64,000 nucleotides of DNA, taken from the NCBI GenBank assembly GCA_963920765.1, contig OY987248.1, positions 4,746,539 through 4,810,538 of the forward strand, in the 5' to 3' direction. The translations under genes and the position numbers were made by a program. The notes under the pieces were generated by a model. The model saw nothing but the letters and a program-made list of their open reading frames with translations. It had not been told where the DNA came from and did no database searches. Shown here one piece after another: positions 1 to 64,000 of the stretch (positions are counted from its first letter, which is position 1; every line of letters starts with the position of its first letter). Origin of the DNA: Ulota crispa (lineage: Eukaryota; Streptophyta; Bryopsida; Orthotrichales; Orthotrichaceae).

Positions 1-260
1 CAATTTTTTATTTTGATTTTATTTAAATGCAATATTTAAAGAAATTTTTGAGCTGCCCACCCTCCCTTGTTTTTTATAAATTCAAGCATAACTTCTTCAA
101 TAAATGTTGGAATGGAGAAAAAATTAAATGCCCACGTAGATCTTTGAATTCTCCATCTTCAATAAAAGTTTCAAAAAATCACACAGAGTAATTTAGCTAT
201 AAGTACATGCCCAAAATCCCATTTGTCCCTCAAGGAGATAGTTGGGCCTTTAGGAGTTAA
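1..260. mobile_element. TTAA-family element, right arm only (A/A2 type, cut by window start)
   Basis: The sequence matches the conserved right arm of other copies (for example 26634-27568 and 40205-41145). Shared blocks include 'cccacgtagatctttgaatt', 'aaaagtttcaaaaaatcaca' and 'catgcccaaaatcccatttg'. It ends in GGGCCTTTAGGAG-TTAA at 257-260. The left part lies outside the window, so I cannot tell whether it is an A hairpin or an A2 element. Non-autonomous; no coding sequence. Confidence 0.75.
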
Positions 261-3239
261 ACTAAAAGTTGATACTTGTTGGTACTTCACATTATGTCCG
301 AATTGCTTATATGGCAACACTCTTTGGAAGTTTGTGTCAAAGAAGGTAGGTGGAGTTTTGTTCAAAATATGGATCAATCAGTTTGCTAAACCCAACGTTC
401 AACCCAAAGCTCTCGGTTATATGTGCTCAAAAACTCGTTTCTATAACCGGGGCATGTAAACTAAGTTCGGGCTCGTTCAAAAACAAAATGGAAAACATGA
501 AAAATTGTTGACTTTGAAAACTGTGATAATTAACAAAAAAAAACATGTGGGTTTACAAAATTCAACATCCTTGGGTGGGTTATCTCAAAGCAGGCAACTA
601 CAATTAGTACCTAAGTGATTGATAATAATCAAATTTACGTTTACCGTAATCTTCCTTTGAAGACAATGAGATACATGTTGTGTTCACATTGTGCAAGGGG
701 CCTCATACTATTGGATTAAGAAATGTACAAAGTTTTCAGTTAGAATAATTTCTGAAACCAATTGAACAAACTCTATTCCATTGAATTTGAAGCATAATTT
801 TATTATGAACATATTTGGGTTGAGTTTAAATTTTTGGTCATAATGTTTGGGTGTTTTCTACCATGTTTAAATACAACAAATATTATGAGTTGTGTTTGAG
901 GGAAGGGATCATTATAAGGTAATAGGGTTCAACATAAGCTAATTGCTAACATCTTAAGGTCTTTATTTTGGTCCTAAATGAAAATTTCATTGACATACTC
1001 TATTCAGTAATGTCATCATTTCCATCAAAATTAATTTCAGATATATGAAGTATTGTTATTAATCGCTTGGTCTATCCAGAATACTATCATTTTCAATCAA
1101 AACAAGTTCTAATTTCTTGATATTTGCATTCAAACAAGCAGTGTCAAGGACATCCAATCTAATACTACGGTCATTTATGTTTTAATTTTAAAATAGAAAC
1201 CATCTATGCGTTGTTGTTCAATAACCTTGTAAACATAAAATAATGACACGTAGTATCTTTTCATGATTAAAAAAGAAGTTGCTATAATGATATTCAATGA
1301 AGAAACATTCGAAGAAAGAGCAAACGGTACTCTTTGAATGCCTCTTATTAGCTTAAGTACACTCTATAGACCCTAGCGGATTAAGGAGCATTTGATTACA
1401 ATTGGCAATGTTTAACTCTTTAATATCATTTTTTTTGAGAATGATGAATTTTAGAAAAATTCTTGAAGGGATGGAAATTTTGATTTCTTCAGATGATTCA
1501 ATTGAATACTTTCCTCAGATCCCTTGAAGTTGTGGTTATACCTTGGTGTTTACGTTTATTTCTGTAGCTACATAATTATGATAGTGGATATTTTTATTAA
1601 ATTTAGCCACATTTTGTGAACATTTGTAGGTGTGGAATTAACAGTCACCTTTCTTATCCTCTTAACACCGAAATCATATCTTTTGGACTTTTCCAAATTA
1701 TTTATTATACTTGTCTATAAGTACTAGGATCCTCCAAACGTTGAAGAATTTGGGTTAGGATTATATTTCATATCGTTTGCATGAAAGTAAGAAAATATCC
1801 TAAAGTTGCATTCAATAAGTTATTCAGTTACTTTTACCAAAGGACTTTAATTCAAAGATGAATATGTGGTCATGTTTTCCCAAATTTTGGCTTAAATTAA
1901 AAAGGAAAATTTTAGCAATTCTGATATTAGACAATTTCTACACTTTTTTGTTGAGAATATCCCACATTCAATCTATGCCTTCTAAATTCTAATGCTATCA
2001 AGACTTTCTTGTATACAATTGTCCCATCATTTCCATCAAAGCAGTTCAGTTGACGGTGATCCAACTTTGCCTTCATTCCAGGAACTGGCTCAATTATACC
2101 TCACCAAGTAAAACTCGGTATAAAACAGGGCCACTGAAATTTTGTTCAACACTTGAATTTTAGAACTTAGTTGGGAAGCTGTAGGGGCACTTTACACCAT
2201 AAAATATCATGTCCAACAGATCCGTGATGAACCCACTATTGAACTCAAGTAGGTATTATAAATTTACAACGTTAATATGTATGTTATTTGTAATTTTTAA
2301 TCTAAAAGGCTTGGGGACCAATTGTAAGTTCAATTTGAATGTCCAAACAATAGAACAAGAAATAAGTGAACGCAAGTCAAAGAAGAGAGACTCTTAATGT
2401 ATTCAATAAAGGAGAGGGGAAGAGAGAAGAAGGGCATAGATGAGGGGAGAGAGAAGAAGGGCACATAGTGGAGGAGAGGAGGGGTTGGACAATGAGAATG
2501 TTTATAATATATTTTATTCTCTTAAAATGCATCTTGGTCGACTAGTAGAAAACTTTCTTTTTCTGTTGTTTTGATTGCGTTGATGAGTGCACATTTCTGT
2601 TAATGTTCCAAAATAGTGCCATCCAGATTTCATGTCATATTTTCATTATAAATCTCAACTCCCAATGTAAAATCCTTAGGATTCATTTTTACTTTCCACT
2701 AATAAGATTACCAGGTTTTTGAAATTCCTCCAAACTAAATCCTAGAAAAAGGTGACCCTTAGAATACCGTAGTAAGACCTTGCCCTTGTCTTTGCCATGA
2801 CCAAAAAAATCAAAATAAAAATCCAAATTGGCTTGTTTACATTCACATGAATTAAAGATGGTTTTGGTTTTGTAGGCATGTACTTAACTCACCAAGTGTC
2901 ATTCATTCATTGTAAAAAATATCATGCCTTTTGAATTCAAGGTGATCATAAAAGTGAAAATGGTTTAATAATTTTGATGTTTTTTATGAGTAATATATGA
3001 ATGGAAGTGAGTTGTGTGTAATATGTTTTAGTTGCAATATGAACTGTTCAGGTAGTGGTTCATTTATTTCAAGGTACTAGCCTTTTATTAGTGAATTTTT
3101 TGTCATAACTCTCATTCATTCTTCACAAGAGTTGCTTTTTACCTCTTGACTTTCTATAGATTTTGACATTAATAAATTTATAAAAAAACAAAAGCCATGT
3201 CACACTCTGGTAGGACTTGAAACCTTAAAAACATGACCT
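261..3239. other. AT-rich intergenic DNA, nothing recognised
   Basis: I see no convincing gene. Open frames are short and unlike any protein I know. A purine-rich stretch at about 2410-2480 holds a roughly 27-bp direct duplication built from 'gaggggagagagaagaaggg'-like units, probably simple-sequence expansion. Confidence 0.5.
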
Positions 3240-4050
3240 TTAACTCCTAAATGTCTAAGGGTACTATTCTTGGTTTAGGAAGGCATTTTGGAAGTTTTGA
3301 GTTGCAATTGTAAGATAATTATTGAACATTAGTAAAAAATTGTAACTATAAGATCTTGAACTTCAAGGCTTCTATATGATGCCAAAAAAAATCTTAAAGA
3401 GCCACATGGATGTTAAGATGTTTGTGATTGTATGTGGATGAGTATGGATTTTTTTGGTTTTTTTGGAGCCACCCAAAACTTCTAATGCAAAAATGGCAAC
3501 TTTAGTGTAAAATTTTGGGAAACAATCACTTGTAATGATTTAGTGTTTAAAGTTGCTACTTCAAAACTAATGACCCCCCTTCCAAATCCATGAACACAAT
3601 TCCATTAATGAGCCTACAATACAATTGTTAAATAGCTACTATATAATACAAAGATTTTTTGTAGCTTTTACTAACCAAAAATTATTATGAATGAGAGAGG
3701 ATTCAATAGTGGTTGAGTTCTAATTTGTATAACAAAAACATTTCAAGTGAAATTAGCACAATAGCACATTCAAATTTGTTAAATGATGAAATTTTGATAA
3801 AAGAGCCCTCATTGCCCAAGGAAGTGTCCAAGGGAGATCTTGAGTTTGTTCTCAACTTGTTGCTTATCTTTCCAAAGTGGCAGCTTGTCATGGGCTCTTT
3901 AGAGATACTGTTCATCATGCTTTTTGGTATACAACAAGCATGCTTGGAGTTTGACTTCCACCAAAAGTATCAAAATGTAGTATGAAAGACATTCAAATAT
4001 AATATTAAGCTAACTTCAAACCATGTCTTTTCCAAAAAAGATTTTTTTTT

Positions 4051-4752
4051 AAGGTAGACACACCCATTTCCAACCACTCCTCAATTCCGCACCCTAGTTT
4101 TGAGGTGTTCACCGTCCACTTTGGAATCCAAAGTGGAGCAATGAATGTTGCTTGCACAAGCAAATTTTGCCACATGTCAATTGCTAAGCTACACTTTGGG
4201 AGGGTTGGGATTGGGACCGTCAAGTGCCATTATAGGAACACATCTAAAACCTCATATTCATTAAAATGGGAATTTTCCATTGAAATGAGAGGTAATGTAA
4301 AGGAAATTTGACAAAAGGTTTTATGTCAATTCAACTTGATTTGAGCTAAATTAACATAAAACCTTTCAGATTTGACCTAAAATTAGAAAGTTTTAACTTA
4401 AAATTAGAAAGTGTTATTGCAATTTAGCTTAATTTGAGCTAAATTGCAACATAACCTTTCAAAACTGACCTAAAATTGAAAGGTTTTATGTCTTTTTTGG
4501 TTATTTTGGGAGGTGCCCAATCTCCCATTTTAATGAATATGGTGTTCCAAGAAATTTCAAGATTAGTCTAGAGTTGCTAATAGAGATCCTATGAGCTGCA
4601 ACTTTGCCCTTCAATATAAAATAATCTACAATGGTTCAAAAATTACACTCCATGATAGCTTGTTGAAAGGCTAACCCTTCATTTTTTTTTAAATTTCCGA
4701 GACCTTGAAGTACCCAAAATCCTTAAATGGTTGGGTATGGGTATGTCTACCT
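4051..4752. mobile_element. Family H element (AGGTAG ends) nested in G
   Basis: Terminal inverted repeats are AGGTAGACACACCCAT on the left and ATGGGTATGTCTACCT on the right, flanked by TA on each side (within TTAA). It is inserted in the G element and is itself split by a C element at 4247-4546. Confidence 0.65.
4247..4546. mobile_element. Family C element nested in H
   Basis: Left end is ACCTCATATTCATTAAAATG; right end is CATTTTAATGAATATGGTGTT. The interior, with repeated 'aaaccttt...gacctaaaat' palindromic segments, is shared with the copy at 9438-9732. No clear target duplication is left. Confidence 0.75.
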
Positions 4753-4865
4753 TAATTCAAATCTTTGCCTCTAACAAGGTCTCAAAGTTTCGTGAACACC
4801 CAAATTAGGTGCCTTAGGTATTTAGGGGTTAAAATCTTAAGAACACTTAATCTCTAACACATTTA

Positions 4866-5197
4866 GGGCAGCTCCACACTATAGCCGACCAGGTTGTGAG
4901 GTTGTTAAATTGAGTGGCCAAACTTTGTTGAGAGGGCGAGAAAATTTGCAGAAAATAGGTAATAAATGCTGAAACTCACGACCTCTTGCTCATAGTTTGG
5001 GTCTCCATGTTTGCTAGACCCAAACTTCTCTTTGAGAGGCTGTCACTTTGGATGATAAAGTGTTGCCATGAAGGCATTTGGTGGATGATGACCTTTGGAG
5101 TTTGGCCTTAGTGTGAAGGATTGAGAGGTTGAACTCTTGGTTTTGATTGGTGGAAACCAATGGCCTCTTGACCTTTGGCCAGAGTGTAAAGCGGCCC
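4866..5197. mobile_element. PIF/Harbinger-like MITE, family Q
   Basis: Ends are GGGCAGCTCCACACTATAG and the inverse of AGTGTAAAGCGGCCC, flanked on both sides by TTA (4863-4865 and 5198-5200). A 3-bp TTA/TAA duplication with G-rich inverted ends is the Harbinger pattern. It is homologous in reverse to 11574-12048, including 'aactttgttgagaggg'. Confidence 0.7.
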
Positions 5198-5245
5198 TTA
5201 TTGTAGGGACCATATGTGGAAACTTTAAGGGGTGAGGGGTTAATA

Positions 5246-5646
5246 AGGTAGAACCACCCACTTCCAATCATTTAAGCTCTTGTAGGACAACACATTAGAG
5301 CAACAATGCAGCACAAATTTTTCTTTGGTGGCTTCATACAAAATATTATGATACAAAAAATTTCAAAAATTTTCACAAAAAAAAAAAGAATTACATACAA
5401 ATTCTGAAGTGCATAAAGTGTTCTAAATCCATATGCAATGATCACTAGACTCTCCTAATCATGATCATAGCCAAAACACTTCTTGCTCAGTACTTCCTAT
5501 TTTCTTTTGGGACACATGTCACGACCTCATTTGTCTTAATCTTGAAAAGAGAAAAAATACGCATTCCAAGGCTTGGAAGTAGACGTTGGAAATAGCACAC
5601 CTTAGACTAGGTTTGGATCCCTAGTTGGGAATGGGTGGTTCTACCT
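5246..5646. mobile_element. Family H element
   Basis: Ends are AGGTAGAACCACCCACTTCC and its inverse GGGTGGTTCTACCT, flanked by TA. Its right TA overlaps the TTAA that begins the next element (5646-5649). An orphan TTAA-type right end (GGGGTGAGGGG-TTAA, up to 5243) lies just outside its left edge. Confidence 0.65.
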
Positions 5647-6521
5647 TAACCCCTCAGCGCCCCTACGTCCCAAATCTTGCCTCTCCAAATTTAATTGGGG
5701 TTGCAGAGGCGCCATATGGGGATGAACCAATCTCGTAAAGGTACCAATTAATTTTGTAGTGGTTTAGAGATGAGACAAAGTGGCTGGCCGGTTTATTAGG
5801 GCATCCCCAATGCAGCCATAAGAGAGGCAGGCAAAACTTGTGCAATGCTTTAAACCGGAGTTGAGCAAAAATATGGGCTCCAATGCAGCAGTTAAACCAT
5901 ACTGCATTTTTCAGGACTCCCTACATAAGAGCCCCTTCCCTACAAATTTTCACTATTTGGAGAGTCATGCATACCACTCCAACTCTAGCTCTGATGCAAT
6001 TTCAAGGAATTTCAAATACTTCTGACATGAATCAGCCACACATAAGCACTTAAAAAAAACATAAACTAATAAAAAATTGTGGTTAGTGAGTGTCATAAAT
6101 TGCTTGCATTTGGGGTTGTTGAATTGGGAAATAATCGTGCTTTGTATCTGACTCCAAGTTGGACACGGTCTGACACAATTCACTGGGCTGATATCTCAGT
6201 TGGATTGGGGATGCCCTTAGGATGTCTTGGGAGTCATGGATTGGGACATCGTAAACAAAAGTCCTTTGGAGCCTTCTCAATAGTGCTGGGTGCCCATGAA
6301 TTCTTGTCAACCACCAAAGGTCAACATGCCTTTGACCGATATAATCACAAAATCAATACGGTCAAATTTTACCATACTTAGTGTATAGTTCTGAGTTGAA
6401 AGTCACTATCATTTTCGAGGGTTCATTTTTTGGATACCATTTCTCGCTACTCAAAATTGAATGGAACGTGGTCTTCTTGGCCTCCATATCAGCCATTTCG
6501 CTCTGGGCGCTTAGGGGTTAA
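5646..6521. mobile_element. TTAA-family P element
   Basis: Left end TTAA-CCCCTCAGCGCCCC and right end GGGCGCTTAGGGG-TTAA form an inverted repeat of about 17 bp next to TTAA on both sides. It is the only copy of this interior in the window. A Harbinger-like MITE (5799-6216) is inserted in it. No transposase is visible. Confidence 0.65.
5799..6216. mobile_element. PIF/Harbinger-like MITE, family K, nested in P
   Basis: Ends are GGGCATCCCCAATGCAG and CAGTTGGATTGGGGATGCCC, flanked by an exact TTA duplication (5796-5798 and 6217-6219). GGGCATC-type ends recur at 7023-7592 and 56676-57115. The overlapping open frames of about 60-100 codons inside it look like chance. Confidence 0.8.
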
Positions 6522-7022
6522 TGGTTCGGCGATGGGAACTCAATGCATATAAATTAAAGGTGCTGCAATTTCAGTCGTAAATGGCATGATGAGCTAATTG
6601 GGAAAAAGGAACATTTGGGTAGATGTGTCCCACATCCACGTCAGCCTTAGTGTACAAGAGAGTAATGAGATTCTTTAGCCAATTGGCCATAAGTTAGTGC
6701 CATACAGTATTATTAAGGTAATGAATTCTGCCACGTGTATCATTGGTGACTGCCGTCCTTTAGGACCTTCCGGTAATTGAACTATTGAAGATACCTCAAT
6801 GGCGGCCCCTTCGTCATCCTGATCATTAACTCAGATTACCATTATAAGCCCAAATGCCCAATTTCTGCAAAGAACGATGGGATTAATGGCATTAGCAGTT
6901 TAATGTTAAAGAAATCATAGTAATTAATAGATAAAAACGTTTTTGTTGCTTCACTATGCCTTTATCAATTCATTAACCGTTAAACACAGGATTGGTCATA
7001 GTAACTGTTCCAGAAGCTCTAA
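6522..7022. other. Intergenic DNA, nothing recognised
   Basis: Moderate GC with no open frame or repeat match that I can support. Confidence 0.4.
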
Positions 7023-7592
7023 GAGCATCTCCATCGGTTGGTTCTGGCATGTGATTTACCGTGGCCTTAGGGTCGTTTCTGATTTTAGAGTGTCTAGTGT
7101 GTTGACACAGTGATGGTAAATTTTTGCCCAACCACGTTAAAGAAGGCTCTAGGCACTCTTAGCTGTTGTGGTAGTTTTTATTTGTAGTGCGCTTGAATTG
7201 TGGTTATGACACTTTTATTTATTACCTTAATGGTTGGTGAGGCCCAAATTTATTTGGCATCAATTCTCTAAAGTCTAAACTGCTGACTTGTCCATGGTGT
7301 TGTGGCAAAGATGCCTAGAGCATCCCATGCTACCATGGCAAAGATGCCTGGAGCATCCCATGCTACCATGGCAAAGATGCTTAGAGCATCCCATGCTACC
7401 ATGGCAAAGATGCCTAGAGCATTCAAAAATTGCAACTGTTTTTGGCATAGCTTTTAATTCCAAACCTTGTAATGCGTCCTCTTAAACTCAATCCCATGGA
7501 CACGGGAATTATATAACAAGCCAAGTCTCCATGAAGGGGCCAAGCTAAGCCATATGGCGTGTCATTCCACTATCCAACTGGTGGAGATGCCC
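7023..7592. mobile_element. PIF/Harbinger-like MITE, family K, with internal minisatellite
   Basis: Ends are GAGCATCTCCATCGGTTGG and CCAACTGGTGGAGATGCCC, flanked by an exact TAA duplication (7020-7022 and 7593-7595). A 33-bp tandem repeat lies inside. An H element starts within the right TAA. Confidence 0.8.
7294..7422. repeat. 33-bp tandem repeat, about 3.7 units
   Basis: Three complete units (7321-7353, 7354-7386, 7387-7419), each beginning 'catcccatgctaccatggc' and containing 'aaagatgcct', plus a partial one upstream. 33 is a multiple of three, so both strands stay open and give repetitive peptides. I treat these as artefacts of the repeat. Confidence 0.9.
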
Positions 7593-7594
7593 TA

Positions 7595-7982
7595 AGGTAG
7601 GAGGCTCAAAAACAATTCAAGCATTTTGAGACTGTAACCAAATGGACATGAGGTGGTTTTTAAATTGCCTTCTTACGTTAATTGAATGCATGGAAGAAAA
7701 GTTGTAAGAGCCAATCATTCTCCTTGATTCTTCAAATCTCTTCACAACTTGCAAGTGAACGGTTTTTGGAAGGTCTAGGGTCATAAATAGGGACCTACGA
7801 CACATGCCCTTTGAAAATTCATAAGTAACTCAAAAATGCTTCAAGAAATATGAAACGACTTGTGTTACATTCCACATCTATTTCTCTATATTTGAAAAAT
7901 GAACTAAAAATCCTCCCATCCCCAAAAAACCATGAAAAAGGGGGATGAGTCCTTAGATGGTCGATTTATGAGCCTCCTACCT
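7595..7982. mobile_element. Family H element
   Basis: Ends are AGGTAGGAGGCTCAAAAAC and GAGCCTCCTACCT, flanked by TA at 7593-7594 and 7983-7984. The left TA lies inside the target duplication of the preceding MITE, so this insertion is probably the younger one. Parts recur, reversed, in 37067-37476 ('cttcacaacttgcaagtgaa'). Confidence 0.75.
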
Positions 7983-8154
7983 TACATTGATGTGGTAGCT
8001 GGCAAGTGCTCACCCATTATATTGTTATTTTCAAAAGTTGCAAAAATCAACAATGCATGTTGATCTCATGAAAGTTGCAAAAAGGGCAGCATAAGATCCA
8101 ACGCTCCAATGCTGTGTAACCCTGCGTTTCTAAATCTTCTCAAAATTTGAGTTA

Positions 8155-8465
8155 AGGTAGCAACACCCATAACCGTCAAATTAAGGATTTTGAACATGAT
8201 GATTATTAATAAACATCTAGCAAATTATAGGATCCAATTAGCAAGAGAAAAATGATGAGTTTGCACTTTTGAATGTATTATTTGGATATTGTGAGAATAG
8301 GTTGTGAGTTTTTAAAGAGCCAATTGCAATTGCACCTAACACCAACACTAAGGTTCCATGTGCACATGTTGTACATCCTTGTAATTACTTCTATTCACTT
8401 CCACAAATTTTCCAAGATTTTAGAGGTGACGTTGGGTACAATGATGCTTATGGGTGTTGCTACCT
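8155..8465. mobile_element. Family H element
   Basis: Ends are AGGTAGCAACACCCATAA and TTATGGGTGTTGCTACCT, a long inverted repeat, with TA on both sides. The interior shows no coding sequence. Confidence 0.75.
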
Positions 8466-8543
8466 TAGTGAAGGCCAATGATGTTTTTTGATCCCAAGAC
8501 TGAGTTGGGTTCCATAATAAATTGTCTTCACAAAACCGTATTA

Positions 8544-8871
8544 AGGTAGTGTGCTATGAGGTGTGCTCTAATTTGGTTCACGGGTTCTAATTGTGTTTGT
8601 TTCTAGGAATGGGTGACATGTTCCCTCAAGTATCTATAATTGTTATAGTTGAGTTAGATGGGCTTAGCAATTGCTAAGCCCACCCAACTCATCAATAATA
8701 GTTATAGATATTTGAAAGAACATGTCACCCATTCTTAAAAGCAAACATGTAAGTCCATCTAACTCATCAATAACAGTTATAGATTCTTGAAAGTAAATGT
8801 CACCCATTCCTAAAAACAAACATAATTAGAACTTGTGGAGACGTGAACGGCTGAACTAGAGCAAACTACCT
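8544..8871. mobile_element. Family H element with internal inverted and direct copies
   Basis: Ends are AGGTAGTGTGCTATGAG and the divergent inverse CTAGAGCAAACTACCT, flanked by TA. Inside, a block with 'aatgggtgacatgtt' and 'ctataattgttatag' occurs once forward and twice inverted (about 8605-8825), making a hairpin followed by a duplicated arm. Confidence 0.65.
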
Positions 8872-9437
8872 TACCCCCTGAACGTCACAAAAGCCCTTTG
8901 CAACCGTATGTATGGCCGTATGTACAAATATCTTTGGGCTGCTCTGAGGCCTTTCCAAATTTTTTTATGCACCCACCATCTTACAACCCTGCAATATGTA
9001 TAATTATAACACTTAATTTGTAACTGATTCAAACTTTTGAATATTGGTTGCAGCCGTATTCAGTACCGTAGCTCCAGAGCCCAAGGGCCCTTCAGGAGTT
9101 GAACAGTTTCAGAATACATGGTTCAAAACCATATTAAATAATTTCAGAATACACGGTTTAGAAAAGTTTCACCCTATTAGAGTGGTTTCTAATTTTATGC
9201 TATCCATTCCATGCAAGATCCTTCGAAAGATTTATAAATAAACACTGGAATTTCGTTGCATTTCCTTTACAAAACAACAGCGTCTATTAGTACAGGCTTA
9301 ACCGCTTAATGCCTTCGACCACTTTATGTGTAGTCATTTGCTTGGTAGTCTTCAAATTTGTTTTCACCACGCAATTTTGTTACTTCTATATGATGTAATC
9401 GGCTACCAAAAAAAAAAAAGTTGCACAGAAATGCTCA

Positions 9438-9732
9438 GAACCTCATATTCATTAAAATGGGAGTTTTTCATTGAAATGAGAGGTAATGTAAAGGAAATTC
9501 AACAAAAGGTTTTATGTCAATTCAACTCAATTTGAGTTAGATTGACATAAAACTTTTTAGATTTGACTTAAAATTACGAAGTTTTAACTTAAAATTAAAA
9601 TTTTTTATTGCAATTTAGTTCAATTTGAGCTAAATTGCAATATAACCTTTCAAAACTAACTTAAAATTGAAAAGTTTTATGTTGTTTTAGGTTATTTTGG
9701 GAGGTGCCCAGTCTCCCATTGAATATGGTGTT
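9438..9732. mobile_element. Family C element
   Basis: The left end AACCTCATATTCATTAA and right end GAATATGGTGTT match the family C termini. The interior is collinear with 4247-4546. Target duplication is not recognisable. Confidence 0.75.
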
Positions 9733-9809
9733 TTAGGAGCAAGAAGCACATCATAAAAATAATAAAAATGTGTAGACATGGAACAAAAAGTGCAAGAGTG
9801 GGGAGCATA

Positions 9810-10133
9810 AGGTAGGAGGTTTGTAAACCGACCATGTAACGGCTGAAAGTGAATTTTGGGGAGGTGGAACTTCTTGAAATAGTTTTTAGTAAATTTTCCT
9901 TGAAAGATAAGAAGAATTGGCATCTAACCCAAGTTGTTTCATATTTTTTTAAATTTTGTGGAATTAGTTATGAAAATTTGAAGCTGAAGTGACATAGGGC
10001 TAAAACCGCTCACCTCCTCAAATGTACCCTACTTGTATATTTTGAAAATCTATAGAAAAAATCATGTACAAAAAGAACATTTTTCAGAGGGTGAGCGATT
10101 TTAGAGCCTGGTCAGTTTTTGAGCCTCCTACCT
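9810..10133. mobile_element. Family H element, GGAGG subgroup
   Basis: Ends are AGGTAGGAGGTTTG and GAGCCTCCTACCT, flanked by TA. It shares blocks ('aagttgtttcata', 'cacctcctcaaatgta') with 16841-17174, 36538-36864, 42722-43051, 54687-55009 and 63757-64000. Confidence 0.75.
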
Positions 10134-11094
10134 TAGGAGGAAACAATTGTGGAAAGTATAAGCCACAGGTATGTAAGTGATATTGACTATTGAGATAGCA
10201 TTTGAAGATAATATATTTCTCTTCCCAAACCCTAGATTGCTCGTGCCTTCTAAATTCTAATGCATTAAATATAACCTAAATTCATGGCCATGCATCCATA
10301 TGACCATATCCAAGCATCTATACTTGCACATATATACATGACCAATTTCATACTAATGTTTGAACATTTGTCAACCTTAAAATTGGTTAATAAGATGAAA
10401 GGCATTATGTTCATTTTAGAAAGTCATCTAAAATTTTAAATGTTTGGGTATTAGAAGGATAAGAATATTGCAATTTTTTTAACACCTATTGGTTTCAAAT
10501 CTTGTCAAAGCTATCCCTTTGATTTTAGTCTTTTAGACCTTTCACTTTTAAAAAGCAACCAATTCTTTGACCATTTCTACCAACACTTTTACTTTGTATT
10601 ACATGCCGTTTCTCTCCTAGCATTACTTTACACAATTCAATTAGACCTCCAAAGTGTACACTATACGATTTTTTAATGTTTGAGAATGTAATTATTGTGA
10701 TATTCAAAATTGTATCTATTTGATCTATAAGAGTAAAAGCTACTAAAAAATGCTAGAATTCAAAACCAATATTTGAGAGATACTAATTTACTAACTTACC
10801 AACCGTTGGGGGCTGAATTCTCATTGGCAGATTTTCATTCTGATGTTGGTGAATGAATGTTTCCTAGAGTATGCAGTTTACACTACTATACAGAACACTG
10901 AGTTAAACTGTTAAAGTTGATTATTATAGGATATAAATATATAATCATATAAGTAAAGGACTTAGCAATAAAATGTTATGGTTGGACTAAAAAACTGCCA
11001 GAAAAAAATGCTAAAAAATGAAAAGCTTGGCAACCCAAGTATCCAACTACACGAGTAGGTCAAAAGGTAAAATTCAATTTATAACTCCATAAAG

Positions 11095-11129
<35 letters not shown>

Positions 11130-11573
11130 ACAAGTTTAACTAGTTTATGGACCCTTCATGTGATTATGTACTTTTTGTGTCCCTAAACATTGAAAGATTT
11201 ATGGATGTTTTGTACATATTTTTTGATGTTTTGCATATGTTGTGTTATTCACTTATTTGAATAAATCTCTTGATATTTTGCAAAATCTCTCAATATATTG
11301 AAGGCATTTTCAACGTTTTGCAACCCAAGCAATTTCTAGATTATATAAACATGGACTTTGAATAGTTCATTTTAGTTATATCACTTATATGTCATATAAG
11401 TAGAGAAATCAAATTGTTACAACCACTAATCAACTAAAATCTACTTTGGAAATTAGAAATGCAGATGGATGACTTGAACTATTTTACTCAAAACTTGGAT
11501 TCTCTTTACTTGTTGAATATATACTACATTTGAAACTTAATATCTCCTAATTTATTGAATATGGTGATAGTAA
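10134..11573. other. AT-rich intergenic DNA
   Basis: No gene or family match recognised apart from a TA microsatellite at 11098-11127. Confidence 0.45.
11098..11127. repeat. (TA)n microsatellite, about 15 units
   Basis: Uninterrupted alternating AT from 11098 to 11127. Confidence 0.95.
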
Positions 11574-12048
11574 GGGCCACTTGACCACTTCAGACTATGG
11601 CTAGAGTTTGAGAGGCTGTCAATTTGCACCAATTAGAATGCAAGAAACCAAAACTTTGGCCTCTCAATTGTCAAACTAGTGCCAAAATCCAAAATCCTTT
11701 ATTCTCCAAGCTACCTTTGTGGCATCACTTTTTCATTCAAAATAATTAAACAACCTCTAGAAAGAAGTTTGGTTCAAGCAAAAGTAGAACCAAAACAATG
11801 ATCAAGACTCAAGACTTTACAGGCAGTCAATTTTTTTTTCAAAAAATTGACCAGATCTTATTTGTTAAATTGGATAGTTGAACAAATACTATAGGTTTGT
11901 ATTTTGGAAACATTAAGACATTTCAAAAATAATATTTTTATTACCAATTTTTAGTTCATTTTTTTTTTTGACCTCTCAACAAAGTTTGGACACTCAATCC
12001 CATAGCCGACAGCCTTTCGAGTTGGTCAGCTATAGTGTGAAGCGGCCT
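11574..12048. mobile_element. PIF/Harbinger-like MITE, family Q
   Basis: Left end TAA-GGGCCACTT; right end CACACTATAG-type inverse ('ctatagtgtgaagcggcc') followed by TTAA. It is the reverse homologue of 4866-5197. Flanking TAA on both sides fits a 3-bp duplication. Confidence 0.65.
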
Positions 12049-12773
12049 TAAGTAAATAGTTCAGGAATGTTCATGCAAGAATCACCGGAAACCGTCGCCG
12101 AGTGGCCGAGTCCAGCTCTCATTCACGACCTACTGAAGTTCGCATTGGAAACAGAAGGCCATTAATTTTGGGGACAGCAAATCAGCGTCAGCAGAAGAAT
12201 TTCAATTTCCCACAGCAACGTCGTCGCAAACTGTCTTATCTGCAGCAAACGAAAGGACATCATGATGCCATTGAGTCATAAAACCAAGCATGCACGACCG
12301 TGCATTCGCCGGATAGTGCTCAAGTTCTTGTAAAAAGGTGCAGCTGCTGCTGCTGCAGCCAGTGTGGTTCAAAATTCTGCTGCGAACATCCAGTGCAAAC
12401 ACAGCACTCCAGCGGCAGGAGCACTCAAGCGGCAGAAGATCTGACTGTTGTTCACTTCTAATTATTTCCATCGAATCCTCCATTCTAGACCAAGATACAG
12501 TGTCCATGATAACACCCTGCTCTGCTCTGCTCTGCTCTTCTCTACTCTGCTCTGCTCTGGTCCCGTACCACTACGAACTTGCTCACAAGAACGATTCCAG
12601 ACTGCACACTGCAAACTGCAAACTGCCACCCCGCAATGACGTGGAGTAATTGACGTTACAAGGTGAGGGATCGTATTGCCGACAAACTTGCTGGGCAGAA
12701 TGCTTCAGTTCTCTGTTCTAACTGCTTTCCAGCAGCAGCGTCTTGAGTACTAAAGTGAGCAAGTGCAACAAAT
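12049..12773. other. GC-richer low-copy DNA, start of gene island
   Basis: Base composition rises here and no family repeats are seen. Open frames of about 100 codons exist on both strands (12202-12507 minus, 12338-12649 plus), but neither resembles a family I recognise, and both run through or beside simple-sequence DNA. Could be untranslated or regulatory sequence of an undetected gene. Confidence 0.4.
12516..12560. repeat. (CTCTG)n microsatellite, imperfect
   Basis: About nine 5-bp units of CTCTG/CTCTT/CTCTA. Confidence 0.85.
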
Positions 12774-13067
12774 AACATATTAGATAAATTGGGAAAAGTA
12801 GTACATTTTGGGATTTTCACTATTTCTTATTTCTGTCATTATGTAAAATTTAGCATATTACAATAAAAGTGAAGTCTCAGTGATTGCCTCCAAGAATTTC
12901 AAATAATTTCAACTTTGAGCTATAGCTATGCCTGTATGTAAGAATAAGGTGAAGTACAAAATGGTCCCTTCAAATAATCTCAACTTTGAGCTATAGCTAT
13001 GCCTGTAAGATTAAGGTGAAGTACAAAATGGTCCCTCCGTTTTTCCCAATCCGACTAGTATGGTGTT
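12774..13067. mobile_element. Degenerate family C element
   Basis: Left end AACATATTAGATAAATTGGG and right end TATGGTGTT match family C loosely. Internal 'gtacattttgggattt' matches 18132-18388. It contains a tandem duplication of about 66-70 bp ('caactttgagctatagctat', about 12899-13036) not seen in other copies. Confidence 0.55.
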
Positions 13068-13969
13068 AACACCGCATTCGCGTGCAAGCGAAGCCTCTTT
13101 TGTGAATTCAGAGAGCCAGTTTTCGACGTCGTTGCTTCAGTCAATCAGTATTAATAACTCCGACAGAGACTTGTTGGTGAACATTTCTCCGCAGCACAGA
13201 GTACGTAGCTTTGTTGCCTACTTGGTGGAAGACCTCAACTAGCGTCAATGGATCAACTTACTATAAAGATGTATCAGTTTTTGATGATCAGTTGGAAATA
13301 GATAAGCTTCAAGATCTGAGATGCTCAAGAAGAGTAGTAGCTACAGTGTCTCGACAAAGCAAGACTTCAGCACACCTATTTAATACACAATAAGTTGGCG
13401 TGGAGTAGTTAAACTTGTTAGTAGTCGACTCATTCGGAAGCGAATCGCCGAGAGGCGGTGCCAAATGATTTAGTGACAATGTACAAAATTACACCACAAA
13501 CGCCATAAAGACAACGGCAGGAACAAGAAGATCATGAAAACTGAAGAAAATGAAAGAAGGTTACGTGAACCGATCAAAGGTATCATGCATCAAGCAAAAT
13601 CCAGGAGATATTACAAACCATTGTAGTGGTAAGAATAACGCAATGCCCTTGATCTCTCTGTAACGATATCCAGTAACTGCAATATGAATCACATTTCAAT
13701 CTTGCGCCTTCAATGTCTCCTAGACTGCGTCTCAGCTTCTGCTCCAAGGAATGGTACTCTACTTCAATACTATTGCCAGCACTATTCACTGTAATATCGG
13801 CATGGCATGAGAGAATTCATGACCCTTTTTTGGAGCTGCAGATCCCGGAGTATTGTGTATTCATGTGCGTGACTTCTCCTTGCGTACAGATATGTATGGC
13901 CCCTGGTATTGCTGAAGCAGCTCGGTTTTCTCATCCGGTTGCTGCAGTTGCGAATAACCATGATAGATG
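13068..13969. other. Region downstream of the ERF gene
   Basis: Low-copy, moderate-GC DNA on the 3' side of the minus-strand ERF gene, probably containing its 3' untranslated region. On the minus strand, frames at 14106-13861 (Gln-rich near the end) and 13789-13583 (contains EVEYHSLEQKLRRSLGDIE) look somewhat protein-like. They could be further exons, but I cannot show splicing. Confidence 0.4.
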
Positions 13970-15625
13970 TTATTGCCAAGGACATGACGCCAGAGTGGGT
14001 GAATCCGAGGAGAACCCGGAGCTGGAGTACTGTATACCCGACGTGGTTGATATGACAGAGTGTTCTGGAGAATACTGGAACGAGGCGGACTCCTGCGTGC
14101 TCTCAAGACTGGAACATGACTGGGGGCTGCTGCGGAAGCCCAGATTCACGTCGACGGGCTCTGGCAATGTAGTTAAACAACCGTGCCGGATGCATTCATT
14201 TGGACTGAGACCTTGCAGTACTGGCACTCGCGTCGTTGGTGGGAGTGATATGAACTCCGGTGATTTGTACTTGTTCTGAGTGCCAAGGTTGGCGTGCAAC
14301 ACTGTCGCACTTCCAGTCGACGTCCTGGACGGATGATACGCTAGTTTGCTACTTGGCCAAGGAAGATATGCCAATGGGAAACTACTCGTAACGGCCTTTG
14401 GGAATGAATCCACGCCGAAGTTCGTCTTCGCTTTCGCCCCACGAAGCGCCCTTGCAGCTGCAAAATAACTCACCGAGATTAGACAAGCAAGGAAATGAAG
14501 GGCAGGTACTTAAAATTATTCAAAGAAAACGTTAAGCACGAGATTCGTGTTTGAGAGAGGGGTACCACTATCATAAGCCCTGGCAGCGTCCTCGGCGGTG
14601 TCAAAGGTGCCTAACCAGTGACGACACCGTCCAATTCTGTCACGGATCTCCGCAGACCATCGCCCCCACGGCCGCTTCCTCACACCTCGAAACGCACGTC
14701 CCGTGATGCAGCTCGCAGCCTCGCCGCTTGCTTCTCGGTCGCCTGCATCAGCAACGGTACTTGTGGCCGAGCATCCACTGGAAACACCACCACGTCGTTG
14801 GTACAATTCACCTCCAAAGCAGTTGAGTTTCAATGAACCACTACCGTGATCAGTTCCTTTAGAGATTGCTCGACGATATTTTTCCAGCTCCATCTTGTGG
14901 AGAGGTTTGAAGCTGGTTGATGACGTGGGTCTGAAAGTCCCCAGTGACGATGCTTTGAAACTCTCCCCAGTGGAAGTCTTAAAGCCTTCAGGAAGAAAAT
15001 CATCAGGAAAACCGCCTCTCTGTGACGAGCACACGGCCATCTGCAAGGCTTGATCCTCCAACACGTGATGAAAATCCGAATTATTCCATGTAGGGTTCAC
15101 CGACTGCATCGTCGTCGTGGTTTGCTCTGCAGTCGTGCCGAAGAGTACGCTTTGGCCCACAACAGCTGCAATTCCATCTAAATCTGGCTGGTCGAATGCG
15201 GTGCCAAACCTTTCAAGCAGAGAGGAAGCAGAGACTCTGCGATCCGTGTCCCCCGCATGGCATTGATCATGATCAAAACTGGTAAGAGTGTCACCGAGTT
15301 TAGCTGCTGGAGCAGCTGCAAATCCTCTGCCAGACAAGTCGACTTGCTCCTTGGTGACACCGAGGCTCTGGTCTTTCATCTTCTGCGGGAATGAGATGCA
15401 CGATTCAAGTAATGAACCCAGCGAGTTCACGGGGCTGGCAGCTCCTGCAGACCTGGACGTTTGCGAGACGCAACGATCACAGAGCGGGTGGAAAGCAGGT
15501 CCGCAGCATTGAAGGCACGCCATCCACGGTCGGTCCTTCTTTCTCGATACCACTTCCGGGGTCAGGTCTCGCCATTTGCGCTTCGCCGCTAGTCTGTTGT
15601 CCGGTAGCATATCGTGGAGTGCCAT
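13970..15625 (-). CDS. AP2/ERF-domain transcription factor, two exons
   Basis: Predicted nuclear DNA-binding regulator of the ERF family. Model: exon 1 15625-14566, intron 14565-14458, exon 2 14457-13970; 1548 nt, 515 aa plus TAA. The AP2/ERF domain spans about residues 312-367. Exon 1 gives [18 protein letters not shown] and [17 protein letters not shown]; exon 2 supplies [13 protein letters not shown]. Splicing at GTG|GTACCC...TTTGCAG|CTGCA (phase 1) restores the domain at its usual length (AYDSAARALRG), the main support for the model. Asp at the diagnostic '19' position favours ERF over DREB; position 14 is Ser. The start ATG has an in-frame TAG nine bases upstream. The N-terminus is basic (AAKRKW, SRKKDR), followed by a Cys pair pattern at residues 37/40/41 and 49/52. 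The middle and C-terminal parts are Ser/Thr-rich and may be activation or repression regions; I see no clear EAR motif. A 176-codon plus-strand frame (15391-15921) is its antisense shadow. The subgroup is not resolved, and the C-terminus may differ if more exons exist. Confidence 0.88.
14458..14565 (-). other. Intron of the ERF gene, inside the AP2 domain
   Basis: 108 bp, donor GTACCC, acceptor TTATTTTGCAG. If retained, translation runs on 16 codons ([16 protein letters not shown]) to a stop at 14516 and loses the last part of the AP2 domain, including the conserved ALRG and AKTNF segments. An alternative donor four bases upstream (GTGGTA) keeps the frame but shortens the domain by one residue, so I prefer the GTACCC site. 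Confidence 0.8.
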
Positions 15626-16840
15626 TTCTACCTAATCAGTGCCAGATGCCCCAACTTCCTGCCAATCCCAGTCGCTCTCGGACGATTCATCAACAGCCGC
15701 ATATACAAAGCATACTAGCTCAGCAGTTCGTCGAAAACCTCAAGTATTACCAAGACATACATGCTAACTCGAAAGAAAGTCAAATGAGAGTCTTCCCGAA
15801 GAAAAGTACATTGCTAAAGAGCGAGAACCCGTTGATGACCTGCACACAAGGCAAGTTTAGTACTGCTAATCACAGACACATCCAGGATTTTTTGCAAGGC
15901 ACCGAGGGATCCCAGTCTTGAGACTCTGGACCGGCTAGAGAATGATACGCCTACCTGCAAAATGATCACCGTCATGCTACTGAATGATTCCCTTCATTCT
16001 CATCGATATCACAAGCGGGATCACAAGTGTGTCGCATCAGTCCCGCCCACCCTTTTTCAGCTGTAAAGCAGCTCCTTGCTACCAATCAAACCACCCAGCA
16101 ACTGGAGCGAGGTATGCCTAATTGCAACGAGAAACTATAGCTGTGCATGCACGTAATTCTATTCCATCTCTAGCAGCAAGAGACTCTCGTCTGAGCTCCA
16201 CCCCAAGTAAGTTAGAGATTGCAATGATTCAGGTTACAGGGATGATCATTGTGTAAAAGATTCAGCGTAGGCGTCTAGAAGCATCACTCAAAAGCCCGGT
16301 GAGCAAAGCAGCTCCTCAGCTGAAAGCTGCATCGTCGGTTGTTTCAGTATTGTTGCTGCATTGGTCTTAGCAAAGCCAGTCAAGGAGGAAGCTCTTGACC
16401 GGTCTTTGGAAGAGGAAGCAGCAGAGGCTAGATCCTCCAAGCAAAGAAGGATGTAATGATGACAAGGCTCGCAATCAAGACAAACTCCATGCATAGTCTG
16501 AGGGAGCAAGGCTCGGGCTTCACGTAAGCTTAACACATAGCCAGCAGTAGCTCTAGTGCAAGTACTGGGCCCCAGGCATTCGGACAGGCAGCGGCAACTT
16601 ACGAGTCTCGCATGCGCAACCGCAGACGCCCAAGGGCGACAACACTAACACTCGCCAGACCCAGGCTTCGGTACGCTCGTATGCCAAGCCACCGCTGAAG
16701 CATGCGGCATTTATCTGGCAGCACCCTTGGCAGCAGTTGCTAGTATGGCAGGCACTATGGCTACGTCGTCCCAGCTAGTTAGCCTAGTTAAGCTTCCTAG
16801 CCTGCCTGCCTTCCTTCCTTGGCGTAGCTCAGTCCATGTA
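15626..16840 (-). promoter_or_regulatory. Presumed 5' leader and promoter region of the ERF gene
   Basis: Low-copy, GC-richer DNA upstream of the start codon, ending at an H element. No clear TATA box could be fixed. A minus-strand open frame at 16536-16288 (82 codons, with a Cys cluster reading CLDCEPC) could be an upstream ORF, an exon of something else, or chance. The segment 16560-16830 is rich in CCTGCC/CTTCC-type tracts. Confidence 0.4.
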
Positions 16841-17174
16841 AGGTAGGAGGCTCGAATTCGGAGCAGGCTCTAAAATGGAGCACCCCTCAAAATGTACTCT
16901 GTTTGTACATGTTTTTTTTCATAGTCCTTCAACAATGTATATGTCATGTATATTTGAGGAGGTGCTCCATTTTAGAATCTTATGGCCTTTCCACTTCAAA
17001 AATTCATAACTAATTCTACAAAGTTCCAAAAATTATAAAACAACTTGGGATAAATGCCACATGCCAATTCTTCTTGTCTTTCAAGGGAAATTTATTGAAG
17101 AATATTTCAAGAAGTTTCACCTACCTAAAATTCAATTTCAATCCTTAAATGCTCCATTCATGAGCCTCCTACCT
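16841..17174. mobile_element. Family H element, GGAGG subgroup
   Basis: Ends are AGGTAGGAGGCTCGAATTC and GAGCCTCCTACCT with TA flanks (16839-16840, 17175-17176). It is close in sequence to 42722-43051 and 63757-64000 ('aatgctccattcatgagcct' here, 'gatgctccatttatgagcct' there). It marks the upstream border of the gene island. Confidence 0.8.
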
Positions 17175-17191
17175 TATGTGGAGTTGTAGCT

Positions 17192-17569
17192 CAAGATTTT
17201 GTTTTGTTTGCTAACCAATGGTTGTATGGCGTTATTTGAAAATGGTCTATAGCTTGCAAGCTCCATCCCTCTTTTGGATGGAGTTGAAGGTGACCTTTGC
17301 AACATCGTGACTATTAATAATGAAATTTTGGAGAAGCTAGCTTTAATCAACATTTTTGACGGTGTCTTTTGATATGTCTCATCATAAAATAATAGCATCA
17401 ATTCTTAATCTGATAAAAATTTCATGAAAGCCTAGGCTACAATGCAATTTTCATTATTGCAATTTGGCATTTAATGTTATATCCTTTTTTCTTCTATAGG
17501 CTTGTAGCTTACTTCTTCTATTAAAAAAAAAAAAGCAATTGGGCATTTAATTGCTTAAAAAAAACCCTG
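17192..17569. mobile_element. hAT-like MITE, family J (decayed copy)
   Basis: Homologous to 19986-20427: 'ggagttgaaggtgacct', 'agcctaggctacaa' and 'gcaattgggcatttaattgc' all match. The right end is ...AAAACCCTG, the inverse of CAGGG. The putative 8-bp flanks TTGTAGCT and CTGCAGCC differ only by three C/T transitions, consistent with an aged duplication. Confidence 0.6.
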
Positions 17570-18131
17570 CTGCAGCCTAATCACTAGCTTAGCATATGAC
17601 AGACTCAAAGCATTGCCACCACGTCGCTGCACATGACACTGGAAGGAACACTGGAACGTCAAGTGAGTGGTCGGCGACCACTTTTTAGATGATCTGGAAG
17701 GTGCAACGAGCAAGTGACAAACAATTAATTAGTGAAAGCATGTGCCATTTTTGTAATTTTCTCAATTTGCACCCAAAAAAACTACTAAAGTGCTAAAAAT
17801 TCAAACTTAACACTGATATTCCCGTGTTTTGTAGCTGCTACAAGTACAGCTTAACCAAGGATGTTGCCTACCAAAAGTGTTGTCTATATTTGTATATGCA
17901 TTATTTAGTATTGGAAAAAATGATTTTATGAAAAATGTCAAAAAATCCTCAAAAAATCCTAGTTGACCAACAATATGCCTGCTTGGATTAAAAATTTACT
18001 ACCCCAATGAATGGGAGATTCATGTGGTAGCCAAATGCCCCATCTGTATACAATATGGGAGTCTTTATACAAAACAACAACATCCTTTAGGGGTTTTGTT
18101 GCATTTGTGAACGCTCATAGTAAAAGCAAAT
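17570..18131. other. AT-rich intergenic DNA, nothing recognised
   Basis: No gene or family match apparent. Confidence 0.4.
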
Positions 18132-18388
18132 AACACCATATTCATTAACTTGGGAAAAAGAGTACATTTTGGGACTTCTGAAGGTTTTAGTTGATCCCCT
18201 AAAACCGTGTTTGCAAGGCTTTTTTGGGTACATGTGCCCTCACTTGAGAGGAGGAATTTGCCAAGGAAAAAATCTTAGTGGGTCAAACCAAATCTAATAG
18301 TTTTGAATTTGGTTTAAGTTAGCCAATTGGATTTAAGGTGAAGTTCAGTTTGAGAATTGCGTTTTCCCAATTTAATGAATATGGTGTT
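18132..18388. mobile_element. Family C element with intact 4-bp duplication
   Basis: Left end AACACCATATTCATTAAC and right end TTTAATGAATATGGTGTT, flanked by AAAT on both sides (18128-18131 and 18389-18392). The interior contains 'gagtacattttgggact' and 'ggtgaagttcagtttgag', which matches, inverted, the 'acttcacctta' block of 39993-41199. Confidence 0.85.
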
Positions 18389-19973
18389 AAATGAAAAACT
18401 TTGGAAGATTAAGTAGACACTACCAAATTAGTATGCCCAATTAGTAAACTCCCAACGGGTTTCTACCAAAATTTTAAAAATCCTTCTTTGAAAGTAGCAA
18501 TGAAGTTTCTTTGCAACTCCAACTTTCCACCTAGTTGGTATGGATTGTAGGTGTCTACATCTAAAAGCATTCAAAATCTGAATAGGCATTTCAATGTAGT
18601 TCCTTATTTTTGTGCTTAGTCTTGTTGTCCATTGAAGCGTATTTTCTGAAAAGACTTAAATTAGTAGAAAGTGAAGGGATGGAATGACAAGAAAGCTTCG
18701 AATGACGCTCACTATAATTCTTTCCAGCCGCAAATGCCATTACAAGTATTGTTTGTGTGTATTTGGTGATTTTGGTCATTTGGTGTCATTCTCGAGGATG
18801 TCTTTACGCCCCGACATTCTACTAGTAGAGATGGGGACACAAAGATCCATTCCTCAATCACACCCCTCCCACACCATCACTAATTTATCAAATTTAAAAT
18901 TTAAAACTACATATGTTAAACGCTCTAATAATAAAGTGAGAATGTATTGGTTTTAGACTAATGGTGAACTAGTAATGATTTTAAAAGCATTTTAATCATA
19001 ATTTGATGCTTTTTCTAAATGATTTTTTATTAACACTTCTTCAAATTTGATTCATGTCAAATTTTAGTACATTGTATCCCTCTTTCTATTTACAAGAAGC
19101 TCGCTTGAGTTGAGGCAATTTCAAGCTCTAGAAGATGGTTAAATGCTAAGAAAATTGTTGGTGGAAGACTAAAAACTGATGAATATAGTATATTTAGTAA
19201 TGCAAAATTGCACTTGACATGGGTTCGAGGCATGGAGTTGGAATACTCTACATCTCAAAATTTAATGCATGTTTTCCCCTTTACAGGCTTTTAAATATGT
19301 AATTGATTTTTAGGTTTGATGAAGAATTGATTACATGGAGAGAGTTTGAGTGAAGAATGAATCTTTTTGTCCACATCTCTAATAAGAAATAGAGTACCCT
19401 TAAGCTTACTACATTTACCAACCCCTCATGTACTTTGCTTACCTAATATATATTTGCTTCTGTGCCACTTATGTCTACTTAAAGGTCCCATTTTATTAAA
19501 ACATGACATCTCATTTTTTTGGGTGAAAATAACGAAATCTCAATCTGTCTAAGCTGCAAATAAAGTACGGTGTGAATTTTTAATGCGTGACTGAGCGTAC
19601 CGAAAGCAATACTGAACTTTAGTTTTCAGATCATGACACCGTCATCATGGGTAATAAGATAACACGGGTTAAGTGTATATTGTTTTTATACAAGTAATCA
19701 TCTTGTTGGTCAGCATTTCGCACTAATTCCAAGGTGAGTTGCAGAGTTACTGGAATCTCCGCTTGGCACATATTTCCATGAGAAAGCAAGACCAGCCTCG
19801 ACGTCAAGTTAATGGGCTGCAGAATTGCAGAATGATCTGCCCTGGAGAGTGGAGACCGAGGGGCCACGACTGCACCACCTGCATTATGCTGATTTTGAGT
19901 ATTCCTCCCGGTCTTATTGATTATGTGCCGTGCAGTGATCCTACATGCTGGTTTAAATAGTAGCTCAAGTAGT
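18389..19973. other. AT-rich intergenic DNA, nothing recognised
   Basis: Short open frames of up to about 90 codons only; none looks like a known protein. Confidence 0.45.
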
Positions 19974-20658
19974 TTAACTCCTAAACAGGGTTTTTTTTTG
20001 TTTTCTCACCGATGCTTGAGTGGCGTTTTTTTGAAAATGCTTTGTAGCTTGCTGGTTCTGTCCCTATTTTGGTTGGAGCTGAAGGTGGCCTCAACTCATG
20101 GGTTTCTGGAGCATCATGGGATTTTTTTGTAGGTAAAAAATATTCATTGGTCATTTTTTGAAAACACCCTTATAACATTGCCATTACTTTATTGTATTGA
20201 ATTGGATTAGGCAACACATCAAAAAAATTAAAATGCTCAAATAATTTTAAAATAATGGCATCAATTTTCAATTTGATAAGGAATTTATGAGAGCCTAGGC
20301 TGCAACGCGATTTTTTTTATTGCAATTTAACATTTTTTGAAAAAAAATCACCCTTCTTTTCCTATAGGCTTGAAGCTAACCTTTTTTTCTGAGGCAATTG
20401 GGCCTTAAATTGCTCAAAAAAAAACTGCTCCTAAAAGTACCACGGGATAGTAGATTCAGTTACCTTATAATCGGCATTTGCTATCAATAAGAAGAATTGA
20501 TTTGGGATCTCAAATAACTCATTAGAACCATATTGATCTATATTTCAACTTCTTTGTTGATGATAAATGTAGTAAATGTATGGGGATCCATTCTAAATAC
20601 AAAAAAACACCTTATATTGTACTTGTCACAAAGGATCTTTCAGATGTTTAGGGGTTGA
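19974..20658. mobile_element. TTAA-family F element, split by a hAT-like MITE
   Basis: Once the nested MITE is removed, the left end reads TTAA-CTCCTAAAAGTACC. The right end is GATGTTTAGGGG-TTGA. It is homologous to the small copy at 45731-45954 ('atctcaaataactcatta', 'caacttctttgttgatg'). Confidence 0.7.
19986..20427. mobile_element. hAT-like MITE, family J, with exact 8-bp target duplication
   Basis: Ends are CAGGGTTTTTTTTTG and AAAAAAAAACTG, flanked by CTCCTAAA at 19978-19985 and 20428-20435. CAGGG-type ends with an 8-bp duplication are the hAT signature. It interrupts the terminus of the F element, so it inserted later. Non-autonomous. Confidence 0.85.
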
Positions 20659-21088
20659 AACGTTGCTGAATACGTTGAATAACTAACTTTAACATTTGGA
20701 TTTTCACAAGTTTTGCAGATATCAATTTTTTTTATAAGTTTTGTTAAATTATGCCACTTCTGTGAACATTGGTGCCATGGACAAAATTCATTCTTTCTCC
20801 ACAGTAAAATCAGCAGCTAAGATTGTTTATATATTTGTCTGATTCTTGCCTAAGGTTTGCCAATGTGGCTCAGTCTCATTGGATCTCATGACATTGGTTT
20901 AGAATTGGTAATCACTAATCAAGTATCACAAAAACCAATATTCAACAAGATGTAGAAGGATCAAGGCACCACAATATTACTACAAATATCACCAGCACAT
21001 CCAATCACAAACTAGGATTCGACAATGAGAAACAGATAAAGTCAAATAATGCGATCCTTAACGCTGGACATTGCTTGTGACTAATGCT
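20659..21088. other. AT-rich intergenic DNA, nothing recognised
   Basis: No feature supported. Confidence 0.4.
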
Positions 21089-21343
21089 AACACGATATTT
21101 ATTCATTAATTTGGGAAATGGCAATTCCCAATTTGTATGTCTCTTTAATCTGAAACTCTCATCTTAATTTTGTTTGGCACACCTATGAAACAACTGATAC
21201 TTTACAAATGACATACAGATGACAGATGTCTAAATCCGAATTAATCACAAAGAAGTGGAAATAAAATGGGTGTGGCATGAAATGAAAATGTGGCCAAAAG
21301 TCCCAAAATGTGTTGGAATTTGTAAATTACTGAATATTGTGTT
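21089..21343. mobile_element. Family C element with TGCT duplication
   Basis: Left end AACACGATATTTATTCATTA, right end ACTGAATATTGTGTT, flanked by TGCT on both sides (21085-21088 and 21344-21347). Divergent interior. Confidence 0.7.
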
Positions 21344-21553
21344 TGCTGCTTGATTTCTCTCAACTTTGTGTGGACTTGCAGGCTAATTCAACATTGATAT
21401 AGTGCAAGACATCATATTGAACCAAAAAAATTTGGCTAAAGATGTCAAATAGTCACCAAATTTGAATGCCAATAACTTTTTCCTTGCAAATGATACTGCC
21501 AATGTGTTTTCCTCTTGCTTATAGCTACAAAGTTTCAACTTGTTCACCCTTGA

Positions 21554-22302
21554 ATAACTCAAAGGACCAAAAGTGTTCTCACATGATTTTACAAGCTTTT
21601 TTGAGGATCTAGTTCTAATTTTTTGACCTTGCTATAAATTGCAATTATTAAGGCATTCAAGTGGTCCATACAAGTGGAGTAATGGCAAGGCAAGCCAAAT
21701 GTCATACAAGTGCCTCAAGAGCCCTCGATTGGGTGGGATATCATATGGGACAAGGTGGTACGCAATGTCTAACAAGTTGCAACCGGTCAATACCCCTTGC
21801 AAGATTCCTTGCGTGTGCTTTGTGGTAGTAGGAAATTTGCTAGCAAGGATTCAAGCATGTTCTAAACTCTTATTGTTGGAACCCTCACCAACAATATTGG
21901 TCATTATTTTTTGCACAATAGTAGTTTAAACCCTAAAACTTAACATAAAAAGAAGTGAAATTTTCAATAATTTGCAATGGTGTGCATTCACATTTGATGT
22001 TGCTACTCACAAAATTTGAGATGAATCAAGGGCTTATAGAATTTTGTAAAAATTAATAGATAGTGATTACTTGCCAAAAATTGAAATTTTGCCATCACAT
22101 GTTGTTTGATCAAATGATAAAATCTCCCATCTCCCACAATCAGTTATTCCCAAAATTTGCAACCTGTTTTCTAAGTAGGTGTTTCACCATTTTCAATGGT
22201 CACTTTTTGTGAATCATTTGATTGATTGAGATGCAATACATCAAAATTTTGGGTCTCCCAAAACCCTAATTTTGGTCAAATCACTTGGACTCTTAGGGGT
22301 TA
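21554..22302. mobile_element. Possible TTAA-family M element
   Basis: The right end TTGGACTCTTAGGGG-TTAA is clear. The left partner is weaker: ATAA-CTCAAAGGACCAAAAGTG at 21554. The inverse of the right end (CCCCTAAGAGTCCAAGTG) pairs with it moderately. The open frame at 21639-21929 inside it is not recognisable. Confidence 0.45.
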
Positions 22303-23281
22303 AAGGTGCTATGAACAGCTCACGTAGTTGTTAGATTTTTGTCGGTTTAAGCTGTCTTGTACCATATAAGGTTCATAACAAGCTTTAGAAAATCCAGTAC
22401 ACAATACAAATCTAAATGAGGCATCTAACGAACAAACAGAGTAAGCTTACTGTAGTCGGTTATTGGGAGCGTCAATTATTTGAGTTTGCTTCCAACACAG
22501 AATGACTGTATTGTCCATGCTCTCGGGGAACCATGGATAATGATTGAAAAAACTCAAGAATTAAATGGATATTGAGTTAATGCAGACTATTAGTTGGTGG
22601 CAAATAATGCAAACTGTTTCTAAGTCCCAGCAGCATCTGGGGAGTTTTCGAAGCTCCTCTGGTAACTTAACTGTTAACTTAACTTACTCCTCAAAGGTCG
22701 CAAATTTTTTCTTGATACATAACATTCAGTAGCTCTACCAGGTGCTGCCCTCCCTCCAGATGAAATGGTGCGGAATATTTCACACCCATCTTTAGCTATG
22801 CTGACACTTGGCTGAATCTGTCAGAAAGTTTATGAAAAAGAAGCTCATTTTAATGCACATACTTTGATGTGCGGGTCAGCCATGTTAGAAATTTTAAAAA
22901 TTAAAATTAAAATTAAAATTAATTATTTATTATTTTTGTCAAGATGAAGTTTGTGGATGATACCTGAAGAGAAGGAAAGGCAGCCTCTCTTCAGTAACGA
23001 ATGTTATGAACTTCAAAATACTTCAGGTTTTTTTTTTCTAATTATTGGCCTGTAATCTTTAAATTACAGTTTCTATAATGCTCCTGTGCACATAACATTG
23101 TCCATAAAGTATTTATTTTTGTTCCAGCTTCGGCAAGAAAGTGGCGTATATAGCCTCTAGAGTCGCTTGAAGAGCCGAGTCAGCCGACAGAAATCAGCTC
23201 ATGTGGGGGATTTAGGGATGATGGACATCAAGTGTCAGGAAATTTTAGAAACTCTGCTAATCCCTTAAGAATCAAGGGTAC
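22303..23281. other. Intergenic DNA with a short TTAAAA-type repeat
   Basis: Nothing recognised except an (AAAATT)n-like run at about 22892-22925. Confidence 0.45.
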
Positions 23282-24976
23282 TTAACCCCTAAAGGACCAA
23301 GGGTGTTTTTTTCAAATCTCAGAAACTGCTAACATTCAGGGCATTGCCCAAAATTGAAAATGAAAACTTCTTTTCTGAATTTCAGCCGTATGAAAGTGTG
23401 TTTAACAATTAACCCCTAAAGGATCAAAGTCCCCTCGAGGGACTTTAGGGATGTCAAGCAGGTACCTATGGCTAAACTACTTTGCGTAATTTTTTGAAAC
23501 TTTTATTGAAGGTGAGGAATTCAAAGATTTACGTGGGAATGTAATTTGTTCTTCATTCCAACATTTATTGAAGAAGTTAAAAATGAAAAATCGAGAAAAG
23601 CTATTTGAGGGGCAGCCCAAAAACTATTATAAAAATTGCATTTTTTTCAAATAAAAATTTGAAATAGGTTCTTTAGACTTGTGTAGACGTGGGGAGCTTT
23701 GAATCATTCAATTTTGATAGATGAGATGAAAGTTATGAGAACTTTTAGTTAGTTTGCGGGTAGGTGTGGTTTTGCTTGAAACCACACCTACCCACAAACT
23801 AAAAGTTCTCATAACTTTCATCTCATCTATCAAAATTGAATGATTCAAAGCTCCCCACGTCTTTATAAGTCTAAAGAACCTATTTCAGATTTTATTTGAA
23901 AAAAATGCAATTTTTATAGAAGTTTTTGGGCTGCCCCTCAAATAGCTTTTTTTAGTTTTTCATTTTTAACTTCTTCAATAAATGTCAAAATGAAGAATAA
24001 ATTACATTCCCACGTAGATCTTTGAATTCCTCACATTCAATAAAAGTTTCAAAAAATCTTGCAAAGTAGTTTAGCCACAGGTACTTGCCCAAAATCCCAA
24101 AAGCCCCCCAAAAGGGCCCTTGGTCCTTTAGGGGTTAAATCAATGTGTGCTATAAATCTTAGCCCATTTGACTACGTGGATTGTAAAATTATCATGTTTG
24201 AAGTTTAAAAATTTACTTTTTATCATTCCTGCAAAACAAGGTCAGCAGACCTTAAGCCCTCCTAGAGTGAATCTTTTGCTCTAAACAAAAATGAGCTTTT
24301 TGACCATTCATAAGTATATGATGTTAGGTCAACTCATGAAAAATTTCAAAAGAAAATAAAAATCTAGATTATTCTAAATATCATCATGCAATGCAAGGAG
24401 GTTATTAAGTAAACAATTGGCAACACACTAGCTATTTGTTTGTGATTTCTTTTGCATTGAGGAAGTCTTTTATTTGAAATCCAAACCACAAAAAGATAGA
24501 GACAAACATTTGAAATATATAAAAAAAGGTTCAAGAGTTGTAAATTTATGGATTGAGGAATGAAAGATAGTAGGGCCTAAAGAAAATATTTTTTCTTGAA
24601 ATTGCTTGGATAGAGTTAACAAATTTTGACTCTTCTTAGAATGTGATGTGTAAGCTTTGTTTTTTTTGACAATTGTATACCATATTTTATTAATGGCATA
24701 CATGCCAAATTTCAAAAGTTGGTGAGAGTTGTAACGTAAGATTCTCCAAAGATGCGCCCAAGCTACCCAAGATGCCCAAGATGCCCAAATTCTCTTAGGT
24801 AACATAACTTTTGAACCCGACATTCAATTGCAGAAAAAATTACATTTTCACTTGAGGGATACATATTTACACCTTGTATGATAGTTTTGTGAACACCCAA
24901 TAAAAATTGACTTTGTATAACCCTCCCCAATTTCTCAAATGTATGTTGAAAAGACACTTGTTCTTTTAGGAGTTAA
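23282..24976. mobile_element. TTAA-family L element carrying a nested hairpin element
   Basis: Left end TTAA-CCCCTAAAGGACCAAG; right end CTTGTTCTTTTAGGAG-TTAA, pairing over about 24 bp. The 730-bp A hairpin (23409-24138) lies inside. Without it, the element is about 965 bp. The plus/minus open frames near 24470-24957 are within the element and unrecognised. Confidence 0.6.
23409..24138. mobile_element. TTAA-family A foldback element, near-perfect 730-bp palindrome
   Basis: TTAA-CCCCTAAAGGATCAAAG at the left and CCCTTGGTCCTTTAGGGG-TTAA at the right. Both arms read the same inward to a centre near 23774 ('ggtgtggttttgcttgaaac' then 'cacacctacc'). Each arm matches the right arm of A2 elements. 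A related hairpin is at 46345-47068. Confidence 0.9.
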
Positions 24977-25313
24977 TATCCCAAAATTGTGAAGGGGGTC
25001 AATAAAAAGACACTACATAAGAATAACAACGTGATTTTCAAACTAAAAATTGCAATTTACTAAGTGTGACCCATTAATCACATCTTTATTTCATACAAAT
25101 GTACAATTGTATTTGCCATTACACGTCCACACTCACCATAATTTGTCAATAAATATTAAGCAAATAATTAACAAAATTCTACCACCATAGATTATGGAAA
25201 TGTGATTATAATTTTCACAATTTTTTTTAAAATTTCGCATTGATAATTTTAAGTTTTGAACATTATAAATTTTGAAGATTTTTTATCACAATTGCTCTCT
25301 CAAGAATCTTACT

Positions 25314-25963
25314 TTAACGCCTAAATGCCCAAGGCATCCAATTTGGGTGTTTGCAAAACTTTGAAAACCAATAAAACCTCATCAAATCACTATTTTTGGT
25401 ATTTTCTTTTGAACATAAGTTTGTTTTGAAGTCTATTTTCAACATCAAAAATTTGATTTAAAAAATGAATATTGATGATTTTTCTACTCAAGATTTTGTA
25501 CAACGGTGTCCATTGCAATCTTGAGTTTTCTAGTGTTGGAAGATCTTGAAAATGAGCCTCAAATACACTAGAGCTTGGAGAAAATTTGCATTAGAAATTC
25601 ATTTAAAAAATGCAAGACTAGATTTTGAAAGTTATAAATTGACTAAATTTAAACATGTAATGACCTTAGACCTCATATTTTTTTGATGACCAACTTTTTA
25701 GATTTAACATATGGAATGAGGATTAGAAAACTTCAAGTCACTTTTGCAATTTCAACACCCTTATGTTCAAACATTACAATCTTTCAAACTATAAGTGATA
25801 TTGTTGTGTTTTCTTTTTCCATGTAATCTCTAACATGTCAAGTTTAAATTTGTACAGTTACAGTTTAAAAAAACTTAATGAGATTTATGAAAAGATTGAT
25901 TGATTGTTCACTTTCCTAAAAATACCAAGAAGTTCAGAAAGGCCTTGGGCATTTAGGGGTTAA
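25314..25963. mobile_element. TTAA-family B element, complete
   Basis: TTAA-CGCCTAAATGCCCAAGGC at the left and GCCTTGGGCATTTAGGGG-TTAA at the right; 650 bp. It is collinear with 31365-32013 and with parts of 43098-43575, 48573-48898, 60610-61208 and 63052-63704. No long open frame. Confidence 0.9.
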
Positions 25964-26318
25964 CAAGAAAAAATGTTTTTGCAACAAACTTGCTTTCTTT
26001 GAATCATTGACTCTTTTTTGAGCTAGTTTTTGGTAATCATCATCTGGTATTCTAGTAACCAAGTTTACAAGGGACCGGTTTAGATTTGGTCAAAACTTTG
26101 AAATCTTGGTCCATCAGGAATTAACTAAGCGGTATCTGGGTAGTGCTGATTGTTGAAGACTTGAAGTGTGTCACTGGGGATGGACCATGGACGAGTTTTG
26201 CAACATTTGTCTCCTCCTTACAACAGAAAATCCTTTGTGTTAGTACAAGATGAAATAGAAGAAATCAAAACCTTGAGATTGTTGAAAACAAGGAACAAGG
26301 TCCTAGGGCTACACTAAA
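25964..26318. other. Intergenic DNA, nothing recognised
   Basis: No feature supported. Confidence 0.4.
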
Positions 26319-26640
26319 CATTGCATTGAGGTTGCCCCACACTAGTTTCTAAACTTTTTACACTATATGTATATTTATTAATACTACTTTTTAGCAATAA
26401 TTACTGCAAAAAAATCAAATATAACAACAATAAGAATTTGGCAAAGACAACGTTGCAAAACAAACAAGCTCTCTCTAAGTCATAAACCATGTAAAATCTT
26501 GACATCTAGAGAGTTGTATGTGCTTCAAAGCGACCAAGCAATAACTTAAGTCATGACATAAATTTTCAAGGTAAGGTAACCCAACTATTCAAGGAACAAA
26601 ATTGCAATATTTAATGTGTCTTGTGTAGTGCATTTAACCC
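26319..26640. repeat. Dispersed repeat R, copy 1
   Basis: Shares with 32398-32512 plus 33631-33842 the ordered blocks 'ttgcattgaggttgcccc', 'aacaacaataag...ttggcaa', 'aaaccatgtaaaatcttg' and 'ttgcaatattta'. Superfamily unknown. An A2 element begins at 26634 at or near its right edge. Confidence 0.65.
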
Positions 26641-27568
26641 CTAAATGTGAACTGGGCCCTTTTTTTTGCCAAAATCACTAAAAACTGTCACTTCTAGGGG
26701 ATGAGTAAGAAAGTAGATTATTATTATTTTGGATATCCAACCATAGGATCTTGCCTTAGACTAGAAGAGGTACTTGTGGGGAAAAATTTAGGTCCTTCTA
26801 GATGGAGAAGAGGGAGATATTCACATCAAAAGTGAAGGGAAAAGGTTTTTTTCCTTGTTGCCACTAAATTTCAGAAGCCTTTGACCATTCTTAAATGAAA
26901 AAAATTGCTCTACCCAAAGTTGTGCTTTTATTTTTCCATGTAGGAGATCAATTTAGGTGTATGCGGAAGAAAATCAAATCAATTGGAACTATACAACACA
27001 TGGGAAAAATATAGTAAGTAAAAAAAATAAGAGAATGAGTCAAAACACTAAATTGTTAAGAACTTAATTATTTGAAATGAAAAATGCAATTCCCAACAAT
27101 TATAATACTGTGATAAGCAATCTACTTCCTTTGCTTTGATTTTTTTCAAAAATATGAAAAATTAAGTAAAATAAAGGACTTCAAAGTTTATTTTAAAGCA
27201 GAGAATCCATTGCTACCCGCAAACAATAATTCCTCATAGCTTTCATTTTAGAAAGAATGGAATGGTTCAAAGCTTCCATTCTATAAAAAAATCTAAAGAA
27301 CCAATTCCAAGTTTTTAGTTTCAAAAAGTGCAAATTTGAAAGAATTTTTTGGGCTGCTCAAATAAGCAGCCCTCTCCAAATTTCATAAATCCTTACTTAA
27401 CTTCTTTGTCGAACGTTAGGATGAAGAAAAAATCAGATGCCCACATAGATCTTTGAATTCCTCACCTTTGATAAAAGTTTCAAAAAATCACACAAAGTAG
27501 CTTATCCAAAGATACATGCCCAAAATCTCATTTGTCCCCCAAAGGGACAATGGTCCTTCAGGGGTTAA
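26634..27568. mobile_element. TTAA-family A2 element
   Basis: TTAA-CCCCTAAATGTGAACTGG to ATGGTCCTTCAGGGG-TTAA; 935 bp. Left-arm hallmarks are 'ctaaaaactgtcacttctag' and 'cataggatcttgcc'; the right-arm hallmark is 'cccacatagatctttgaatt'. Other A2 copies are 913-948 bp. Confidence 0.85.
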
Positions 27569-28204
27569 GTTGACTGGCACATATGGTGATGCTTTCCATA
27601 AAGTGTCAATCTAAGCATCGGTCCCCCGTTTTGAGGGTGTGGAATCTCAGCATTTTTAGTAATTTTTTTTTGAAGGTAACAAAGAGATCCATTAAATCTA
27701 AGTTGTTTCATATCCTTTGAGTTTTTGTAAGGTAGTTTTGAATTTTTAAAATTAACAACATTTGGTATCTATAGAAAATAAGTGTCTGTAAATGAGAAAA
27801 GCTCACTTTTACTTGTAAAAACTCAAATATGATGTTCAGGTACCGCAAAAGTGAATCCATGTGGTTTTACAATATGTCCTTCTTGAGGAGTTTTTCTAAC
27901 ATGCGTTAATTTAATTTAATAATTTCATTGAACAAATATATTGTTTGTTATTAATAAAATGACTACAAGAAGGAACTTTCAAAAGCAACACCTTTCAAAA
28001 GGAACACTATCCTTCCCACTTTTACCCTAATATTCACCTAAAACCATCCATCTATGTATTCCATTATGTATCTTCACTTATTAAAAGCACCATCTTGAGA
28101 TCCTTTAATTATTTCACCACCATTTATAGGTGAAATTTGAAAAACATGGCAACCTTAATAATCCTATCCTGTAAAATCAAATTAATAACCAAAGGTACTT
28201 TGAC
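27569..28204. other. AT-rich intergenic DNA, nothing recognised
   Basis: No feature supported. Confidence 0.4.
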
Positions 28205-29730
28205 TTAACCTCTAAATTTCTTTGGTGTTTACATGGTCAAATGGCTCAAAATTGACCTCTCCCTCTAAAATGATTAGCAAATCAAAATTTTAATTTTTTT
28301 TCAATAATTTAACCATAAGATCTATATTTCTGCTTGCTTATGTACATCCTCTCAAAAATTCAAACTTTTTGAGGGCATATTCATCTATACTACTAAGTGG
28401 GAGGATTTTTCTAAGTGCATCCTTTTCCAAAACCTTCTAGAATTTTATGTTGTAAGTTGAAGCAACAAAGGATATCCAAGATATAGAACATCATCACTAC
28501 AAGAAAACCATGGTTGAATCTACAAAAAGTTGACAAAGATTGTGCCCTAATCAACAATATACTGTTGATTAAGTCACAATCTTTGTCAACTTTTTGTAGA
28601 TTCAACCATAGTTTTCTTGTAATGAAGTGTCCTCCAACCATTTTCATTTCCAAAATTTTGTAGAACTTTTTGGTGGAAGTTGAATCTATTAATAAAGGAT
28701 GCCCCAAATATAGAACACCAAATGCCCTCCAACCATGTGCTAGAAATCAATAAAATGCCAAGCACCTCCTAGCAAAATATAAAAGAGTAGCATTGTGATG
28801 AAAGCAATTGGTATTGTTGGTTCCAAAAAAGGACCAAAATGATGGTGCAAGTGGATTAGATTCTACACCAATTGTGAGATATTGATTTTTTGTATTTGTA
28901 AAGTACATCAAGATTAGATTTTAGACCAATCAATTTGTGAAATAATTTATTTTTTGTAAAGTTGAATGTTGCATTACTCATTCATGTCCTACTCACGCAA
29001 AGCGTGTGCCTCTATGCTAGTTAGATTATAACACTCAAAGTAGGGGCAAAACTTTTTTTGAAGCTTCTTTTAGGTGTTAATTTTTTTGGGTCATTCAAAA
29101 GGACATCTTCCATTTTATGAATTTCTTGTGCAGTTTAACTTTATTGCAAAGCATGAAGTTGGCTATATGCCTCACAGATTTCATGATCACCCAATGCTTA
29201 AAAGACAATGGAAAACAAATGGAACCGGCAATTGCTTTGTTCAAATTGTCATTACATTAAGAAAACTTCATTGAAGAGATTCTTATAGAAATATATCTCT
29301 ATTAGAAAATCATTATGGTGTAAACCTAGGACATCATGTGGAGTACTTGCCAAAGTAATTATTTTCTAAAGATAAAAAATACAATAGAAGTTATTACATA
29401 GTCAAGGAGAGTTGACTGCAAATTTTGCCCATTGACCAAGCCATTGTAAAGTGCTTTTGAACTCTCTTTGGGCAACACCCTTCCTCAATCCCTTTGTTTT
29501 TGAATTTTTTTTGAGGATGCTTGTGTTGACATCTAAATCACATATGGTACCATATCTCACTCAAAAATTATTCAATTCCACTTTTTCTGGAAAGTATGCA
29601 AACTTTTCAATATGAGCACATACACCCTTATTTTCACAATCTTATCTTTTTTATTTACTTGAAAAACACTGACCCAAATATCCGAATTACCAAAAGCTCA
29701 AAGTGGGTTCCTTGGTCCTTTAGGGGTTAA
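28205..29730. mobile_element. Possible long TTAA-family element (L-like)
   Basis: The right end CCTTGGTCCTTTAGGGG-TTAA is clear. The proposed left end TTAA-CCTCTAAATTTCTTTGG is weaker. A CACTA-ended MITE and an approximately 85-bp imperfect duplication lie inside. The pairing of ends is an inference. Confidence 0.4.
28495..28624. mobile_element. Miniature CACTA (En/Spm)-ended hairpin element
   Basis: Left end CACTACAAGAAAACCATGG; right end CATAGTTTTCTTGTAATG. The 130 bp fold almost completely on themselves ('ctacaaaaagttgacaaaga' and its inverse). CACTACAAGAAAA is the classical plant CACTA terminus. A sibling copy of the flanking sequence near 28700-28730 lacks the insert. Confidence 0.75.
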
Positions 29731-30306
29731 AGACAAATGGATAATCCTAAATCTTATTTGTGTATGTGTGTATGTGTATGCATGCATGTACATATATACA
29801 TATAAGATATAACTTTAAAGTGGTAAATAAGTACACCTTTCAAATGTCTTCAATAATACTTAAAACCATTTATTAGAAGCTCAATTAGACAACCACAAAA
29901 CAATCGTGTTGAACCACGATTCAAAATTAAAGCCATCATGTATCACAATTAAGTTCATGCTGGAAAATGCTTCAACAACCATAAAAAATGGACGTCAAAC
30001 CAAATTAAATTGACTGAATCTAAGTTACTATTTTAGTTGAGGACTATATAGGGTAAGTACTTGTAGGACCAATTCCAGCAAGTTGTCAAGTCCTACTTTA
30101 AATGAAAAATCAAACCAAGGGGTTATCAAAAAGAATGAGTAAGCTTAGTAGAAGAACCGCAACAACATGAAGTTGGAGGCCACTAGAGATGGTACTAAAT
30201 GCACCATTGATGACGATATAGAAGTGGTGATTTTGTAAGCCGAGACACTCTTTGATGAATTTGATAAATTAAAGATACAATCTTTCAACTTAACCTCAAT
30301 TCTTTC
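29731..30306. other. Intergenic DNA with TG/TA microsatellite
   Basis: A (TGTATG)n/(CATA)n-like simple repeat lies at about 29757-29806. Otherwise nothing recognised. Confidence 0.45.
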
Positions 30307-31139
30307 TTAACCCTTAAAAGCCCAGATTTTATACCAATCATTTTGAAGTTTATCTGAAATAAAGTTTTGCAAGGGCTATGTGGATATATAAAAATTATTC
30401 AAATCATATATACGGTTCAAAAAGTTATGAGTGTCTCATGGGTAATTTTTGAATTTATTGGGCAATTTAGGCATGTCATTTTTCATTGATGTTTCCTAAG
30501 GGCAACCAATGAAGGCATGACCCTTCATTGGAGTACAACTAAAGCAATATTGTACTAGATAATTACATTATTGTATTTGATAAATATATCAACCTTTGAA
30601 TTGCAATAGCTACTAGAGATTTGATTTGTTTTCAATTTTTTTTGTTTTTCAATCAAGATAACCCTCGGGATTTTTATTTTCCAAAAAGAACAGTTGATAA
30701 TTTGGTTTGCAAAAAACCTTTATCTAGTGTGAATTTCAAGCACACATTTGCAATGCAAGCTCTTGAAGAGAAGGTTCCAAGTCTTTGCTAGCCATGAAAA
30801 CTTGTGAAAATATGACTAACATGATTTGAAGCATGTTGTACAAAACTCATACATCCATGGTGCAAAATATGTCCACAACATGAGGTCCAAGGGACCTTGA
30901 GCTTTGGGGCAGAGGTGAATAAATTATTTTTATTAACTTCAGATGCTCATATTTCTTGATTTGTATGGTCAAACCTCACGATATATTCACTATGGCTCCT
31001 TGCATAAGTCCAATGCAAGATCCTACAATTAAATTTCTAGAAAAAGGATACTTTTTTTTAGGAATTTAAAGCACAAAAATTGCAGTTTACAGTGTTTTTT
31101 CAAAAAAAAAAGAAAAGAGCTTGGGTGTTTAAGGGTTAA
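30307..31139. mobile_element. TTAA-family D element
   Basis: TTAA-CCCTTAAAAGCCCAG at the left and CTTGGGTGTTTAAGGG-TTAA at the right; 833 bp. Only copy in the window, no coding sequence. Confidence 0.7.
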
Positions 31140-31364
31140 CCAATGTCACAATGCTACATCTCTTAGTGTAAATGAGGTAGATTTCTAATTTTCCTAGGTT
31201 ACAGTTATGGTGTCTTATGAAATGGTTGTTTCTTCTAGCAAGCAATGTATAAGAAAAACCACTCGTGTTCATGTGTTGGAGGAAGTGCTACACAATGGTT
31301 CACCGCATGAGTTGTTTTGTCAAGGGAAGATAAGGTTGGTCTTATAACTTTCACTTTTAATATG

Positions 31365-32013
31365 TTAACCCCTAAATGTCAAGGCACCCAATTTGGGTGT
31401 TTTCAAAACTTTGAAGATGAATAAAACCTTATCATATCACTATCATTAGTAAAAAAAATTATATATAAGTTTGTTTTGAAGTTTGTTTTCAACATCAAAA
31501 ATCTGATTTTGAAAATGAATGTTGATAATTTTTTAACTCAAGATTTTGTACAAGGGTATCCACTACAATTTTGAGCTTTCTAGTGTTGGATAATTTTGCA
31601 GATGAACCTCAAATATATTAGAGTTTGGAGAAAAACCCACATTAAAAATTCTTTTTAAAATGTGTAGGAGTAGATTTTGAAAGCTGTAAGTTGATTGAAG
31701 TTAGACATGTAATGACCTTAAACCCCATATTTTTTGGTGATCAACTTGTTAGATTTGACATGTAAAATGAGGATTGAAAAACTTCAAGTCATTTTTGCAG
31801 TTTAAACATCTTCATGTCCAAACATTGTAATCTTTCAAAATGTAAGTGATATTGTTGTGGTTTCTTTTTCCATATAATCTCTAACATGTGAATTTGTATG
31901 GTTACAATTGAAAAAACTTGATGAAATTTATGAAGAAGTTGATTGATTGTTCAATTTCATGGAAATTCCAAGTTCCAAGAAGTTTAGAAAGGCCTTGGGT
32001 ATTTAGGGGTTAA
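31365..32013. mobile_element. TTAA-family B element, complete
   Basis: TTAA-CCCCTAAATGTCAAGGC to GCCTTGGGTATTTAGGGG-TTAA; 649 bp, collinear with 25314-25963. At 31411-31425 ('ttgaagatgaataaa') it shows the uninterrupted site that in the B copy at 43098-43575 is occupied by a C element. Confidence 0.9.
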
Positions 32014-32397
32014 ACTAAATCATTGTAATTTCAAAATTTACAAAACCAATCATAATTTGCGTGGCAAGCGTTTGTGAAAGAGCATCAACCATGGACGTCG
32101 TTTTTTCATGTATGCCCATGTCACCACCAAAATTGGAAGAGGTGACCGGGTGAGCCGGTGAGATTGTAGTTGGGTTTACCTTACGCCTTCGTTGAGGAAT
32201 GTGAAGAAAGCATCCGACCAGATCTGCCCTTTCAGATTTGTTAACAATTCCGTCCAGGGTCCGGACCAGACCAGAGTCCGGACTGCAGTCCCTAACGGTC
32301 CGACCTACGCTCACGGTGACCGGCTATGCACGTGTGTTGGTGGTGCCACCACTCTTTGGAATTTTCCATTTGTCCCCTTGGAAGCTCGACATTGAAT
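32014..32397. other. Short GC-richer segment, function unknown
   Basis: About 250 bp (32060-32330) of much higher GC, with repeated GGTCCGGAC/CCAGAGTCC-like words and small palindromes. Two overlapping frames of 67-99 codons on opposite strands look like chance. Could be a remnant of a gene or of a GC-rich repeat. Confidence 0.4.
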
Positions 32398-32512
32398 AAT
32401 GCATTCAGGTTGCCCTACTCTAATTTTTAGACATTTTGTACTGTATAAATATAAATACTTCCTGATACAATAAATTTCCGATAATGATTGCAATAAATAA
32501 AGGGGGATTGAT

Positions 32513-32913
32513 ATATCTACCACACTCTTTCAGCTATTCTACCACACCCCGGGTAGATTTTAGATTTCTATCGTCAAGAAGTTGAATTAGAGAATCTGAA
32601 ATTCAGATTTGGACCTAGAGACTGTGATTTAGTCTAGATTCATAAAAATGTTCTAATTGAACAACACCCAATGAAAAAGCTTATCTCTTTTTATAAACAA
32701 AAGTAAAAGTAACATTTTTTCCCCTAGCTAAGCTTTTTCATTGGGTGTTGTTCAATTAGAACCTTTTTTTTATGGTTCTAGACATACTCTAGGTTTGTAA
32801 GTCCAAATTTGAATCCCAAATTCTCAAATTCAACTATTTGATGGTAGAAATCTAAAATTTACCCCGAGGTGTGGTAGAATAGCTGAAAGGGTGTGGTAGA
32901 CATATCAATCCCC
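32513..32913. mobile_element. Mutator-like MITE, family I, with exact 9-bp duplication
   Basis: Ends are GGGGATTGATATATCTACCA and TGGTAGACATATCAATCCCC, with about 45 bp of inverted repeat. TAAATAAAG flanks both sides (32504-32512 and 32914-32922). A 9-bp duplication with long inverted repeats fits Mutator/MULE. An inner hairpin contains 'gaacaacacccaatgaaaaa'. Confidence 0.85.
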
Positions 32914-32922
32914 TAAATAAAG

Positions 32923-33630
32923 GGAATTGATATAGGCACACTCAGGGTTAGTTACATGGACACTAGGGGTAAATTTTATATATTTATTATCAATGAGCTA
33001 AGTTTCAAACATTTGAGTTCAGATTTGGATTTAGAGACCTAGGTTTTGTCTAGAACCATGAAGGAGGTTACAATTGAACAATGCCTAGTGGAGAAATTTA
33101 GTTTTTTTATAAACAAGGGTAAAAGTAATAAATTTGCCCTCTAGCTAAACTTTTCCACTAGGCCAATTGTAACCTCCTTTGTGATTCTAGACTAAATCAA
33201 GTCCATATAAGGTAGCCGCACCCATCCGCATGACCGTCCCCATGGACGTCACTGACATCATAATTTAAAAAGCAAATGCTTATGAGTGAACTAAGTGATG
33301 GTTATGGGTGACAAAGTGATGGTTGTGGGTGACTTGTATGATTGTTTTGAGTACCCATCTCACTATTTAAGAACCAACATGTCTTGTTTTTAGCATCTCT
33401 TACACATGGTTCTTACAATTTCAGTGATTTAGCACTTTGGAAAATACCCACGCACACATGACTATATGGATATCTTCCCAAACTAAACTAATATTTTTTG
33501 TTCTCTGTTACTGATCTAATAATATAATTTTTGCGCTTGTCCAACTACCCTAACCATGCTAAAGTGCTTAAACTCACACTTATGGGGGCATCTACCATAA
33601 CAAACCATGGGTTGCCAAATACTAATTCCC
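32923..33630. mobile_element. Second family I element, interrupted by H
   Basis: It begins GGAATTGATATAGGCACAC and ends ACTAATTCCC. The interior matches the family I hairpin ('gttacaattgaacaatgcct' and an inverse). An H element occupies 33210-33597. The right flank TAAATTAAT resembles the left TAAATAAAG. Confidence 0.6.
33210..33597. mobile_element. Family H element (degenerate right end)
   Basis: Left end AGGTAGCCGCACCCATCCG. The right end TATGGGGGCATCTACCA is a 14/18 match to its inverse. TA on both sides. Confidence 0.55.
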
Positions 33631-33842
33631 TAAATTAATTTTAACAACAATAAGGGCTTGGCAACAACAATAGCATTGTGGGAAAATAAGTTTGTGATAT
33701 CCAAACTCTAAACCATATGAAATCCTAGTATCTCAAAAGTTGCATGCACCTTCAAGTGGCCAAGTGACAAGTCATAAGGTAACATTTTAGGATAAGGTGA
33801 CCTAATTGTTAAGGTAACCTAAATGCAATATTTAGTGTAGAG

Positions 33843-35510
33843 AAATCAAAAGCAAGTGGGAAGCATCTCATTGCTTTAGAGCATTTGCTATGCACATGGT
33901 ATACAGGCTTGTTATGCAAAATATGATGTTTTAAAAGTAAATAAATAGTAATATGAAAATAGCTTTTTTTTTGAAAGGCACTGAAATATTTGTAGTGAAA
34001 ACACAAGTAAATTTGGATTTGAATGTTGGTTAATTTAAATACATCTCATTATATGTCAGCTAATTTTCAATGAAATGAGAGAGCTTTCCAAATCAAGCCC
34101 ATAAAAAGAAAAGTTCGCCAAAGGCATGGCACAATTGGTGTACTTTGCAGTGCTTTTAGTTGGAATTTCTTTTTGTGATGCTTGATTTTATGGACTTCCT
34201 ACTCTTTTTGGAAGTGAGCTAACATATGATGGGATGTTTCTATACCAACCAATGTCCAAATTCATTTTTTCTGTATATATTGATAATAAGATTTTCAATG
34301 CCCTTTCTATAACAGTATTTTGTATTATAATTTATTGTCAATACAAAAATCGGGATTAGTGTGCTAGCCCTATTTACCTGGTGCAATGACCAACCCACTA
34401 GTAATGAGACCTTGCAAACTTATGTATGGGAATATATTTCTCAAAAACCTTACCTAAATATTAACTTTGGCTACCTTGACTTCTAAAAATGTTACACCAA
34501 GTTCAAACGGCCCGGTTTTGACAAAAAATAATAATAATAATCTATGTATAAAAATGTCACTCAATTGTGGTAGCTTAGGAAGGGGATCTTCAACTAAACT
34601 CAATGTTGGCCTTCCAGTACACTTATATGCTACATCAAAATCTTCCATGCCTGCTGCAAATGGCAATGTGCACATAAGAAGTACTTCCAAATTGATTCCT
34701 CATGTGATTGTTTCTTTAGTATGATTGGTCAACTTAAAGTACTTGCTTCTTGTTTGTTGTGTGATTCTTGGGGTTGACCCACTAAGACCTAAAACATTGT
34801 TTAAGAATTAACTTTAAAAGTTTGGGTAGAAATGGATTTTTATTTTTTGCTTTACCAGCATCACTGCTTACTATCCCCTGAAAAAGGCCAACCACCCGAC
34901 TCAATTAACATTCATACATGGAAAAATTTAAATTATAAAAAAAAAACCAGACTGAAAAGGGCCAATGACCCATCTCTAGTGCCGTTGATATCCAATAAAA
35001 ATAAGTAAATTCCTTATTGTTGATTGTGATCACGAGAACAATCTTGGCAACTCAATGTTCTGGGATACAAAATACGTATACAAATATGGATATAGAATAC
35101 AAGTACAGAATACAAATTAAAAATATAAAAACAAATACATGTACAAAACTTGGAGACAGCAAACAAATTAAAATTATCCCATATTCTTTGGAAACTAAAG
35201 TGATGTCACACAACTACAAGTACAGGGTGGGTGATTATCATTTTGAAATACTTGTCTCATTTTTTGAGCCAATGATAAAGTGACACATGTACCCCTTCTT
35301 TTCTTTGGAAAAGTTTAACCACCAATAGCTACATGACATGAGTACCCCATCAATTTTTCATGTGCGACATTTAAAAGAGACAGTAAGTGAGACTAGCGAC
35401 TCACTATCCACTCACTATCCACTCAAAAGACACATTCTAGAGTAACTGTTGCTCAACCTATGAAATAACAAAAACAAGTCCGTGATAAGACCAATCCATG
35501 GAAGCTTGAT
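33843..35510. other. AT-rich intergenic DNA, nothing recognised
   Basis: No family match or convincing gene. A pair of opposite 78-85-codon frames (34454-34724) has no recognisable features. 35060-35140 is a simple 'aatacaaatacag'-like tract. Confidence 0.45.
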
Positions 35511-36438
35511 TTAACTTAGGCTTAGCCATAGGACCTTTATTCAAAATTGTCATTTTTATGGCAAAGAGTACAAAATTTTGAAAGTTGGTCTTTTTGCGTA
35601 TCTAACTATAGGATCTTGTAAAAGATTAGTAAAAGAACATGGAAAAAAAATTCAAAAACTTTGACCACACAAATTGTAAGATATTTATGTTTAAAGTGTA
35701 AAAAAACAAACTTTTTTGCACCTTGCATCAGTTGCATGATTAGATCATTTGACTTTGAACTTTTTTAGCTTAAAATTTTGCACCCCAAAGTTTTGAGGTT
35801 TATTTTATTATATTGGAAAACTAAGTTGAGAATCATTGAAAAAAATCCAAACAAAAAATACTTAATTTTCATACGTAAAAAAAACATTAGGTAGAAGAAG
35901 GTGTGAGATTGAACAAAAACTTAAATTCTTAATAACCTTGCAATGGAATTGAAACGCAATAATCCCAATGGTGAGATTGTTTTGGAAAGCAAACTTCATC
36001 CTTCCCAATAGTTTTTTTGGAAAAATGTTAAAGTTGCTTTAAAAATTGAAGCTTACAAGTTATTTTTTCAAGAAGATGCTTGAATTGCTCAAAAAATAAG
36101 ATTGTCCATAACTTTCTCATGACTAGTCCAAATGGAATGAATCAAAGCTTCAGATATAGGCAAAACTATATACTATGAGAAAAACAAAAACAAAACAAAC
36201 AAAAAAATAAGGTTTTGTAAAAAATCATTGTTACTAGATCTCCATAAATTTTTGCTTATATGGGCATAACTTTTGCTCTTGGGCATAGATTGGAATAAAA
36301 ATTATGTTCCCCAAAGCTAATGTGTTTTTGGTTATCTTCAAAAAAAGTTTCAAAAAATCAAGACAAAAGTTGAGACCGTAGGTACCTGCCCAAAATCTTA
36401 TTTATCCCTTGAGGGGACAACAGGGCTTCAAGGGTTAA
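35511..36438. mobile_element. Diverged TTAA-family A2 element
   Basis: Right end CAGGGCTTCAAGGG-TTAA with the A2 right-arm block 'aaaagtttcaaaaaatcaag'. The proposed left TTAA at 35511 gives 928 bp, the usual A2 length. The internal 'actataggatcttgt' matches the A2 left arm. The left terminal motif itself is poor. Confidence 0.6.
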
Positions 36439-36537
36439 AAGTCTTGGTATGTGAAGACCAAAATTCCAATGCCAAGGTTTGCAATTATTGTATTAAGCTT
36501 AAGCTTAATAATCACACTTGCCAGCGGAAGGAGCATA

Positions 36538-36864
36538 AGGTAGCAGGTTCTAAAATGGAGCATTCAAGGGTTGAAATTGAAATTTGGGAGGTGAAACTTC
36601 TTGAAATATTTTTTAGTTAATTTTCCTTAAAAGACAAGAGGAATTGGCATCTAACCCAAGATATTTCATAATTTTTGGAATTTTGTGGACTTAGTTATGA
36701 AATTTTGAAGTGGAAAGACCATAAATGCTCTAAAGTGGTTCACCTCCTCAAATATACATCACCTATATATTGTTGCAAGGCTATGAAAATAACATGTACA
36801 AGTTGAGTACATTTGAAGAAGTGCATCGTTTTAGAGGAGTGCACCATTTTAGAACCTCCTACCT
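36538..36864. mobile_element. Family H element, GGAGG subgroup
   Basis: Ends are AGGTAGCAGGTTCTAAAATG and AGAACCTCCTACCT, TA flanks. The interior ('gacaagaggaattggcatct') matches the other subgroup members. Confidence 0.8.
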
Positions 36865-37066
36865 TACCAGTTTTCACAAATGTAACTAAAATATAGGAGT
36901 AGTTCTACCCAAAAAAGTGATAAAAATCTAGGTACAAAAAAGAGAATTCCACAATGCTGAATTTTGTATTTTAAGCAATTGTGTTTCAAAGCCAAACTTG
37001 AGCAAAACATTAGAATCAGATATGAGTTACCGCATGGGTTCTTTGAAGGACGGAAAACTGCGTCTA

Positions 37067-37476
37067 AGGTAGTACGCTCAAAAACCGCCCATCTAAGGGC
37101 TCATCCCTCTTTTTCATGGTCTTCCGGGGATGGAAGGATTTGTAGTTCATTTTTCAGACAAAGAGAAATAGATGCTCAATGCAACATAAGTCGTTTCATA
37201 TTTTTTGAAATATTTTTGAGTTACTTATAAATTCTCAAAGTGCATGTGTCGTAAGTATCTATAATTAACCTTAAACTTTTCAAGAACCGTTCACTTGTAA
37301 GTTGTGAAGAGATTTGAAGAAGCAAGGAGAATGATTGGCTCTTGTAATTAAAAACAAATTTTTTTCCATACATTCAATGAATTGTAAGAGGTTGATGTAA
37401 GAACCACCAAAGCACCATTTCACAACAAACTACTGGATGGTTTGAAATGAGCGAACGGTTTTCGGGCGTACTACCT
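37067..37476. mobile_element. Family H element
   Basis: Ends are AGGTAGTACGCTCAAAAACC and GGGCGTACTACCT, TA flanks. It contains 'gggctcatccctctttttca' and 'gttgtgaagagatttgaag', shared in inverse with 7595-7982. Confidence 0.75.
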
Positions 37477-38789
37477 TACACAAGTATAGGTTTAAGATCT
37501 GCAGTTTTGGGTTTGGAGTTTAGAGCATAAACTGTCATCTCTCTAATTAACAATTGGGCATTTGATGTCAAACGCCTACTGTAACAGTAAAGTTGTGAAT
37601 ATGTGTACAAGATGAAAAAAAAATTCCTTCGAAAATTTTTCTTTCAACAAAACATTGTGATTCTATGCCATTTTGAAGCATGAAATATCATGACTCAAGA
37701 GGTCGTTAGACATTGCATTCCCATACTATAGCAAATACCTACAAAATTTGGGCGCGACGATTCTGGTTGGAGCAAATGGAAATTTTAGAAGTCTATCAAT
37801 TCAAAACATCAACATGGATGGATATTGCGCTTTTTTTTTAAGGCAAGAAAAGTGTAAAGTTGCACCAACTGAATATAAATTGGTTATACATAGACACAAA
37901 ATGCAAGTATTTGTGATCAAATTTTGGCTTAGGAAAAAAAATGCAAGAAATTTCTAAATATGGTTCTTTCCAAAGAAGGTGAATTTGTGTGATGTTTAAT
38001 AGCTAATGTTGCTTGTAGAAATTGTGATTATACTAACTCAAGGTTCTAGATGTAAAAATCCTCAAATATGTTATTCAATCCTAATTATTAGTCAAATAGA
38101 TGGATTGTCTCTCTTCATTCTTTCCCAGCTGTGAAGGTCCAAAGGCTAAGAGGGTTTGCGTCCCCAATACCGCCATTTGGCGGTTTAATAGATGAAATGC
38201 GTAAAAAATGAGTGTATAAGTATACTTTGTTCCCTTATGTACAAAAGTGCGGTGTCCACTCAAAGTCAAAAGCGTCCTCTACAAGAGCACAAGCTTCACT
38301 CTCTTTCACGGCTTTGTGGAATGTTTTCCACAAATCTACGCTCATGTGCAACATTGCTAAATATGTTGCGCGCAGCTCTGCTTCACCACCATTCTTTCCC
38401 ACCCATGCGGGTCATTTGAACAAAGTCTCATCTCATCATGGTCAAATAGACATGTTGTCCTTTTTCTCCATATTAGCAATCTCATGAGTCTAAATCGCTC
38501 TTGCCATTTTAACACACTAGATTCAAATTTGGATTCTAGCCTACAAGTTTTCAATATGAACTAATACGAAGTAACACGTATCTAAAGCAAAATTTTGCTT
38601 TTATGTTTTCTCTTCCTTCACTAATAGTATTTGATCTTTCACCATTTTTGCCTTGCACATTTTACAACAAAAAGATGGTTTTGTTATTAATAAAAGCAAT
38701 AAGTAATAAATTAATATATAAATTTCCATGCAAAAAAAATGACTCTCAAGGATGATTTGTCCTTATGAATAGTCTATGCATTTAGTTCT
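37477..38789. other. Intergenic DNA, nothing recognised
   Basis: 38100-38480 has somewhat higher GC and overlapping frames of 62-91 codons on both strands, none recognisable. Confidence 0.45.
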
Positions 38790-39656
38790 TTAACTCCTAA
38801 AGGACCAGTGTCCCTTTGGGGGACAAAAGGGAATTTGGGCATGTACCTTTGGATAATCTACTTTGTGTGAATTTTTGAAGCTTTTATAAAAGGTGGGGAA
38901 TTCAAAGATCTATGCAGGCATCTAATCTTGCATCTAAATTTTTCTTCATCCTAACATTTGACAAAGAAGTTATGCAAGAAATTATTGTAACTAGGGGAGG
39001 AGGGCACTTTGGGCAGCCCAAAAAATTTCTTTAATTTTTAAAATTAAAATAAAAACTTGGAATTGGTTCTTTAGATTTTTTTTTACAAGGGAAGCTTTGA
39101 ATTATTCAATTTCAATCAATGAGATGAAAGTTATGAGGAGTTTTTTTGCTTGTGGGGAGTTTTGGATTCTCTGCTCTAAAACAAACTTTGAAGTCCTTTA
39201 TTTTACTCAATTTTCAATATTTTGGAAAAATAAAATAAACCAAAGGAAGTAGATTGCTTATCCCAACATTGTAACCGTTGGGATTTGCATTTTTCATTTC
39301 AAATAATTAAGCTCTTAACAATTTAGTGTCTTGACTCATTCTCTTCTTCTTTTTACTTACTATATTTTTCATGTGTGTTGAATAGTTCCAATTGATTTGA
39401 AAATTCTTTTGCATTCACCTAACTTGATCTCCTACATGGAAAAATAAAAGCACAATTTTGGGTAGAGCAATTTTGTTTCATGTAGGAGTATTCAAAGGCT
39501 TTTGAAATTTAATGGCAACAAGGAAAAATGCCTTTTCCTTTCACTTCAAATGTAAATATCTCCCTCCTCTTCATCTAGAAGGACCTGTTTTTGTCCCAAA
39601 AAAAAAATCTACCTTCTTACTCATACCCTAGAAGTGGTAGTTTTTAGTGATTTTTG

Positions 39657-39689
<33 letters not shown>

Positions 39690-39707
39690 TGGTCCTTTAG
39701 GGGTTAA
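38790..39707. mobile_element. TTAA-family A2 element, reverse orientation
   Basis: TTAA-CTCCTAAAGGACCAG to CTTGGTCCTTTAGGGG-TTAA; 918 bp. A 29-base A run (39659-39687) stands where sibling copies have about eight A/T bases. Confidence 0.85.
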
Positions 39708-39992
39708 GATGACGTACTTTTACTTATTTTTTTCTTCAATTTTTGATTTCCACTGTCAATTATGAGAAGTATTGAGCCTCATTTATTTATATGGAAAGTT
39801 CTACCAACTATTCATTGTCCAAGTCCATGAATTCATTTATCTCAAGCGTGCATAATATAGATGCTACCAGATTTTTGGGTTTTATGGACACAACTTTCGT
39901 GCATCTTGACTAAATATCACTTGCCCTGGACACTTTGTAGGCAGTATTATTTGGGAATTGACATGTGCACACCGGGGTTGATATATGCACAG

Positions 39993-41199
39993 AACGCCAT
40001 ATTCATGAAATTGGAATTCCCAAGTTGTACTTCACCTTAAACTCAGTGTTTCTCTTTAAACCATTTAAACTTCAGATTTGAAGGTATTAAATTTAGTTTG
40101 AGGCATTGAGATTTTGTCCCTTGCAAATATCTCCTCTCAAGTGAGGGCACGTGTATAAAAAAAAAACAATATTGAAACCTAGAGCTCGGTTTAAGGTGGT
40201 TACCTTAACCCCTAAAGGACCAAGCCCTTTTTTTTTGCCAAAACTACTAAAAACTGCCACTTCTAGGAGGTTTAGAAAAAAACAGATATTATGTTTTGTT
40301 TTTGGGAAATCCAACCGTAGGATCTTGCCCCACACTAGAAGAGGTACTTGTGGAAAAAAAATCAGCTCATTCCAAATGGAGAGGAGTGAGATATTTACAT
40401 CAAAAGTGAAAAAAAAGTTTTTTTCCATGCTGCCCAAAAATTTTAGAAGCCTTTGACCACTCTTATAACAAAAAATTTGCTCTACCCAAAGTTGGGCTTT
40501 ATTTTTTCCATGTAGGAGATCAAGTTAGGTATGAGTAGGAGAAATTTCAAATCAATTGGAACTACACAACACATGGGAAAAAATAGTATGTAAAAAGAAG
40601 TAGAGAATGAGTCAAAACACTAAATTGTAAAGAATTTAATTATGGAAATGAAAAATGCAAATCCGAATGGTGATAATGTTGTGATAAAACAATCTACTTC
40701 CTTAGGTGTAGTTTTTTTTCCAAAATATTGAAAATTGAGTAAAATAAAGGACTTCAAAGTTTATTTTAGAGTAGAGAATCCATAATTGCTAGCAAATAAA
40801 AACTCCTCATAACTTTCATGTTATTGATTGAGATTGAATGTTTCAAAGCTTCTCATGAGTAAAAAAATCTAAAGAACCATTTCCAAATTTTTATTTTAAA
40901 AAAACATGATTTTTAAAGAAGTTTTTGGGCTTCCTGGACGGGTAATCCTCCCCACTTTTTTTGAATTTCATGCATAACTTCTTTGTCAAATGTTGGAATG
41001 AAGAAGAAATTAGATGCCCACGTAGATTTTTGAATTCTCCACCTTCAATAAAAGTTTTAGAAAATCACACAAAATAGTTTAGCCATAGGTACATGCCCAA
41101 AGTCCAACTTGTCCCCCAAAGGGACAACGGTCCTTTAGGGGTTAAACCTTGTTTATTCACAAAATAGGTGTTTCTTCCCAATTTAATGAATATGGCGTT
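39993..41199. mobile_element. Family C element nested in I and split by A2
   Basis: Left end AACGCCATATTCATGAAATT and right end AATTTAATGAATATGGCGTT, flanked by ACAG on both sides (39989-39992 and 41200-41203). The A2 element at 40205-41145 is inserted in it at a TTAA. Confidence 0.85.
40205..41145. mobile_element. TTAA-family A2 element inserted in a C element
   Basis: TTAA-CCCCTAAAGGACCAAG to CGGTCCTTTAGGGG-TTAA; 941 bp. The uninterrupted sibling site at 43460-43463 has one TTAA where this copy is flanked by two, so TTAA is the duplicated target. Overlapping frames of about 100 codons (40093-40456) are repeat-internal. Confidence 0.92.
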
Positions 41200-41563
41200 A
41201 CAGCATTTTGGGGGTATATTATAGGTTTTTACCATCAAAAAGTTGAATTTGAGAATTTGAATTCAAATTTTGAGTTAGAGACCATGATTTGGTCTAGAAC
41301 CACACAAAAAGTTGCAATTAAAGAACATCCAATGAAAAAGTTTATCCTTTTTTACAAACAAAAGTAAAGATAACACTTTCCCCCCTAGCTAAGCTTTTGC
41401 ATTGGGCGTTGTTCAATCACAACATTTTTTATGGTTCTAGACTAAATTATGGTCTTTAAAAACAATTCTAAATTCTAAATTCTCAAATTTAGCTTTATGA
41501 TGGTAGAAATCTAAAATTTACACCTATGGTGTGCATATACCTTGTGTGCACATATCAATTCCC

Positions 41564-42721
41564 TATTATTTTTGAATCTCACCTTTCCAAAATGCCAAAA
41601 CAATGATGCAACTTTACACTTGAGAGTTAATATACATTAATGCTTTTTAGTGTTTTTCTATACACATTTCATCAACCTAGACTTTGAATCATGATTCTTT
41701 TATCTTTAATTTTAAATAATTTTTGCAATATTATTTCTTTCTTCTCTAATCTGATCTATCTGATCTAGTTGACAAATTCCAATATTTATTGTAACCTCTT
41801 CATAACATTCTCTTCCTGTAATTTAGTGTGACTTAGTGTGACATGTGTTGTATGTTTAACTATTCTCACCACAAGTTTAATTCTTGTAATGCATATTCAT
41901 TTATACAATTCATTCAACTCCCACATCAACCTTTTAATGCAAGCAACTTCATTTGCATCATTCTACCAGTTCTCACCAATTTGATCTTGTTTTCAATGAG
42001 TTTATTTGACATACTCTATGTTATGAAACCTTAGTTCTTCGTGATATCAATCATTAGAATAGAATATGAAATCAATCCAGTTAAATGAGTTTTAGCATAT
42101 ATAACTTCTAATCATGTGGCATTATAGATCTTTAAAATTAAATAAAAATTAAATCATTTTGTAACCTGCAAACCTTGATTATTGTGTATTCCAAAACACT
42201 CAAGCACTTATGCACTCAATAATCGAATTAAACAATTTTTTACAAAAGAAGCCTATTCATTATGACATACACTTCTAATGGTGTTGTGGAAAGCATCAAA
42301 CTCCTTATGCTTTTTATCTATCCAAATAAAAACAAAAAACCCTTCACGGTCATATTCAAACATTATAAACTTCTAATATTCACTAGTTTTAAACTCTAAT
42401 TTAACTCAACACACTAATTTATATATATTTTAAAATATGGATAGCAACACGAAGACCATCCTTTCGAAAAATAGGAGTTTCAAGATCAAAATTAGTCTTA
42501 ATCGTCAGACAACTCTTGTTTTCTTATAAAATGTTGAATGAAATCTCACATTTGGATGAAAACTACACAACAAATAGATGAACACACAATTCGTCATCAA
42601 AACCGCACTTGAAGTCTTGAATGTATCCATATGTGACTTCTCCATAATGTTATTTTTGTTGTTTCAGCACTCTTTGAAGGGGGTCTGAAGTAATGCAGCA
42701 AATTTATGAAAAAATGAGCTA
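41564..42721. other. AT-rich intergenic DNA, nothing recognised
   Basis: No feature supported. Confidence 0.45.
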
Positions 42722-43051
42722 ACGTAAGAGGCTCAAATTCGGAGCAAGCTCAAATTTGGAGCACCTCCTCAAATGTACTCATTCTGTACATCTTGTTTTT
42801 CATAGTAGCCCTTCAACAATGTACAACTCATGTACATTTGAGGAGGTGCTCCATTTTAGAACCTTATGGCCTTTCCACTTCAAATATTCATAACTAATTC
42901 CACAAAGTTCCAAAAAATATGAAACAACTTGGGTTAGATGCACATTCTTCTTGTCTTTCAAGGAAAGTTTACCAAAAATCATTTCAAGGAGTTTCACCTA
43001 CCCAAAATTTAGTTTCAGTCCTTAGATGCTCCATTTATGAGCCTCCTACCT
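42722..43051. mobile_element. Family H element, GGAGG subgroup
   Basis: Left end is slightly altered (ACGTAAGAGGCTC) and right end is GAGCCTCCTACCT, TA flanks. The interior is nearly the same as 16841-17174. Confidence 0.8.
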
Positions 43052-43097
43052 TACTCATTCTATACCTTGATTTTCAAGGCAAATATGTAAATCTAAA

Positions 43098-43575
43098 TCT
43101 ATTATTGCTTTCAAAATCTACTTCTACAATTTTTTCAAATAGATTTTTAATGTGGATTTTCTCTAAGCTGTAGTGTATTTGAGGCTCATCTTCAAGATCT
43201 ATTAACACTAGAAAACTCTAGACTGTAGTGGACACCCTTATACAAAATCTTGAATAGAAAAATCATCAACATTCATTTCAAAATCAGATTTTTAATGTTG
43301 AAAATAAACTTCAAAACAAACTTTCATTGAAAAAATAAAAAATAAAAATAGTGATTTGATAAAGTTTTATTCATACAGCCATAATTCATTAAATTAGGAA
43401 AACTGAATCCCCAAGTTGTACTTCACCTTAAACTTAGAGCTTGGTTTAAGGTGGTCACCTTAAACTTAGTTCATTCCCAAAATCAAGATTTTTTCCTAAA
43501 TTAACAAAGGTGACATTTCATCTTCAAAGTTTTATAAACACCTAAATTAAGGTTGCCTGGGCATTTCGGGGTTAA
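43098..43575. mobile_element. TTAA-family B element, reverse, truncated at its inner end
   Basis: The sequence is the reverse complement of the left half of 25314-25963 and 31365-32013, ending CCTGGGCATTTCGGGG-TTAA. A C element interrupts it at 43375-43517. The missing half would lie toward the H element. Confidence 0.8.
43375..43517. mobile_element. Short family C element nested in B
   Basis: Interior AATTCATTAAATTAGG to CCTAAATTAACAAAGGTG, flanked by TCAT (or TTCAT) on both sides. The B copy at 31365-32013 has the same site with a single TCAT (ATGA on its strand), confirming the duplication. Confidence 0.8.
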
Positions 43576-44224
43576 ACATCAAAACAATTTTTAATATTTT
43601 GACTTTCCCTCCTAACAACGTACGGAGTAAAAACTTAGGAGTCTAGTTTAGAGACCAATGAGAGGCAAAGATCGGGACCTACTTGTATTCCAAGACGGCC
43701 TCAACTGGCCATTACTCACACTGTCATGTGGGCTGAGGTCTGAACCCTTGAACTGACTCTTGGTTTACTAGAGAGACCACCATTCTGACCAAAGCTGTGA
43801 AGCTTGCTCTGCACCCAGCTTTCAGGCTACAGTAGGTTACAACTGCCCTACTCCTACAGCAAAAAACTTTCAAAAACACCCACAAGGCAGCGTTCAGTGA
43901 GAATTTTTTTAGCTTCACCGACCACCAAAATCTGGCATTTTCCATTTTCAACCGGATTTTCAAGGGCATGGTCCGGTTATTTTCTATAAAGTACCTACAT
44001 CAATATTATTATTAGTTTCTAAAAAAATTGACCAGATTTTATCCTAATTCAAGTTTCAAACGATTTTTTTGTAATTTCAACCGGCCCACTGCCTCTCTCT
44101 AGAAGATCTTCTGACTCTGAGTCCTCAATTTGCAAGTAGCCCTTCACTTCAAACAGATAAAAAACTAATGCGTTTTTGAAGTTTCCAAGGGCAACAATGA
44201 AGTAAAATTTCTCTGCAAGTAAGC
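43576..44224. other. Intergenic DNA, nothing recognised
   Basis: Slightly higher GC at 43640-43980; frames of 61-81 codons only. Confidence 0.4.
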
Positions 44225-45124
44225 TTAACCCTTTAGAGACCACCGAACCATATTTTGGTTCCGGAGAGTGGTTTTTGGCCTATAGGGTAAAATAGCTCAA
44301 CAATTTGGAAATTGGTCTTGAAGAATGCTTGTGATCACAAGAATTTTGCATCCAATCCAAAAAATAACAATGGAATCGGGTATTTGAGTTGATAAATAAT
44401 GGTGTTTATATGGCAAGGCTTCAAAATACATATCCATATTTGGTCAAAGATGGATCAAAGCAGCAATATTATACATCAAACATCCAAGAGGAATGTCAAA
44501 TTTCAATTGTGTTGTCCTAAAAAATTTCAAATCGCTCAAGAAATACACTTGTATAGTTTCTCTATACGGTAATAGTATAATTGTAATATTTGAAGATCTA
44601 CTATAACGATGCTATCACTTTGTTGTCCTACATTTAAGGCCAATTTGTTATTTTTTCACCAATTGGATTTTTAATAGCATTTATCAAGTTTCTTGTAAAA
44701 CTATTTTTGGGTAGCAAAGAAAGTGGGATTTTTGACCCTTTTTGTCCACTTAGCTACACCTTGCAATTGCTATTTTTATTTATTTTGTGTGAAACTAGTC
44801 TCATTGGAAAGGTGGGAAACCCTACTTTCTAGACATATAAGGCTCTTCTCAAGCAAAGCTTGTATGAAGCAGTAAGATCCAAAACCACACAAACATGAAA
44901 ACTACAAATGTCATGCCTTTAACTCACTCAACTATTATAATATTTCACCTCCAATGGTAGATCTAGTTGAGATTTTAATGCTTTATTGTAAACAAGGTGT
45001 ACTTCCCATTTGTGCAGTTGGATTATTGAAATTGGGTCCACATTTGATTAAACCACACATCCAAGTTTACTACCCTAGTCTCTAATGGATTTTGTGAAAA
45101 TATGTGTGGTCTTTAAAGGGTTAA
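44225..45124. mobile_element. TTAA-family E element
   Basis: TTAA-CCCTTTAGAGACCAC at the left and GTGGTCTTTAAAGGG-TTAA at the right; 900 bp. Unique interior in this window. Confidence 0.8.
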
Positions 45125-45730
45125 TGCAACTAAAGCTCCACACTATGAGAGTCTATACGTATGGGACAGACCTAAACTGAACCATACAGTTGCAGAAGCA
45201 GATTCTGTTGGAATTACATTACTCTTTGGTAATCATATTATTGTAGGTTGAGAGCAAATTTGGCAGGTCTCTACCAAATTGATTATTTTTTGAGAAAAAA
45301 TCAATTTGGCATTTCATTTTGTAATTAAACAAGATTAGGCACTTTCAAAAAAAGTTGTTATTATTTGGCATTCAACCAATTTTTTTGGTAGAATTAAGCG
45401 TTATTCTAAGCATCTTCCACCTTCTAAAATTAGTCATTGATTTAAAATTTACTATAGATTGAGCCCTCTTGGAATCAACCTTGACCTTCCATTGTTAGTT
45501 AAGCTTAATGGCATTTATAATATTTGGCATTTCAAATTTTTGAATTGTTTGACATTGGGTACTTTTGAAGAATAATTAGGCAAAATTTTGGGGAATTATT
45601 TTATGCCAAACATGCTCTCAACCTACAATAGCTCAAAACCTACGGAGTTTGAAGTATGTAAACTACTAGATAAAAACCTAGCAAAAAAATTTCAAAAAAT
45701 TTCAAAAAACTAATGATGTTATATTACAAG
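45125..45730. other. Intergenic DNA, nothing recognised
   Basis: Contains an inverted pair 'gtaggttgagagcaaatttg' (45245) and 'catgctctcaacctac' (45610), which might mark a further element of about 380 bp. Not classified. Confidence 0.4.
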
Positions 45731-45954
45731 TTAACCCTTAAACTTCCCTAGAGCGTAGTAGATATGCTACCGTAAAATTGGCATTTACTATCATCAAAAA
45801 GTTGTAATTTGGAATCTCAAATAGCTCACTAGAATTGCATTGATTTATATTCCAATTTCTTTGTTGACCTTAAATATATGGACCATTTCAAATACAAGAA
45901 AAGTACCTTGCATTGTATTGGTCATAGCAGCATGCTCAAATGCTTAAGGGTTAA
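45731..45954. mobile_element. TTAA-family F element, complete 224-bp MITE
   Basis: TTAA-CCCTTAAACTTCCC to GCTCAAATGCTTAAGGG-TTAA. It is homologous to the interrupted copy at 19974-20658 and is the shortest complete TTAA element here. Confidence 0.8.
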
Positions 45955-46344
45955 ATATAGATAAATTGTAGAAAATAATTAGTGCACGCACGTGAAAAAT
46001 GAGTTAAAAATGAGAAATTACTTCTAAAACTTAAAATCTCATTTTCGTGGTTGGGTGGCTAACTAGCTACCCTCTCATATCTTTTATTCTCAAGAGGTTC
46101 CACGTCACTTTTGTGTCATTATGCTCACAAAATTGAAAATGCACAATTTGCAAATAAATGGACTATTTGAAAAACAAACTTAAAATTTGTTTTTGATAAA
46201 TATGTTGATGAATGTTGCATTTTTTCTATTGTCATGAACAGTTAGCTAGTGAAAGGGAAACAAAAGATGATATTTGAAAAAGAAACAAAAGATGGCATTT
46301 GAAAGAGAAAAAGAAAAAAAGCCTTCACTTTTTCAATAATAGTT

Positions 46345-47068
46345 GTCTCGCCTAAAGAATCAAAGTCCCATCGGGGGACTTTCGGGGTTTTGGGCATGTA
46401 CTTATGGCTAAACTACTTTGTGTAATTTTTTGAAATTTTTATGGAAGATGGGGAATTCAAAGATCTGTGTGGGTATCTAATTTTTACCTCATTCCGATAT
46501 TCATTGAAGAAATTAAAAATGAATTTATGAGAATTTTATGGCAGGCTGCCCAAAAACTTTTTTAAAATTTACATTTTTAAAAAATAAAAATTTGAGATTA
46601 GTTCTTTAGACTTACATATATGTGGGAAGCTTTGAATCATTCAATTCTAATTGATGAGATGAAAGTTATGAGAAGTTTTAGTTTGGAGGTAGGTGTGGAG
46701 AATCTCAAAACAATGCCTACACGCAAACTAAAACTTCTAATAACTTTCATCTCATCAATTGGAATGGAATGATTCAAAGCTTCTCACATATACATAACTC
46801 TAAAGAACTAACCACAAATTTTTATTTTAAAAAAAATGCAAATTTTAAAAAAGTTTTTGGGCTGCCCGCCAAACTAAAATTCTCATAAATTCATTTTTAA
46901 CTTCTTCAATAAAAGTCGGAATGAGAAAAAATTAAATGCCCACACAAATCTTTGAAATCCCCATCTCCTATAAAAATTTCAAAAAATCATGCAAAGTAGT
47001 TTAACCATAGATACGTGCCCAAAATCCCATTTGTCCTTGAAAAGGGGACTTGGTCCTTTAGGGGCTAG
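46345..47068. mobile_element. TTAA-family A foldback element, decayed ends
   Basis: 724-bp palindrome collinear with 23409-24138, including the central 'gtaggtgtgg...cctacac' loop. The left end reads GTCT-CGCCTAAAGAATC and the right CCTTTAGGGG-CTAG, so the TTAA flanks are lost. Confidence 0.8.
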
Positions 47069-47386
47069 AATGCATTTTTGATGGGTTAGTCTAACTTTAC
47101 AAATTTTGCCTTTGTTGTTCAACTTCGAAAGCAAGCAGCTAGAAAGTTTCTTGGCTGTGCAATGATTTGAGGGTGGTCCAGACTTTAATATCTTGATTCC
47201 CAAATTCCACTAAAGTTTTTGATGCATTCGATTGGTTTGGACTTGGAGGCTGAAAATTGGGACATGTACCTTCACACTAAGTCCCAAGTTCCTAATCTTA
47301 AATTCACATAGAATTGATCTTCCTAAGTTCCTAGCATGTACTTTTGGAAAGTTTGGGTGCCATGAAAGGGAAGATTTCGATTGGTT

Positions 47387-48334
47387 TTAACCCCGAAAGG
47401 TTCAAACAGTGTTTTTTGGCAACATAGCGTTTTTGGGCAGCTCACTACCAATGGATTTTTCTTTTTTTTTCTTTGAAATTTTCACACATGACGTGTCCAA
47501 GGAGTAGCTTTAAGGCCCAACAAATTTCATAACTTTTGACTTCATGGTTCAAAAGTTATTGCTTGATATGTAATTTTCTTTGTTCAGGGGCAGCCTGGGC
47601 AGCTCAAAAAACTTCTTTAAAAATTACATTTTTTGAATTTTGTTTTTTGAAATTATTTCTTTAGATATACATATATATATCCTTGGAAAGCTTTGAATCA
47701 TTCAATTTTCATCAATGAGATGAAAGTTATGAGGAGATTCTGTTTGCGGGCAGTTATGGATTCCCTACTCTAAATTTTTTTTTAAGTCCTGTGTTTTACT
47801 CAATTTTTAATATTTTGGAAAAAAAATAAAGCCAAAGTATGTAGATTGTTTATTAAAACATTTTGACCATTGGGATTGGAATTTTCATTTTTCATAATTA
47901 AATTCTTAACAATTTAGTGTTTTGTATCATTCTCTACTTCTTTTTACTTACTATTTTTTTCCTATGTGTTATACATGTCCAAATGATTTGAAATTTGTCA
48001 AGTGTGTACCTGACTTGCCTTGAAGAATGAAGACTAAAAATTACAACCATTTTGAAACTTTTTCATATAAATATGACCTTGTGAAGTGCAACTGCCCGGA
48101 TTTTTGCAGGGACAAAAAACAACTTTTTGTCAATTCAAACTCAATCGCCTAACAATCCACATGGCAAAAATTTCTGAATTTTTTTCCACATTTTTGGATA
48201 CTAGTGTACTACAAAATCTTACGGTTGGATGTGTCCAAAAATAACTTTTTTCTAAAATTTGATACTTACACTACAAATGGCAATTTTGAGGCAGTTTTGA
48301 TGTAAACATAGTCAAAAAAACCTTTAGGGGTTAA
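47387..48334. mobile_element. TTAA-family A2-like element, divergent left arm
   Basis: TTAA-CCCCGAAAGGTTCAAAC to AAACCTTTAGGGG-TTAA; 948 bp. The middle ('aatgagatgaaagttatgag', 'gattccctactctaaa') matches A2. The left arm with 'ttttttggcaacatagcg' is a variant also seen at 49327. Confidence 0.8.
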
Positions 48335-48572
48335 CAAAAATGTCAACCATATTTAAGACTCAAATCCCAACCATTTATTTACAAACAAAATTAAAAAAAT
48401 ATTCTAATGAATTCACAATGAATTTATTGCCCCTAGTACACTCCAACAAACTTGAGATGTTGCCTCTTACCTTGGACTTGTAGAGTGATGGGAATACAGG
48501 GGCATAGTGCATAATCCAACTGAAAGCTAGCTGCCTTTTGATTTTGTGAATTATATATTCTTCCAAAGGAGT

Positions 48573-48898
48573 ACTGATTATAGTTAGACATGTAATGACT
48601 TTAAACCTTATATTTTTTTGGTGATCAACTTTTTAGATTTGACATGTGAAATGAGGATTGGAAAACTTAAAGTCACTTTTGTAGTTTTAACATTTTCATG
48701 TTCAAACATTATAATTTTTCAAACTGTAAGTGATATTGTTGTGTTTTCTTTTTCCATGTAATCTCTAACATTTTTAGTTTGAATTTGTACAACTACAATT
48801 GAAAAAAACTTGATGAAAGTTATGAAAAGGTTGGTTGATTGTTTAGTTTCATGTAAATTCCAAGAAGCTCAAAAAGACTTTGGGCATTTAGAGGTTAA
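48573..48898. mobile_element. TTAA-family B element, right half only
   Basis: Starts within B ('gttagacatgtaatgact') and ends CTTTGGGCATTTAGAGG-TTAA, matching the right halves of the complete copies. The left half is missing. Confidence 0.85.
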
Positions 48899-49326
48899 AA
48901 ACAAAACAAGGAATGCCAAATCATGAATAGGGATCCATGAGCCATGAGCGGTGAGCCTAGATTTTTTGTCAAAATACTAAATTTCACCTATACAAGTGTA
49001 CATAGGGCTTAATAACTGTGCATTCTGAATATTTATCTCTTGAAAAACTTGTTTTTAAAAAATTTCCATTAGTTTTGAGTTAAAATTGGTTCCCGCCCAC
49101 AAAATCTTAACTCCCCGCTCATGGTTTACGCTCACAAGATAGCATTGTCCCTTATTCTATATTGTTTACTTTGGTTACTATTGTCTAAAACAAAATCACT
49201 TTTTGAAATAATTAACACCTTAGGATGGAATCAAAATCTCAATTGATGGCTCTTTCAATGGTCTTCCCCTTCCGAAGGATATCAATGCTAGTAAGTATAA
49301 ATTTTAAAAAAATGGCCTCTTGACCT

Positions 49327-50222
49327 CTAACCCCTGAAAGACCAAACTGCGGTGTTTGGCAACATAGAAATTTTGGGCTTGTTAACACTTTTTAATTAAT
49401 GAACAAAATTTTACAAAAAATTAGAGGGTGTGTGCCGAAAGAATTTTTTTCCAATGCTACAATTCTCAAATCATTTTGATTTGTACAAAAAAGGCTATGA
49501 TAAAAATGCAGTATTTCTTGCTTGTCGCGCAAGAGGGAAGGAACTATTTAAATTGCTTTTGAATTTTCAAGATCTTGTCTAATTTTTTTGTGGCATAGCT
49601 ATTTCTTTGTTAGATGGATCTAACCCAACCTCATTCCATGAAGGCAATTGTTTTTGCTTACTACCCTTTACTTCACCTTTGTAAGAAATGGCCATATGTT
49701 AATCAAGTTTGTCAAAACCACATTTTTTGTCTAGTTTTCTTTTTTTCACCCCTTCCAAACCTAAAGCTCCATCATTCACATTTTGAAAATGTTATTGTAT
49801 GTGGAAGCTGAAAGTTGTCAAATAAACAACTCATACAAGCTTGTTTTCTATTCTAATTTTTTAATATGTTTTCCTCAATTTAAAATGTTATAAAAAATTT
49901 AGGCATATGACCAGCTCTATAAAAAAAATTGCCAAACAAATTACAAGCAAATAAAAGCCAATTGGTGTAAAAGCCTCCCTAAAATAGAGCTACACATAAT
50001 TCAATTGCCCCAAAAAAACTATTTCTCATTCCAAACCCTATAATCTCACAAGTAGTGCAGCAAATATGTTTCATCTTTTGCCATAGCATGATGAATTAGT
50101 CTACTACTAGATCCTATTGAAAATTGCACCAAGATTTCATTTGTAATTTTTTTTTGTGATATCAAAACAACTCATTCTAAGTGTTTTTTGGTGAAACATA
50201 ATCAATAAATTTTAGAGGTTTA
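49327..50222. mobile_element. Possible degraded TTAA-family element
   Basis: The left end CTAA-CCCCTGAAAGACC with 'tttggcaacatagaaatttt' matches the left arm at 47387. The proposed right end TTTTAGAGG-TTTA is weak. The short frame at 49614-49811 is not recognised. Confidence 0.4.
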
Positions 50223-50224
50223 TG

Positions 50225-51137
50225 TTTACCCCTAAAGAACCAAGCCTATGTTGTTTTGTAAAAGTCACTCAAAAGTGCCACTTCTAGGGGAATGAGTAAG
50301 AAAGTAGGAATTATTTTGTCTTGAAAACCCAATTGTAGGATCTTGTTCAAGGCTATGAAAGGTGCTTGTGGGAAAAGGATCAACTCATTTCAAATGAAGA
50401 AGATTGAGACATTGATATCCAAACTATAAAAAAGCTTATTTCCTTTGTGCCCAAAACTTTCACAAGCTTTTGGCCTCTTAGTAAAAAAATTGCTCCACAT
50501 AAAGTTGGGGTTTAATTCCTCAATGTAGAAGACCATGTTAGATTTGTGTAGGAGTAATTTCAAATGAATTAAAGTAGTGCAACACACTAGATAAAATCTT
50601 CCAATGCTAGAAGGTCTTGAATGTTGCAAATACACTATCCAAAATTGGAGGCATTATATTCATTTCAAAAATCTAAATTATACTAATCCAAACACTGAAA
50701 CAATAGAGTCTTAGTCTATTACAACTTGAAATTTAAAAAAAAACAAATACACATATCACTTAAAAAATTAAGCTTCCAAATTTTGCAAGAGGCAATGGAA
50801 TGGAGATTGGGCATTCCTCAAAACAAGTCCCTTCCACTTCACTTCCATTTACCCAAGTGATCACACCTTGTGCCCCTAGAGGCTAATTTTTTTTGAAGTC
50901 AATACACACTTACAAAAGAGAGGCACTACACAAATTGCCCTTCCACCCCTAGTTTTTGTAAAGTTTTGCCCAGCTTCTTCTTTGAATTTTAGAATGAAGA
51001 AAAAATTAAACGGCCATGTAGTTATTTGAATTCCTTGCCTTCTATGAAAATTTCAAAAAAGCTCACAAACTAGTACAAGCATAGGTACATGCCCAAAATC
51101 CCATATATCTCCCAAAAGGACATTGGTCTAGGGTTAA
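50225..51137. mobile_element. TTAA-family A2 element
   Basis: TTTA-CCCCTAAAGAACCAAGCC to TTGGTCTAGGG-TTAA; 913 bp, with A2 hallmarks 'tgccacttctaggggaatga' and 'catgcccaaaatcccatata'. Confidence 0.8.
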
Positions 51138-53337
51138 TCATTGGAAAAAAGGTCCCCATAATACTCTTTTCAAAAGAAGTTGTCCTTGAATGAGGCTACG
51201 CTAGATTTCTGGTGAAAGTAGCCCTCATTCTTGAAAATCTCAAATCCTAATATGAAATATAAAACTAAAGGTGTATTCTCACTTGGACTTTGGGATTTAC
51301 AAATACCAATGTTTGAAACGTAAATTGGCATGTATGTTCTCACCAAGGAGCACTATTATACTCCGAGCCTACATGACGGCCTTGTGGTCCATACACACTT
51401 AGCCTTTCAAAAGACCCGGTCTTAAAGTTAAAAGTAGTGTTAAAACATATCATCTTGGTATGGGAACATCTTGATTCAAGGGAATGAGTTGGCATAACTT
51501 CTACAGTGTATAAGTACACAAGTAAATGAGAAGGTATTCAGACTATAAGCGCTATAATGTTGTTTTGGGATTTTAAAAACAACACAACTAGCAAATTAAG
51601 AGCAGTTGGTCACACATGTTCATCCCTGTTACGAGACGTTGTGCGGAGGGAGCTTGTGCTTGTCCTTGTCATGTCATTCTCATTCAGCTCATAGCCTCCA
51701 TCTAGTTCAATTTCTTCTTGTCTTTGAATTTATGGAGTTGTTCTTGTGATTTGCTCATGCTGTTTGTAGCATGGTTCTTATTGTGGTTTAGGATTATGGA
51801 CTTTGTGCTTTGTTTTTCCATCCTGGCATAGTCGATGTTGTTGAATCTGCTGCACGACTTTGCAGAAGGCTGGTTCTAGAGAACGTGCAAGCCTGGAGTT
51901 TGGCAGAGAATCCTAATCAACACCCTACATCTTTGAGAACACACGGTGAGAGATTTGAAGGTCAGAAATTGAATTCTTAGCAATTGGTAGTAGGCGGTTG
52001 TGAGATTCAAAAGATGCTTTTCAATTTTTGTACTTGCAATGTGGCGTTTGGTTTTATTTTTCATCTCACAACAATTATTTGTTTTGCAAGTGCAATACAG
52101 CATGACATAATAATATACGATATTGGATAAAAACACTCACCGTGTGGAGAGACGAGACTTGCACTAGGAAGCGTGGGTTGCAACCAAACTATAGCACCTT
52201 GCACCAAAGTGAAAATCAAAACTTGTACATTATTTAACTTCATCATCAGCATGTGTGTTCCAAGTTTGTAGGTACAAGGAATTCAAAGGGAAAATGCATG
52301 AGAGATTATTAGAGAACAAGATGCATTGTTCATGGAAGCTACACAGCTAGCGCCATCAGTTAAAACATCCATAATCTTTTACATATTTCTATCTTTGCAT
52401 TGCACACAGAAATCTTGCCTAAAGTTGTTAGCTTGCATACAATGACACAAGACTCCTTCATGCACTGGAATGTAAGAGTAGTTACTTTTTATCAAATGCA
52501 ATAGTTGATACAAGAAGCCAAATTGACAAAAGAAGAAGAACAACTTGCCAGGGGCATGACGTGAATTTTTATCAAAAAAGGCAAGTCTTGAATGAAGCAA
52601 CACTTGATTCACGCTCCTTAACAACAATGCTCCGTAACAACAGCGCCAAAATCAACTCGCATCGAGAATAGTCACGCAGAGACAATAGGAGGTCGCAGCA
52701 AACAATTTGATGGACCAATTTAACACAACAACCACCCAACAAATTTATAGATGAAGGTATGCTCGGTGTACCTTTCCACAGTCAATGTTGAATTTTGCTT
52801 GATCCAATTCTTGGCTGCGACAGCTGACTTGCAAATTAAGCACCGAAGTTTTATTCTTAACAACGCCGCTCCTTGTTAGTTGAGGCTCCAGAGTCACATT
52901 ACGTAAAAGCAATACTAAAACCCTAAAATCTTCACTTTTGCTTGATTCCAAACTTACGTGAAACCTGTCACACATTGGGAAACGGCTCCCTTAGTTCAAT
53001 GTTTTATAGAGTGAATCACCACTCTTATGCAAGGACAACTTAGCTTCCATGTAGGATTGGTGGATAGCAACTACCAAAAGTGTGAACAACACAAGGAATT
53101 TTAGTAGTACCTTTCTCCTAAGCACTCTCTGTAAACCCAAGTCTGAACGTACCTTTGGTTGCACATCAAAAAGAGCAGTGTTTGGAAAAATAGTCAGAGG
53201 ACTCCCCGTACCTTTTGGGGATTACATGCGGTTTTTTGTGAATCCTAGCTGAAAGGAAGATTTGAAGGTATATCGCGACTAAAAGTGCAGTGTTTAGTAA
53301 TGCTTGACTGGAAGGTCATTTATGTAACATCGACTTG
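51138..53337. other. Low-copy DNA, nothing recognised
   Basis: Mixed composition, slightly more GC from 51.6 to 53.2 kb, and no family repeats seen. Minus-strand frames of 63-86 codons are not recognisable. It may hold a gene remnant or long untranslated sequence. Confidence 0.45.
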
Positions 53338-54531
53338 TTTATCCCTAAATGCCCAAGGCACCTAATTCCGGTGTTCAAAAAAATTCAAGAAACTTTGAAA
53401 CCCTATAGAAGTCACATATTTCATTGTTTTTGGGGTATTTTTTTGGAAAAGTTGCACATTGAATTTAGCTTCATTGCTCAAATTTGATTTTCTCCTTATC
53501 ATATTTCAAAGTTTTTAGTGGAAGATTAACTAGAAGCATACATTTTGTGTCATGAATAGTGTCATGAAAAATGTCATGAATAGTGTTGTGAATAGCTGTC
53601 ACAGAGCCTATGACAAGTTGTCACATTGAAATGATGGGCATCAAGTTGAGATAAAGGTGAAGATTTTCCTTGGGCACTCCCTTGGGCAATAAGGGCCTTT
53701 TTACTAAAATTTTGACATTTAACAAAATCTAAAAGTGCTTTTGGGCTAGTTTCACTTGGAATATCTTTGTTATAAAAATTAGAACTCATTCACTGTTGAA
53801 CTTTCTTTCATTCATAATGATTTTTTGCCAATAATCAAAGCTAAAAAAAATCTTTGTATTAGATGGTTGCGCTTTGACAAATGCATTATAGGCTCATTTG
53901 TGAAACTGTGGTCATGGATTTTGAAAGTGGGTCATTAGTTTTGAAGTAACAACAATAACCACTAAAGCATTTGAACATCATATTCGTTAAATTGGGAAAA
54001 ATAGAGGTACCATTTTGTACTCTACCTTAAACCCAAAAAGTTATCTTAAACTAGATTCAAAGGTATCAAATTCAGTCTAAGCCACTAAGATTTTTTCCCT
54101 CACAAATTCCTCCTCCCATGTGAGGGCACGGGTACAAAAAAAATGTTGCAAGCTTTGTTTTAGGTGGTCACCTAAAACCTTCATAAGTCCCAAAATGTAC
54201 TATTTTTCCCAATTTAACAAATTTGGTGTTATCTTAGGTCACTAGGTGGTTGTTTTCCAATTTTGTATCCAAAAGTTGCTATTAGAAGTTTTGAGCAACT
54301 TCAAAAGAAGCAAAAAGTTCCATTCACATCATTGTTCAATCACAAATATCTTAAAATCCACGTGCTTGTTTTGGATTCTTTTTTAGTAGCTCCATCTAGA
54401 AGCCTTGAAGTTCAAGATTCAACAATTACAATTTTGCTTTGATGTTTATTAATGATCTTACAAGAAAAATTGAAAAACTTGATGATTGCCTTCTAAAAAC
54501 AAGAAAAATACCCTTGGATATTTAGGGTTAA
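53338..54531. mobile_element. TTAA-family G element carrying a C element
   Basis: TTTA-TCCCTAAATGCCCAAGGC to ACCCTTGGATATTTAGGG-TTAA. Collinear with 59724-60613 and, inverted, with 3240-4832. The C element lies at 53974-54230. Confidence 0.8.
53974..54230. mobile_element. Family C element nested in G
   Basis: Left end AACATCATATTCGTTAAATT; right end AATTTAACAAATTTGGTGTT. The interior ('gtgagggcacgggtac') matches 39993-40204. Flanks TTTG and ATCT do not match, so the duplication has decayed. Confidence 0.75.
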
Positions 54532-54686
54532 GGAGTGAGAATTTCAACTTCATCTCCAAGGCGCAAAATGAAAAAACAATGTGCGTCTGAAGGGGAGACA
54601 CAACAGAGCGGAAGAGAATACCAGCACAAGCCACGTCAGTTTTAGAAAAGGTTGAGGGGATGTGTGAATCCCTCTCCTAACTATTA

Positions 54687-55009
54687 AGGTAGAAGGCTTG
54701 AAAACCAACCATTCAAGGGCTGAAATTGAATTTTGGGAGGTAGGACTTCTTGAAATATTTTTCAGTAAAATTTCTTAGAAAGACAAGAAGAATTGACATT
54801 TAACTCAAGTTGTTTCATATTATTTGAAGTTTTGTAGAATTAGTTATGAAATTTTGAAGCTGAATTGGCATAGGGCTCTATAACCGCTCACCTCCTCAAA
54901 TGTACACCTCCTATACATTTAAAAATCTATGAAAAAATACATGTATAGAATGAGAACATTTTGGAGGGTGAGCAATTTTAGAGCCTGACGGTTTTCGAGC
55001 CTTCTACCT
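54687..55009. mobile_element. Family H element, GGAGG subgroup
   Basis: Ends are AGGTAGAAGGCTTGAAAACC and GAGCCTTCTACCT, TA flanks. Closest in this window to 9810-10133 ('aaccgctcacctcctcaaat'). Confidence 0.8.
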
Positions 55010-55214
55010 TACGACAGTTAGCTTGCTGGCATGTTTCATGGGAAAGCAGACGTTACAAACCACCTCATGTGTGAACACCGGGACCTTAACTCCCTTTCAT
55101 ATTTTTAGGAACTTCATTTCCGGGTTATACCTCTGACAAACTTGTATTTTTTTCAACAGTGATTAGTTTTACATTTTATAACCGCTCTTTGTAAACACCA
55201 TGTGTGAATGGGGC

Positions 55215-56137
55215 TTAACCCCTAAAGGACCAAAGTCCCTTCACGGGATTAATGGGATTTTGGGCATGTACCTATGGCTAATTTATTTATTGTGATTTTC
55301 TGAAACTTTTATTGAAGGTGGGGAATTCAAAGATCTACGTGGGCATTTAATTTTTTCTTCATTCCAACATTTGATGAAGAAGTTATGCATGAATTTATGA
55401 AAAATTGTGTTTGAGGGGCAGCCAAAAACTTCTTAAAAAATTTCATTTTTTTCAAATAAAAATCTGAAATAGGTTCTTTAGACGTACACAGAAGTGGGGA
55501 GCTTTGAATCATTCAAATTTGATAGGTGAGATGAAAGTTATGAGGAGTTTTTGTTTGCGGGCAGTTCTAGATTCTCTACTCTAAAATAAACTTTGAAGTC
55601 CTTTAATTTACTCAATTTTCAATATTTAAAAAAACAAAAACAAAACCAAAGGATGTAGATTGTTTATGACAACACTATAACCGTTGGGATTTGTATTTTT
55701 CATTTTTATAATGAAATTCTTAACAATTTAGTGTTTTGACTCATTCTCTACTTCTTTTTACTTACTCTTTTTTCCCATGTGTTGTATAGTTCCAATTGAT
55801 TTGAAAATTCTCCCACACATAGCTAACTTGGTCTCCTACATGGGAAAAATAAACCTCAACTTTGTGTAGAGTAATTTTTTTGATCTAAGAGTGGTCAAAG
55901 CCTTCTGAAATTTCTGGGCAACAGCAAAAAAAACTCATTTCCGCAATTTAGATGTATATATCTCACTTAGTTTTGCATAGATTGAGCTGAATTTTTTATC
56001 TCGTGTACCTCTTGTAGTTTATTGTAAGATTTTATGGTTGAATTCTTATAAAAAAAAAAAATTCTTACTTGCTTCCCCAAAAGTGACAGTTTTCTGTGTT
56101 TTTCACAGAAAAAATGGCTTGGTCCTTTAGGAGTTAA
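55215..56137. mobile_element. TTAA-family A2 element, reverse orientation
   Basis: TTAA-CCCCTAAAGGACCAAAG to CTTGGTCCTTTAGGAG-TTAA; 923 bp. Confidence 0.85.
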
Positions 56138-56672
56138 GAGGATTACAAATTAAAGTTTGATCTCCTCTTATGGAGCAAATTTACCACCAACTATTGGTTA
56201 TGTGTCAACGAAGTTTCATTTTTGCTCTTTTCTAAAAATAAGAGGCATACGAAAATAGCATTTGATAAAATGGAAAAGCCTATCTGCATTGCCCTTGCAC
56301 AGTGAGCATCATTGTACCTATCATTAAATTTTGGTGTGGCCAGCTTTTGAAAAATGAACCGGTAATGAGTGATGCTACTTTTGCAAAGGACATACTTTAC
56401 AGCAGACTGGATTGGGGCACAGCCTTCGTGCAGATCGAAGGGTAAGACAACAAGGAACAAGATTAATTATAACTTACCTCCGTCACTCCATTCTCCAGTT
56501 CCTTTTAATGGTGCAAAGTGCAAACTGAAGGGAGTCTGGCGACTGAGAGGGCTGGCCTGCTCTGCCGGTCATGTCAGGCCAGGCTCCAAGCCTGACTGAT
56601 TATGCTGCAGCTCTGGACGTAAGCTTAGTCAGCAGTAAGACCCGCTCCAGTCAAAGCCTTATGAAAATGGCC
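56138..56672. other. Intergenic DNA, nothing recognised
   Basis: 56500-56640 is GC-richer. No family or gene recognised. Confidence 0.4.
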
Positions 56673-56675
56673 TAA

Positions 56676-57115
56676 GGGCATCTCCACCGATCCGGTGGAC
56701 ATGGGATTGGGAGAAATGGTTTGAGCGAGCCCAGTTGCTACAGCCTTGCAAGTCTAGGTTGCTGAGGTCCACCGGTGGCCCGTAATCGTGCATCGGCAGC
56801 GCAATATTTGGAACTGAAAATCTGGGGCTGTGAGCTTTGTGGTATCTCGCCATCGCCAGGGCTTTGTCGTCTCGTACCCCATGCTGCTTCGACTGCCTAA
56901 CATTGCAACTCCCGATTTCACGCAATCTACTGTAGGCCAAAAATTGGGCTTGCTTAGAACTCTCAAAGTAGTGGCAACACACTTTTCTCAGAGGGCAATT
57001 TGGCAAGGCCACTCCAGCTCTTTCCCTCCTTGTGACACTGGTGGAGCTCTGGCACAGGCAAAACGGTCACTAGGCACGCTCACACCCAGTGTTTACAGAA
57101 CCGATGGAGATGCTC
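56676..57115. mobile_element. PIF/Harbinger-like MITE, family K
   Basis: Ends are GGGCATCTCCACCGATCC and ACCGATGGAGATGCTC, flanked by an exact TAA duplication (56673-56675 and 57116-57118). GC-rich interior. The frames of up to 128 codons on both strands are shadows of a non-coding element. Confidence 0.8.
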
Positions 57116-57116
57116 T

Positions 57117-58511
57117 AACCAGTAAGGTTTGGGAAGAGCTGACTGCTACACTATTTATGGTATTTAGTGTTATTTTACTAATAGTGTTACTTGCACTTTT
57201 GCTTCACTCACTCTAAATCTCAACTAGTTTACATTTAGAATTGCCTTCTTATTGTGCACACGACTCTTTGTTGCCTCCTCTCCTTATTCTAAACCCGTTG
57301 TAGTCTACTCAATCTCTCTGCTTGCAACCCGTGTTGTGCCTCTCTCACTTTCTAGCTTGCTTCAATTGCATCGTTCCCCTTGTGACTTTGCCTTTGTCAC
57401 ATTGCTTTGGAAGGTTGACCTTTGTTATGTCTCTTGCATGCTTGTTTTTCCATGCTGCTCCATTTGCATGCCCTGCATTGCTCACATTGCCAAAGAGCCA
57501 CAACATTCAATAGGTGATTTTTCTCTTGAATTTTTTCAATTTTGGTATGTTTCTTCCAATTTTCAAGGGTGCACCACTTTTGTTTAATCAAATGTAGAAG
57601 GTAAATAAAATCCCCGTCTTTCATATGCCTTGATCTTCCTCATACAATCAATATGGAAAGATATCCATTTCTTCTTCACCAGTTGCTTATTTCTCAAGCA
57701 CCTTAATTTACCAAGAAAAAAGCCTTTGTTTTTTGTCAATGCCGCTTCAATAACTAGGATTTTGGCTACAGATATGGGAATTTGTGTTAGGGCCACTTTA
57801 TAACATGGCTTGGGCCCGGATGGAAGGCCGGCTTGATTTGAAGACCTTTGGGCCTTCAATCGAGCCCCAAACCTTGCAACCAACTCAACCATGTATAAAG
57901 CTTGTAGGGCCAAAAACTAAAAGTTCTCAAACTATGGGAACTTTGGGAACATCATTGGGAATGTTGGGAACATCCAAAAAGTCATTTGGGAACTTTGGGA
58001 ACATCAAATTATATCATTAAATAAAAAATTTAAATTTTTTTTGAAGAAAAAAGTTATGACCTTTTTTAAGAAGTAATAATTTTTGTTTTTTTATTTTTAT
58101 GTTTGTTTTTATTTTTATTTTTTTTACTTTTTATTTTTTTTACTTTTTATTTTTTTTACTTTTTATTTTTTTTACTTTTTATTTTTTTTCATTAATGAGC
58201 AGTGAATGATTTTAATCTAATGAACAAACTCAATATGGCTCAAGTTTGTAGTTTGCGCCAAATAGTTGTTTAGATATTAACTCATCATTTCAATTTATAT
58301 TTTTTTTGTAAAAATGAACCAATTTTTAACACTAAATGAAAATTTGTAAAAAAAATCATTCCCAAAAATTACAATAGTTGAAAAATAGTGTATAGGTTGA
58401 CATTTAGTGTTGGTAACATTAAGGGGATTGTTGACATTTAGTGTTGGGGTTTAAAATTAGTGTTGCCCATACTAAATACCATAAACAGTGTAGTTCAAAG
58501 CTAACTGGTTG
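57117..58511. mobile_element. Element N with about 55-bp terminal inverted repeats
   Basis: The left AACCAGTAAGGTTTGGG...CTACACTATTTATGGTATTTAG pairs with the inverse of the right end, which runs to AACTGGTT at 58511. No clear target duplication. Internal frames of 109-111 codons (57252-57587 plus, 57584-57913 minus) resemble no transposase I know, so the element looks non-autonomous. Confidence 0.55.
58126..58190. repeat. 16-bp tandem repeat, about 4 units
   Basis: Unit ACTTTTTATTTTTTTT repeated four times, inside element N. Confidence 0.9.
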
Positions 58512-59380
58512 AAATGAGAAAAAATTGTTTGCAATTTATGAACATTTGTTGAAAATAAGTTGAAAACCCAGAAATTTCTCATCTATAGTATCAAATAGAG
58601 AAAATAACCAAAGTAACTCTTTGATAAACCGGTTCAATATGTGAATTGAAGGAAATCAACCAAAAAATCTCAAATATTTCCCAAACCTTATTCAATCTTC
58701 ACTAGTGGGCCTTATACCCCATAAGAGCAACCTTTATGTTGCAAAGTATGTGACATGGTTTTTTTGGCATTTAAACGCCAAATTCCAAGTTCTCAGATTC
58801 AAAATGAGCAACTACTCTTTAGGCCCTCAAAAAATCCTCTTATCAGGTGAGGGCACATAGGGTTTTCTTGTAGTTGAACAGTACCAAAAAACAAAACTTT
58901 GGTATGTGAGCGTTGTATGAGGCAATTAGCATTGGAATTCTAGAACCTTGTGTTTGAAGTGTAGGATTTAGGGTGGATGGACCCAATGGTAAACATGCCA
59001 AATAGGGAACTTGTGTTGCTAGCTTGGATAGTTGACAATGTTGTATCCTCAAAAGTATTGGGAATTGTGCTTGGTCATTGCTACTATGTTGTTAGTCACT
59101 CTTCTTGCTTCACTTAGCATGGGCAACAACAAGTTGTAAAATTCCACTTCAAGGCTCTCTTGTGGCGTGCACTTTAACCAAAGCACCCGTTACAATTCCC
59201 ATTGGGTCCCATGTTTCATTGTCCACATCCATCATAAAATTATTTGCGCATACATGGCGCTACCATTGAGGATGTTCTGAGACCATTTCTACCTTTTCTT
59301 GCCAAACTTGACTTATCAATTATTTTTGAAGAGCCCTCAAGATTCTTGTCCCTCACTCTTGCGGCTCTATTTATTGCACA
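58512..59380. other. Intergenic DNA, nothing recognised
   Basis: No feature supported. Frames up to 78 codons only. Confidence 0.4.
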
Positions 59381-59530
59381 CACTATAAGAGAAACTATCC
59401 AAAATGACAAAAATATGTCCAAATCAACATGGCTAAATGTACACAAATTGTCCAATTTGACAGTATGTTTGTCATTTTAGACACATTTAGTCAACTCAAA
59501 CGTGTCAGTTAGAACACAAGTTCTTGTAGT
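59381..59530. mobile_element. Possible miniature CACTA-ended element
   Basis: CACTATAAGAGAAACT at the left and AAGTTCTTGTAGT at the right resemble CACTA termini. The interior is weakly self-complementary ('aaaatgacaaaaatatgtcc' and 'tgtttgtcattttagaca'). No 3-bp duplication is evident. Confidence 0.45.
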
Positions 59531-59723
59531 AGTACATATGTCAATGTACAGCTACTATGAAAAATCATAGCTTTTCTTACAAATAAGGATAAAATTAAAA
59601 ATTTGTCCTCTGTTTTGGCTTTGTTCAATTGTATCCTCCTCAAGGGTTTTATATATTCTAAGTGAAGGCCTTTGAAATCAAACGTGAATTCATACTTCCC
59701 TAATTCAATCTTCCATATTGTTC

Positions 59724-60613
59724 TTAACCCCTAAATGCCCAAGGTGCCCAATTTGGGTGTTCAAGAAACTTTGAGACTTTGTTGAAGGTAGAGGTTTTTT
59801 TTTGTTTTTTTTTTTGGAGAAGTTGCAATAGCTTCAATGTTCAATTTGAATGTCTACCATACAACATTTCAATTATTTTTGGTGGAAGCAAGATCTCAAG
59901 CATGCATGTTGCATTCCAAAGAGTGTGATGAGTAGTGTCACTAAAGAACCTATGACAAGCTGTCACATGGAAAGATGGGTAGCAAGTTGAGAATAAATTA
60001 AAGTCAAGATTTCCCGTGGGCACTCCCTTGGGCAATGGGAGCCCTTTTACTGAAATTTCATCATCTAACAAAATCTAAATATGTTCTTGTGCTAATTTCA
60101 CTTGGAATATTTTTGTTATACAAGTTAGAATTCATTCACCATTGAAAATTCTTTCATTCAAAATGATTTTTGGTTAATTGCTGGAGCTAAATGTTTTCTC
60201 TATATTAGGTGGTAGCTCTTTAATAATTGCATTGCAGGCTCATTTGTGAAATTGTGATCATAAATTTGGAAGGGGAATCATTAGTTTTGAAGTAGCAACA
60301 ACAAGTACTAAATCATCATAAGTGGTGGTTTTCCAATTTTGTACTCAAAAGTTGCCAATATGCATAACAAGTTTCAAGCAGCTCCAAAAAAACAAAAAAA
60401 TTGTACTCATCCACATTCAATCACAATTATCTTAACATCCGCATGGCTTTTTTAGAATATTTTTTGACAACACCATCTAAAAGCCTTGAAGTTCAAGATC
60501 CTACAATTACAATTTTTTGTCAATGTTTACTAATGAACACACAACGACAATTCAAAAGTTTTCAAAATGCCTTTGTGAATTGAGAAAACTACCCTCATGC
60601 ATTTTGGGGTTAA
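59724..60613. mobile_element. TTAA-family G element, first link of a chain
   Basis: TTAA-CCCCTAAATGCCCAAGG to CATGCATTTTGGGG-TTAA; 890 bp without insertions. Its final TTAA (60610-60613) is also the first TTAA of the next element. Confidence 0.85.
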
Positions 60614-61208
60614 CCCCAAAATGACCTTGGAATTTGCTAAGCTTCTTGGAGTTTTCTCTAATTTGAACAAAAAATCAACAATTTGATGAGTTGTATCAAC
60701 TCTTTTTGAATTGTAACCGTATAAATCAAACTAGACATGTTAGAGATCACATAAGAAAAGAAAAGAAAACAACATCTCTTATGGATTGAAAGACTGATGT
60801 TAGATCATGAGGGTGTTAAAATTGTGAAAGTGATTTTGAAGTCTTTCAATCTTCTTTTCACATGTCAAATTTAAAAAGTTGGTCACCAAAAAAATATGAG
60901 GTTAAATGGCCTAACATGCATAACCCCAATTAAATTATGACTTCTCAAAATCTACTCCAATTTTTTTTAAATGGATTTCTAATGAAACTTTTTCTCAAAA
61001 ATCTAGTGTATTTGAGGCTCATTCCCAAGAGCCCTCAACACTACATAAAGTCAAGATTGCAATGGACACCCATGCTCAAAATTATGAATAGAAAAATCTT
61101 AACCAATCATTTGCAAAATCAAATTGTTGAAGCTAAAACTAAACTTCAAAAAGAAAATTTCAAAAATATGAATTACTAAAATTAATAAGTTGGTAAGGTT
61201 TTATTTAA
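60610..61208. mobile_element. TTAA-family B element, reverse, terminally truncated
   Basis: TTAA-CCCCAAAATGACCTTGG begins a reverse B copy. The last 60 bp or so expected before its other TTAA are missing, and it runs straight into the next element's TTAA at 61205. Confidence 0.8.
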
Positions 61209-62125
61209 CCCCTAAAGGCCCAAGCCCTTTTTCTGTGAAAGTCACTGGAAGCTGCTGTTGTGGGGGAATGAGTAGAAAAGTAGGAAATACTTTTTTTTTT
61301 TGCAAATCCAACCTTAGGATCTTGCCTTAGACTAGAAAAGGTACTTGTGGGAAAAGAATCAACTCATTCTAGATGAAGAGGAGGGAGATTTTTACATCTA
61401 AAGTGTAAAAAGAGGTTTTTGTACATGCAGTTCAAAACATTTAGAAGCCTTTGACTACTCTGACATGAAAAAAATTGCTCTACACGAAGTTCAGGTTTAT
61501 TTTTTCCATGTAGAAGACCAAGGTAGGTATGTGTGGGAGAATTTTCAAATCAATTGCAACTATACAACACATGGGAAAAAATAGTAAGTAAAAAGAAGTA
61601 GAGAATGAGTCAAATCACTAAATTGTTAAGAATTTCATAATTGAAATGAAAATGCAAATCCTAACAATTATAATGTTGTGATAAACAATCTACTTCCTTA
61701 GGTGTAGTTTTTTTTCCAAAATATTGAAAATTGAGTAAAATAAAGGACTTCAAAGTTTATTTTAGAATAAAGAATCTGTAACTGCCTACAAACTAAATGT
61801 CTCATAACTTTCATGTCATTGAGTAAAATTGAATGATTCAAAGCTTCCCACATATCAAAAAAAATCTAAACAACCAATTTCAGATTTTTATTTTTAAGAA
61901 ATACAAATTTTAAAGAAGTTTTTGGGCTGCCTAGATTGCCCTCCCTCCCTCGGGTTGCAGAAATTCTTGCATAACTTCTTTGTCAAATGTCAAAATGAAG
62001 AAAAAATTAGATGCCCGGTTAGATCTTGGAATTTCCCATCTTCAACAAATGTTTCAAAAAATCACAAAGCCTAGATAAGTTATAGGTACATCCCCAAAAT
62101 CCAAGGCTGGGCCTTTACATGTTAA
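61205..62125. mobile_element. TTAA-family A2 element in the chain
   Basis: TTAA-CCCCTAAAGGCCCAAGCC to GGGCCTTTACATG-TTAA; 921 bp. The right TTAA (62122-62125) is shared with the next, oppositely oriented A2. Confidence 0.88.
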
Positions 62126-63055
62126 TCCCTAAAGGACCATTGTTCCTTTGGGGGACAAGTTGGACTTTGGGCATGTACCTATGGCTAAACTACTTTGTGT
62201 GATTTTCAAAAACTTTTATTGAAGATGGGGAATTCAAAGATCTATGTGGGCATCTAATTTTTTCTTCATTTTGACATTTGATGAAGAAGTTATGCATGAA
62301 TTTATGAAAATTTGGGGAGGACTACGTGTCCAAGAAACCCAAAAACTTCTTTAAAAATCATGTTTTTTTAAAATAAAAATTTGGAAATGGTTTTTTTGAT
62401 TTTTTTATACGTTAGAAGCTTCAAATCATTCAATTTCAATCAATGAGATGAAAGTTATGAGGAGTTTTTATTTGCTGGCAATTATGGATTCTCTACTCTA
62501 AAATAAACTTTGAAGTCCTTTATTTTACTCAATTTTCAATATTTTGGAAAAAAAACTACACCTAAGGAAGTAGATTGTTTATCACAACATTATAATCATT
62601 AGGATTTGCATTTTTCATTTCAATTATGAAATTCTTAACAATTTTGTGTTTTGATTCATTCTCTACTTCTTTTTACTTACTATTTTTTCCCATGTGTTGT
62701 ATAGTCCCAATTGATTTGAAAAACTTCCTAGATAAGCCTAACTTGATGTCCTACATGGAAAAAGTGAAGTGCAATTTTGGGTAAAGCAATTTTTTTGTTA
62801 TAAGAGTGGTCAAAGGCTTCTGAAATTTTTGGGCAGCATGGAAAAAAAAATTGCAGTTGAGATGTAGATATCTCACTCCTCTCCATCTAGAATGAGCTGA
62901 TTCTTTTCCCACAAGTACCTCTTCTAGTATGGGGCAAGATCCTATAGTTGGATTTCCCAAAATAAAACATAAGATTCCGTTTTACTAAACCTCCTAAAGG
63001 TTGCAATTTTTAATGGTTTTGGCAAAAAAAAAGGGCTTGGTCCTTTAGGGGTTAA
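62122..63055. mobile_element. TTAA-family A2 element, reverse, in the chain
   Basis: TTAA-TCCCTAAAGGACC to GGGCTTGGTCCTTTAGGGG-TTAA; 934 bp. With the previous element it forms an inverted pair about 1.85 kb long. Confidence 0.88.
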
Positions 63056-63704
63056 CCTCTTACTACCCTAGGGGCCCAAATCGGGCTTCTCTAAATTTTA
63101 TTTAGGGATGCTCAACCTTTCTACAATATTTTTTTAGTGATTATTATTATTTTTAAACTCTAATTGAAGTCTAGTTTTAGCATCAGAAGTCTGATTTTGA
63201 AAATGAATTAAAGTGATTTGTCTATTCAAGATTTTGTGCAAGGGCATCCATTGTAAATCTTCACTTTCTAGTGTTGAAGGCTCTTGGAAATGAGCTTCAA
63301 GTACACTAGAACTTGGAGAAAAAATCACATTAAAAATTTAATTAAAAAAACTGTAGAATAGATTTTGGGAAACCGTAAAATGATTGGGGTTAAGCATGTT
63401 ATACTTTATATACTCATATTTTTTTGGTACCCTCAATTTTAGGTTTGAGATGCAAAAAGAGGATTGAAAGGCTTCAAATCATTTTTGTAGTTTTAACACC
63501 CTCATGATCAAACATTGTAGTCTTTCAATCCATAAATGACATTGTTGTGATTTCTTATCCTATGTGATCTATAACATGTCTACTTTGAATTTGTATGGTT
63601 GCACCTTAGAGAAATTTGATAAGATTGATCAAAACGTAGGCATTTTATTCACTTTCAAGCAAATTCTAAGATATTGCAAACTACCATGGGCGATGAGGGG
63701 TTGA
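63052..63704. mobile_element. TTAA-family B element, last link of the chain
   Basis: TTAA-CCTCTTACTACCCTAGGGG to CCATGGGCGATGAGGGG-TTGA; 653 bp, collinear with 25314-25963 but more diverged at both ends. Confidence 0.8.
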
Positions 63705-63756
63705 CTTCAAAAACTAGTCGAGGACTCATTTTGTCCTCAGGGTCATTTTTGGGTTA

Positions 63757-64000
63757 AGGTAGGAGGCTCATAAATGGAGCATCTAAGGATTGAAACTAAA
63801 TTTTGGGTAGGTGAAACTCCTTGAAATGATTTTTAGTAAACTTTCCTTAAAAGATAAGAAAAATCCGCATCTAACCCAAGTTGTTTCATATTTTTGGAAC
63901 TTTGTGAAATTAGTTATGAATATTTGAAGTGGAAAGGCCATAGGGCTCTAAAATGGAGCACCTCCTCAAATGTACATGAAATGTACATTGTTGAAGGGCT
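63757..64000. mobile_element. Family H element, GGAGG subgroup, cut by window end
   Basis: Left end TA-AGGTAGGAGGCTCATAAATG. The interior matches 42722-43051 in reverse ('gtacattgttgaagggct'). The right end is outside the window. Confidence 0.8.

Follow-up and report, generated by a model that had tools for sequence, protein, structure and literature searches.

Elements ending at TTAA in the window

The window (the whole stretch of 64,000 nucleotides analysed here) is nuclear DNA of the moss Ulota crispa, and the sole gene identified among those of its frames that were profiled is an AP2/ERF gene (Table 1), whose best named match (45%) is Ceratodon purpureus M758_UG035500, the protein with which its second exon was compared by eye; the gene by itself points to a moss as the source of the window. 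Counted from their termini, the TTAA elements of the window comprise 19 with both ends found, three with one end lost (marked in Table 1) and a number of solo ends (e.g. at 260, 22303, 29730, 36438, 43575, 48898 and 63757), a tally close to the "about 30 copies" of the preliminary description. TTAA is intact on both sides of 16 of the 19 two-ended elements, the remaining three (beginning at 50225, 53338 and 63052) having one mutated TTAA each.

Table 1. Features of the window. Handles beginning with L denote transposase loci elsewhere in the genome; letters denote element families.
Feature	Position	Strand	Remarks
AP2/ERF gene	13970..15631	-	at least two exons; Pfam AP2 1.4e-11
P-family MITE	26634..27568	+	935 bp, TTAA at both ends
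P-family MITE	40205..41145	+	inside M-family repeat; filled site of first empty-site comparison
Empty-site paralogue of P copy 40205..41145	43430..43504	+	single junction TTAA; 80% over 75 bp, gapless
P-family MITE	62122..63055	-	TTAA common to it and G copy at 63052
P-family MITE	55215..56137	-	
P-family MITE	38790..39707	-	
P-family MITE	61205..62105	+	right end lost
P-family MITE	50225..51137	+	more diverged; left TTAA mutated
Q, palindromic	23409..24138	.	both halves match palindrome-bearing P end; nested in 23282-24976
Q, second copy	46351..47067	.	left end lost; right TTAA changed to CTAG
Host MITE around nested Q	23282..24976	+	uninterrupted copy at L012:6349-7315
G-family MITE	25314..25963	+	650 bp
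G-family MITE	31365..32013	+	649 bp
G-family MITE	60610..61208	-	left end lost; TTAA at 60610 common with A; adjoins P at 61205
G-family MITE	63052..63704	+	ends diverged
A-family MITE	59724..60613	+	890 bp; internal-deletion relative of L004 piggyBac element
A-family MITE	53338..54531	+	M-family insert at about 53971-54242; left TTAA mutated
A-family MITE	3240..4832	-	nested insert at about 4050-4755
F element	30307..31139	+	right 574 bp match right end of L003 piggyBac element
MITE	44225..45124	+	CCCTTTAGAGACC ends, resembling ends of L005/L009 piggyBac group
Element	5646..6521	+	CCCCTMAGCGCCC ends, resembling single ends beside L002, L014 and L024 transposases
TTAA element	45731..45954	+	224 bp, CCCTTAA ends
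TTAA element	47387..48334	+	about 400 bp of P interior, without P ends

The termini of these elements are in strong excess over shuffled sequence. On both strands of the window, TTAACCC occurs 38 times against a first-order Markov mean of 11.4 (maximum 21 in 100 shuffles), TTAACCCC 27 times against a mean of 2.7, TTAACCCCTAAA 17 times against 0.04 expected (maximum 1 in 100 shuffles), and the 20-base terminus TTAACCCCTAAAKGMCCAAG nine times against 0 in 100 shuffles, and TTAA stands directly before CCCCTAAA in 17 of the 23 window occurrences of the latter. At the genome mean about 1.7 exact copies of the 20-mer would be expected, and the window is a hot spot for this terminus. The common TTAA + CCCCTAAA-type terminus of the preliminary description is borne out, but not every terminus is of this type: 44225-45124 and 5646-6521 have other ends (Table 1), and so has the solo end at 63757 (CCCAAAAATGACC). 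The interiors, which it had called unrelated, do differ from one another, but "unrelated" is an overstatement, as the main groups (P/Q, G, A and F) are partly related: 37 of the first 38 bases are identical between the A and G consensus sequences, Q is an inverted duplication of the right end of P, and part of the P interior recurs in 47387-48334. The elements are short, non-coding and of high copy number (the genome holds 7,291 exact ends), as MITEs are; the longest stop-free frames in the P, G, A and Q consensus sequences are of 52, 67, 103 and 58 aa, none of them transposase-like by eye.

A separate observation concerns one A copy (3240-4832), the nested insert of which was a candidate for a purine-ended, Kolobok-like TTAA element. 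This reading was rejected, as the TA + AGGTAGACA ends fit the 330-bp TA family of the window (ends TA + AGGTAGGAGG), in the style of which the insert was read, by eye, as TA-duplicating.

PiggyBac transposases and their links to the window elements

The preliminary description had postulated one TTAA-specific transposase elsewhere in the genome, to be sought with the DDE_Tnp_1_7 profile and through a coding element with the same ends. In the whole assembly (275 Mb), the profile of the piggyBac transposase domain (PF13843) matched at least 120 stretches (best 1.3e-73), and transposase-bearing elements share the ends of window MITEs; the transposase is therefore piggyBac. Its supposed singleness did not hold, since a comparison of 27 domains gave about a dozen groups, for the most part 30-50% identical to each other and with differing end sequences. 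The first catalytic aspartate is present in 26 of 27 domains, the second in 22 of 27 and the third in 23 of 26, and an L012 frame matches the PDB sequences of piggyBat (3.6e-18) and piggyBac (6.6e-16). None of 14 control genomes matched PF13843, a control that says little about plants; the transposase relatives found were 13 and 57 proteins, none of them from nr, UniRef or NCBI. In 110 of the 120 stretches the sequence is broken by stops, so that present activity would be conjectural. L011, with introns, open frames and no terminal repeats recognised, was considered as a domesticated single-copy piggyBac gene, but it has dozens of relatives at 58-73% identity among the matches listed, nearly all with stops, and is therefore another transposon lineage.

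Homology to an element encoding DDE_Tnp_1_7 is seen for A, the right side of F, the ends of P and P positions 1-366, and not for the elements at 44225, 5646 and 45731. In L004, a 5,746-bp element with TTAA at both ends, the transposase lies between flanks resembling MITE A, which matches the outer parts of L004 at 74% over the left 180 bp and at 83% over the right 586-587 bp; no match in L004 was found for about 144 bp of its middle (consensus 181-324). A also matches L013, at 81% on the right side and weakly on the left (66%, E 7e-4). Judged by these alignments, MITE A is related to the L004 piggyBac element through an internal deletion, and G probably goes back to the L004 type in the same way, given how nearly its first 38 bases equal those of A.

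The left 52 bp of the 8,033-bp element L003 correspond to the right end of P (87%), its right 58 bp to the left end of P (83%) and its right 592 bp to F (69%), the left side of F giving a weak match. At L017, a match to P 1-366 (74%) stops at a TTAA lying 1,756 bp beyond the transposase domain; the left end of L017 was not found, even after a 2-kb extension. At the level of sequence, the ends of F and P are thus those of the L003/L017 type. No single transposase element containing the whole of P was found, and a search for a P mother element via the right interior of L017 gave 29 matches, most of them spanning just part of the first 750 bases; an origin of P by deletion is suggested by the 52-58 bp at the two ends of L003, a weak 74-bp match and the 366 bp at the right of L017. 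The terminus CCCCTAAA(T/G)G(C/A)CCAAG is that of two transposase groups related to each other (L003/L017 and L004/L013); other window elements have end types that resemble those of further transposase groups.

Mobilisation of every TTAA family in the window by one and the same transposase would agree with the CCCCTAAA or CCCTTAAA common to A, G, P, Q, F and the 23282 element, often followed by CCAAG-like bases. It seems very improbable, however, in view of about a dozen such dissimilar transposase groups with group-specific ends, and of other window elements, the ends of which resemble those of other groups. Still less probable is that the set is moved by Kolobok, another transposase that duplicates TTAA and that, in the Xenopus T2-MITEs, is likewise associated with large MITE sets (PMC6004289, in excerpt). 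Kolobok is a different transposase with ends opening with two purines (AGGRR in T2; same excerpt), whereas the window ends open with CCC, TTAA + purine-purine ends being absent from the window elements, and the elements that carry the window MITE ends encode piggyBac transposase. Sola3 is a further group that duplicates TTAA, with a Sola transposase. The transposases of the moss genome are thus piggyBac rather than Kolobok and fall into about a dozen lineages instead of one.

Target sites and empty sites

The 7,291 exact genome copies of TTAACCCCTAAAKGMCCAAG compare with 0 for the reversed control and 2 with TATA replacing TTAA, and with 335 in which the outer T is replaced by A, C or G. The last figure bears on a Tc1/mariner-like system that duplicates TA, has ACCCC...GGGGT ends and happens to prefer TTAA. 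As TTAA is palindromic, T-TA-ACCCC and TTAA-CCCC are identical once filled, and the 330-bp family of the window apparently does duplicate TA; retention of the outer T and the piggyBac identity of the coding partners nevertheless leave this explanation next to no probability.

A 4-bp TTAA target duplication is seen in three filled/empty pairs: a P copy inside an M repeat, with an empty paralogue carrying a single TTAA (Table 1); Q in the 23282 element, the empty copy of which carries ATAA; and L003, which interrupts an A-type MITE precisely at a single TTAA. No empty site was seen here for the window's own copies of A, G and F. For the three elements that have one (a P copy, a Q copy and L003), the pairs refute the idea that the families are static, untransposed repeats with common termini arising from recombination between old repeats. 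Mosaic interiors (the G halves, the P interior in 47387-48334, Q as a palindrome of P ends) would suit this idea, but with three empty sites and thousands of genome copies ending at TTAA it is as hard to credit as the Tc1/mariner-like system.

Element ends and a proposed mechanism

When ends were paired automatically, 13 of the 27 transposase loci gave a pair scoring 14/20 or better; for three of the 13 (L012, L013 and L016) the pick included the end of a neighbouring MITE, and the palindrome comparison was made on the other 10. With equal search ranges, ends were paired in 11 of 27 loci against 17.7% of random window anchors, an excess that is clear only at 18/20 (3/27 loci against 0.85% of random anchors). 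The palindrome score was higher on the 5' side of the transposase in nine of the 10 loci and equal in one. The subterminal palindrome, which is modestly enriched (8/40 ends against 13/160 interior stretches, the copies not being independent), may be a candidate transposase binding site.

PiggyBac is a "cut-and-paste" transposon best known from animals. We consider it highly probable (about 93%) that the window elements are piggyBac-superfamily MITEs moved by the transposases of longer elements in the same genome. Transposases made by these longer elements would bind to the CCC(C/T)-type repeats at the termini, cut the element out and place it at a TTAA, so that TTAA stands on both sides. Those moving the MITEs with the CCCCTAAA terminus would be of the L003/L017 and L004/L013 types. 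A has arisen by internal deletion of an L004-type element, F and P are tied by their ends to the L003/L017 type, and Q consists of two palindrome-bearing P ends joined head to head. As the MITE ends are common to larger piggyBac elements elsewhere in the genome, piggyBac is widely spread in a land plant.

In cells, animal piggyBac reportedly requires two ends that differ from each other. We lean slightly towards an undescribed moss piggyBac radiation with about a dozen transposase lineages in a single genome, each with its own end code and MITEs, in which Q and a 443-bp element (L027:2455-2897) transposed with two identical palindrome-bearing ends.

Comparison with known elements

The moss elements belong to an already known kind. 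They share with the piggyBac superfamily (Trichoplusia ni piggyBac, piggyBat, coral AmiPB1-6) the TTAA duplication, CC(C/T)-type ends, a PF13843 transposase with three aspartates and a palindrome near bp 15-35 at one end (bp 17-33 in pB; PMC7351741, in excerpt). PiggyBac is defined by terminal inverted repeats of 12-19 bp starting CC(C/T)T (PMC2872659, in excerpt), with which the window ends agree if their first C's are read as CC(C/T): CCCCTAAA.. and CCCTT.. ends are found on A, G, P, Q, F and the 44225 element, the CCCC-type ends having C instead of T as fourth base and CCCCAAA and CCCATTA being further deviating types. The host is a moss, and the moss elements measure 5.0-5.7 kb, or 8.0 kb where other elements are nested in them, against about 2.5 kb for piggyBac (2,472 bp; PMC10813416, in excerpt). 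Coral CMITEs, as described in the excerpt of PMC2872659, likewise have TTAA, CCC(C/T)-type ends and ends that tie them to piggyBac elements of the same genome; they are, however, about 100 bp long with interiors more conserved than their ends, whereas in the moss the ends are conserved and the interiors, of 224-950 bp, vary.

That such elements are poorly described in plants fits the literature surveyed, apart from one line for piggyBac in a fern repeat table (PMC6890710) and its inclusion among angiosperm MITE superfamilies (PMC10004981). No report of piggyBac MITEs on this scale in a moss was found in that literature: the available part of a Physcomitrium paper (PMC7466625) has no passage on TTAA, MITE or Sola, and PMC10619864, a candidate moss piggyBac report, uses just the word "piggybacking".

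Moss genome annotations may, we conjecture, leave the piggyBac class unclassified. PiggyBac, a transposon in wide use for genome engineering, is known chiefly from animals, and many natural lineages together with thousands of MITE ends in a plant provide new pairs of ends and transposases to test, as well as a natural experiment from which the required end features might be learnt.

Termini and element families in the window

The motif TTAACCC occurs 38 times in the window, compared with 11.4 expected under the first-order model (100 Markov shuffles were made per order). Longer forms of the terminus are also in excess, with TTAACCCC found 27 times versus 2.7 expected, TTAACCCCTAAA 17 times versus 0.04, and the 20-base form TTAACCCCTAAAKGMCCAAG nine times and never in the shuffles. 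In 17 of its 23 occurrences in the window, CCCCTAAA directly follows TTAA. By self-comparison, repeats make up 33% of the window, and they include families P, G, A and Q (7, 4, 3 and 2 copies, with mean identities of 75%, 74%, 74% and 79%, respectively), along with single elements. Both ends are present in 19 elements (TTAA intact on both sides in 16) and one end is lost in three others; in the consensus of P, G, A or Q no stop-free frame exceeds 103 aa.

The preliminary description had such ends shared by some ten unrelated interior families, but the families are in part related. The first 38 consensus bases of A and G are identical at 37 positions, and self-comparison indicates that Q is the right end of P duplicated in inverted orientation and that the element at 47387-48334 carries the interior of P with different ends. 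A single TTAA is common to neighbouring A and G copies at 60610 and to P and G at 63052, while P adjoins a truncated G at 61205. The stretch 60644-63671 forms an inverted G-P/P-G arrangement (3 kb, 75%), possibly through separate insertions, each at the other's TTAA.

Transposases in the genome

The same description attributed the whole set to one TTAA-specific transposase elsewhere in the genome. The piggyBac profile PF13843 (DDE_Tnp_1_7) does match the genome, including elements that share their ends with the MITEs, in at least 120 stretches (a lower bound, 116 of 528 candidates having been scored), and in none of 14 control genomes of unspecified taxa. The 472-aa frame of locus L012 matches piggyBat (3.6e-18) and piggyBac (6.6e-16) in the PDB with the aspartate motifs aligned. 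Across the compared domains the first aspartate is retained in 26/27, the second in 22/27 (the others having N) and the third in 23/26; N accounts for eight of the nine lost catalytic aspartates. Stops interrupt 110 of the 120 stretches, the other 10 having none; they are largely TGA and TAG, a bias judged by look rather than by count. Such N replacements and TGA/TAG stops would fit decay by C-to-T changes at methylated positions.

Tree and identities divide the 27 compared domains into about a dozen groups. A further group is represented by a piggyBac-like gene with introns and open frames (L011, C1:1177500-1185500), whose lineage has dozens of relatives at 58-73% identity, nearly all with stops. 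A search by shared short words listed 13 protein relatives for L012 and 57 for L011, none of them from nr, UniRef or NCBI.

Elements joining MITEs to transposases

The L004 element (5,746 bp, TTAACCCCTAAATGCCTAA at each end) matches MITE A over its left 180 bp (74%) and its right 586-587 bp (83%), with a transposase containing one stop between these sides; about 144 bp from the middle of MITE A has no match in it. At L013 the right side matches MITE A at 81% and the left match is weak. From these matches, MITE A is an internal-deletion relative of the L004 element. The ends of G are nearly the same as those of A.

The L003 element (8,033 bp, two stops in its transposase, other repeats nested within) has a left end matching the right end of P over 52 bp (87%). 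Its right end matches the left end of P (58 bp, 83%) as well as F (592 bp, 69%), but the left side of F matches the element only weakly. L017 matches P 1-366 at 74%, stopping at a TTAA beyond the transposase; a left end was looked for in this element and not found. The alignment of L016 with L023 (89-93%) runs precisely from one TTAA end to the other, which provides independent borders for elements of another group, with ends CCCCTTGAGGAC.

Ends pair at 14/20 or better in 11 of 27 transposase loci versus 17.7% of 2,000 random anchors within the window searched over equal ranges, at 16/20 in 7/27 versus 9%, and at 18/20 in 3/27 versus 0.85%. The homology of L004, L013, L003 and L016/L023 is stronger evidence than this pairing.

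Other groups have other ends: CCCTTTAGGGACCGG in L005, CCCATTAAGGACCG in L026, CCCCAAAGTGAC in L021, and a single end each, CCCCTAAGCACC, CCCCTGAGCGCC or CCCCTAAGCGCC, beside L002, L014 and L024. The window elements 44225-45124 and 5646-6521 are similar to two of these end types, and their patterns have 621 (some places counted twice) and 616 matches in the genome, respectively. This end similarity suggests that the two elements go with other transposase groups.

Target site

Three filled sites bear on the target. The P copy at 40205-41145 sits inside an M-family repeat, and its joined flanks match 43430-43504 without gaps (80% over 75 bp), with one TTAA at the junction there; two other copies have TAAA at that point. 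Q at 23409-24138 sits inside the element 23282-24976, of which an uninterrupted copy (L012:6349-7315) has one ATAA at the site; since an empty site exists, Q has moved. Thirdly, the transposase-bearing L003 element splits an A-type MITE, leaving GGATTTTAAGATATT in the joined flanks versus GGATGTTAAGATATT in the A consensus.

Duplication of only TA, with a preference for TTAA, would leave a filled sequence identical to that left by TTAA duplication. It is argued against by retention of the outer T genome-wide, as TTAA precedes 7,291 of 8,661 copies of the 16-base terminus (84%), a form with the first T replaced precedes 335 and TATA only two, and also by the coding partners of the MITEs.

Palindromes and a possible mechanism

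In piggyBac, according to PMC7351741, a transposase dimer grips both ends, one of which has a palindrome at bp 17-33 that is bound by a cysteine-rich domain, and TTAA is opened on insertion. By analogy, the ends of the moss elements would be held by a transposase dimer and TTAA opened likewise. A palindrome at about bp 15-33, absent from some copies, is found at the right end of P and at the left end of both A and G, as well as in Q and in 44225-45124, and may be a transposase-binding site. Of ten usable coding loci (L012, L013 and L016 excluded), nine have the higher palindrome score on the side upstream of the transposase, and in the tenth both ends score equally; within the window the palindrome occurs in 8/40 ends versus 13/160 interior stretches, a modest difference taken alone. 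For piggyBac, PMC7351741 reports asymmetric ends to be necessary in cells, whereas Q was mobile with two palindrome-bearing ends. A 443-bp element (L027:2455-2897), unlike Q in size, has the palindrome-bearing end of P at both sides and is perhaps a second element with two left ends.

Other features of the window

The window (G000:C7:4746539-4810538, in a genome of 274.8 Mb and 157 contigs) has a single identified gene, coding for an AP2/ERF protein, along with other short frames, and no Rfam family at threshold. The best named relative of this gene (45%) is a Ceratodon purpureus protein encoded on the U sex chromosome, which identifies the host as a moss. By eye the 330-bp MITEs look Tc1/mariner-like and represent the second type of DNA transposon seen here. 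The insert in an A copy contains a repeat (4248-4546) recurring at 9439-9732.

Positions of features (window coordinates unless a contig is named)
Feature	Position	Strand	Remarks
L004 element	C5:10867266-10873011	minus	borders by arithmetic
L003 element	C7:11814404-11822436	plus	
330-bp MITE family	9808-10138, 16838-17178, 36534-36867, 42719-43053, 54685-55014, 63755-64000		TA flanks, AGGTAGGAGG inverted repeats
Insert in A copy	4050-4755		ends TA + AGGTAGACA
M family	18130-18393, 53971-54242, 39993-41203 (split), 43405-43504		AACACCATATTCATTAAATTGGGAA-like ends, no TTAA flanks
AP2/ERF gene	13970-15631		

Abundance and distribution

If each element has two exact ends, the 7,291 exact ends correspond to an estimated 3,600 or so elements which, at 0.65-0.94 kb, would occupy roughly 1% of the genome; the number is expected to be higher because most ends in the window are inexact. 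PiggyBac ends (CC[C/T]T, TTAA) and MITEs are already described in PMC2872659. For plants, the mentions found are a PiggyBac line in the table of repeats of a fern (PMC6890710) and an entry among the MITE superfamilies listed for angiosperms (PMC10004981). Among the literature matches listed, from a search with subscription papers largely outside it, there is no report of moss piggyBac elements. The moss elements are of a known kind and, as far as these sources show, a land plant with so many and such varied ones is unusual.
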